DNA from: Odiellus spinosus
Lineage: Eukaryota > Arthropoda > Arachnida > Opiliones > Phalangiidae
Assembly: GCA_963920705.1 (NCBI GenBank)
Contig: CAWUCO010000291.1
Span: 868,001 to 932,000, forward strand
Direction of reading: 5' to 3'
Length of the DNA stretch: 64,000 bases
Below are positions 1-64,000 of the stretch, one piece after another (the stretch's first letter is position 1; each line of letters opens with the position of its first letter). A model generated the notes under the pieces. The model was not told the DNA's origin. It saw only the letters and a program-made list of their open reading frames with translations, and ran no database searches. A program made the translations under genes and the position numbers.

Positions 1-243
1 ACCTCAGCTGTTCACCAAGCTCTCATTCGTTATGTACCTAACGGGACAGGTGTAAATGCCATTAAAGGCTGGTATTGCAATTGCAAAGGTGGCAGTTTGA
101 CGATAGGTACTTGTGTCCACGTTAGCAGCGTAATCTGGTATCTTGGTTATCGTCGCCATGAAGATCGAGGCAGTTGGTACCAGTCAAAATTACGTGTAGT
201 GTGTGAAGATGCCACTGAGCTTGAACTGCCAGACATCCGTTAA
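1..243 (+). CDS. C-terminal part of a SWIM-type zinc-finger protein, possibly transposon-derived
   Basis: Frame 1 is open from the first base to a TAA at 241-243, giving 80 residues with no in-frame methionine, so the start lies outside the window. Cysteines at residues 26 and 28, then Cys38 and His40, form CxCx9CxH, which fits the SWIM zinc-finger pattern CxCxnCxH. It is followed by an aromatic-rich segment (VSSVIWYLGYRRHED, residues 41-55) and a charged tail. SWIM fingers occur in MULE-type and other transposase-derived proteins and in some ubiquitin-ligase and recombination proteins, where they bind DNA or protein. From memory, a CxC...CxH finger followed by a WYLGYxRH-like stretch resembles the C-termini of transposase-like proteins common in invertebrate genomes. 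That link is inference, since no catalytic domain is in view. Base composition is balanced and unlike the satellite that follows. The gene reads toward the array and stops 626 bp short of it. Confidence 0.72.
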   Translation, partial: TSAVHQALIRYVPNGTGVNAIKGWYCNCKGGSLTIGTCVHVSSVIWYLGYRRHEDRGSWYQSKLRVVCEDATELELPDIR

Positions 244-869
244 TGTACAATGTTACATGAATAGTTTGTGCTTTTTATACAAGTGTGTTTTGTTTAATAT
301 GAAATAAAAATTAAAGATACTACTCCAGTATCTACTAATTGGTATATTTCTCTATTTATTTTTCGGATTTATTATACACCAAAGACTATTCAAGTAAGCT
401 ATATAGTCTTTGCACAAACCCTGTAAAGCTAGCAAACAGTATAGCATGAATGCTTGACAAGTGGAACACTTTTACAGGCGTTGGGGACCATTTCGAGGCG
501 ATGTAGACCAAAAATAGAGGAATTTCATTTTGCCGCCAGCACTATACCCATGGCAGTTACAAAATAATTATTTTCCAATATTTTAATAACATAATTATGA
601 ATATAAAATAATAACCGTTCACTATTTTCGTCTGGGGGAAGGCTTTCATATCCGGCACGAAAGTCATAGATTCTTCCTATTCTTTACATTATGGAAGAAA
701 CCTTCCATTCGTTGTTATTCCCAAAATTTACAGTTGTGAGCTCGAATTTTACGTTTAAATTATCCCCCAACTACCCTATTTTAATCATAAAATACGTATT
801 TTTCATAAAAGAGACCAAAATTTTTAACATTACGTGTACCCAGACTCTTATGGGGAGTTGCTGTTGTTC
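244..869. other. AT-rich unique flank between the gene and the satellite
   Basis: Beyond the polyadenylation signal this stretch shows no convincing gene. An open frame at 691-876 (61 codons) has no recognisable motif, low-complexity composition, and ends inside the first satellite monomer, so I do not call it. A 14-bp perfect palindrome with ACGT-centred arms lies at 789-802 and is probably chance in AT-rich DNA. None of this sequence recurs later in the window. It is the only single-copy anchor for placing the array on a chromosome. Confidence 0.6.
303..308 (+). promoter_or_regulatory. Polyadenylation signal AATAAA
   Basis: A canonical AATAAA hexamer begins 60 bp after the TAA stop of the upstream gene, a normal distance for a short 3' UTR in an animal gene. 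It supports the view that the coding frame at 1-243 is a real eukaryotic 3' end. Cleavage would be expected roughly 10-30 bases further on. AT-rich sequence produces this hexamer by chance fairly often, so the call depends on its position. Confidence 0.5.
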
Positions 870-3800
870 TTTGTAGATCTGTACTTGTTAAATTTGTGGA
901 TCTACACTTGGGAAATTTGTGGATCTATACTTAGTATTTTTATTGATATATTCCTGGTAATTTGTGGACCTATACTTGGAAATTTGTGGATCTATACTTG
1001 GGAAATTTAGGGATCTATACTTGGGAAATTTGTGTATCTACTTTTTTAATTTGTGGGTCTAAGCTTGGGAAATTTGTGGATCTATACTTGGGAAATTAGT
1101 GGATCTATACTTGGGAAATTTGTGTATCTACTTTTTTTTATTTGTGGGTCTAAGCTTGGGAAATTTGTGGATCTATACTTGGGAAATTTGTGGATCTATA
1201 CTTGGTAAAATTGTGAGTCTTTAGTTGGAAATTTGTGGATATATACTTGGTAAATTTGTGGATCTATGCTTGGGATATTTGTGGTTCTATACTTGGGAAA
1301 TTTGTGGATCTATACTCATTATTTTTGTGGATCTATACTTAGTAAATATGTGGATTTATACTTGGTAAATATGTGGTTTTATACTTGGGAAATTTGAAGA
1401 TCTATACTTGTGAAATTTGAAGATCTATACTTGTGAAATTTTTGGATCTATAAATGGTAAATTTTTGAATCTATGCTTGGGATATTTGTGGATCTATGCT
1501 TGGGAATTTTTTGATATATTCTTGGTAATTTGTGGATCTATACTTGGAAATTTGTGGATCTATACTTGGGAAATTTGTGGATCTATGCTTGGGATATTTG
1601 TTGATCTATACTTGGGAAATTTGTGGCTCTACACTTCGAAAATTTGTTGATCTATGCTTGGGAAATTTGTGGATCTATACTAGGAAATTTGTGGATCTAT
1701 ACTTGGGAAATTTTAGGATCTATACTTGGGAAAATAGTGGATCTTTACTTGGGAAGCTTGTGGATCTATACTTGGGAAATTTGTGGATCTATACTTGGGA
1801 AATTTGTGTATCTACTTTTTTTAATTTGTGGGTGTATGCTTGGGAAATTTTTGGATCTATACTTGGGAAATTTGTGGATCTATACTTGGGATATATGTGG
1901 ATCTATACTTGAGAAATTTGTGAATCTATACTTGGTAAATTTGGATCTATGCTTGGGATATTTGTGGATCTATACTTGGGAAATTTGTGGATCTATTCTT
2001 GGTAAATTTGTGGATCTATGCTTGGGATATTTGTGGATCTATCCTTCGTAAATTTGTGGATCTATGCTTGGGAAATTTGTGGATCTATACTTGGGAAATT
2101 TGTAGATCTATACTTGGTAAATATGTGGATCTATGCTTGGGAAATTTGTGAATCTCTAATTGGTAAATTTGTGGATCTTTACATGGGAAATTTGTGGATA
2201 TATTCTTGGGAAATTTGTGTACATATTCTTGGGAAAATTGTGGATATATTCTTGGGATTTGTGGATCTTAACTTGGAAAATTTGTAGATCTGTACTTGTT
2301 AAATTTGTGGATCTATACTTGGGGGCAATTTGTGGATCTATACTTGGGGGAAATTTGTGGATCTATACTTGGAAAATTTGTGGATTTATACTTAGTATTT
2401 TTGTGGATCTATGCTTGGGAAATCTGTGGATCTATACTTGGGAAATTTGTGTATCTACTTTTTGAAATTTGTGGGTCTAAGCTTGGGAAAATTGTGGATC
2501 TATAATTGGGAAATTTGTGGATCTATACTTGGGAAATTTGTGTATCTCCTTTTTTTAATTTGTGGGTCTATGCTTGGGAAATATGTGGATCTATACTTGG
2601 GAAATTTGGGGCTCTACACTTCGAAAATTTATTGATCTATGCTTTTGAAATTTGTGGAGCTATACTTGGGAAATATTTTGATATATTCTTGGTAATTGGT
2701 GGATCTGTACTTGGTAAATTTGTGGATCTATGCTTGAGAAAAATGTGGATCTATATTTGGAAATTTATGGATATATACTTGGGGAATTTGTGGATCTATA
2801 CTTGGAAAATTTGTGGATCTATACTTAATATTTTTGTGGATCTATGCTTGGGATATATGTGGATCTATACTTGAGAAATTTGTGAATCTATACTTGGTAA
2901 ATTTGGATCTATGCTTGGGATATTTGTGGATCTATACTTGGAAAATTTGTGGATCTATTCTTGGTAAATATGTGGATCTATGCTTGGGAAATTTGTGAAT
3001 CTCTAATTGGTAAATTTTTGGATCTTTACATGGGAAATTTGTGGATATATTCTTGGGAAATTTGTGGATCTATGCTTGGGATATTTGTGGATCTATCCTT
3101 CGTAAATTTGTGGATCTATGCTTGGGAAATTTGTGGATCTATACTTGGTAAATATGTGGATCTATGCTTGGGAAATTTGTGAATCTCTAATTGGTAAATT
3201 TGTGGATATATTCTTGGGAAATTTGTGGATCTATTCTTGGTAAATTTGTGGATCTATGCTTGGGATATTTGTGGATCTATCCTTCGTAAATTTGTGGATC
3301 TATGCTTGGGAAATTTGTGGATCTATACTTGGGAAATTTGTGGATCTATACTTGGTAAATATGTGGATCTATGCTTGGGAAATTTGTGAATCTCTAATTG
3401 GTAAATTTGTGGATCTTTACATGGGAAATTTGTGGATATATTCTTGGGAAATTTGTGGACATATTCTTGGCAAATTTGTGGATATATTCTTGGGAAATTT
3501 GTGGATATATTCTTGGGATTTGTGGATCTTAACTTGGAAAATTTTTGGATCTATACTTGGGAAATTTGTGGATATATTCTTGGGTATTTTGTTGACCTAT
3601 ACTATGAAAATTTTTACATATATTCTTGGTTATTTTGTTGACCTATACTATGAAAATATTTGGATCTTTACTTGGGAATTTGTGGATCTATACTTGGGAA
3701 ATTGTGGATCTATAATTGGTAAATTTGTGGATCTATGCTTGGGAAATTTGTGGATCTATACTAGGGAAATTTGTGGATCTATACTTGGGAAATTTGTGGA

Positions 3801-4190
3801 TCTATACTTGGTAAATATGTGGATCTATGCTTAGGAAATTTGTGGATCTTTACTTGTGAAATTTGTGGATATATTGTTGGGAAATTTGTGGATATATTCT
3901 TGGGAAATTTGTGGATATATTCTTGGGAAATTTGTGGATATATTCTTGGGAAATTTGTGGATCTATTGGGAAATTTGTGGATCTATACTTGGGAAATTTG
4001 TGGATCTATACTTGGGAAATTTGTGGATATTCTTGGGTATTTTGTGGATCTTAACTTGGGAAATTTGTAGATCTATACTTGTTAAATTTGTGGATCTATA
4101 CTTGGAAATTTGTGGATCTATACTTGGGAAATTTGTGGATCTCTACTTGGTAAATTTGTTTATCTATACTTGGGAAAATTTTTGATATAT
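870..4190 (+). repeat. Edge block: heterogeneous monomers next to unique DNA
   Basis: This first 3.3 kb mixes nearly all monomer variants: canonical TATACTTGGG, TATGCTTGGG, T-run units (around 1,045, 1,131, 1,815, 2,457 and 2,549), GATATATTC units, CTATACTATGAAAA units (around 3,600-3,660) and 20-bp short units (around 3,961). Local order is irregular, although segments recur, such as the stretch with GTGAATCTCTAATTGG at about 2,145, 2,995, 3,180 and 3,390. Much of the block reappears at 15,003-17,800, offset about 13.8 kb at its start (1,532 versus 15,356) and about 13.4-13.7 kb near its end because of indels. Greater heterogeneity beside unique DNA is usual for satellite edges. Confidence 0.8.
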
Positions 4191-5159
4191 TCTTGGTAAT
4201 TTGTGGATCTATACTTGGTAAATTTGTGGATCTATACTTGAGAAATTTGTGGATATATTCTTGGGAAATTTGTGGATCTATTTTTGGGAAATTTGTGGAT
4301 CTATTTTGGGGAATTTTGTGGATCTATACTTGGGATATTTGTGGATCTATACTTGGGATATTTTTGGATCTATACTGGGATATTTTTGGATCTATACTTG
4401 GGATATTTTTGGATCTATTCTTGAGATATTTTTGGATCTATACTTGGGATATTTTTGGATCTATACTTGGGAAATTTGTGGATCTATACTTGGAAAATTT
4501 GTGGATCTATCTTGGGAAATTTGTGGATCTATACTTGGGAAATTTGTGGATTTATACTTGGGAAATTTGTGGATCTATACTTCGTAAATTTGTGGATCTA
4601 TGCTAGGGAAATTTGTGGATCTATACTTGAGAAATTTGTTGCTATATTCTTGTATATTTTGTGGACCTATACTATGAAAATTTTTGGATCTTTACTTGGG
4701 AAATCTTTGGATCTATGCTTGGGAAATTTGTGGATCTATGCTTGTGAAAGTTGTGGATCTATACTTGGTAAATTTGTGAATCTATGCTTGGGATATTTGT
4801 GGATCTATACTTGGGAACTTTTTTGATATATTCTTGGTAATTTGTGGATCTATACTTGGAAATTTGTGGATCTATACTTGTGAAATTTTAGGATCTATAC
4901 TTGGGAAATTTGTGGATCTCTACTTGGTAAATTTGTGGATCTATACTTGGGAAAATTTTTGATATATTCTTGGTAATTTGTGGATCTATGCTTGGGAAAT
5001 TTGTGGATCTATACTTGGGAAATTTGTGGATCTATACTTGGGAAATTTGTGGATTTATACTTGGGAAATTTGTGGATCTATACTTCGTAAATTTGTTGAT
5101 CTATGCTAGGGAAATTTGTGGATCTATACTTGAGAAATTTGTTGCTATATTCTTGTATA
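4191..5159 (+). repeat. Satellite block rich in GGGATATTTTTGGATC monomers
   Basis: Around 4,350-4,460 there is a run of monomers in which AAATTTG is replaced by ATATTTTTG, giving repeated GGGATATTTTTGGATC. A related run occurs at about 10,380-10,490, so this block was partly copied 6.0 kb to the right (4,249 aligns with 10,273). The part from about 4,600 carries the GAAATTTGTTGCTATATTC and CTATACTATGAAAA variants. The segment from about 5,072 is repeated at 9,769. Confidence 0.7.
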
Positions 5160-8100
5160 TTTTGTGGACCTATATTATGAAAATTTTTGGATCTTTACTT
5201 GGGAAATCTTTGGATCTATACTTGGTAAATTTGTGGATCTATGCTTGGGAAATTTGTGGATCTATACTTGTGAAATGTGTGGATCTATACTTGGTAAATT
5301 TGTGAATCTATGCTTGGGATATTTGTGGATCTATACTTGGGAACTTTTTTGATATATTCTTGGTAATTTGTGGATCTATACTTGGAAATTTGTGGATCTA
5401 TACTTGTGAAATTTTAGGATCTATACTTGGGAAATTGGTGGATCTATACTTGGGATATTTTTGGATCTATGCTTGGGAAATTTGAGGATCTGTTCTTGGG
5501 AAATTTGTGGTTCTATACTTGGTAAATTTGTGGATCTATACTTGAGAAATTTGTGGATATATTCTTGGGAAATTTGTGGATCTATTTTGGGGAATTTTGT
5601 GGATCTATACTTGGGATATTTGTGGATCTATACTTGGGATATTTTTGGATCTATACTTGGGGTATTTTTGTATCTATGCTTGGGAAATTTTTGGATCTAT
5701 ACTTGGGTATATTGTGGATCTGTTCTTGGGAAATTTGTGGATCTATACTTGGTAAATTTGTGGATCTATTCTTGGGAAATTTGTGGATCTATACTTGGGA
5801 AAATTGTAGATCTATAATTGGTAAATTTGTGGTTCTATACTTGGAAAATTTGTGGATATATTCTAGGGAAATTTGTGGATCTATTCTGGGGAACCTATTG
5901 GATCTATTCTGGGGAAACTATTGGATCTATCTGGGGAGATTTGTGGATCTTTATTAGGGAAATTTGTTGATCTATATTTGGGATATTTGTGGATCTATAT
6001 TCTGGAAATTTGATCCATGCTTGGGAAATTTGTGGATTTATCCTTGGGAAATTTGTGGATTTATGCTTGGGAATTTTGTGGATTTATGCTTGGGTAATTT
6101 GTGGATTTATGCTTGGGAAATTTGTGGATCTATATTTGGGAAATTTGTGGGTCTATACTTGGGAAATTTGTGGATCTATACTTGGTAAGTTTGTTGATCC
6201 ATACTTGGTAAATTAGTGGATCTATGCTTTGGAAATTGATGGATCTATACTTGGTAAATTTGTGGATCTATGCATGGGAAATTGGTGGATCTATGCTTTG
6301 GAAATTAGTGGATATATTCTTGGGATATTTGTGAATCTATACTTGGGATATTTGTGGATCTATGCTTGGGAAATTTGTGGATCTATACTTGGGAAAATTG
6401 TGGATCTATAATTGGTAAATTTGTGGATCTATACTTGGAAAATTTGTGGATATATTCTTTGGAAATTTTTGGATCTATTCTGGGGAAATTTGTGGATCTA
6501 TCTGGGGAGATTTGTGGATCTATACTAGGGAAATTTGTGGATTTATGCTTGGGAAATTTGTGGATCTATACTTGGTAAATTTGTTGATCCATACTTGGTA
6601 AATTAGAGGACCTATGCTTTGGAATTTGATGGATCTATACTTTGTAAATTTGGGATATTTGTGGATCTATATTCTGAAAATTTGATCCATGCTTGGTAAA
6701 TTTGTGGATTTATGTTTTGGGAAATTTGTAGATTTATGCTTGGGAAATTTGTGGATTTATGCTTGGGAAATTTGTGGATTTATGCTTGGGAAATTTGTGG
6801 ATTTATTCTTGGTTAATTTGCGGATCTATACTTGGGAAATTTGTGGATCTATATTTGGGAAATTTGTGGGTCTATACTTGGGATACTTGTGGATTTATGC
6901 TTGGGAAATTTATGGATTTATTCTTGGTTAATTTGCGGATCTATTCTTGGGAAATTTGTGAATCTATACTTGGTAAATTTGTTGTTCTATACTTGGTAAA
7001 TTTGTTGATCCATACTTTGTAAATTTGTGGATCTATGCATAGGAAATTGATGGATCTATACTTGGTAAATTTGTGGATCTATGCATGGGAAATTGGTGGA
7101 TCTACACTTGGGAAAATTGTGGATCTATAATTGGTAAATTTGTGGATCTATATTTGGGATATTTGTGGATCTATATTCTGGAAATTTGATCCATGCTTGG
7201 GAAATTTGTGGATTTATACTTGGGAAATTTGTGGATCTACACTTGGGAAAATTGTGGATCTATAATTCGTAAATTTGTGGATCTATATTTGGGATATTTG
7301 TGGATCTATATTCTGGAAATTTGATCCATGCTTGGGAAATTTGTGGATTTATACTTGGGAAATTTGTGGATTTATGCTTGGGAAATTTGTGGATTATTCT
7401 TGGGATATTTGTGGATTTATGCTTGGGAAATTTGTGGATCTATGCTTGGGTAATTTGTGGATTTATACTTGTAAAATTTGTGGATCTATATTTGGGAAAT
7501 TTGTGGGTCTATACTGGGGAAACTTGTGGATCTATACTTGGGAAATTTGTGTATCTACTTTTTTAATTTGTGGGTCTAAGCTTGGGAAATTTGTGGATCT
7601 ATACTTGAGAAATTAGTGGATCTATACTTGGGAAATTTGTGTATCTACTTTTTTTTATTTGTGGGTCTAAGCTTGGGAAACTTGTGGATATATTCTTGGG
7701 AAATATATTCTTGGGTATTTTGTGGATCTTAACTTGGGAAATTTGTAGATCTGTACTTGTTTAATTTGTGGATCTATACTTGAGAAATTTGTAGATCTGT
7801 ACTTGTTAAATTTGTGGATCTATACTTGGGAAATTTGTGGATTTATACTTAGTATTTTTATTGATATATTCTTGGTAATTTGTGGATCTATACTTGGAAA
7901 TTTGTGGATCTATACTTGGGAAATTTAGGGATCTATACTTGGGAAATTTGTGTATCTCCTTTTTTAATTTGTGGGTCTAAGCTTGGGAAATTTGTGGATC
8001 TATAATTGGGAAATTTGTGGATCTATACTTGGTAAATTTGTGAGTCTTTACTTGGAAATTTGTGGATATATACTTGGTAAATTTGTGGATCTATGCTTGG

Positions 8101-9780
8101 GATATTTGTGGTTCTATACTTGGGAAATTTGTGGATCTATACTCATTATTTTTGTGGATCTATACTTAGTATATATGTGGATCTATACTTGGTAAATATG
8201 TGGTTTTATACTTGGGAAATTTGTGTATATACTTTTTTTTAATTTGTGGGTCTATGCTTGGGAAATTTGAAGATCTATACTTGTGAAATTTGTGGATTTA
8301 TGCTTGGGAAATTTGTGGATCTATACTTGGTAAATTTGTTGATCCATACTTGGTAAATTAGAGGATCTATGCTTTGGAATTTGATGGATCTATACTTTGT
8401 AAATTTGGGATATTTGTGGATCTATATTCTGAAATTTGATCCATGCTTGGTAAATTTGTGGATTTATGTTTGGGAAATTTGTAGATTTATGCTTGGGAAA
8501 TTTGTGGATTTATGCTTGGGAAATTTGTGGATTTATGCTTGGGAAATTTGTGGATTTATGCTTGGGAAATTTGTGGATTTATTCTTGGTTAATTTGCGGA
8601 TCTATACTTGGGAAATTTGTGGATCTATATTTGGGAAATTTGTGGGTCTATACTTGGGATACTTGTGGATTTATGCTTGGGAAATTTATGGATCTATTCT
8701 TGGGAAATTTGTGAATCTATACTTGGTAAATTTGTTGTTCTATACTTGGTAAATTTGTTGATCCATACTTTGTAAATTTGTGGATCTATGCATAGGAAAT
8801 TGATGGATCTATACTTGGTAAATTTGTGGATCTATGCATGGGAAATTGGTGGATCTACACTTGGGAAAATTGTGGATCTATAATTGGTAAATTTGTGGAT
8901 CTATATTTGGGATATTTGTGGATCTATATTCTGGAAATTTGATCCATGCTTGGGAAATTTGTGGATTTATGCTTGGGAAATTTGTGGATCTACACTTGGG
9001 AAAATTGTGGATCTATAATTGGTAAATTTGTGGATCTATATTTGGGATATTTGTGGATCTATATTCTGGAAATTTGATCCATGCTTGGGAAATTTGTAGA
9101 TTTATACTTGGGAAATTTGTGGATTTATGCTTGGGAAATTTGTGGATTATTCTTGGGATATTTGTGGATTTATGCTTGGGAAATTTGTGGATCTATGATT
9201 GGGTAATTTGTGGATTTATACTTGTAAAATTTGTGGATCTATATTTGGGAAATTTGTGGGTCTATACTGTGGAAACTTGTGGATCTATACTTGGGAAATT
9301 TGTGTATCTACATTTTTAATTTGTGGGTCTAAGCTTGGGAAATTTGTGGATCTATACTTGAGAAATTAGTGGATCTATACTTGGGAAATTTGTGTATCTA
9401 CTTTTTTTATTTGTGGGTCTAAGCTTGGGAAACTTGTGGATATATTCTTGGGAAATATATTCTTGGGTATTTTGTGGATCTTAACTTGGGAAATTTGTAG
9501 ATCTGTACTTGTTTAATTTGTGGATCTATACTTGGGAAATTTGTAGATCTGTACTTGTTAAATTTGTGGATCTATACTTGGGAAATTTGTGGAATTATAC
9601 TTAGTATTTTTATTGATATATTCTTGGTAATTTGTGGGTCTATACTTGGAAATTTGTGGATCTATACTTGGGAAATTTAGGGATCTATACTTGGGAAATT
9701 TGTGTATCTACTTTTTTTATTTGTGGGTCTAAGCTTGGGAAATTTGTGGATCTATACTTGGGAAATTTGTGGATCTATAC
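5160..9780 (+). repeat. Copy 1 of a 4.5-4.6-kb direct satellite duplication
   Basis: This segment aligns with 10,545-15,003. The offset is 5,385-5,384 bp from 5,176 through 6,354, drops to 5,315 by 6,689, to 5,292 by 7,275, to 5,268 by 8,466, and to 5,222 by the right end. The steps are mostly one to a few monomers. It contains TTTATGCTTGGG monomers, TATTCTGGAAATTTGATCC units and T-run units. Inside it two 1,753-bp units follow each other. The stretch from 5,072 to 9,769 can also be read as one 4,697-bp period, because the sequence at 9,769-10,050 repeats 5,072-5,353. Confidence 0.82.
6662..9760 (+). repeat. Higher-order repeat of 1,753 bp, two tandem units (second incomplete)
   Basis: The marker TTTGATCCATGC occurs at 6,681, 7,185 and 7,320 and again at 8,435, 8,938 and 9,073, which gives shifts of 1,754, 1,753 and 1,753 bp. 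The internal spacing pattern (504, 135, 1,115, then 503, 135) repeats, so this is a unit of about 76 monomers rather than chance. A related pair exists in the second copy of the larger duplication (12,592 versus 14,321, shift 1,729 bp). The right limit of unit 2 is approximate because the sequence changes to the 5,072-type block near 9,769. Confidence 0.82.
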
Positions 9781-10544
9781 TTCGTAAATTTGTTGATCTA
9801 TGCTAGGGAAATTTGTGGATCTATACTTGAGAAATTTGTTGCTATATTCTTGTATATTTTGTGGACCTATATTATGAAAATTTTTGGATCTTTACTTGGG
9901 AAATCTTTGGATCTATACTTGGTAAATTTGTGGATCTATGCTTGGGAAATTTGTGGATCTATACTTGTGAAATGTGTGGATCTATACTTGGTAAATTTGT
10001 GAATCTATGCTTGGGATATTTGTGGATCTATACTTGGGAACTTTTTTGATATGTTCTTGGTAATTTGTGGATCTATACTTGGAAATATGTGGATCTATAC
10101 TTGTGAAATTTTAGGATCTATACTTGGGAAATTGGTGGATCTATACTTGGGATATTTTTAGATCTATGCTTGGGAAATTTGTGGATCTATACTTGGGTAT
10201 ATTGTGGATCTGTTCTTGGGAAATTTGTGGATCTATACTTGGTAAAATTGTGGATCTATACTTGAGAAATTTGTGGATATATTCTTGGGAAATTTGTGGA
10301 TCTATTTTTGGGAAATTTGTGGATCTATTTTGGGGAATTTTGTGGATCTATACTTGGGATATTTGTGGATCTATACTTGGGATATTTTTGGATCTATACT
10401 TGGGATATTTTTGGATCTATTCTTGAGAAATTTTTGGATCTATACTTGGGAAATTTGTGGATCTATACTTGGGATATTTTTGGATCTATACTTGGGAAAT
10501 TTGTGGATTTATACTTGGGAAATTTGTGGATCTATACTTCGTAA
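9781..10544 (+). repeat. Spacer block between the two duplication copies
   Basis: This is satellite throughout. The left part (to about 10,130) repeats 5,084-5,440 with an offset of 4,697 bp. The right part (about 10,200-10,540) resembles 4,180-4,580, including the GGGATATTTTTGGATC run. It is therefore a mosaic of two pieces of the block at 4,191-5,440, consistent with exchange between misaligned copies. Confidence 0.7.
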
Positions 10545-13500
10545 ATTTGTGGACCTATACTATGAAAATTTTTGGATCTTTACTTGGGAAATCTTTGGAT
10601 CTATACTTGGTAAATTTGTGGATCTATGCTTGGGAAATTTGTGGATCTATACTTGTGAAATTTGTGGATCTATACTTGGTAAATTTGTGAATCTATGCTT
10701 GGGATATTTGTGGATCTATACTTGGGAACTTTTTTGATATATTCTTGGTAATTTGTGGATCTATACTTGGAAATTTGTGGATCTATACTTGTGAAATTTA
10801 GGATCTATACTTGGGAAATTGGTGGATCTATACTTGGGATATTTTTGGATCTATGCTTGGGAAATTTGAGGATCTGTTCTTGGGAAATTTGTGGTTCTAT
10901 ACTTGGTAAATTTGTGGATCTATACTTCAGAAATTTGTGGATATATTCTTGGGAAATTTGTGGATCTATTTTGGGGAATTTTGTGGATCTATACTTGGGA
11001 TATTTGTGGATCTATACTTGGGATATTTTTGGATCTATACTTGGGGTATTTTTGTATCTATGCTTGGGAAATTTTTGGATCTATACTTGGGTATATTGTG
11101 GATCTGTTCTTGGGAAATTTGTGGATCTATACTTGGTAAATTTGTGGATCTATTCTTGGGAAATTTGTGGATCTATACTTGGGAAAATTGTGGATCTATA
11201 ATTGGTAAATTTGTGGTTCTATACTTGGAAAATTTGTGGATATATTCTAGGGAAATTTGTGGATCTATTCTGGGGAACCTATTGGATCTATTCTGGGGAA
11301 ACTATTGGATCTATCTGGGGAGATTTGTGGATCTTTATTAGGGAAATTTGTTGATCTATATTTGGGATATTTGTGGATCTATATTCTGGAAATTTGATCC
11401 ATGCTTGGGAAATTTGTGGATTTATCCTTGGGAAATTTGTGGATTTATGCTTGGGAATTTTGTGGATTTATGCTTGGGTAATTTGTGGATTTATGCTTGG
11501 GAAATTTGTGGATCTATATTTGGGAAATTTGTGGGTCTATACTTGGGAAATTTGTGGATCTATACTTGGTAAGTTTGTTGATCCATACTTGGTAAATTAG
11601 TGGATCTATGCTTTGGAAATTGATGGATCTATACTTGGTAAATTTGTGGATCTATGCATGGGAAATTGGTGGATCTATGCTTTGGAAATTAGTGGATATA
11701 TTCTTGGGATATTTGTGAATCTATACTTGGGATATTTGTGGATCTATGCTTGGGAAATTTGTGGATCTATACTTGGGAAAATTGTGGATCTATAATTGGT
11801 AAATTTGTGGATCTATACTTGGAAAATTTGTGGATATATTCTTTGGAAATTTTTGGATCTATTCTGGGGAAATTTGTGGATCTATCTGGGGAGATTTGTG
11901 GATCTATACTAGGGAAATTTGTGGATTTATGCTTTGGAATTTGATGGATCTATACTTTGTAAATTTGGGATATTTGTGGATCTATATTCTGAAAATTTGA
12001 TCCATGCTTGGTAAATTTGTGGATTTATGTTTTGGGAAATTTGTAGATTTATGCTTGGGAAATTTGTGGATTTATGCTTGGGAAATTTGTGGATTTATGC
12101 TTGGGAAATTTTTGGATTTATTCTTGGTTAATTTGCGGATCTATACTTGGGAAATTTGTGGATCTATATTTGGGAAATTTGTGGGTCTATACTTGGGATA
12201 CTTGTGGATTTATGCTTGGGAAATTTATGGATCTATTCTTGGGAAATTTGTGAATCTATACTTGGTAAATTTGTTGTTCTATACTTGGTAAATTTGTTGA
12301 TCCATACTTTGTAAATTTGTGGATCTATGCATAGGAAATTGATGGATCTATACTTGGTAAATTTGTGGATCTATGCATGGGAAATTGGTGGATCTACACT
12401 TGGGAAAATTGTGGATCTATAATTGGTAAATTTGTGGATCTATATTTGGGATATTTGTGGATCTATATTCTGGAAATTTGATCCATGCTTGGGAAATTTG
12501 TGGATTTATACTTGGGAAATTTGTGGATCTACACTTGGGAAAATTGTGGATCTATAATTCGTAAATTTGTGGATCTATATTTGGGATATTTGTGGATCTA
12601 TATTCTGGAAATTTGATCCATGCTTGGGAAATTTGTGGATTTATACTTGGGAAATTTGTGGATTTATGCTTGGGAAATTTGTGGATTATTCTTGGGATAT
12701 TTGTGGATTTATGCTTGGGAAATTTGTGGATCTATGCTTGGGTAATTTGTGGATTTATACTTGTAAAATTTGTGGATCTATATTTGGGAAATTTGTGGGT
12801 CTATACTGGGGAAACTTGTGGATCTATACTTGGGAAATTTGTGTATCTACTTTTTTAATTTGTGGGTCTAAGCTTGGGAAATTTGTGGATCTATACTTGA
12901 GAAATTAGTGGATCTATACTTGGGAAATTTGTGTATCTACTTTTTTTTATTTGTGGGTCTAAGCTTGGGAAACTTGTGGATATATTCTTGGGAAATATAT
13001 TCTTGGGTATTTTGTGGATCTTAACTTGGGAAATTTGTAGATCTGTACTTGTTTAATTTGTGGATCTATACTTGGGAAATTTGTAGATCTGTACTTGTTA
13101 AATTTGTGGATCTATACTTGGGAAATTTGTGGATTTATACTTAGTATTTTTATTGATATATTCTTGGTGATTTGTGGATCTATACTTGGAAATTTGTGGA
13201 TCTATACTTGGGAAATTTAGGGATCTATACTTGGGAAATTTGTGTATCTACTTTTTTAATTTGTGGGTCTAAGCTTGGGAAATTTGTGGATCTATAATTG
13301 GGAAATTTGTGGATCTATACTTGGTAAATTTGTGAGTCTTTACTTGGAAATTTGTGGATATATACTTGGTAAATTTGTGGATCTATGCTTGGGATATTTG
13401 TGGTTCTATACTTGGGAAATTTGTGGATCTATACTCATTATTTTTGTGGATCTATACTTAGTATATATGTGGATCTATACTTGGTAAATATGTGGTTTTA

Positions 13501-15003
13501 TACTTGGGAAATTTGTGTATATACTTTTTTTTAATTTGTGGGTCTATGCTTGGGAAATTTGAAGATCTATACTTGTGAAATTTGTGGATTTATGCTTGGG
13601 AAATTTGTGGATCTATACTTGGTAAATTTGTTGATCCATACTTGGTAAATTAGAGGATCTATGCTTTGGAATTTGGGATATTTGTGGATCTATATTCTGA
13701 AATTTGATCCATGCTTGGTAAATTTGTGGATTTATGTTTGGGAAATTTGTAGATTTATGCTTGGGAAATTTGTGGATTTATGCTTGGGAAATTTGTGGAT
13801 TTATGCTTGGGAAATTTGTGGATTTATGCTTGGGAAATTTGTGGATTTATTCTTGGTTAATTTGCGGATCTATACTTGGGAAATTTGTGGATCTATATTT
13901 GGGAAATTTGTGGGTCTATACTTGGGATACTTGTGGATTTATGCTTGGGAAATTTATGGATCTATTCTTGGGAAATTTGTGAATCTATACTTGGTAAATT
14001 TGTTGTTCTATACTTGGTAAATTTGTTGATCCATACTTTGTAAATTTGTGGATCTATGCATAGGAAATTGATGGATCTATACTTGGTAAATTTGTGGATC
14101 TATGCATGGGAAATTGGTGGATCTACACTTGGGAAAATTGTGGATCTATAATTGGTAAATTTGTGGATCTATATTTGGGATATTTGTGGATCTATATTCT
14201 GGAAATTTGATCCATGCTTGGGAAATTTGTGGATTTATGCTTGGGAAATTTGTGGATCTACACTTGGGAAAATTGTGGATCTATAATTGGTAAATTTGTG
14301 GATCTATATTTGGGATATTTGTGGATCTATATTCTGGAAATTTGATCCATGCTTGGGAAATTTGTAGATTTATACTTGGGAAATTTGTGGATTTATGCTT
14401 GGGAAATTTGTGGATTATTCTTGGGATATTTGTGGATTTATGCTTGGGAAATTTGTGGATCTATGCTTGGGTAATTTGTGGATTTATACTTGTAAAATTT
14501 GTGGATCTATATTTGGGAAATTTGTGGGTCTATACTGTGGAAACTTGTGGATCTATACTTGGGAAATTTGTGTATCTACATTTTTAATTTGTGGGTCTAA
14601 GCTTGGGAAATTTGTGGATCTATACTTTAGAAATTAGTGGATCTATACTTGGGAAATTTGTGTATCTACTTTTTTTATTTGTGGGTCTAAGCTTGGGAAA
14701 CTTGTGGATATATTCTTGGGAAATATATTCTTGGGTATTTTGTGGATCTATACTTGGGAAATTTGTAGATCTGTACTTGTTAAATTTGTGGATCTATACT
14801 TGGGAAATTTGTGGATTTATACTTAGTATTTTTATTGATATATTCTTGGTAATTTGTGGGTCTATACTTGGAAATTTGTGGATCTATACTTGGGAAATTT
14901 AGGGATCTATACTTGGGAAATTTGTGTATCTACTTTTTTTATTTGTGGGTCTAAGCTTGGGAAATTTGTGGATCTATACTTGGGAAATTTGTGGATCTAT
15001 ACT
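10545..15003 (+). repeat. Copy 2 of the 4.5-4.6-kb direct satellite duplication
   Basis: This is the partner of 5,160-9,780. The left break falls where TTCGTAAATTTGTGG joins the CTATACTATGAAAA monomer near 10,545. The right break is near 15,003, after which the sequence continues as in the edge block (about 1,201). Compared with copy 1 it is about 160 bp shorter, through losses of 69, 23 and 24 bp and others, mostly whole monomers. Point differences are few; for example 10,926 reads CTTCAGAAA where copy 1 has CTTGAGAAA. Confidence 0.82.
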
Positions 15004-17800
15004 TGGTAAATTTGTGAGTCTTTACTTGGAAATTTGTGGATATATACTTGGTAAATTTGTGGATCTATGCTTGGGATATTTGTGGTTCTATACTTGGGAA
15101 ATTTGTGGATCTATACTCATTATTTTTGTGGATCTATACTTAGTAAATATGTGGATCTATACTTGGTAAATATGTAGTTTTATACTTGGGAAATTTGTGT
15201 ATATACTTTTTTTTAATTTGTGGGTCTATGCTTGGGAAATTTGAAGATCTATACTTGTGAAATTTGTGGATCTATAAATGGTAAATTTGTGAATCTATGC
15301 TTGGGATATTTGTGGATCTATACTTGGGAATTTTTTGATATATTCTTGGTAATTTGTGGATCTATACTTGGAAATTTGTGGATCTATACTTGGGAAATTT
15401 GTGGATCTATGCTTGGGATATTTGTTGATCTATGCTTGGGAAATTTGTGGATCTATACTAGGAAATTTGTGGATCTATACTTGGGAAATTTTAGGATCTA
15501 TACTTGGGAAAATAGTGGATCTATACTTGGGAAATTTTTGGATCTATACTTGGGAAATTTGTGGATCTATACTTGGGATGTATGTGGATCTATACTTGGG
15601 AAATTTGTGTATCTACTTTTTTTAATTTGTGGGTCTATGCTTGGGAAATTTTTGGATCTATACTTGGGAAATTTGTGGATCTATACTTGGGATGTATGTG
15701 GATCTATTTTTTAGAAATTTGTGAATCTATACTTGGTAAATTTGGATCTATGCTTGGGATATTTGTGGATCTATACTTGGGAAATTTGTGGATCTATTCT
15801 TGGTAAATTTGTGGATCTATGCTTGGGATATTTGTGGATCTATCCTTCGTAAATTTGTGGATCTATACTTGGGAAATTTGTGGATCTATACTTGGTAAAT
15901 ATGTGGATCTATGCTTGGGAAATTTGTGAATCTCTAATTGGTTAATTTGTGGATCTTTACATGGGAAATTTGTGGACATATTCTTGGCAAATTTGTGGAT
16001 ATATTCTTGGGAAATTTGTGGATATATTCTTGGCATTTGTGGATCTTAACTTAGAAAATTTGTAGATCTGTACTTGTTAAATTTGTGGATCTATACTTAG
16101 TATTTTTGTGGATCTATGCTTGGGAAATCTGTGGATCTATACTTGGGAAATTTGTGTATCTACTTTTTGTAATTTGTGGGTCTAAGCTTGGGAAAATTGT
16201 GGATCTATACTTGGGAAATTTGTGGATCTATACTTGGGAAATTTGTGTATCTACTTTTTTTAATTTGTGGGTCTATGCTTGGGAAATATGTGGATCTATA
16301 CTTGGGATATTTGTGGATCTATATTTGGGAAATTTGGGGCTTTACACTTCGAAAATTTATTGATCTATGCTTTTGAAATTTGTGGAGCTATACTTGGGAA
16401 ATATTTCGATATATTCTTGGTAATTGGTGGATCTGTACTTGGTAAATTTGTGGATCTATGCTTGAGAAAAATGTGGATCTATATTTGGAAATTTATGGAT
16501 ATATACTTGGGAAATTTGTGGATCTATACTTGGAAAATTTGTGGATCTTTACTTAGTATTTTTGTGGATTTATGCTTGGAAATTTGTGGATCTATACTTG
16601 GGAAATTTGGGGATATATACTTGGGAAATTTGGGGATCTATACTTGGGAAATTTGTGTATCTACTTTTTTAATTTGTGGGTCTAAGCTTGGGAAATTTGT
16701 GGATCTATACTTGGGAAATTTGTGGATCTATACTTGGGAAATTTGTGGATCTATACTTGGGAAATTTTTTGTATTCTTGGTAATTTGTGGATCTATACTT
16801 GGTAAATTTGTGAATTTATGCTTGAGAAAAATGTGGATCTATACTTGGAAATTTGTGGATCTATCCATGGGAAATTTGAGGATCTGTACTTGGGAAATTT
16901 GTGGATCTATACTTGGGAAATTTTTGGATCTATACATGGGAAATTTGTGGATATATTCTTGGGTATTTTGTTGACCTATACTATGAAAATTTTTACATAT
17001 ATTCTTGGTTATTTTGTTGACCTATACTATGAAAATTTTTGGATCTTTACTTGGGAATTTGTGGATCTATACTTGGGAAATTGTGGATCTATAATTGGTA
17101 AATTTGTGGATCTATGCTTGGGAAATTTGTGGATCTATACTAGGGAAATTTGTGGATCTATACTTGGGAAATTTGTGGATCTATACTTGGTAAATATGTG
17201 GATATATGCTTAGGAAATTTTTTGATCTATACTTGGGAAATTTGTGGATATATTCTTGGGTATTTTGTTGACCTATACTATGAAAATTTTTACATATATT
17301 CTTGGTTATTTTGTTGACCTATACTATGAAAATTTTTGGATCTTTACTTGGGAATTTGTGGATCTATACTTGGGAAATTGTGGATCTATAATTGGTAAAT
17401 TTGTGGATCTATGCTTGGGAAATTTGTGGATATATACTAGGGAAATTTGTGGATCTATACTTGGGAAATTTGTGGATCTATACTTGGTAAATATGTGGAT
17501 CTATGCTTAGGAAATTTGTGGATCTTTACTTGTGAAATTTGTGGATATATTGTTGGGAAATTTGTGGATATATTCTTGGGAAATTTGTGGATATATTCTT
17601 GGGAAATTTGTGGATATATTCTTGGGAAATTTGTGGATATATTCTTGGGAAATTTGTGGATCTATTGGGAAATTTGTGGATCTATACTTGGGAAATTTGT
17701 AGATCTATACTTGGAAATTTGTGGATCTATACTTGGGAAATTTGTGGATCCATACTTGGTAAATTTGTGGATCTATACTTGGGAAAATTTTTGATATATT
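15003..17800 (+). repeat. Second copy of the edge block
   Basis: The order of variants follows 1,201-4,185: the GTGAGTCTTTACTTGG unit, the ACTCATTATTTTTGTGG unit, the GTGAATCTCTAATTGG unit, the GGGGCTTTACACTTCG unit (about 16,335) and the CTATACTATGAAAA units. Alignment points are 1,532 to 15,356 (offset 13,824), 3,581 to 16,960 (13,379) and 3,863 to 17,539 (13,676). The changes in offset show several internal gains and losses. It ends near the AAAATTTTTGATATATTC unit at about 17,780, matching about 4,170. Confidence 0.75.
16943..17537 (+). repeat. Local tandem duplication of 297 bp
   Basis: The segment beginning near 16,943 is repeated immediately at 17,240. For example TGGGTATTTTG is at 16,960 and 17,257, and downstream variants keep the same 297-bp spacing. 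The copies are nearly identical; one difference is GGATCTATACTAGGG in the first against GGATATATACTAGGG in the second. The edge block has only one copy at this place, so the duplication arose after the two blocks separated. 297 is two less than 13 monomers because short units are included. Confidence 0.8.
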
Positions 17801-20800
17801 CTTGGCAATTTGTGGATCTATTCTTGGGAAATTTGTGGATCTATACTTGGGAAATTTGTGTATCTACTTTTTTTAATTTGTGGGTCAAAGCTTGGAAAAT
17901 TTGTGGATCTATACTTGGGAAATTTGTGGATTTATACTTGGGAAATTTGTGGATCTATACTTCGTAAATTTGTGGATTTATACTTGGGAAATTTGTGGAT
18001 CTATACTTCGTAAATTTGTGGATCTATGCTAGGGAAATTTGTGGATCTATACTTGAGAAATTTGTTGCTATATTCTTGTATATTTTGTGGACCTATACTA
18101 TGAAAATTTTTGGATCTTTACTTGGGAAATCTGTGGATATATACTTGGGAAATTTGTGGATCTATACTTGGTAAATTTGTGAATCTATGCTTGGGATATT
18201 TGTGGATCTATACTTGGTAAATTTGTGAATCTATGCTTGGGATATTTGTGGATCTATACTTGGGAACTTTTTTGATATATTCTTGGTAATTTGTGGATCT
18301 ATACTTGGAAATTTGTGGATCTATACTTGTGAAATTTTAGGATCTATAATTTTGAAATTAGTGGATCTTTACTTTGGAAATTTGACGATCTGTACTTGGG
18401 AGATTTGTGGACCTATACTTGGGAAATTTGTGGATCTATACTTGGGATATATGTGGATCTATACTTGGGAAATTTGTGGATCTATACTTGGGAAATTTGT
18501 GTATCTACTTTTTTTAATTTGTGGGTCTATGCTTGGGAAATTTGTGGATCTATACTTGGGATATTTGTGGATCTATACATGGGAAATTTGGGGCTCTACA
18601 CTTCGAAAATTTTTTGATCTATGCTTTTGAAATTTGTGGAGCTATACTTGGGATCTGTACTTGGAAAATTTGTGGATCTATGCTTGAGAAAAATGTGGAT
18701 CTATACTTGGAAAATTAGGGGATATATACTTGGGAAATTTGGGGATATCTATTTTTTTAATTTGAGGGTCTAAGCTTGGGAAATTTGTGGATCTACTTTT
18801 TTAATTTGTGGGTCTGAGCTTGGGAAATTTGTGGATCTATACTTGGGAAATTTGGGGCTCTACACTTCGAAAATTTATTGATCTATGCTTGGGAAATTTG
18901 TGGATCTATACTTTGGAAAATTTTTGATATATTCTTGGTAATTTGTGGATCTATACTTGGTAAATTTGTGGATCTATGCTTGAGAAAAATGTGGATCTAT
19001 AGTTGGGAAATTTGTGGATCTATACTTGGGAAATTTTAGGATCTATACTTTGGAAATTAGTGGATCTTTACTTGGGAAATTTGACGATCTGTACTTGGGA
19101 AAATTGTGGATCTATACTTGGGAAATTTGTAGATCTATACTTGGGAAATTTGTGGATCTATACTTGGGAAACTTGTGGATCTATACTTGGGAAATTTGTG
19201 GATCTATACTTGAGAAATTTGTGGATCTATACTTGAGAAATTTGTGGATCTATACTTGGGATATTTGTGGATCTATACTTGGGAAATTTGGGGCTCTACA
19301 CTTCGAAAATTTATTGATCTATGCTTGGGAAATTAGTGGATCTATACTTTGGAAATTTTTTGATATATTCTTGGTAATTTGTGGATCTATACTTGGTAAA
19401 TTTGTGGATCTATGCTTGAGAAAAATGTGGATCTATAGTTGGGAAATTAGTGGATCTTTACTTGGGAAATTTGACGATCTGTACTTGGGAAAATTGTGGA
19501 TCTATACTTGGGAAATTTGTGGATCTATACTTGGGAAATTTTTGGATCTATACTTGGGAAACTTGTGGATCTATACTTGGGAAATTTGTGGATCTATACT
19601 TGGGATATATGTGGATCTATACTTGAGAAATTTGTTGATATATTATTGGGTATTTTGTGGACCTATACTATGAAAATTTTTGGATCTTAACTTGGGAAAT
19701 TTGTGGATCTATACTTGGTAAATTTGTGAATCTATGCTTGGGATATTTGTGGATCTATACTTGGGAAATTTTTTGATATATTCTTGGTAATTTGTGGATC
19801 TATACTTGGGAAATTTTAGGATGTATACTTTTGAATTTAGTGGATCTTTACTTGGGAAATTTGACGATCTGTACTTGGGAAATTTGTGGATCTATACTTG
19901 GGAAATTTGTGGATCTATACTTGGGAAATTTGTGGATCTATACTTGGGAAATTTGTGGATCTATACTTGGGAAATTTGTGTATCTACTTTTTTAATTTGT
20001 GGGTCTAAGCTCGGGAAATTTGTGGATCTATACTTGGGAAATTTGTGGATCTATACTTGAGAAATTTGTGGATCTATACTTGGGATATTTGTGGATCTAT
20101 ACTTGGGAAATTTGGGGCTCTACACTTCGAAAATTTATTGATCTATGCTTGGGAAATTTGTGGATCTATACTTTGGAAATTTTTTGATATATTCTTGGTA
20201 ATTTGTGGATCCATACTTGGTAAATTTGTTTATCTATGCTTGAGAAAAATGTGGATCTATAGTTGTGAAATTTGTGGATCTATACTTGGGAAATTTTAGG
20301 ATCTATACTTTGGAAATTAGTGGATCTTTACTTGGGAAATTTGACGATCTTTACTTGGGAAAATTGTGGATCTATACTTGGGAAATTTGTAGATCTATAC
20401 TTGGGAAATTTGTGGATCTATACTTGGGAAATTTTTGGATCTATACTTGGGAAATTTTTGGATCTATACTTGGGAAATTTTTGGATCTATACTTGGGAAA
20501 CTTGTGGATCTATACTTGGGAAATTTGTGGATCTATACTTGGGATATATGTGGATCTATACTTGAGAAATTTGTGGATATATTATTGGGTATTTTGTGGA
20601 CCTATACTTTGAAAATTTTTGGATCTTAACTTGGGAAATTTGTGGATCTATACTTGGTAAATTTGTGAATCTATGCTTGGGATATATGTGGATCTATACT
20701 TGGGAAATTTTTTGATATATTCTTGGTAATTTGTGGATCTATACTTGGGAAATTTTAGGATGTATACTTTTGAAATTAGTGGATCTTTACTTGGGAAATT

Positions 20801-21082
20801 TGACGATCTGTACTTGGGAAATTTGACGATCTGTACTTGGGAAATTTGTGGATCTAAACTTGGGAAATTTGTGGATCTATACTGGGAAATTTTTGGATCT
20901 ATACTTGGGAAATTTGTGGATCTATACTTGGGAAATTTGTGTATCTACTTTTTTAATTTGTTGGTCTAAGCTTGGGAAATTTGTGGATCTATACTTGGGA
21001 AATTTGTGGATCTATACTTGAGAAATTTGTGGATTTATACTTAGGATATTTGTGTATCTATACTTGGGAAATTTGGGGCTCT

Positions 21083-23072
21083 ACACTTCGAAAATTTATT
21101 GATCTATGCTTGGGAAATTTGTGGATCTATACTTGAGAAATTTGTTGCTATATTCTTGTATATTTTGTGGACCTATACTATGAAAATTTTTGGATCTTTA
21201 CTTGGGAAATCTTTGGATCTATAATTGGTAGATTTGTGGATCTATGCTTGGGAAATTTGTGGATCTATACTTGTGAAATTTGTGAATCTATGCTTGGGAT
21301 ATTGGTGGATCTATACTTGGGAACTTTTTTGATATATTCTTGGTAATTTGTGGATCTATACTTGGAAATTTGTGGATCTATACTTGTGAAATTTTAGGAG
21401 ATATAATTTTGAAATTAGTGGATCTTTACTTTGGAAATTTGTCGATCTGTACTTGGGAAATTTGTGGATCTATACTTGGGATATATGTGGATCTATACTT
21501 GGGAAATTTGTGTATCTATACTTGGGAAATATGTGTATCTACTTTTTTTAATTTGTGGGTCTATGCTTGGGAAATTTGTGGATCTATACTTGGGATATTT
21601 GTGGATCTATACTTGGGAAATTTGGGGCTCTACACTTCGAAAAGTTTTTGATCTATGCTTTTGAAATTTGTGGAGCTATACTTGGGATCTGTACTTGGTA
21701 AATTTGTGGATCTATGCTTGAGAAAAATGTGGATCTATATTTGGAAATTTATGGATATATACTTGGGAAATTTGTGGATCTATACTTGGAAAATTTTTGG
21801 ATCTCTACTTAGTATTTTTGTGGATCTATGCTTGGGAAATTTGTGGATCTATACTTGGGAAATTAGGGGATATATACTTAGGAAATTTGGGGATATCTAC
21901 TTTTTTAATTTGTGGGTCTAAGCTTGGGAAATTTGTGGATCTACTTTTTTAATTTGTGGGTCTAAGATTGGGAAATTTGTGGATCTATACTTGGGAAATT
22001 GTGGATCTATACTTGAGAAATTTGTGGATCTATACTTGGGATATTTGTGGATCTATACTTGGGAAATTTGGGGCTCTACACTTCGAAAATTTATTGATCT
22101 ATGCTTGGGAAATTTGTGGATCTATACTTGAGAAATTTGTTGCTATATTCTTGTATATTTTGTGGACCTATACTATGAAAATTTTTGGATCTTTACTTGG
22201 GAAATCTTTGGATCTATAATTGGTAGATTTGTGGATCTATGCTTGGGAAATTTGTGGATCTATACTTGTGAAATTTGTGAATCTATGCTTGGGATATTGG
22301 TGGATCTATACTTGGGAACTTTTTTGATATATTCTTGGTAATTTGTGGATCTATACTTGGAAATTTGTGGATCTATACTTGTGAAATTTTAGGAGATATA
22401 ATTTTGAAATTAGTGGATCTTTACTTTGGAAATTTGTCGATCTGTACTTGGGAAATTTGTGGATCTATACTTGGGATATATGTGGATCTATACTTGGTAA
22501 ATTTGTGTATCTATACTTGGGAAATATGTGTATCTACTTTTTTTAATTTGTGGGTCTATGCTTGGGAAATTTGTGGATCTATACTTGGGATATTTGTGGA
22601 TCTATACTTGGGAAATTTGGGGCTCTACACTTCGAAAAGTTTTTGGTCTATGCTTTTGAAATTTGTGGAGCTATACTTGGGATCTGTACTTGGTAAATTT
22701 GTGGATCTATGCTTGAGAAAAATGTGGATCTATATTTGGAAATTTATGGATATATACTTGGGAAATTTGTGGATCTATACTTGGAAAATTTTTGGATCTC
22801 TACTTAGTATTTTTGTGGATCTATGCTTGGGAAATTTGTGGATCTATACTTGGGAAATTAGGGGATATATACTTAGGAAATTTGGGGATATCTACTTTTT
22901 TAATTTGTGGGTCTAAGCTTGGGAAATTTGTGGATCTACTTTTTTAATTTGTGGGTCTAAGATTGGGAAATTTGTGGATCTATACTTGGGAAATTGTGGA
23001 TCTATACTTGAGAAATTTGTGGATCTATACTTGGGATATTTGTGGATCTATACTTGGGAAATTTGGGGCTCT
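21083..23072 (+). repeat. Two adjacent 995-bp units, nearly identical
   Basis: Markers at 21,083, 22,078 and 23,073 are exactly 995 bp apart, and internal landmarks such as 21,340 and 22,335 or 21,956 and 22,951 keep that spacing. Differences are few, for example TTGGGAAATTTGTGTATC against TTGGTAAATTTGTGTATC near 22,495. The homologous place in the second copy of the domain (48,520-49,515) has only one 995-bp unit, so this is a recent one-unit expansion. Confidence 0.88.
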
Positions 23073-26000
23073 ACACTTCGAAAATTTATTGATCTATGCT
23101 TGGGAAATTTGTGGATCTATACTTTGGAAATTTTTTGATATATTCTATTTAATTTGTGGATCTATACTTGGTAAATTTGTGGATCTATGCTTGAGAAAAA
23201 TGTGGATCTATAGTTGGGAAATTTGTGGATCTTTACTTGGAAATTTTAGGATCTATACTTTGGAAATTAGTGGATCTTTACTTGGGAAATTTGACGATCT
23301 GTACTTGGGAAAATTGTGGATCTATACTTGGGAAATTTGTAGATCTATACTTGGGAAATTTGTGTATCTATACTTGGGAAACTTGTGGATCTATACTTGG
23401 GATATATGTGGATCTGTACTTGAAAAATTTGTGGATATATTATTGGGTATTTTGTGGACCTATACTATGAAAATTTTTGGATCTTAACTTGGGAAATTTG
23501 TGGATCTATACTTGGTAAATTTGTGAATCTATGCTTGAGATATATGTGGATCTATACTTGGGAAATTTTTTGATATATTCTTGGTAATTTTTGGATCTAA
23601 ACTTGGGAAATTTTAGGATGTATACTTTTGAAATTAGTGGATCTTTACTTGGGAAATTTGACGATCTGTACTTGGGAAATTTGTGGATCTATACTTGGGA
23701 AATTTTTGGTTCTATACTTGGGAAATTTGTGGATCTATACTTGGGAAATTTGTGGATCTATACTTGTGAAATTTGTGGATCTATACTTGGGAAATTTGTG
23801 TATCTACTTTTTTAATTTGTGGGTCTAAGCTCGGGAAATTTGTGGATCTATACTTGGGAAATTTGTGGATCTCTACTTGAGAAATTTGTGGATCTATACT
23901 TGGGATATTTGTGGATCTATACTTGGGAAATTTGGGGCTCTACACTTCGAAAATTTATTGATCTATGCTTGGGAAATTTGTGGATCTATACTTTGGAAAT
24001 TTTTTGATATATTCTTGGTAATTTGTGGATCTATATTTGGTAAATTTGTTTATCTATGCTTGAGAAAAATGTGGATCTATATTTGGGAAATTTGTGGATC
24101 TATACTTGGGAAATTTTAGGATCTATACTTTGGAAATTAGTGGATCTTTACTTATGAAATTTTTGGATCTATACTTGGGAAATTTTAGGATCTATACTTG
24201 GGAAACTTGTGGATCTATACTTGGGAAATTTGTGGATCTATACTTGGGATATATGTGGATCTATACTTGAGAAATTTGTGGATATATTATTGGGTATTTT
24301 GTGGACCTATACTATGAAAATTTTTGGATCTTAACTTGGGAAATTTGTGGATCTATACTTGAGAAATTTGTGGATATATAATTGGGTATTTTGTGTACCT
24401 ATACTATGAAAATTTTTGGATCTTAACTTGGGAAATTTGTGGATCTATACTTGGTAAATTTGTGAATCTATGCTTGGGATATTTGTGGATCTATACTTGG
24501 GAAATTTTTTGATATATTCTTGGTAATTTGTGGATCTATACTTGGGAAATTTTAGGATGTATACTTTTGAAATTAGTGGATCTTTACTTGGGAAATTTGA
24601 CGATCTGTACTTGGGAAATTTGTGGATCTATACTTGGGAAATTTGTGGATCTATACTTGGGAAATTTTTGGATCTATACTTGGGAAATTTGTGGATCTAT
24701 ACTTGTGAAATTTGTGGATCTATACTTGGGAAATTTGTGTATCTACTTTTTTAATTTGTGGGTCTAAGCTCGGGAAATTTGTGGATCTATACTTGGGAAA
24801 TTTGTGGATCTATACTTGAGAAATTTGTGGATCTATACTTGGGATATTTGTGGATCTATACTTGGGAAATTTGGGGCTCTACACTTCGAAAATTTATTGA
24901 TCTATGCTTGGGAAATTTGTGGATCTATACTTTGGAAATTTTTTGATATATTCTTGGTAATTTGTGGATCTATATTTGGTAAATTTGTTTATCTATGCTT
25001 GAGAAAAATGTGGATCTATATTTGGGAAATTTGTGGATCTATACTTGGGAAATTTTAGGATCTATACTTTGGAAATTAGTGGATCTTTACTTGGGAAAAT
25101 TGTGGATCTATACTTGGGAAATTTGTAGATCTATACTTGGGAAATTTGTGGATCTATACTTGGGAAATTTTTGGATCTAATCTTGGGAAATTTTAGGATC
25201 TATACTTGGGAAACTTGTGGATCTATACTTGGGAAATTTGTGGATCTATACTTGGGATATATGTGGATCTATACTTGAGAAATTTGTGGATATATTATTG
25301 GGTATTTTGTGGACCTATACTATGAAAATTTTTGGATCTTAACTTGGGAAATTTGTGGATCTATACTTGGTAAATTTGTGAATCTATGCTTGGGATATAT
25401 GTGGATCTATACTTGGGAAATTTTTTGATATATTCTTGGTAATTTGTGGATCTACACTTGGGAAATTTTAGGATGTATACTTTTGAAATTAGTTGATCTT
25501 TACTTGGGAAATTTGACGATCTGTACTTGGGAAATTTGTGGATCTATACTTGGGAAATTTGTGGATCTATACTTGGGAAATTTTTGGATCTATACTTAGG
25601 AAATTTGTGGATCTATACCTGGGAAATTTGTGTATCTACTTTTTTAATTTGTGGGTCTAAGCTTGGGAAATTTGTGGATCTATACTTGGGAAATTTGTGG
25701 ATCTATACTTGAGAAATTTGTGGATCTATACTTGGGATATTTGTGGATCTATACTTGGGAAATTTGGGGCTCTACACTTCGAAAATTTATTGATCTATGC
25801 TTGGGAAATTTGTGGATCTATACTTTGGAAATTTTTTGATATATTCTTGGTAATTTGTGGATCTATACTTGGTAAATTTGTTTATCTATGCTTGAGAAAA
25901 ATGTGGATCTATAGTTGGGAAATTTGTGGATCTATACTTGGGAAATTTTAGGATCTATACTTTGGAAATTAGTGGATCTTTACTTGGGAAATTTGAAGAT

Positions 26001-27261
26001 CTTTACTTGGGAAAATTGCTGATCTATACTTGGGAAATTTGTAGATCTATACTTGGGAAATTTGTGGATCTATACTTGGGAAATTTTTGGATCTATACTT
26101 GGGAAACTTGTGGATCTATACTTGGGAAATTTGTGGATCTATACTTGGGATATATGTGGATCTATACTTGAGAAATTTGTGGATATATTATTGGGTATTT
26201 TGTGGACCTATACTATGAAAATTTTTGGATCTTAACTTGGGAAATTTGTGGATATATACTTGGTAAATTTGTGAATCTATGCTTGGGATATATGTGGATC
26301 TATACTTGGAAAATTTTTTGATATATTCTTGGTAATTTGTGGATCTACACTTGGGAAATTTTAGGATGTATACTTTTGAAATTAGTGGATCTTTACTTGG
26401 GAAATTTGTGGATCTATACTTGGGAAATTTGTGTATCTACTTTTTTAATTTGTTGGTCTAAGCTTGGGAAATTTGTGGATCTATACTTGGGAAATTTATG
26501 GATCTATACTTGAGAAATTTGTGGATCTATACTTAGGATATTTGTGGATCTATACTTGGGAAATTTGGGGCTCTACACTTCGAAAATTTATTGATCTATG
26601 CTTGGGAAATTTGTGGATCTATACTTGGTAAATTTGTGGATCTATACTTGAGAAAAATGTGGATCTATAGTTGGGAAATTTGTGGATCTATACTTGGGAA
26701 ATTTTAGGATCTATACTTTGGAAAATAGTGGATCTTTACTTGGGAAATTTGACGATCTGTACTTGGGAAAATTGTGGATCTATACTTGGGAAATTTGTAG
26801 ATCTATACTTGGGAAATTTGTGGATCTATACTTGGTAAATTTGTGAATCTATGCTTGGGATATATGTGGATCTATACTTGGGAAATTTTTTGATATATTC
26901 TTGGTAATTTGTGGATCTATACTTGGGAAATTTGAGGATGTATACTTTTGAAATTAGTGGATCTTTACTTGGGAAATTTGACGATCTGTACTTGGGAAAT
27001 TTGTGGATCTATACTTGGGAAATTTGTGGATCTATACTTGGGAAATTTTTGGATCTATACTTGGGAAATTTTTGGATCTATACTTGGGAAATTTGTGGAT
27101 CTATACTTGGGAAATTTGTGTATCTACTTTTTTAATTTGTTGGTCTAAGCTTGGGAAATTTGTGGATCTATACTTGGGAAATTTGTGGATCTATACTTGA
27201 GAAATTTGTGGATCTATACTTAGGATATTTGTGGATCTATACTTGGGAAATTTGGGGCTCT

Positions 27262-28863
27262 ACACTTCGAAAATTTATTGATCTATGCTTGGGAAATTTG
27301 TGGATCTATACTTTGGAAATTTTTTGATATATTCTTGGTAATTTGTGGATCTATACTTGGTAAATTTGTGGATCTATGCTTGAGAAAAATGTGGATCTAT
27401 AGTTGGGAAATTTGTGGATCTATACTTGGGAAATTTTAGGATCTATACTTTGGAAATTAGTGGATCTTTACTTGGGAAATTTGACGATCTGTACTTGGGA
27501 AAATTGTGGATCTATACTTGGGAAATTTGTAGATCTATACTTGGGAAATTTGTGGATCTATACTTGGGATATATGTGGATCTATACTTGAGAAATTTGTG
27601 GATATATCATTGGGTATTTTGTGGACCTATACTATGAAAATTTTTGGATCTTAACTTGGGAAATTTGTGGATCTATACTTGGGAAATTTTTTGATATATT
27701 CTTGGTAATTTGTGGATCTATACTTGGGAAATTTTAGGATGTATACTTTTGAAATTAGTGGATCTTTACTTGGGAAATTTGACGATCTGTACTTGGGAAA
27801 TTTGACGATCTGTACTTGGGAAATTTGTGGATCTATACTTGGAAAATTTGTGGATCTATACTTGGGAAATTTTTGGATCTATACTTGGGAAATTTGTGGA
27901 TCTATACTTGGGAAATTTGTGTATCTACTTTTTTAATTTGTTGGTCTAAGCTTGGGAAATTTGTGGATCTATACTTGGGAAATTTGTGGATCTATACTTG
28001 AGAAATTTGTGGATCTATACTTAGGATATTTGTGGATCTATACTTGGGAAATTTGGGGCTCTACACTTCGAAAATTTATTGATCTATGCTTGGGAAATTT
28101 GTGGATCTATACTTTGGAAATTTTTTGATATATTCTTGGTAATTTGTGGATCTATACTTGGTAAATTTGTGGATCTATGCTTGAGAAAAATGTGGATCTA
28201 TAGTTGGGAAATTTGTGGATCTATACTTGGGAAATTTTAGGATCTATACTTTGGAAATTAGTGGATCTTTACTTGGGAAATTTGACGATCTGTACTTGGG
28301 AAAATTGTGGATCTATACTTGGGAAATTTGTAGATCTATACTTGGGAAATTTGTGGATCTATACTTGGGATATATGTGGATCTATACTTGAGAAATTTGT
28401 GGATATATCATTGGGTATTTTGTGGACCTATACTATGAAAATTTTTGGATCTTAACTTGGGAAATTTGTGGATCTATACTTGGGAAATTTTTTGATATAT
28501 TCTTGGTAATTTGTGGATCTATACTTGGGAAATTTTAGGATGTATACTTTTGAAATTAGTGGATCTTTACTTGGGAAATTTGACGATCTGTACTTGGGAA
28601 ATTTGACGATCTGTACTTGGGAAATTTGTGGATCTATACTTGGAAAATTTGTGGATCTATACTTGGGAAATTTTTGGATCTATACTTGGGAAATTTGTGG
28701 ATCTATACTTGGGAAATTTGTGTATCTACTTTTTTAATTTGTTGGTCTAAGCTTGGGAAATTTGTGGATCTATACTTGGGAAATTTGTGGATCTATACTT
28801 GAGAAATTTGTGGATCTATACTTAGGATATTTGTGGATCTATACTTGGGAAATTTGGGGCTCT
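27262..28863 (+). repeat. Two adjacent 801-bp units, nearly identical
   Basis: Markers at 27,262, 28,063 and 28,864 are 801 bp apart, and landmarks at 27,403, 27,712 and 27,816 recur at 28,204, 28,513 and 28,617 with the same shift. I saw essentially no differences over the compared parts. The second copy of the domain stops being similar near 53,880, so this pair has no counterpart there. Confidence 0.88.
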
Positions 28864-29177
28864 ACACTTCGAAAATTTATTGATCTATGCTTGGGAAATT
28901 TGTGGATCTATACTTTGGAAATTTATTGATATATTCTTGGTAATTTGTGGATCTATATTTGGTAAATTTGTGGATCTATGCTTGAGAAAAATGTTGGGAA
29001 ATTTGTGGATCTATACTTGGGAAATTTTAGGATCTATACTTTGGAAATTAGTGGATCTATACTTGGGAAATTTGTAGATCTATACTTGGGAAATTTGTGG
29101 ATCTATACTTGGGAAATTTTTGGATCTATACTTGTGAAACTTGTGGATCTATACTTGGGAAATTTGTGGATCTATAC

Positions 29178-31316
29178 TTGGGATATATGTGGATCTATAC
29201 TTGAGAAATTTGTGGATATATTATTGGGTATTTTGTGGACCTATACTATGAAAATTTTTGGATCTTAACTTGGGAAATTTGTGGATCTATACTTGGTAAA
29301 TTTGTGAATCTATGCTTGGGATATATGTGGATCTATACTTGGGAAAGTTTTTGATATATTCTTGGTAATTTGTGGATCTATACTCTGGAAATTTTAGGAT
29401 GTATACTTTTGAAATTAGTGGATCTTTACTTGGGAAATTTGACGATCTGTATTGGGAAATATGTGGATCAATACTTGGGAAATTTGTGGATCTATACTTG
29501 GGAAATTTTTGGATCTATACTTGGGAAATTTGTGGATCTATACTTGGGAAATTTGTGGATCTATACTTGAGAAATTTGTGGATCTATACTTGGGATATTT
29601 GTGGATCTATACTTGGGAAATTTGTTGATCTATGCTTGAGAAAACTGTGGATCTATAGTTGGGAAATTTGTTTATCTATACTTGGGAAATTTTAGGATCT
29701 ATACTTGGGAAATTAGTGGATCTTTACTTCTGAAATTTGACGATCTGTTCTTGGGAAATTTGTGGATCTATACTTGGGAAATTTGTAGATCTATACTTGG
29801 GAAATTTGTGGATCTATACTTGGGAAATTTGTGGATCTATACTTGGGATATATGTGGATCTATACTTGAGAAATTTGTGGATATATTCTTGGGTATTTTG
29901 TGGATCTATACTATGAACATTTTTGGATCTTAACTTGGGAAATTTGTGGATCTATACATGGTAAATTTGTGGATCTATGCTTGGGAAATTTGTGGATCTA
30001 TGCTTGGGAAATTTGTGGATCTTTACTTGGGAAATTTGTGGATATATTCTTGGGAAATTTGTGGATCTATTGGGAAATTTGTAGATCTATACTTGGGAAA
30101 TTTGTGGATCTATACTTGGGAAATTTGTGGATATTCTTGGGAAATTTGTGGATCTATACTTGGGAAATTTGTAGATCTATACTTGTTAAATTTGTGGATC
30201 TATACTTGGGAAATTTGTGGATCTATACTTGGTAAATTTGTGGATCTTTGCTTCGTAAATTTGTGGATCTATGCTTGGGAAATTTGTGGATCTATACTTG
30301 GGAAATTTGTGGATCTATACTTGGTAAATATGTTGATCTATGCTTGGGAAATTTGTGGATATATTCTTTAGAAATTTGTGGATCTATTGGGAAATTTGTG
30401 GATATATACTTGGGAAATTTGTGGATCTATACTTGGGAAATTTGTGGATATTCTTGGGTATTTTTTGTATCTTAACTTGGGAAATTTGTAGATCTATACT
30501 TGTTAAATTTGTGGATCTATACTTGTGAAATTTGTGGATATATACTTGGTAAATTTGTGGATCTATACTTGGGAAATTTGTGGATCTATACTTGGAATAT
30601 TTGTGGATTTATACTAGGGAAATTTGTGGATCTATACTTGAGAAATTTGTGGATATATTCTTGGGTATTTTGTGGACCTATACTATCAAAATTTTTGGAT
30701 CTTGGGAAATTTGTGGATCTATACTTGGGAAATTTGTTTATCTATACTTGGTAAATTTGTGGATCTATGCTTGGGATATTTGTGGATTTATACTTGGGAA
30801 ATTTGTGGATCTATACTTGGTAAATCTGTGGATCTATGCTAGGGAAATTTGTGGATCTATACTAGGGAAATTTGTGGATCTATACTTGAGAAATTTGTTG
30901 ATATAATCTTGTATATTTTGTGGACCTATACTATGAAAATTTTTGGATCTTTACTTGGGAAATTTGTGGATCTATACTTGGTAAATTTGTGGATCTATGC
31001 TTGGGATATTTGTGGTTTAATACTTGGGAAATTTGTGGATCTATACTTATTTTTTTGTGGGTGTATGCTTGGGAAATTTGTGGATCTATACTTGGTAAAT
31101 ATGTGGATCTATGCTTGGGAAATTTGTGGATCTTTACTTGTGAAATTTGTGGATATATTCTTGGGAAATTTGTGGATATATTCTTTAGAAATTTGTGGAT
31201 CTATTGGGAAATTTGTGGATCTATACTTTTGAAATTTGTGGATCTATACTTGGGAAATTTGTGGATATTCTTGGGTATTTTGTGGATCTTAACTTGGGAA
31301 ATTTGTAGATCTATAC
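29178..31316 (+). repeat. 2.1-2.65-kb higher-order unit, copy 1 (2,139 bp)
   Basis: The unit begins at GGGATATATGTGGATC followed by GATATATTATTGGG. It contains a unit reading GATCTGTATTGGGAAATATG, 20-bp short monomers reading GGATCTATTGGG (about 30,070, 30,380 and 31,203), CTATACTATCAAAA (about 30,685) and CTTATTTTTTTGTGGG (about 31,049). The same start recurs at 31,317 (shift 2,139 bp) and 33,914 (shift 2,597 bp). Confidence 0.85.
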
Positions 31317-33913
31317 TTGGGATATATGTGGATCTATACTTGAGAAATTTGTGGATATATTATTGGGTATTTTGTGGACCTATACTATGAAAATTTTTGG
31401 ATCTTAACTTGGGAAATTTGTGGATCTATACTTGGTAAATTTGTGAATCTATGCTTGGGATATATGTGGATCTATACTTGGGAAAGTTTTTGATATATTC
31501 TTGGTAATTTGTGGATCTATACTTGGGAAATTTTAGGATGTATACTTTTGAAATTAGTGGATCTTTACTTGGGAAATTTGACGATCTGTATTGGGAAATA
31601 TGTGGATCAATACTTGGGAAATTTGTGGATCTATACTTGGGAAATTTTTGGATCTATACTTGGGAAATTTGTGGATCTATACTTGGGAAATTTGTGGATC
31701 TATACTTGAGAAATTTGTGGATCTATACTTGGGATATTTGTGGATCTATACTTGGGAAATTTGTTGATCTATGCTTGAGAAAACTGTGGATCTATAGTTG
31801 GGAAATTTGTTTATCTATACTTGGGAAATTTTAGGATCTATACTTGGGAAATTAGTGGATCTTTACTTCTGAAATTTGACGATCTGTTCTTGGGAAATTT
31901 GTGGATCTATACTTGGGAAATTTGTAGATCTATACTTGGGAAATTTGTGGATCTATACTTGGGAAATTTGTGGATCTATACTTGGGATATATGTGGATCT
32001 ATACTTGAGAAATTTGTGGATATATTCTTGGGTATTTTGTGGATCTATACTATGAACATTTTTGGATCTTAACTTGGGAAATTTGTGGATCTATACATGG
32101 TAAATTTGTGGATCTATGCTTGGGATATTTGTGGATCTATACTTGGGAAATTTGTGGATCTCTACTTCGTAAATTTGTGTATCTATGCTTGGGAAATTTG
32201 TGGATCTATGCTTGGGAAATTTGTGGATCTATGCTTGGGAAATTTGTGGATCTTTACTTGGGAAATTTGTGGATATATTCTTGGGAAATTTGTGGATCTA
32301 TTGGGAAATTTGTAGATCTATACTTGGGAAATTTGTGGATCTATACTTGGGAAATTTGTGGATATTCTTGGGAAATTTGTGGATCTATACTTGGGAAATT
32401 TGTAGATCTATACTTGTTAAATTTGTGGATCTATACTTGGGAAATTTGTGGATCTATACTTGGTAAATTTGTGGATCTATACTTCGTAAATTTGTGGATC
32501 TATGCTTGGGAAATTTGTGGATCTATACTTGGGAAATTTGTGGATCTATACTTGGTAAATATGTTGATCTATGCTTGGGAAATTTGTGGATATATTCTTT
32601 AGAAATTTGTGGATCTATTGGGAAATTTGTGGATCTATACTTGGGAAATTTGTGGATCTATACTTGGGAAATTTGTGGATATTCTTGGGTATTTTGTGTA
32701 TCTTAACTTGGAAATTTGTAGATCTATACTTGTTAAATTTGTGGATCTATACTTGTGAAATTTGTGGATATATACTTGGTAAATTTGTGGATCTATACTT
32801 GGGAAATTTGTGGATCTATACTTGGAATATTTGTGGATTTATACTAGGGAAATTTGTGGATCTATACTTGAGAAATTTGTGGATATATTCTTGGGTATTT
32901 TGTGGACCTATACTATCAAAATTTTTGGATCTTGGGAAATTTGTGGATCTATACTTGGGAAATTTGTTTATCTATACTTGGTAAATTTGTGGATCTATGC
33001 TTGGGATATTTGTGGATTTATACTTTTGAAATTTGTGGATCTATACTTGGTAAATCTGTGGATCTATGCTAGGGAAATTTGTGGATCTATACTAGGGAAA
33101 TTTGTGGATCTATACTTGAGAAATTTGTTGATATAATCTTGTATATTTTGTGGACCTATACTATGAAAATTTTTGGATCTTTACTTGAGAAATTTGTGGA
33201 TCTATACTTGGTAAATTTGTGGATCTATGCTTGGGATATTTGTGGTTTAATACTTGGGAAATTTGTGGATCTATACTTATTTTTTTGTGGGTGTATGCTT
33301 GGGAAATTTGTGGATCTATACTTGGTAAATATGTGGATCTATGCTTGGGAAATTTGTGGATCTTTACTTGTGAAATTTGTGGATATATTCTTGGGAAATT
33401 TGTGGATATATTCTTTAGAAATTTGTGGATCTATTGGGAAATTTGTGGATCTATACTTTTGAAATTTGTGGATCTATACTTGGGAAATTTGTGGATATTC
33501 TTGGGTATTTTGTGGATCTTAACTTGGGAAATTTGTAGATCTATACTTGTTAAATTTGTGGATCTATACTTGGGAAATTTGTGGATCTATACTTGGTAAA
33601 TTTGTGGATCTATACTTGGGAAATTTGTGGATCTATACTTGGTAAATTTGTGGATCTATGCTTGGGATATTTGTGGATCTATACTTGGGAAATTTGTGGA
33701 TCTATACTTGGGAAATTTTTTGATATATTCTTGGTAATTTGTGGATCTATGCTTGGGATATTTGTGGATCTATACTTGGGAAATTTGTGGATATATTCTT
33801 GGGTATTTTGTGGATATATTCTTGGGTATTTTGTGGACCTATGCTATGAAAATTTTTGGATCTTAACTTGGGAAATTTGTGGATCTATACTTGGGAAATT
33901 TGTGGATCTATAC
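31317..33913 (+). repeat. 2.1-2.65-kb higher-order unit, copy 2 (2,597 bp)
   Basis: Landmarks at 29,370, 29,682 and 29,900 recur at 31,509, 31,821 and 32,039 (shift 2,139), then 30,580 and 30,849 recur at 32,810 and 33,079 (shift 2,230). The extra 91 bp lies near 32,120-32,210. About 370 bp more, at 33,545-33,913, is absent from copy 1. It includes GATATATTCTTGGGTATTTTG twice in a row. Confidence 0.85.
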
Positions 33914-36560
33914 TTGGGATATATGTGGATCTATACTTGAGAAATTTGTGGATATATTATTGGGTATTTTGTGGACCTATACTATGAAAATTTTTGGATC
34001 TTAACTTGGGAAATTTGTGGATCTATACTTGGTAAATTTGTGAATCTATGCTTGGGATATATGTGGATCTATACTTGGGAAAGTTTTTGATATATTCTTG
34101 GTAATTTGTGGATCTATACTTGGGAAATTTTAGGATGTATACTTTTGAAATTAGTGGATCTTTACTTGGGAAATTTGACGATCTGTATTGGGAAATATGT
34201 GGATCAATACTTGGGAAATTTGTGGATCTATACTTGGGAAATTTTTGGATCTATACTTGGGAAATTTGTGGATCTATACTTGGGAAATTTGTGGATCTAT
34301 ACTTGAGAAATTTGTGGATCTATACTTGGGATATTTGTGGATCTATACTTGGGAAATTTGTTGATCTATGCTTGAGAAAACTGGATCTATAGTTGGGAAA
34401 TTTGTTTATCTATACTTGGGAAATTTTAGGATCTATACTTGGGAAATTAGTGGATCTTTACTTCTGAAATTCGACGATCTGTTCTTGGGAAATTTGTGGA
34501 TCTATACTTGGGAAATTTGTAGATCTATACTTGGGAAATTTGTGGATCTATACTTGGGAAATTTGTGGATCTATACTTGGGATATATGTGGATCTATACT
34601 TGAGAAATTTGTGGATATATTCTTGGGTATTTTGTGGATCTATACTATGAACATTTTTGGATCTTAACTTGGGAAATTTGTGGATCTATACATGGTAAAT
34701 TTGTGGATCTATGCTTGGGATATTTGTGGATCTATACTTGGGAAATTTGTGGATCTCTACTTCGTAAATTTGTGTATCTATGCTTGGGAAATTTGTGGAT
34801 CTATGCTTGGGAAATTTGTGGATCTATGCTTGGGAAATTTGTGGATCTTTACTTGGGAAATTTGTGGATATATTCTTGGGAAATTTGTGGATCTATTGGG
34901 AAATTTGTAGATCTATACTTGGGAAATTTGTGGATCTATACTTGGGAAATTTGTGGATATTCTTGGGAAATTTGTGGATCTATACTTGGGAAATTTGTAG
35001 ATCTATACTTGTTAAATTTGTGGATCTATACTTGGGAAATTTGTGGATCTATACTTGGTAAATTTGTGGATCTATACTTCGTAAATTTGTGGATCTATGC
35101 TTGGGAAATTTGTGGATCTATACTTGGGAAATTTGTGGATCTATACTTGGTAAATATGTTGATCTATGCTTGGGAAATTTGTGGATATATTCTTTAGAAA
35201 TTTGTGGATCTATTGGGAAATTTGTGGATCTATACTTGGGAAATTTGTGGATCTATACTTGGGAAATTTGTGGATATTCTTGGGTATTTTGTGTATCTTA
35301 ACTTGGAAATTTGTAGATCTATACTTGTTAAATTTGTGGATCTATACTTGGTAAATCTGTGGATCTATGCTAGGGAAATTTGTGGATCTATACTAGGGAA
35401 ATTTGTGGATCTATACTTGGTAAATTTGTGGATCTATGCTTGGGATATTTGTGGTTTAATACTTGGGAAATTTGTGGATCTATACTTATTTTTTTGTGGG
35501 TGTATGCTTGGGAAATTTGTGGATCTATACTTGGTAAATATGTGGATCTATGCTTGGGAAATTTGTGGATCTTTACTTGTGAAATTTGTGGATATATTCT
35601 TGGGAAATTTGTGGATATATTCTTTAGAAATTTGTGGATCTATTGGGAAATTTGTGGATCTATACTTTTGAAATTTGTGGATCTATACTTGGGAAATTTG
35701 TGGATATTCTTGGGTATTTTGTGGATCTTAACTTGGGAAATTTGTAGATCTATACTTGTTAAATTTGTGGATCTATACTTGGGAAATTTGTGGATCTATA
35801 CTTGGTAAATTTGTGGATCTATACTTGGGATATTTGTGGATCTATACTTGTTAAATTTGTGGATCTATACTTGGGAAATTTGTGGATCTATACTTGGTAA
35901 ATTTGTGGATCTATGCTTGGGATATTTGTGGATCTATACTTGGGAAATTTGTGGATCTATACTTGGGAAATTTTTTGATATATTCTTGGTAATTTGTGGA
36001 TCTATGCTTGGGATATTTGTGGATCTATACTTGGGAAATTTGTGGATATATTCTTGGGTATTTTGTGGATATATTCTTGGGTATTTTGTGGACCTATGCT
36101 ATGAAAATTTTTGGATCTTAACTTGGGAAATTTGTGGATCTATACTTGGGAAATTTGTGGATCTATACTTGGTAAATTTGTGGATCTATGCTTGGGATAT
36201 TTGTGGATTTATACTTGGGAAATTTGTGGATCTATACTTATTTTTTTTTGTGGGTCTATGCTTGGGAAATTTGTGGATCTATACTTAGTAAATATGTGGA
36301 TCTATACTTGGTAAATATGTGGTTTTTACTTGGGAAATTTGTGTATATACTTTTTTTTAATTTGTGGGTCTATGCTTGGGAAATTTGTGGATCTATACTT
36401 GTGAAATTTGTGGATCTATACTTGGTAAATTTGTGAATCTATGCTTGGGATATTTGTGGATCTATACTTGGGAAATTGTTTATATATTCTTGGGAAATTT
36501 GTGGATCTATACTTGGGAATTTTTTTGATATATTCTTGGTAATTTGTGGATCTATACTAT
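33914..36560 (+). repeat. 2.1-2.65-kb higher-order unit, copy 3
   Basis: Landmarks at 31,509 and 32,085 recur at 34,106 and 34,680 (shift 2,597, then 2,595). This copy lacks the part with CTATACTATCAAAA that copies 1 and 2 have, joining directly from about 35,340 to CTTGGTAAATCTGTGG. Its right end carries CTTATTTTTTTTTGTGGG (about 36,238) and T-run units before giving way to the homogeneous domain near 36,561-36,604. Confidence 0.8.
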
Positions 36561-39500
36561 GTAAATTTGTTGATCTATGCTTGAGAAAAATGTGGATCTA
36601 TAGTTGGGAAATTGGTTTATCTATACTTGGGAAATTTTAGGATCTATACTTGGGAAATTAGTGGATCTTTACTTGGGAAATTTGACGATCTGTTCTTGGG
36701 AAATTTGTGGATCTATACTTGGGAAATTTGTGGATCTATACTTGGGAAATTTGTGGATCTATACTTGGGAAATTTGTGGATCTATACTTGGGAAGTTTGT
36801 GGATCTATGCTTGGGAAGTTTGTGGATCTATGCTTGGGAAGTTTGTGGATCTATGCTTGGGAAATTTGTGGATCTATGCTTTAGAAATTTGTGGATCTAT
36901 ACTTCGTTAATTTGTGGATCTATGCTTGGGAAATTAGTGGATCTATACTTGGTAAATTTGTGGATCTATGCTTGGGAAATTTGTGGATCTATGCTTGGAA
37001 AATTTGTGGATCTATACTTTGGAAATTTGAGGATCTATGCTGCGGAAATTTGTGGATCTATGCTTGGGAAATTTGTGGATCTATGCTTGGGAAATTTGTG
37101 GACCTATGCTTGGGAAATTTGTGGATCTATGCTTGGGAAATTTGTGGATCTATGCTTAGGTAATTTGTGGATCTATGCTTGGGAAATTTGTGGATCTATG
37201 CTTGGGAAATTAGTGGATCTATACATGGTAAATTTGAGGATCTATGCTTGGGAAATTTGTGGATCTATACTTGGTAAATTTGTGGATCTATGCTTGGGAA
37301 ATTTGTGGATCTATGCTTGGGAAATTTGTGGATCTATGCTTGGAAAATTTGTGGATCTATACTTAGGACATTTGAGGATCTATGCTGCGGAAATTTTTGG
37401 ATCTATGCTTGGGAAATTTGTGGATCTATGCTTGGAAAATTTGTGGATCTATACTTGGGAAATTTGAGGATCTATGCTGCGGAAATTTGTGGATCTATGC
37501 TTGGTAAATTTGTGGATCTATGCTTGGGAAATTTGTGGATCTATGCTTGGGAAATTTGTGGATCTATGCTTGGGTAATTTGTGGATCTATGCTTGGGAAA
37601 TTTGTAAATCTATGCTTGGGAAATTTGAGGAACTATGCTTGGGAAATTAGTGGATCTGTACATGGTAAATTTGAGGATCTATGCTTGGGAAATTTGTGGA
37701 TTTATACTTGGTAAATTTGTGGATCTATGCTTGGTAAATTTGTGGATCTATGCTTGGGAAATTTGAGGATCTATGCTGCGGAAATTTGTGGATCTATGCT
37801 TGGGAAATTTATGGATCTATGCTTGGGAAATTTGTGGACCTATGCTTGGGAAATTTGTGGATCTATGCTTGGGAAATTTGTGGATCTATGCTTGGGTAAT
37901 TTGTGGATCTATGCTTGGGAAATTTGTGGATCTATGCTTGGGAAATTAGTGGATCTATACATGGTAAATTTGAGGATCTATGCTTGGGAAATTTGTGGAT
38001 CTATACTTGGTAAATTTGTGGATCTATGCTTGGGAAATATGTGGATCTATGCTTGGAAAATTTGTGGATCTATACTTAGGACATTTGAGGATCTATGCTG
38101 CGGAAATTTTTGGATCTATGCTTGGAAAATTTGTGGATCTATACTTGGGAAATTTGAGGATCTATGCTGCGGAAATTTGTGGATCTATGCTTGGGAAATT
38201 TGTGGATCTATGCTTGGTAAATTTGTGGATCTATGTTTGGGAAATTTGTGGATCTATGCTTGGGAAATTTGTGGATCTATGCTTGGGTAATTTGTGGATC
38301 TATGCTTGGGAAATTTGTAAATCTATGCTTGGGAAATTTGAGGATCTATGCTTGGGAAATTAGTGGATCTATACATGGTAAATTTGAGGATCTATGCTTG
38401 GGAAATTTGTGGATCTATACTTGGTAAATTTGTGGATCTATACTTGGGAAATTTGTGGATCTATACTTAAAAAATTTGAGGATCTATGCTGCGGAAATTT
38501 GTGGATCTATGCTTGGGACATTTGTGGATATATGCTTGGGAAATGTTGTGGATCTATATTTGGGAAATTAGTGGATCTATACATGCTAATTTGAGGATCT
38601 ATGCTTGGGAAATTCGTGGATCTATGCTTGGAAAATTTGTGGATCTATGCTTGGGAAATTTGTGGATCTATGCTTGGAAAATTTGTGGATCTATACTTTG
38701 GAAATTTGAGGATCTATGCTGCGGAAATTTGTGGATCTATGCTTGGGAAATTTATGGATCTATGCTTGGGAAATTTGTTGACCTATGCTTGGGAAATTTG
38801 TGGATCTATGCTTGGGAAATTTGTGGATCTATGCTTGGGTAATTTGTGGATCTATGCTTGGGAAATTTGTGGATCTATGCTTGGGAAATTAGTGGATCTG
38901 TACATGGTAAATTTGAGGATCTATGCTTGGGAAATTTGTGGATCTATACTTGGTAAATTTGTGGATCTATGCTTGGGAAATATGTGGATCTATGCTTGGA
39001 AAATTTGTGGATCTATACTTAGGACATTTGAGGATCTATGCTGCGGAAATTTTTGGATCTATGCTTGGGAAATTTGTGAATCTATGCTTGGAAAATTTGT
39101 GGATCTATACTTGGGAAATTTGAGGATCTATGCTGCGGAAATTTGTGGATCTATGCTTGGGAAATTTGTGGATCTATGCTTGGTAAATTTGTGGATCTAT
39201 GCTTGGGAAATTTGTGGATCTATGCTTGGGAAATTTGTGGATCTATGCTTGGGTAATTTGTGGATCTATGCTTGGGAAATTTGTAAATCTATGCTTGGGA
39301 AATTTGAGGATCTATGCTTTTGAAATTAGTGGATCTATACATGGTAAATTTGAGGATCTATGCTTGGGAAATTTGTGGATCTATACTTGGTAAATTTGTG
39401 GATCTATGCTTGGGAAATTTGTGGATCTATGCTTGGAAAATTTGTGGATCTATACTTAGGAAATTTGAGGATCTATGCTGCGGAAATTTGTGGATCTATG

Positions 39501-42345
39501 CTTGGGACATTTGTGGATATATGCTTGGGAAATTTGTGGATCTATATTTGGGAAATTAGTGGATCTATACATGCTAATTTGAGGATCTATGCTTGGGAAA
39601 TTTGTGGATCTATGCTTGGAAAATTTGTGGATCTATGCTTGGGAAATTAGTGGATCTATACATGGTAAATTTGAGGATCTATGCTTGGGAAATTTGTGGA
39701 TCTATACTTGGTAAATTTGTGGATCTATGCTTGGGAAATATGTGGATCTATGCTTGGAAAATTTGTGGATCTATACTTAGGACATTTGAGGATCTATGAT
39801 GCGGAAATTTTTGGATCTATGCTTGGGAAATTTGTGGATCTATGCTTGGAAAATTTGTGGATCTATACTTGGGAAATTTGAGGATCTATGCTGCGGAAAT
39901 TTGTGGATCTATGCTTGGGAAATTTGTGGATCTATGCTTGGTAAATTTGTGGATCTATGCTTGGGAAATTTGTGGATCTATGCTTGGGAAATTTGTAAAT
40001 CTATGCTTGGGAAATTTGAGGATCTATGCTTGGGAAATTAGTGGATCTATACATGGTAAATTTGAGGATCTAAGCTTGGGAAATTTGTGGATCTATACTT
40101 GGTAAATTTGTGGATCTATGCTTGGGAAATTTGTGGATCTATGCTTGGAAAATTTGTGGATCTATACTTAGGAAATTTGAGGATCTATGCTGCGGAAATT
40201 TGTGGATCTATGCTTGGGACATTTGTGGATATATGTTTGGGAAATGTTGTGGATCTATATTTGGGAAATTAGTGGATCTATACATGCTAATTTGAGGATC
40301 TATGCTTGGGAAATTTGTGGATCTATGCTTGGAAAATTTGTGGATCTATACTTGGGAAATTTGAGGATCTATGCTTGGGAAATTTGTGGATCTATGCTTG
40401 GGAAATTTGTGGATCTATGCTTTAGAAATTTGTGGATCTATACTTCGTTAATTTGTGGATCTTTGCTTGGGAAATTAGTGGATCTATACTTGGTAAATTT
40501 GTGGATCTATACTTTGGAAATTTGAGGATCTATGCTGCGGAAATTTGTGGATCTATGCTTGGGAAATTTGTGGATCTATGCTTGGGAAATTTGTGGGTAT
40601 ATGCTTGGGAAATTTGTGGATCTATGCTTGGGTAATTTGTGGATCTATGCTTGGGAAATTTGTGGATCTATGCTTGGGAAATTAGTGGATCTATACATGG
40701 TAAATTTGAGGATCTATGCTTGGGAAATTTGTGGATCTATACTTGGTAAATTTGTGGATCTATGCTTGGGAAATTTGTGGATCTATGCTTGGAAAATTTG
40801 TGGATCTATACTTAGGACATTTGAGGATCTATGCTGCGGAAATTTTTGGATCTATACTTGGTAAATTTGTGGATCTATACTTTGGAAATTTGAGGATCTA
40901 TGCTGCGGAAATTTGTGGATCTATGCTTGGGAAATTTGGATCTATGCTTGGGAAATTTGTGGATCTATGCTTGGGGAATTTGTGGATCTATGCTTGGGAA
41001 ATTTGTGGATCTATGCTTGGGTAATTTGTGGATCTATGCTTGGGAAATTTGTGGATCTATGCTTGGGAAATTAGTGGATCTATACATGGTAAATTTGAGG
41101 ATCTATGCTTGGGAAATTTGTGGATCTATTCTTGGTAAATTTGTGGATCTATGCTTGGGAAATTTGTGGATCTATGCTTGGGAAATTTGTGGATCTATGC
41201 TTGGAAAATTTGTGGATCTATACTTAGGACATTTGAGGATCTATGCTGCGGAAATTTTTGGATCTATACATGGTAAATTTGAGGATCTATGCTTGGGAAA
41301 TTTGTGGATCTATTCTTGGTAAATTTGTGGATCTATGCTTGGGAAATTTGTGGATCTATGCTTGGAAAATTTGTGGATCTATACTTGGGAAATTTGAGGT
41401 TCTATGCTGCGGAAATTTGTGGATCTATGCTTGGGAAATTTGTGGATCTATGCTTGGTAAATTTGTGGATCTATGCTTATGAAATTTGTGGATCTATGCT
41501 TGGGAAATTTGTGGATCTATGCTTGGGTAATTTGTGGATCTATGCTTTAGAAATTTGTGGATCTATGCTTGGGAAATTAGTGGATTTATACTTGGTAAAT
41601 TTGTGGATCTATACTTTGGAAATTTGAGGATCTATGCTGCGGAAATTTGTGGATCTATGCTTGGGAAATTTGTGGATCTATGCTTGGGAAATTTGTGGGT
41701 CTATGCTTGGGGAATTTGTGGATCTATGCTTGGGAAATTTGTGGATCTATGCTTGGGTAATTTGTGGATCTATGCTTGGGAAATTTGTGGATCTATGCTT
41801 GGGAAATTAGTGGATCTATACATGGTAAATTTGAGGATCTATGCTTGGGAAATTTGTGGATCTATACTTGGTAAATTTGTGGATCTATGCTTGGGAAATT
41901 TGTGGATCTATGCTTGGAAAATTTGTGGATCTATACTTAGGACATTTGAGGATCTATGCTGCGGAAATTTTTGGATCTATACTTGGTAAATTTGTGGATC
42001 TATACTTTGGAAATTTGAGGATCTATGCTGCGGAAATTTGTGGATCTATGCTTGGGAAATTTGGATCTATGCTTGGGAAATTTGTGGATCTATGCTTGGG
42101 GAATTTGTGGATCTGTGCTTGGGAAATTTGTGGATCTATGCTTGGGTAATTTGTGGATCTATGCTTGGGAAATTTGTGGATCTATGCTTGGGAAATTAGT
42201 GGAACTATACATGGTAAATTTGAGGATCTATGCTTGGGAAATTTGTGGATCTATTCTTGGTAAATTTGTGGATCTATGCTTGGTAAATTTGTGGATCTAT
42301 GCTTGGGAAATTTGTGGATCTATGCTTGGAAAATTTGTGGATCTA
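36561..42345 (+). repeat. Homogeneous TATGCTTGGG domain in exact 23-bp register
   Basis: Most monomers here read GGATCTATGCTTGGG, with recurring variants GAGGATCTATGCTGCGG, GATCTATACATGG, CTTAGGACATTTG and TTGGGTAATTTG. TGCTGCGG occurs at 37,038, 37,383, 37,475, 37,774, 38,096, 38,165, 38,487, 38,717, 39,039, 39,131 and 39,476. The spacings of 345, 92, 299, 322, 69, 322, 230, 322, 92 and 345 are all exact multiples of 23. T-run units are absent. The longest open frame of the window (36,604-37,467, 287 codons) lies here only because in-frame stops are rare. Confidence 0.88.
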
Positions 42346-43559
42346 TGCTAGGGAAATTTGTGGATCTATACTAGGGAAATTTGTGGATCTATACTTGAGA
42401 AATTTGTTGATATAATCTTGTATATTTTGTGGACCTATACTATGAAAATTTTTGGATCTTTACTTGGGAAATTTGTGGATCTATACTTGGTAAATTTGTG
42501 GATCTATGCTTGGGATATTTGTGGTTTAATACTTGGGAAATTTGTGGATCTATACTTATTTTTTTGTGGGTGTATGCTTGGGAAATTTGTGGATCTATAC
42601 TTGGTAAATATGTGGATCTATGCTTGGGAAATTTGTGGATCTTTACTTGTGAAATTTGTGGATATATTCTTGGGAAATTTGTGGATATATTCTTTTGAAA
42701 TTTGTGGATCTATACTTGGGAAATTTGTGGATATTCTTGGGTATTTTGTGGATCTTAACTTGGGAAATTTGTAGATCTATACTTGTTAAATTTGTGGATC
42801 TATACTTGGGAAATTTGTGGATCTATACTTGGTAAATTTGTGGATCTATACTTGTTAAATTTGTGGATCTATACTTGGGAAATTTGTGGATCTATACTTG
42901 GTAAATTTGTGGATCTATGCTTGGGATATTTGTGGATCTATACTTGGGAAATTTGTGGATCTATACTTGGGAAATTTTTTGATATATTCTTGGTAATTTG
43001 TGGATCTATGCTTGGGATATTTGTGGATCTATACTTGGGAAATTTGTGGATATATTCTTGGGTATTTTGTGGATATATTCTTGGGTATTTTGTGGACCTA
43101 TACTATGAAAATTTTTGGATCTTAACTTGGGAAATTTGTGGATCTATACTTGGGAAATTTGTAGATCTATACTTGGTAAATTTGTGGATCTATGCTTGGG
43201 ATATTTGTGGATTTATACTTGGGAAATTTGTGGATCTATACTTAGTAAATATGTGGATCTATACTTGGTAAATATGTGGTTTTTACTTGGGAAATTTGTG
43301 TATATACTTTTTTTTAATTTGTGGGTTATGCTTGGGAAATTTGTGGATCTATACTTGTGAAATTTGTGGATCTATACTTGGTAAATTTGTGAATCTATGC
43401 TTGGGATATTTGTGGATCTATACTTGGGAAATTGTTTATATATTCTTGGGAAATTTGTGGATCTATACTTGGGAAATTTTTTGATATATTCTTGGTAATT
43501 TGTGGATCTATACTATGTAAATTTGTTGATCTATGCTTGAGAAAAATGTGGATCTATAG
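42346..43559 (+). repeat. Block of 2.1-2.65-kb-unit sequence between two homogeneous stretches
   Basis: At about 42,345 the TATGCTTGGG monomers change to CTATGCTAGGG and then the variants known from 30,849 and 33,079: GTTGATATAATCTTG, CTATACTATGAAAA and CTTATTTTTTTGTGGG. The right part matches 35,836-36,560 (36,111 aligns with 43,115, shift 7,004). At 43,560 the sequence returns to the homogeneous domain as at 36,604. The same block, with the same ends, occurs at 57,493-58,681. Confidence 0.85.
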
Positions 43560-45001
43560 TTGGGAAATTGGTTTATCTATACTTGGGAAATTTTAGGATC
43601 TATACTTGGGAAATTAGTGGATCTTTACTTGGGAAATTTGACGATCTGTTCTTGGGAAATTTGTGGATCTATACTTGGGAAATTTGTGGATCTATACTTG
43701 GGAAGTTTGTGGATCTATGCTTGGGAAGTTTGTGGATCTATGCTTGGGAAGTTTGTGGATCTATGCTTGGGAAATTTGTGGATCTATGCTTTAGAAATTT
43801 GTGGATCTATACTTCGTTAATTTGTGGATCTATGCTTGGGAAATTAGTGGATCTATACTTGGTAAATTTGTGGATCTATGCTTGGGAAATTTGTGGATCT
43901 ATGCTTGGAAAATTTGTGGATCTATACTTTGGAAATTTGAGGATCTATGCTGCGGAAATTTGTGGATCTATGCTTGGGAAATTTGTGGATCTATGCTTGG
44001 GAAATTTGTGGACCTATGCTTGGGAAATTTGTGGATCTATGCTTGGGAAATTTGTGGATCTATGCTTAGGTAATTTGTGGATCTATGCTTGGGAAATTTG
44101 TGGATCTATGCTTGGGAAATTAGTGGATCTATACATGGTAAATTTGAGGATCTATGCTTGGGAAATTTGTGGATCTATACTTGGTAAATTTGTGGATCTA
44201 TGCTTGGGAAATTTGTGGATCTATGCTTGGGAAATTTGTGGATCTATGCTTGGAAAATTTGTGGATCTATACTTAGGACATTTGAGGATCTATGCTGCGG
44301 AAATTTTTGGATCTATGCTTGGGAAATTTGTGGATCTATGCTTGGAAAATTTGTGGATCTATACTTGGGAAATTTGAGGATCTATGCTGCGGAAATTTGT
44401 GGATCTATGCTTGGTAAATTTGTGGATCTATGCTTGGGAAATTTGTGGATCTATGCTTGGGAAATTTGTGGATCTATGCTTGGGTAATTTGTGGATCTAT
44501 GCTTGGGAAATTTGTAAATCTATGCTTGGGAAATTTGAGGATCTATGCTTGGGAAATTAGTGGATCTGTACATGGTAAATTTGAGGATCTATGCTTGGGA
44601 AATTTGTGGATTTATACTTGGTAAATTTGTGGATCTATGCTTGGTAAATTTGTGGATCTATGCTTGGGAAATTTGAGGATCTATGCTGCGGAAATTTGTG
44701 GATCTATGCTTGGGAAATTTATGGATCTATGCTTGGGAAATTTGTGGACCTATGCTTGGGAAATTTGTGGATCTATGCTTGGGAAATTTGTGGATCTATG
44801 CTTGGGTAATTTGTGGATCTATGCTTGGGAAATTTGTGGATCTATGCTTGGGAAATTAGTGGATCTATACATGGTAAATTTGAGGATCTATGCTTGGGAA
44901 ATTTGTGGATCTATACTTGGTAAATTTGTGGATCTATGCTTGGGAAATATGTGGATCTATGCTTGGAAAATTTGTGGATCTATACTTAGGACATTTGAGG
45001 A
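43560..45001 (+). repeat. Homogeneous TATGCTTGGG domain, second stretch
   Basis: This matches 36,604-38,090 (shifts of 6,956 to about 6,910 bp) and 58,682-60,146. It ends inside a hybrid monomer where TTTGAGGATCTA joins CACTTCGAAAAT (45,001-45,010), the entry into the ACACTTCG-type domain. Confidence 0.87.
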
Positions 45002-48000
45002 TCTACACTTCGAAAATTTTTTGATCTATGCTTTTGAAATTTGTGGAGCTATACTTGGGATCTGTACTTGGTAAATTTGTGGATCTATGCTTGAGAAAAA
45101 TGTGGATCTATATTTGGAAATTTATGGATATATACTTGGGAAATTTGTGGATCTATACTCGGAAAATTTTTGGATCTATACTTAGTATTTTTGTGGATCT
45201 ATGCTTGGGAAATTTGTGGATCTATACTTGGAAAATTAGGGGATATATACTTGGGAAATTTGGGGATATCTACTTTTTTAATTTGAGGGTCTAAGCTTGG
45301 GAAATTTGTGGATCTACTTTTTTAATTTGTGGGTCTGAGCTTGGGAAATTTGTGGATCTATACTTGGGAAATTTGGGGCTCTACACTTCGAAAATTTATT
45401 GATCTATGCTTGGGAAATTTGTGGATCTATACTTTGGAAAATTTTTGATATATTCTTGGTAATTTGTGGATCTATACTTGGTAAATTTGTGGATCTATGC
45501 TTGAGAAAAATGTGGATCTATAGTTGGGAAATTTGTGGATCTATACTTGGGAAATTTTAGGATCTATACTTTGGAAATTAGTGGATCTTTACTTGGGAAA
45601 TTTGACGATCTGTACTTGGGAAAATTGTGGATCTATACTTGGGAAATTTGTAGATCTATACTTGGGAAATTTGTGGATCTATACTTGGGAAACTTGTGGA
45701 TCTATACTTGGGAAATTTGTGGATCTATACTTGAGAAATTTGTGGATCTATACTTGAGAAATTTGTGGATCTATACTTGGGATATTTGTGGATATATACT
45801 TGGGAAATTTGGGGCTCTACACTTCGAAAATTTATTGATCTATGCTTGGGAAATTTGTGGATCTATACTTTGGAAAATTTTTGATATATTCTTGGTAATT
45901 TGTGGATCTATACTTGGTAAATTTGTGGATCTATGCTTGAGAAAAATGTGGATCTATAGTTGGGAAATTAGTGGATCTTTACTTGGGAAATTTGACGATC
46001 TGTACTTGGGAAAATTGTGGATCTATACTTGGGAAATTTGTGGATCTATACTTGGGAAATTTTTGGATCTATACTTGGGAAACTTGTGGATCTATACTTG
46101 GGAAATGTGTGGATCTATACTTGGGATATATGTGGATCTATACTTGAGAAATTTGTTGATATATTATTGGGTATTTTGTGGACCTATACTATGAAAATTT
46201 TTGGATCTTAACTTGGGAAATTTGTGGATCTATACTTGGTAAATTTGTGAATGTATGCTTGGGATATTTGTGGATCTATACTTGGGAAATTTTTTGATAT
46301 ATTCTTGGTAATTTGTGGATCTATACTTGGGAAATTTTAGGATGTATACTTTTGAAATTAGTGGATCTTTACTTGGGAAATTTGACGATCTGTACTTGGG
46401 AAATTTGTGGATCTATACTTGGGAAATTTGTGGATCTATACTTGGGAAATTTTTGGATCTATACTTGGGAAATTTGTGGATCTATACTTGGGAAATTTGT
46501 GGATCTATACTTGGGAAATTTGTGTATCTACTTTTTTAATTTGTGGGTCTAAGCTCGGGAAATTTGTGGATCTATACTTGGGAAATTTGTGGATCTATAC
46601 TTGGGAAATTTGTGGATCTATACTTGAGAAATTTGTGGATCTATACTTGGGATATTTGTGGATCTATACTTGGGAAATTTGGGGCTCTACACTTCGAAAA
46701 TTTATTGATCTATGCTTGGGAAATTTGTGGATCTATACTTTGGAAATTTTTTGATATATTCTTGGTAATTTGTGGATCCATACTTGGTAAATTTGTTTAT
46801 CTATGCTTGAGAAAAATGTGGATCTATAGTTGTGAAATTTGTGGATCTATACTTGGGAAATTTTAGGATCTATACTTTGGAAATTAGTGGATCTTTACTT
46901 GGGAAATTTGACGATCTTTACTTGGGAAAATTGTGGATCTATACTTGGGAAAATTGTGGATCTATACTTGGGAAATTTGTAGATCTATACTTGGGAAATT
47001 TGTGGATCTATACTTGGGAAATTTTTGGATCTATACTTGGGAAACTTGTGGATCTATACTTGGGAAATTTGTGGATCTATACTTTGGATATATGTGGATC
47101 TATACTTGAGAAATTTGTGGATATATTATTGGGTATTTTGTGGACCTATACTATGAAAATTTTTGGATCTTAACTTGGGAAATTTGTGGATCTATACTTG
47201 GTAAATTTGAGAATCTATGCTTGAGATATATGTGGATCTATACTTGGGAAATTTTTTGATATATTCTTGGTAATTTTTGGATCTAAACTTGGGAAATTTT
47301 AGGATGTATACTTTTGAAATTAGTGGATCTTTACTTGGGAAATTTGACGATCTGTACTTGGGAAATTTGTGGATCTATACTTGGGAAATTTTTGGTTCTA
47401 TACTTGGGAAATTTGTGGATCTATACTTGGGAAATTTGTGTATCTACTTTTTTAATTTGTGGGTCTAAGCTCAGGAAATTTGTGGATCTATACTTGGGAA
47501 ATTTGTGGATCTATACTTGAGAAATTTTTGGATCTATACTTGGGATATTTGTGGATCTATACTTGGGAAATTTGGGGCTCTACACTTCGAAAATTTATTG
47601 ATCTATGCTTGGGAAATTTGTGGATCTATACTTTGGAAATTTTTTGATATATTCTTGGTAATTTGTGGATCCATACTTGGTAAATTTGTTTATCTATGCT
47701 TGAGAAAAATGTGGATCTATAGTTGTGAAATTTGTGGATCTATACTTGGGAAATTTTAGGATCTATACTTTGGAAATTAGTGGATCTTTACTTGGGAAAT
47801 TTGACGATCTTTACTTGGGAAAATTGTGGATCTATACTTGGGAAATTTGTAGATCTATACTTGGGAAATTTGTGGATCTATACTTGGGAAATTTTTGGAT
47901 CTATACTTGGGAAGTTTTTGGATCTATACTTGGGAAACTTGTGGATCTATACTTGGGAAATTTGTGGATCTATACTTGGGATATATGTGGATCTATACTT

Positions 48001-51000
48001 GAGAAATTTGTGGATATATTATTGGGTATTTTGTGGACCTATACTTTGAAAATTTTTGGATCTTAACTTGGGAAATTTGTGGATCTATACTTGGTAAATT
48101 TGTGAATCTATGCTTGGGATATATGTGGATCTATACTTGGGAAATTTTTTGATATATTCTTGGTAATTTGTGGATCTATACTTGGGAAATTTTAGGATGT
48201 ATACTTTTGAAATTAGTGGATCTTTACTTGGGAAATTTGACGATCTGTACTTGGGAAATTTGACGATCTGTACTTGGGAAATTTGTGGATCTAAACTTGG
48301 GAAATTTGTGGATCTATACTGGGAAATTTTTGGATCTATACTTGGGAAATTTGTGGATCTATACTTGGGAAATTTGTGTATCTACTTTTTTAATTTGTTG
48401 GTCTAAGCTTGGGAAATTTGTGGATCTATACTTGGGAAATTTGTGGATCCATACTTGAGAAATTTGTGGATTTATACTTAGGATATTTGTGTATCTATAC
48501 TTGGGAAATTTGGGGCTCTACACTTCGAAAATTTATTGATCTATGCTTGGGAAATTTGTGGATCTATACTTGAGAAATTTGTTGCTATATTCTTGTATAT
48601 TTTGTGGACCTATACTATGAAAATTTTTGGATCTTTACTTGGGAAATCTTTGGATCTATAATTGGTAAATTTGTGGATCTATGCTTGGGAAATTTGTGGA
48701 TCTATACTTGTGAAATTTGTGAATCTATGCTTGGGATATTTGTGGATCTATACTTGGGAACTTTTTTGATATATTCTTGGTAATTTGTGGATCTATACTT
48801 GGAAATTTGTGGATCTATACTTGTGAAATTTTAGGAGATATAATTTTGAAATTAGTGGATCTTTACTTTGGAAATTTGTCGATCTGTACTTGGGAAATTT
48901 GTGGATCTATACTTGGGATATATGTGGATCTATACTTGGGAAATTTGTGTATCTATACTTGGGAAATTTGTGTATCTACTTTTTTTAATTTGTGGGTCTA
49001 TGCTTGGGAAATTTGTGGATCTATACTTGGGATATTTGTGGATCTATACTTGGGAAATTTGGGGCTCTACACTTCGAAAAGTTTTTGATCTATGCTTTTG
49101 AAATTTGTGGAGCTATACTTGGGATCTGTACTTGGTAAATTTGTGGATCTATGCTTGAGAAAAATGTGGATCTATATTTGGAAATTTATGGATATATACT
49201 TGGGAAATTTGTGGATCTATACTTGGAAAATTTTTGGATCTCTACTTAGTATTTTTGTGGATCTATGCTTGGGAAATTTGTGGATCTATACTTGGGAAAT
49301 TAGGGGATATATACTTAGGAAATTTGGGGATATCTACTTTTTTAATTTGTGGGTCTAAGCTTGGGAAATTTGTGGATCTACTTTTTTAATTTGTGGGTCT
49401 AAGATTGGGAAATTTGTGGATCTATACTTGGGAAATTGTGGATCTATACTTGAGAAATTTGTGGATCTATACTTGGGATATTTGTGGATCTATACTTGGG
49501 AAATTTGGGGCTCTACACTTCGAAAATTTATTGATCTATGCTTGGGAAATTTGTGGATCTATACTTGGTAAATTTGTGGATCTATGCTTGAGAAAAATGT
49601 GGATCTATAGTTGGGAAATTTGTGGATCTTTACTTGGAAATTTTAGGATCTATACTTTGGAAATTAGTGGATCTTTACTTGGGAAATTTGACGATCTGTA
49701 CTTGGGAAAATTGTGGATCTATACTTGGGAAATTTGTAGATCTATACTTGGGAAATTTGTGTATCTATACTTGGGAAACTTGTGGATCTATACTTGGGAT
49801 ATATGTGGATCTGTACTTGAAAAATTTGTGGATATATTATTGGGTATTTTGTGGACCTATACTATGAAAATTTTTGGATCTTAACTTGGGAAATTTGTGG
49901 ATCTATACTTGGTAAATTTGTGAATCTATGCTTGAGATATATGTGGATCTATACTTGGGAAATTTTTTGATATATTCTTGGTAATTTTTGGATCTAAACT
50001 TGGGAAATTTTAGGATGTATACTTTTGAAATTAGTGGATCTTTACTTGGGAAATTTGACGATCTGTACTTGGGAAATTTGTGGATCTATACTTGGGAAAT
50101 TTTTGGTTCTATACTTGGGAAATTTGTGGATCTATACTTGGGAAATTTGTGGATCTATACTTGTGAAATTTGTGGATCTATACTTGGGAAATTTGTGTAT
50201 CTACTTTTTTAATTTGTGGGTCTAAGCTCGGGAAATTTGTGGATCTCTACTTGAGAAATTTGTGGATCTATACTTGGGATATTTGTGGATCTATACTTGG
50301 GAAATTTGGGGCTCTACACTTCGAAAATTTATTGATCTATGCTTGGGAAATTTGTGGATCTATACTTTGGAAATTTTTTGATATATTCTTGGTAATTTGT
50401 GGATCTATATTTGGTAAATTTGTTTATCTATGCTTGAGAAAAATGTGGATCTATATTTGGGAAATTTGTGGATCTATACTTGGGAAATTTTAGGATCTAT
50501 ACTTTGGAAATTAGTGGATCTTTACTTATGAAATTTTTGGATCTATACTTGGGAAATTTTAGGATCTATACTTGGGAAACTTGTGGATCTATACTTGGGA
50601 AATTTGTGGATCTATACTTGGGATATATGTGGATCTATACTTGAGAAATTTGTGGATATATTATTGGGTATTTTGTGGACCTATACTATGAAAATTTTTG
50701 GATCTTAACTTGGGAAATTTGTGGATCTATACTTGAGAAATTTGTGGATATATAATTGGGTATTTTGTGTACCTATACTATGAAAATTTTTGGATCTTAA
50801 CTTGGGAAATTTGTGGATCTATACTTGGTAAATTTGTGAATCTATGCTTGGGATATTTGTGGATCTATACTTGGGAAATTTTTTGATATATTCTTGGTAA
50901 TTTGTGGATCTATACTTGGGAAATTTTAGGATGTATACTTTTGAAATTAGTGGATCTTTACTTGGGAAATTTGACGATCTGTACTTGGGAAATTTGTGGA

Positions 51001-53883
51001 TCTATACTTGGGAAATTTGTGGATCTATACTTGGGAAATTTTTGGATCTATACTTGGGAAATTTGTGGATCTATACTTGTGAAATTTGTGGATCTATACT
51101 TGGGAAATTTGTGTATCTACTTTTTTAATTTGTGGGTCTAAGCTCGGGAAATTTGTGGATCTATACTTGGGAAATTTGTGGATCTATACTTGAGAAATTT
51201 GTGGATCTATACTTGGGATATTTGTGGATCTATACTTGGGAAATTTGGGGCTCTACACTTCGAAAATTTATTGATCTATGCTTGGGAAATTTGTGGATCT
51301 ATACTTTGGAAATTTTTTGATATATTCTTGGTAATTTGTGGATCTATATTTGGTAAATTTGTTTATCTATGCTTGAGAAAAATGTGGATCTATATTTGGG
51401 AAATTTGTGGATCTATACTTGGGAAATTTTAGGATCTATACTTTGGAAATTAGTGGATCTTTACTTGGGAAAATTGTGGATCTATACTTGGGAAATTTGT
51501 AGATCTATACTTGGGAAATTTGTGGATCTATACTTGGGAAATTTTTGGATCTAATCTTGGGAAATTTTAGGATCTATACTTGGGAAACTTGTGGATCTAT
51601 ACTTGGGAAATTTGTGGATCTATACTTGGGATATATGTGGATCTATACTTGAGAAATTTGTGGATATATTATTGGGTATTTTGTGGACCTATACTATGAA
51701 AATTTTTGGATCTTAACTTGGGAAATTTGTGGATCTATACTTGGTAAATTTGTGAATCTATGCTTGGGATATATGTGGATCTATACTTGGGAAATTTTTT
51801 GATATATTCTTGGTAATTTGTGGATCTACACTTGGGAAATTTTAGGATGTATACTTTTGAAATTAGTTGATCTTTACTTGGGAAATTTGACGATCTGTAC
51901 TTGGGAAATTTGTGGATCTATACTTGGGAAATTTGTGGATCTATACTTGGGAAATTTTTGGATCTATACTTGGGAAATTTGTGGATCTATACCTGGGAAA
52001 TTTGTGTATCTACTTTTTTAATTTGTGGGTCTAAGCTTGGGAAATTTGTGGATCTATACTTGGGAAATTTGTGGATCTATACTTGAGAAATTTGTGGATC
52101 TATACTTGGGATATTTGTGGATCTATACTTGGGAAATTTGGGGCTCTACACTTCGAAAATTTATTGATCTATGCTTGGGAAATTTGTGGATCTATACTTT
52201 GGAAATTTTTTGATATATTCTTGGTAATTTGTGGATCTATACTTGGTAAATTTGTTTATCTATGCTTGAGAAAAATGTGGATCTATAGTTGGGAAATTTG
52301 TGGATCTATACTTGGGAAATTTTAGGATCTATACTTTGGAAATTAGTGGATCTTTACTTGGGAAATTTGAAGATCTTTACTTGGGAAAATTGCTGATCTA
52401 TACTTGGGAAATTTGTAGATCTATACTTGGGAAATTTGTGGATCTATACTTGGGAAATTTTTGGATCTATACTTGGGAAACTTGTGGATCTATACTTGGG
52501 AAATTTGTGGATCTATACTTGGGATATATGTGGATCTATACTTGAGAAATTTGTGGATATATTATTGGGTATTTTGTGGACCTATACTATGAAAATTTTT
52601 GGATCTTAACTTGGGAAATTTGTGGATATATACTTGGTAAATTTGTGAATCTATGCTTGGGATATATGTGGATCTATACTTGGAAAATTTTTTGATATAT
52701 TCTTGGTAATTTGTGGATCTACACTTGGGAAATTTTAGGATGTATACTTTTGAAATTAGTGGATCTTTACTTGGGAAATTTGTGGATCTATACTTGGGAA
52801 ATTTGTGTATCTACTTTTTTAATTTGTTGGTCTAAGCTTGGGAAATTTGTGGATCTATACTTGGGAAATTTATGGATCTATACTTGAGAAATTTGTGGAT
52901 CTATACTTAGGATATTTGTGGATCTATACTTGGGAAATTTGGGGCTCTACACTTCGAAAATTTATTGATCTATGCTTGGGAAATTTGTGGATCTATACTT
53001 GGTAAATTTGTGGATCTATACTTGAGAAAAATGTGGATCTATAGTTGGGAAATTTGTGGATCTATACTTGGGAAATTTTAGGATCTATACTTTGGAAAAT
53101 AGTGGATCTTTACTTGGGAAATTTGACGATCTGTACTTGGGAAAATTGTGGATCTATACTTGGGAAATTTGTAGATCTATACTTGGGAAATTTGTGGATC
53201 TATACTTGGTAAATTTGTGAATCTATGCTTGGGATATATGTGGATCTATACTTGGGAAATTTTTTGATATATTCTTGGTAATTTGTGGATCTATACTTGG
53301 GAAATTTGAGGATGTATACTTTTGAAATTAGTGGATCTTTACTTGGGAAATTTGACGATCTGTACTTGGGAAATTTGTGGATCTATACTTGGGAAATTTG
53401 TGGATCTATACTTGGGAAATTTTTGGATCTATACTTGGGAAATTTTTGGATCTATACTTGGGAAATTTGTGGATCTATACTTGGGAAATTTGTGTATCTA
53501 CTTTTTTAATTTGTTGGTCTAAGCTTGGGAAATTTGTGGATCTATACTTGGGAAATTTGTGGATCTATACTTGAGAAATTTGTGGATCTATACTTAGGAT
53601 ATTTGTGGATCTATACTTGGGAAATTTGGGGCTCTACACTTCGAAAATTTATTGATCTATGCTTGGGAAATTTGTGGATCTATACTTTGGAAATTTTTTG
53701 ATATATTCTTGGTAATTTGTGGATCTATACTTGGTAAATTTGTGGATCTATGCTTGAGAAAAATGTGGATCTATAGTTGGGAAATTTGTGGATCTATACT
53801 TGGGAAATTTTAGGATCTATACTTTGGAAATTAGTGGATCTTTACTTGGGAAATTTGACGATCTGTACTTGGGAAAATTGTGG
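45002..53883 (+). repeat. ACACTTCG higher-order domain, second copy
   Basis: Markers at 45,383, 45,819, 46,689, 47,582, 48,520, 49,515, 50,316, 51,255, 52,148, 52,949 and 53,636 give unit lengths of 436, 870, 893, 938, 995, 801, 939, 893, 801 and 687 bp. This follows the series of the first copy with units gained or lost. Alignment offsets are 26,521 at 19,003, 27,437 at 20,733, 26,397 at 23,225 and 26,374 from 24,530 to 27,003. It ends near 53,883, where CTTGGGAAAATTGTGG joins ATCTTAACTTGGG. Confidence 0.9.
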
Positions 53884-54313
53884 ATCTTAACTTGGGAAAT
53901 TTGTGGATCTATACTTGGGAAATTTGTGGATCTATACTTGGGATATATGTGGATCTATACTTGAGAAATTTGTGGATATATTATTGGGTATTTTGTGGAC
54001 CTATACTATGAAAATTTTTGGATCTTAACTTGGGAAATTTGTGGATCTATACTTGGTAAATTTGTGAATCTATGCTTGGGATATATGTGGATCTATACTT
54101 GGGAAAGTTTTTGATATATTCTTGGTAATTTGTGGATCTATACTTGGGAAATTTTAGGATGTATACTTTTGAAATTAGTGGATCTTTACTTGGGAAATTT
54201 GACGATCTGTATTGGGAAATATGTGGATCAATACTTGGGAAATTTGTGGATCTATACTTGGGAAATTTTTGGATCTATACTTGGGAAATTTGTGGATCTA
54301 TACTTGGGAAATT
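53884..54313 (+). repeat. Short piece of the 2.1-2.65-kb unit
   Basis: The stretch 53,884-54,313 aligns with 33,860-34,289 at a constant shift of 20,024 bp (54,130 with 34,106). It includes the GATCTGTATTGGGAAATATG unit at about 54,207. It is cut at both ends: on the left by the ACACTTCG domain and on the right by the homogeneous domain, where TTTGAGGATCTATGCTGCGG begins at 54,312. Confidence 0.83.
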
Positions 54314-57300
54314 TGAGGATCTATGCTGCGGAAATTTGTGGATCTATGCTTGGGAAATTTGTGGATCTATGCTTGGTAAATTTGTGGATCTATGCTTGGG
54401 AAATTTGTGGATCTATGCTTGGGAAATTTGTGGATCTATGCTTGGGTAATTTGTGGATCTATGCTTGGGAAATTTGTAAATCTATGCTTGGGAAATTTGA
54501 GGATCTATGCTTTTGAAATTAGTGGATCTATACATGGTAAATTTGAGGATCTATGCTTGGGAAATTTGTGGATCTATACTTGGTAAATTTGTGGATCTAT
54601 GCTTGGGAAATTTGTGGATCTATGCTTGGAAAATTTGTGGATCTATACTTAGGAAATTTGAGGATCTATGCTGCGGAAATTTGTGGATCTATGCTTGGGA
54701 CATTTGTGGATATATGCTTGGGAAATTTGTGGATCTATATTTGGGAAATTAGTGGATCTATACATGCTAATTTGAGGATCTATGCTTGGGAAATTTGTGG
54801 ATCTATGCTTGGAAAATTTGTGGATCTATGCTTGGGAAATTAGTGGATCTATACATGGTAAATTTGAGGATCTATGCTTGGGAAATTTGTGGATCTATAC
54901 TTGGTAAATTTGTGGATCTATGCTTGGGAAATATGTGGATCTATGCTTGGAAAATTTGTGGATCTATACTTAGGACATTTGAGGATCTATGCTGCGGAAA
55001 TTTTTGGATCTATGCTTGGGAAATTTGTGGATCTATGCTTGGAAAATTTGTGGATCTATACTTGGGAAATTTGAGGATCTATGCTGCGGAAATTTGTGGA
55101 TCTATGCTTGGGAAATTTGTGGATCTATGCTTGGTAAATTTGTGGATCTATGCTTGGGAAATTTGTGGATCTATGCTTGGGAAATTTGTAAATCTATGCT
55201 TGGGAAATTTGAGGATCTATGCTTGGGAAATTAGTGGATCTATACATGGTAAATTTGAGGATCTAAGCTTGGGAAATTTGTGGATCTATACTTGGTAAAT
55301 TTGTGGATCTATGCTTGGGAAATTTGTGGATCTATGCTTGGAAAATTTGTGGATCTATACTTAGGAAATTTGAGGATCTATGCTGCGGAAATTTGTGGAT
55401 CTATGCTTGGGACATTTGTGGATATATGTTTGGGAAATGTTGTGGATCTATATTTGGGAAATTAGTGGATCTATACATGCTAATTTGAGGATCTATGCTT
55501 GGGAAATTTGTGGATCTATGCTTGGAAAATTTGTGGATCTATACTTGGGAAATTTGAGGATCTATGCTTGGGAAATTTGTGGATCTATGCTTGGGAAATT
55601 TGTGGATCTATGCTTTAGAAATTTGTGGATCTATACTTCGTTAATTTGTGGATCTATGCTTGGGAAATTAGTGGATCTATACTTGGTAAATTTGTGGATC
55701 TATACTTTGGAAATTTGAGGATCTATGCTGCGGAAATTTGTGGATCTATGCTTGGGAAATTTGTGGATCTATGCTTGGGAAATTTGTGGGGCTATGCTTG
55801 GGAAATTTGTGGATCTATGCTTGGGTAATTTGTGGATCTATGCTTGGGAAATTTGTGGATCTATGCTTGGGAAATTAGTGGATCTATACATGGTAAATTT
55901 GAGGATCTATGCTTGGGAAATTTGTGGATCTATACTTGGTAAATTTGTGGATCTATGCTTGGGAAATTTGTGGATCTATGCTTGGAAAATTTGTGGATCT
56001 ATACTTAGGACATTTGAGGATCTATGCTGCGGAAATTTTTGGATCTATACTTGGTAAATTTGTGGATCTATACTTTGGAAATTTGAGGATCTATGCTGCG
56101 GAAATTTGTGGATCTATGCTTGGGAAATTTGGATCTATGCTTGGGAAATTTGTGGATCTATGCTTGGGGAATTTGTGGATCTATGCTTGGGAAATTTGTG
56201 GATCTATGCTTGGGTAATTTGTGGATCTATGCTTGGGAAATTTGTGGATCTATGCTTGGGAAATTAGTGGATCTATACATGGTAAATTTGAGGATCTATG
56301 CTTGGGAAATTTGTGGATCTATTCTTGGTAAATTTGTGGATCTATGCTTGGGAAATTTGTGGATCTATGCTTGGGAAATTTGTGGATCTATGCTTGGAAA
56401 ATTTGTGGATCTATACTTAGGACATTTGAGGATCTATGCTGCGGAAATTTTTGGATCTATACATGGTAAATTTGAGGATCTATGCTTGGGAAATTTGTGG
56501 ATCTATTCTTGGTAAATTTGTGGATCTATGCTTGGGAAATTTGTGGATCTATGCTTGGAAAATTTGTGGATCTATACTTGGGAAATTTGTGGATCTATGC
56601 TTGGTAAATTTGTGGATCTATGCTTATGAAATTTGTGGATCTATGCTTGGGAAATTTGTGGATCTATGCTTGGGTAATTTGTGGATCTATGCTTTAGAAA
56701 TTTGTGGATCTATGCTTGGGAAATTAGTGGATTTATACTTGGTAAATTTGTGGATCTATACTTTGGAAATTTGAGGATCTATGCTGCGGAAATTTGTGGA
56801 TCTATGCTTGGGAAATTTGTGGATCTATGCTTGGGAAATTTGTGGGTCTATGCTTGGGGAATTTGTGGATCTATGCTTGGGAAATTTGTGGATCTATGCT
56901 TGGGTAATTTGTGGATCTATGCTTGGGAAATTTGTGGATCTATGCTTGGGAAATTAGTGGATCTATACATGGTAAATTTGAGGATCTATGCTTGGGAAAT
57001 TTGTGGATCTATACTTGGTAAATTTGTGGATCTATGCTTGGGAAATTTGTGGATCTATGCTTGGAAAATTTGTGGATCTATACTTAGGACATTTGAGGAT
57101 CTATGCTGCGGAAATTTTTGGATCTATACTTGGTAAATTTGTGGATCTATACTTTGGAAATTTGAGGATCTATGCTGCGGAAATTTGTGGATCTATGCTT
57201 GGGAAATTTGGATCTATGCTTGGGAAATTTGTGGATCTATGCTTGGGGAATTTGTGGATCTGTGCTTGGGAAATTTGTGGATCTATGCTTGGGTAATTTG

Positions 57301-60300
57301 TGGATCTATGCTTGGGAAATTTGTGGATCTATGCTTGGGAAATTAGTGGAACTATACATGGTAAATTTGAGGATCTATGCTTGGGAAATTTGTGGATCTA
57401 TTCTTGGTAAATTTGTGGATCTATGCTTGGTAAATTTGTGGATCTATGCTTGGGAAATTTGTGGATCTATGCTTGGAAAATTTGTGGATCTATGCTAGGG
57501 AAATTTGTGGATCTATACTAGGGAAATTTGTGGATCTATACTTGAGAAATTTGTTGATATAATCTTGTATATTTTGTGGACCTATACTATGAAAATTTTT
57601 GGATCTTTACTTGGGAAATTTGTGGATCTATACTTGGTAAATTTGTGGATCTATGCTTGGGATATTTGTGGTTTAATACTTGGGAAATTTGTGGATCTAT
57701 ACTTATTTTTTTGTGGGTGTATGCTTGGGAAATTTGTGGATCTATACTTGGTAAATATGTGGATCTATGCTTGGGAAATTTGTGGATCTTTACTTGTGAA
57801 ATTTGTGGATATATTCTTGGGAAATTTGTGGATATATTCTTTAGAAATTTGTGGATCTATTGGGAAATTTGTGGATCTATACTTTTGAAATTTGTGGATC
57901 TATACTTGGGAAATTTGTGGATATTCTTGGGTATTTTGTGGATCTTAACTTGGGAAATTTGTAGATCTATACTTGTTAAATTTGTGGATCTATACTTGGG
58001 AAATTTGTGGATCTATACTTGGTAAATTTGTGGATCTATACTTGTTAAATTTGTGGATCTATACTTGGGAAATTTGTGGATCTATACTTGGTAAATTTGT
58101 GGATCTATGCTTGGGATATTTGTGGATCTATACTTGGGAAATTTGTGGATCTATACTTGGGAAATTTTTTGATATATTCTTGGTAATTTGTGGATCTATG
58201 CTTGGGATATTTGTGGATCTATACTTGGGAAATTTGTGGATATATTCTTGGGTATTTTGTGGATATATTCTTGGGTATTTTGTGGACCTATACTATGAAA
58301 ATTTTTGGATCTTAACTTGGGAAATTTGTGGATCTATACTTGGGAAATTTGTAGATCTATACTTGGTAAATTTGTGGATCTATGCTTGGGATATTTGTGG
58401 ATTTATACTTGGGAAATTTGTGGATCTATACTTAGTAAATATGTGGATCTATACTTGGTAAATATGTGGTTTTTACTTGGGAAATTTGTGTATATACTTT
58501 TTTTTAATTTGTGGGTCTATGCTTGGGAAATTTGTGGATCTATACTTGGGAAATTGTTTATATATTCTTGGGAAATTTGTGGATCTATACTTGGGAAATT
58601 TTTTGATATATTCTTGGTAATTTGTGGATCTATACTATGTAAATTTGTTGATCTATGCTTGAGAAAAATGTGGATCTATAGTTGGGAAATTGGTTTATCT
58701 ATACTTGGGAAATTTTAGGATCTATACTTGGGAAATTAGTGGATCTTTACTTGGGAAATTTGACGATCTGTTCTTGGGAAATTTGTGGATCTATACTTGG
58801 GAAATTTGTGGATCTATACTTGGGAAATTTGTGGATCTATACTTGGGAAGTTTGTGGATCTATGCTTGGGAAGTTTGTGGATCTATGCTTGGGAAGTTTG
58901 TGGATCTATGCTTGGGAAATTTGTGGATCTATGCTTTAGAAATTTGTGGATCTATACTTCGTTAATTTGTGGATCTATGCTTGGGAAATTAGTGGATCTA
59001 TACTTGGTAAATTTGTGGATCTATGCTTGGGAAATTTGTGGATCTATGCTTGGAAAATTTGTGGATCTATACTTTGGAAATTTGAGGATCTATGCTGCGG
59101 AAATTTGTGGATCTATGCTTGGGAAATTTGTGGATCTATGCTTGGGAAATTTGTGGACCTATGCTTGGGAAATTTGTGGATCTATGCTTGGGAAATTTGT
59201 GGATCTATGCTTAGGTAATTTGTGGATCTATGCTTGGGAAATTTGTGGATCTATGCTTGGGAAATTAGTGGATCTATACATGGTAAATTTGAGGATCTAT
59301 GCTTGGGAAATTTGTGGATCTATACTTGGTAAATTTGTGGATCTATGCTTGGGAAATTTGTGGATCTATGCTTGGGAAATTTGTGGATCTATGCTTGGAA
59401 AATTTGTGGATCTATACTTAGGACATTTGAGGATCTATGCTGCGGAAATTTTTGGATCTATGCTTGGGAAATTTGTGGATCTATGCTTGGAAAATTTGTG
59501 GATCTATACTTGGGAAATTTGAGGATCTATGCTGCGGAAATTTGTGGATCTATGCTTGGTAAATTTGTGGATCTATGCTTGGGAAATTTGTGGATCTATG
59601 CTTGGGAAATTTGTGGATCTATGCTTGGGTAATTTGTGGATCTATGCTTGGGAAATTTGTAAATCTATGCTTGGGAAATTTGAGGATCTATGCTTGGGAA
59701 ATTAGTGGATCTGTACATGGTAAATTTGAGGATCTATGCTTGGGAAATTTGTGGATTTATACTTGGTAAATTTGTGGATCTATGCTTGGTAAATTTGTGG
59801 ATCTATGCTTGGGAAATTTGAGGATCTATGCTGCGGAAATTTGTGGATCTATGCTTGGGAAATTTATGGATCTATGCTTGGGAAATTTGTGGACCTATGC
59901 TTGGGAAATTTGTGGATCTATGCTTGGGAAATTTGTGGATCTATGCTTGGGTAATTTGTGGATCTATGCTTGGGAAATTTGTGGATCTATGCTTGGGAAA
60001 TTAGTGGATCTATACATGGTAAATTTGAGGATCTATGCTTGGGAAATTTGTGGATCTATACTTGGTAAATTTGTGGATCTATGCTTGGGAAATATGTGGA
60101 TCTATGCTTGGAAAATTTGTGGATCTATACTTAGGACATTTGAGGATCTACACTTCGAAAATTTTTTGATCTATGCTTTTGAAATTTGTGGAGCTATACT
60201 TGGGATCTGTACTTGGTAAATTTGTGGATCTATGCTTGAGAAAAATGTGGATCTATATTTGGAAATTTATGGATATATACTTGGGAAATTTGTGGATCTA

Positions 60301-63300
60301 TACTCGGAAAATTTTTGGATCTATACTTAGTATTTTTGTGGATCTATGCTTGGGAAATTTGTGGATCTATACTTGGAAAATTAGGGGATATATACTTGGG
60401 AAATTTGGGGATATCTACTTTTTTAATTTGAGGGTCTAAGCTTGGGAAATTTGTGGATCTACTTTTTAAATTTGTGGGTCTGAGCTTGGGAAATTTGTGG
60501 ATCTATACTTGGGAAATTTGGGGCTCTACACTTCGAAAATTTATTGATCTATGCTTGGGAAATTTGTGGATCTATACTTTGGAAAATTTTTGATATATTC
60601 TTGGTAATTTGTGGATCTATACTTGGTAAATTTGTGGATCTATGCTTGAGAAAAATGTGGATCTATAGTTGGGAAATTTGTGGATCTATACTTGGGAAAT
60701 TTTAGGATCTATACTTTGGAAATTAGTGGATCTTTACTTGGGAAATTTGACGATCTGTACTTGGGAAAATTGTGGATCTATACTTGGGAAATTTGTAGAT
60801 CTATACTTGGGAAATTTGTGGATCTATACTTGGGAAACTTGTGGATCTATACTTGGGAAATTTGTGGATCTATACTTGAGAAATTTGTGGATCTATACTT
60901 GAGAAATTTGTGGATCTATACTTGGGATATTTGTGGATCTATACTTGGGAAATTTGGGGCTCTACACTTCGAAAATTTATTGATCTATGCTTGGGAAATT
61001 TGTGGATCTATACTTTGGAAAATTTTTGATATATTCTTGGTAATTTGTGGATCTATACTTGGTAAATTTGTGGATCTATGCTTGAGAAAAATGTGGATCT
61101 ATAGTTGGGAAATTAGTGGATCTTTACTTGGGAAATTTGACGATCTGTACTTGGGAAAATTGTGGATCTATACTTGGGAAATTTGTGGATCTATACTTGG
61201 GAAATTTTTGGATCTATACTTGGGAAACTTGTGGATCTATACTTGGGAAATTTGTGGATCTATACTTGGGATATATGTGGATCTATACTTGAGAAATTTG
61301 TTGATATATTATTGGGTATTTTGTGGACCTATACTATGAAAATTTTTGGATCTTAACTTGGGAAATTTGTGGATCTATACTTGGTAAATTTGTGAATGTA
61401 TGCTTGGGATATTTGTGGATCTATACTTGGGAAATTTTTTGATATATTCTTGGTAATTTGTGGATCTATACTTGGGAAATTTTAGGATGTATACTTTTGA
61501 AATTAGTGGATCTTTACTTGGGAAATTTGACGATCTGTACTTGGGAAATTTGTGGATCTATACTTGGGAAATTTGTGGATCTATACTTGGGAAATTTTTG
61601 GATCTATACTTGGGAAATTTGTGGATCTATACTTGGGAAATTTGTGGATCTATACTTGGGAAATTTGTGTATCTACTTTTTTAATTTGTGGGTCTAAGCT
61701 CGGGAAATTTGTGGATCTATACTTGGGAAATTTGTGGATCTATACTTGGGAAATTTGTGGATCTATAGTTGAGAAATTTGTGGATCTATACTTGGGATAT
61801 TTGTGGATCTATACTTGGGAAATTTGGGGCTCTACACTTCGAAAATTTATTGATCTATGCTTGGGAAATTTGTGGATCTATACTTTGGAAATTTTTTGAT
61901 ATATTCTTGGTAATTTGTGGATCCATACTTGGTAAATTTGTTTATCTATGCTTGAGAAAAATGTGGATCTATAGTTGTGAAATTTGTGGATCTATACTTG
62001 GGAAATTTTAGGATCTATACTTTGGAAATTAGTGGATCTTTACTTGGGAAATTTGACGATCTTTACTTGGGAAAATTGTGGATCTATACTTGGGAAATTT
62101 GTAGATCTATACTTGGGAAATTTGTGGATCTATACTTGGGAAATTTTTGGATCTATACTTGGGAAGTTTTTGGATCTATACTTGGGAAACTTGTGGATCT
62201 ATACTTGGGAAATTTGTGGATCTATACTTGGGATATATGTGGATCTATACTTGAGAAATTTGTGGATATATTATTGGGTATTTTGTGGACCTATACTTTG
62301 AAAATTTTTGGATCTTAACTTGGGAAATTTGTGGATCTATACTTGGTAAATTTGTGAATCTATGCTTGGGATATATGTGGATCTATACTTGGGAAATTTT
62401 TTGATATATTCTTGGTAATTTGTGGATCTATACTTGGGAAATTTTAGGATGTATACTTTTGAAATTAGTGGATCTTTACTTGGGAAATTTGACGATCTGT
62501 ACTTGGGAAATTTGACGATCTGTACTTGGGAAATTTGTGGATCTAAACTTGGGAAATTTGTGGATCTATACTGGGAAATTTTTGGATCTATACTTGGGAA
62601 ATTTGTGGATCTATACTTGGGAAATTTGTGTATCTACTTTTTTAATTTGTTGGTCTAAGCTTGGGAAATTTGTGGATCTATACTTGGGAAATTTGTGGAT
62701 CTATACTTGAGAAATTTGTGGATTTATACTTAGGATATTTGTGTATCTATACTTGGGAAATTTGGGGCTCTACACTTCGAAAATTTATTGATCTATGCTT
62801 GGGAAATTTGTGGATCTATACTTGAGAAATTTGTTGCTATATTCTTGTATATTTTGTGGACCTATACTATGAAAATTTTTGGATCTTTACTTGGGAAATC
62901 TTTGGATCTATAATTGGTAAATTTGTGGATCTATGCTTGGGAAATTTGTGGATCTATACTTGTGAAATTTGTGAATCTATGCTTGGGATATTTGTGGATC
63001 TATACTTGGGAACTTTTTTGATATATTCTTGGTAATTTGTGGATCTATACTTGGAAATTTGTGGATCTATACTTGTGAAATTTTAGGAGATATAATTTTG
63101 AAATTAGTGGATCTTTACTTTGGAAATTTGTCGATCTGTACTTGGGAAATTTGTGGATCTATACTTGGGATATATGTGGATCTATACTTGGGAAATTTGT
63201 GTATCTATACTTGGGAAATTTGTGTATCTACTTTTTTTAATTTGTGGGTCTATGCTTGGGAAATTTGTGGATCTATACTTGGGATATTTGTGGATCTATA

Positions 63301-64000
63301 CTTGGGAAATTTGGGGCTCTACACTTCGAAAAGTTTTTGATCTATGCTTTTGAAATTTGTGGAGCTATACTTGGGATCTGTACTTGGTAAATTTGTGGAT
63401 CTATGCTTGAGAAAAATGTGGATCTATATTTGGAAATTTATGGATATATACTTGGGAAATTTGTGGATCTATACTTGGAAAATTTTTGGATCTCTACTTA
63501 GTATTTTTGTGGATCTATGCTTGGGAAATTTGTGGATCTATACTTGGGAAATTAGGGGATATATACTTAGGAAATTTGGGGATATCTACTTTTTTAATTT
63601 GTGGGTCTAAGCTTGGGAAATTTGTGGATCTACTTTTTTAATTTGTGGGTCTAAGATTGGGAAATTTGTGGATCTATACTTGGGAAATTGTGGATCTATA
63701 CTTGAGAAATTTGTGGATCTATACTTGGGATATTTGTGGATCTATACTTGGGAAATTTGGGGCTCTACACTTCGAAAATTTATTGATCTATGCTTGGGAA
63801 ATTTGTGGATCTATACTTTGGAAATTTTTTGATATATTCTTTTTAATTTGTGGATCTATACTTGGTAAATTTGTGGATCTATGCTTGAGAAAAATGTGGA
63901 TCTATAGTTGGGAAATATGTGGATCTTTACTTGGAAATTTTAGGATCTATACTTTGGAAATTAGTGGATCTTTACTTGGGAAATTTGACGATCTGTACTT
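54314..64000 (+). repeat. 15.2-kb superunit, copy 2 (cut by the window end)
   Basis: This repeats 39,121-49,750. Its components are homogeneous monomers to 57,492, the inserted block at 57,493-58,681, homogeneous monomers at 58,682-60,146, then the ACACTTCG domain. Compared with copy 1 it lacks two monomers near 56,580, keeps 43 bp lost from copy 1 near 42,690, lacks three monomers near 58,530, has one extra monomer near 58,810, and lacks one 893-bp unit near 62,000. Single-base differences are sparse, for example GGATCCATACTTGAG at about 48,446 against GGATCTATACTTGAG here. Confidence 0.9.
60147..64000 (+). repeat. ACACTTCG higher-order domain, third copy (incomplete)
   Basis: The domain is entered through the same hybrid monomer as at 45,001. 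Markers at 60,528, 60,964, 61,834, 62,772 and 63,767 give units of 436, 870, 938 and 995 bp. The second copy reads 436, 870, 893, 938, 995, so exactly the 893-bp unit is missing. The window ends inside a TTTGACGATCTGTACTT monomer, so the domain continues beyond 64,000. Confidence 0.9.

What the first reader, a model, noticed from the sequence alone, without database searches (positions are those of the whole stretch)
870..64000. Three-tier satellite: 23 bp, 0.3-2.6 kb and about 15 kb
A 23-bp monomer is built into higher-order units of 297 bp to 2.6 kb, and these are built into a superunit of about 15.2 kb that is itself repeated head to tail. Nested tiers are known from alpha-satellite centromeres, but there the monomer is about 171 bp. 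Three tiers on so short a monomer over more than 63 kb is unusual to me and may be undescribed. A centromeric or heterochromatic role is inference only.
Basis: partly seen in the sequence, partly recalled or inferred. Interest (0 to 1): 0.75.

Follow-up and report, generated by a model that had tools for sequence, protein, structure and literature searches.

The report
Harvestman 23-bp satellite with irregular nesting
This is a real, large block of highly repetitive DNA from a harvestman, built from a 23-letter unit whose bigger "tiers" look like irregular leftovers of many random duplications; such DNA is ordinary, though I found no description of this particular family.

Summary
The array is real: 870-64000 is one uninterrupted 23-bp satellite (2,765 monomers, 89% aligned identity to consensus). 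The window comes from the harvestman Odiellus spinosus, scaffold C282. The exact monomer occurs 68,192 times genome-wide, roughly 11 Mb or 2.4%. Blocks were seen on chromosomes 2, 8 and 14 and on six scaffolds that are not chromosomes; chromosome 1 appears to have none.

The three-tier reading holds only in part. Kilobase units exist, but their lengths vary from place to place; the longest regular run is 3 copies in the window and 4 in 153 kb. The 15.2-kb superunit is one head-to-tail pair (39,093 and 54,286; 20 mismatches in 9,961 aligned bases), with no colinear third copy in the next 90 kb. Copy distances form a continuum from 0.2 to about 110 kb. A one-process simulation reproduces much, not all, of this. 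Best reading: pericentromeric-type heterochromatin shaped by unequal exchange over a wide range of sizes. A universal centromere satellite is disfavoured. New member of a known kind.

The parts
1..869 (+). 3' part of a DNA transposon lying in the array (island C282: about 866.4-868.87 kb): last 80 codons of a 514-aa DDE_Tnp_4 reading frame (1-243) and a tail with no long frame
   Evidence: island between two arrays; uninterrupted 514-aa frame running from L009 into the window; PF13359 DDE_Tnp_4, E 8.2e-19
870..64000 (+). 23-bp satellite array, no interruption in the window, continuing to at least C282:1,022,000
18694..28483 (+). segment related to 45.2-54.1 kb (lags 26521, 27437, 26442, 26397, 26374, 25573; blocks 98.8-100% identical)
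21072..23084 (+). 995-bp (44-monomer) unit, 2.0 ungapped tandem copies; a 12-monomer probe recurs three times
26863..28898 (+). 801-bp (35-monomer) unit, 2.3 ungapped tandem copies
30058..35493 (+). 2.2-2.6 kb unit, three successive probe positions, length-variable
39093..54285 (+). 15.2-kb superunit, copy 1
54286..64000 (+). 15.2-kb superunit, copy 2 (can be followed in pieces beyond the window to about 70.7 kb)

Best explanation
A non-coding major satellite of the harvestman Odiellus spinosus. It forms large heterochromatin-type blocks, probably pericentromeric, on some chromosomes. The 23-bp unit is amplified and homogenised locally by out-of-register exchange between sister chromatids (or break-induced replication), which doubles or deletes segments from a few monomers up to tens of kilobases. 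Each event leaves a two-copy unit; later events fall inside or across it, so the array looks nested. The kilobase 'higher-order repeats' and the 15.2-kb 'superunit' are different-sized outcomes of one process, not separate functional tiers. Shown: array, copy structure, genome distribution, a scaffold-specific subfamily. Inferred: recombination mechanism, heterochromatin state, pericentromeric position.
For: Copy lags fill every class from under 250 bp to over 64 kb (up to 111 kb). Eleven ungapped tandem units in 153 kb have eleven different lengths and 1.9-2.3 copies each; with indels the longest regular run is 4. Simulation, 18 settings with 8 runs each: maximum tandem copies have medians of 2.0-2.1. 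With event sizes capped at 3 kb the amount of copy at lags of 1,600 monomers or more is 0; capped at 16 kb its median is 0-0.35; capped at 69 kb, 0.29-1.84; observed 0.85. The A14G subfamily in runs of five has 44 of 44 genome matches on this scaffold, all +. Blocks lie on chromosomes 2, 8 and 14, and on chromosome 2 next to 18-bp and 26-bp arrays. Harvestmen usually have monocentric chromosomes, and Phalangiidae show heteropycnotic blocks at centromeres (passages of PMC5904373). Rfam at gathering thresholds: 0 matches.
Against: In the settings with sizes above 3 kb the median longest uninterrupted copy is 227-813 monomers (single runs 69-1,511); observed 128. The commonest monomer makes up 11.7% of the array, against 0.1-2.5% in the first simulation. 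Observed diversity (0.095 distinct monomers per monomer) fits only a few settings. Settings were tried, not fitted. The chromosome 14 block is near one end (0.30-0.40 Mb). No chromatin, expression or FISH data were available, and centromere positions in this assembly are unknown to me.
Confidence: 0.65

Rival explanations
1. The satellite is the functional centromere DNA, with the nested units as true HORs like alpha-satellite.
For: Large arrays; one block seen on each of three chromosomes; copies over 99% identical while random monomers are 84% identical, the classic HOR contrast.
Against: The ordered list of exact monomers starts at C2:27,091,156, so C1 and the first 27.09 Mb of C2 appear to have none. 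Among chromosomes, only 2, 8 and 14 of 16 appear in three run or variant searches; the lists were cut, but only within C72 and C137, so if ordered they cover the chromosomes. Units are not regular: at most 3-4 copies.
Confidence: 0.12
2. The 15.2-kb pair is an assembly artefact (two haplotypes or an error placed head to tail) and the third tier does not exist.
For: Scaffold outside the 16 chromosomes in a satellite-rich region; DNA was sheared to 12-20 kb on average (PMC11503004), about the length of the unit; curation removed 5 haplotypic duplications.
Against: The copies differ by 20 substitutions and by length changes of 43-46 bp and 893 bp, so reads could tell them apart. A related segment lies 25.6-27.4 kb upstream, and many other long-lag copies exist in 153 kb.
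Confidence: 0.15
3. The array is a protein-coding or RNA-coding repeat, because the + strand consensus has no stop codon.
For: 98 open frames of at least 100 aa, all on +; the 69-bp triple monomer reads open in every frame (direct reading of the consensus).
Against: The longest frame is 287 aa in 63 kb; common monomer variants create stops (two TTTGAGG variants make up 77 monomers); Rfam gives nothing.
Confidence: 0.03

Closest known systems
Ruminant satellite I (bovine 1.715; cervid/muntjac satellite IA)
   Same: Short internal unit (31 bp) diverged inside a longer repeated unit of about 0.9-1 kb; passages seen in PMC2760882 and PMC7835801.
   Different: There the longer unit is regular and repeated many times (copy number recalled); here lengths vary and runs are 2-4 copies. 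No sequence relation was tested.
Bovine 1.706 satellite (recalled: 23-bp prototype inside a 2.35-kb unit; Pech et al. 1979)
   Same: Same monomer length and two nested levels, if my recollection is right.
   Different: Recalled only: my library search for it returned 0 papers. Unrelated animal; regular long unit.
Human alpha-satellite higher-order repeats (recalled)
   Same: Monomers differ more within a unit than units differ from each other.
   Different: Monomer 23 bp, not 171 bp; no long run of one fixed unit in the 153 kb examined; apparently not on every chromosome.
Tribolium macro-dyad satellites (PMC13081366, abstract and passages)
   Same: Megabase satellite regions in which array orientation switches: here on C149 (4 switches among 16 array samples), C2 and C160.
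   Different: Monomer about 110 bp there, with inverted subarrays of kilobases to tens of kilobases; here switches are seen only by sparse sampling, the junctions were not read, and the 11 array samples of C282 are all +.

Membership tests
Satellite DNA (long, abundant, tandem, non-coding) | Long uninterrupted head-to-tail arrays | tested here: met
   63.1 kb in the window and 153 kb contiguous without interruption
Satellite DNA (long, abundant, tandem, non-coding) | High genome copy number | tested here: met
   68,192 exact 23-mers, reversed-pattern control 0
Satellite DNA (long, abundant, tandem, non-coding) | Heterochromatic state | not testable with these tools
   No chromatin data; cytology of other Phalangiidae genera only
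Higher-order repeat array (alpha-satellite sense) | Multi-monomer unit with inter-unit identity well above monomer identity | tested here: met
   The 70 reported copy pairs are over 93% identical, many over 99%; random monomers 84%
Higher-order repeat array (alpha-satellite sense) | Many successive copies of one unit of fixed length | tested here: not met
   Longest regular run 3 in the window, 4 in 153 kb, for units up to about 7 kb; eleven ungapped tandem units of eleven lengths
Centromere satellite of the species | Present on every chromosome | tested here: not met
   The ordered list of exact monomers has none on C1 = chromosome 1; diverged subfamilies there are not excluded
Centromere satellite of the species | Bound by CENH3 | not testable with these tools
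   Needs ChIP
Telomeric repeat | Found at chromosome ends | tested here: not met
   Right ends of C1 and C2 carry TTAGG; the satellite on C2 is internal, from 27.09 Mb
Macro-dyad satellite organisation (Tribolium) | Arrays change orientation around inversion sites | tested here: inconclusive
   Orientation differs between samples on C149, C2 and C160; no junction sequence was read; 11 of 11 array samples on C282 are +

The most novel reading that the evidence does not exclude
In this harvestman the pericentromeres are a mosaic of several short satellites (14, 18, 22, 23, 26 and 31 bp seen in samples), each expanding by duplication with no preferred size. Alternating orientation of the 23-bp arrays over hundreds of kilobases would be a macro-dyad-like architecture outside Tribolium, possibly marking centromeres on a subset of chromosomes.
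Probability: 0.15. Interest if true: 0.5.

Novelty: new member of a known kind. Interest (0 to 1): 0.3.

Why it matters
I found no description of this satellite: 0 papers hold the exact 23-mer, the titles listed for harvestman/Opiliones and satellite terms name none (15 of 1,851 papers listed, 15 of 191), and the genome note's text has no 'satellite' or 'repeat'. It gives a concrete probe for harvestman cytogenetics. It is also a case in which apparent nested tiers can be compared with a single random-duplication process, useful for reading HOR claims in new long-read assemblies.

Tried and rejected
Rejected: a regular three-tier hierarchy; telomere repeat; coding repeat; structured RNA or hairpin DNA (four strands folded, z-scores -0.65 to 1.26; Rfam 0 matches). 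A viral-contig scan for the 23-mer gave 0. Pfam on the 80-aa window fragment gave 0 families; the full frame gave DDE_Tnp_4, and HTH_Tnp_4 just under its cut-off. Literature: the exact 23-mer 0 papers, a four-term minisatellite search 0, bovine 1.706 search 0; two searches for the assembly by its size found no fitting paper. A first chain analysis was flawed: it let a block align to itself, so I discarded it. An array-against-array BLAST timed out and was replaced by a k-mer comparison. The first simulation (2 runs per setting) was followed.

On checking, I withdrew an earlier idea that the 18.7-28.5 kb copy is older than the 15.2-kb pair: its blocks are as similar.

Full report
Source. The genome search places the window at C282:868,001-932,000 of a 443,074,358-base genome with 286 contigs. 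Contig C286 (16,074 bp) carries COX1 readable with the invertebrate mitochondrial code. A genome note with a 16.07-kb mitochondrion (search listing) proved to be that of Odiellus spinosus, a harvestman. I read the first two of four parts of its text and passages. Its longest scaffold is 35,433,943 bp, exactly the length of C1, and chromosomes 2, 3, 4, 8 and 14 match C2, C3, C4, C8 and C16 in length. C282 (2,575,000 bp) is not one of the 16 chromosomes.

Tier 1. TRF and a wraparound decomposition agree on a 23-bp unit from 870 to the window's end: 2,765 monomers, 2,460 of exactly 23 bp, 426 distinct sequences, 89.4% aligned identity to the consensus; 307 exact copies on +, 0 on -. The array continues to at least 1,022,000 on the scaffold without interruption. 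Another piece runs from about 850 to 866.4 kb, and more lies from about 532 to 538 kb and from 541 to at least 585 kb; samples at 600-800 kb, 1.12-1.20 Mb and 2.1-2.56 Mb are also array.

Tier 2. Ungapped comparison from exact 50-base seeds finds 70 pairs of at least 600 bp and over 93% identity in the window. On monomer labels, 535 blocks of at least 10 monomers were found in 868,870-1,022,000, 85 of them wholly inside the window, and 80% of the window's array has a partner in it. Eleven blocks are tandem (length at least 0.9 of the lag), with units of 207, 801, 870, 995, 1051, 1125, 1281, 1527, 1690, 2558 and 2944 bp and 1.9-2.3 copies. Allowing indels and looking up to about 7 kb ahead, the longest regular run is 4. 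With 30-monomer probes this occurs at one place (2.47-2.56 kb unit, window coordinates 98.9-108.5 kb); with 12-monomer probes also near 66-77, 115-125 and 144-151 kb. All of these are outside the window; inside it the longest run is 3. Unit lengths therefore do not define a tier.

Tier 3. 39,093-49,566 matches 54,286-63,818 in five ungapped blocks: 4 mismatches of 2,304; 0 of 1,266; 0 of 635; 15 of 3,718; 1 of 2,038, in all 20 of 9,961. Two neighbouring blocks overlap slightly and 517 bases of copy 1 fall between blocks, so the figure leans low. The lags step by 43-46 bp (about two monomers) and by 893 bp. Beyond the window, 51,085-52,501 matches 69,301-70,717, after repeated segments between 64 and 69 kb, so the second copy can be followed in pieces that far. 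Later matches to this region (86-88 kb and 90-92 kb) are in changed order, so in blocks of at least 1 kb there is no colinear third copy up to 154 kb. Blocks of 18.7-28.5 kb match 45.2-54.1 kb at lags of 25.6-27.4 kb with 98.8-100% identity, as close as the 15.2-kb pair. The superunit is one duplication in an array full of duplications of other sizes.

Model. A simulation with one process (random tandem duplication or deletion, sizes log-uniform, plus new variants) was run for 18 settings, 8 runs each. The amount of copy at lags of 1,600 monomers or more was 0 in settings capped at 130 monomers (3 kb), had medians of 0-0.35 when capped at 700 (16 kb), and 0.29-1.84 when capped at 3,000 (69 kb); observed 0.85. 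Medians of the largest tandem copy number were 2.0-2.1 (single runs up to 3.1); observed 2.3. Coverage medians were 0.07-0.60 with the 3-kb cap and 0.30-0.96 otherwise; observed 0.83. Against the model: the observed longest uninterrupted block (128 monomers) is shorter than the medians of the settings above 3 kb (227-813; lowest single run 69). The dominance of one monomer (11.7%) was not reproduced (0.1-2.5%). The observed diversity fits few settings. The model is exploratory and was not fitted.

Genome distribution. The exact monomer occurs 48,529 times forward and 19,663 reverse, 0 for the reversed control. The list, which appears to be in contig order, begins at C2:27,091,156, so C1 appears to have none; L029 shows the array edge there. 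Runs of 8 consensus monomers: 32 places, C2 2, C21 12, C72 16, C149 2. Runs of 6: 286 places; the cut list shows C2, C8, C16, C21 and C72. A TTTTTGG variant in runs of 4: 1,273 places; the cut list shows C2, C16, C21 and C137. The A14G variant in runs of 5: 44 of 44 on C282, 631.6-1,243.3 kb. C160 carries the satellite too. In 300-base samples, 11 of 21 on C282, 7 of 21 on C2 and 16 of 21 on C149 are this satellite. C149 samples switch orientation four times, C2 and C160 samples once; the C282 ones do not. Exact copies occur at 6.3 per kb in 47 array samples (89 in 14.1 kb), giving about 10.8 Mb, 2.4% of the assembly. This is rough, since the samples were chosen, not random.

Function. I favour structural, pericentromeric-type heterochromatin. 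Blocks lie on chromosome 2 (27.09 to at least 27.86 Mb of 34.5), chromosome 8 (2.60-3.04 Mb of 20.4) and chromosome 14 (0.30-0.40 Mb of 15.9, near one end) by samples and lists. On chromosome 2 they adjoin 18-bp and 26-bp arrays. Phalangiidae chromosomes show condensed blocks at centromeres (passages of PMC5904373); the word Odiellus does not occur in that paper's text. Chromosome 1 apparently lacks the exact monomer, which argues against a universal centromere repeat, though diverged forms are not excluded.

Known context. Repeat periodicity arising from unequal crossover without selection is Smith's model, as summarised in a review (passages of PMC8122249). Short internal units inside kilobase repeats are known in ruminant satellite I. 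The claim that nesting on so short a monomer may be undescribed is therefore not supported as a kind. For the family itself I found no description in the searches (15 of 32 listed; 15 of 1,851 listed; 15 of 191 listed); these show listings only, and most subscription papers are not held.

Noticed in passing
C282: about 866.4-868.87 kb (L009 8400-10000 and window 1-869): A DNA transposon with an uninterrupted 514-aa DDE_Tnp_4 frame lies inside the array. C282:538,585-541,506 matches 866,434-869,355 at 99.1%, including about 485 bp of satellite on the right; on the left the other copy runs on in non-satellite sequence. Probably transposon and flank were duplicated together over 328 kb.
   Followed up: partly
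window 870-64000: The + strand consensus has no stop codon in any frame (69-bp cycle), which explains why all 98 open frames of at least 100 aa are on +; strong strand asymmetry (GC skew 0.41-0.53 per kb in the array).
   Followed up: partly
window 37000-42000, 44000-45000, 55000-57000, 59000-60000: Blocks of higher G+C (0.36-0.37 against about 0.32), repeated with the 15.2-kb duplication.
   Followed up: partly
C2:28.0-28.4 Mb, C2:28.7 Mb, C282:100 kb, C282:1.7-1.9 Mb, C282:1, C17:1 (samples L036, L051, L052, L064-L067, L112, L113): Other short tandem repeats (14, 18, 22, 26 and 31 bp by best self-lag or a multiple of it) occupy sampled regions near these arrays and elsewhere; harvestman heterochromatin may be a mosaic of short satellites.
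   Followed up: partly
C149, C160, C2 (samples): The 23-bp arrays change orientation over tens to hundreds of kilobases; the junctions were not read.
   Followed up: no
C282:562-575 kb (L025, L026): Three 1-kb bins show a small share (6-10%) of reverse-strand array 12-mers beside the + strand ones.
   Followed up: no
C17 (chromosome 15) 1.1-4.4 Mb: Nine COX1-like matches (two of them overlapping), probably mitochondrial insertions in the nucleus.
   Followed up: no
L032 (mitochondrial contig C286): The COX2 frame begins directly after COX1 with no room for a tRNA between them, the non-pancrustacean arrangement (recalled), in line with an arachnid.
   Followed up: partly
C1, several internal places: Short runs of TTAGG inside chromosome 1 besides the long run near its right end.
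   Followed up: no
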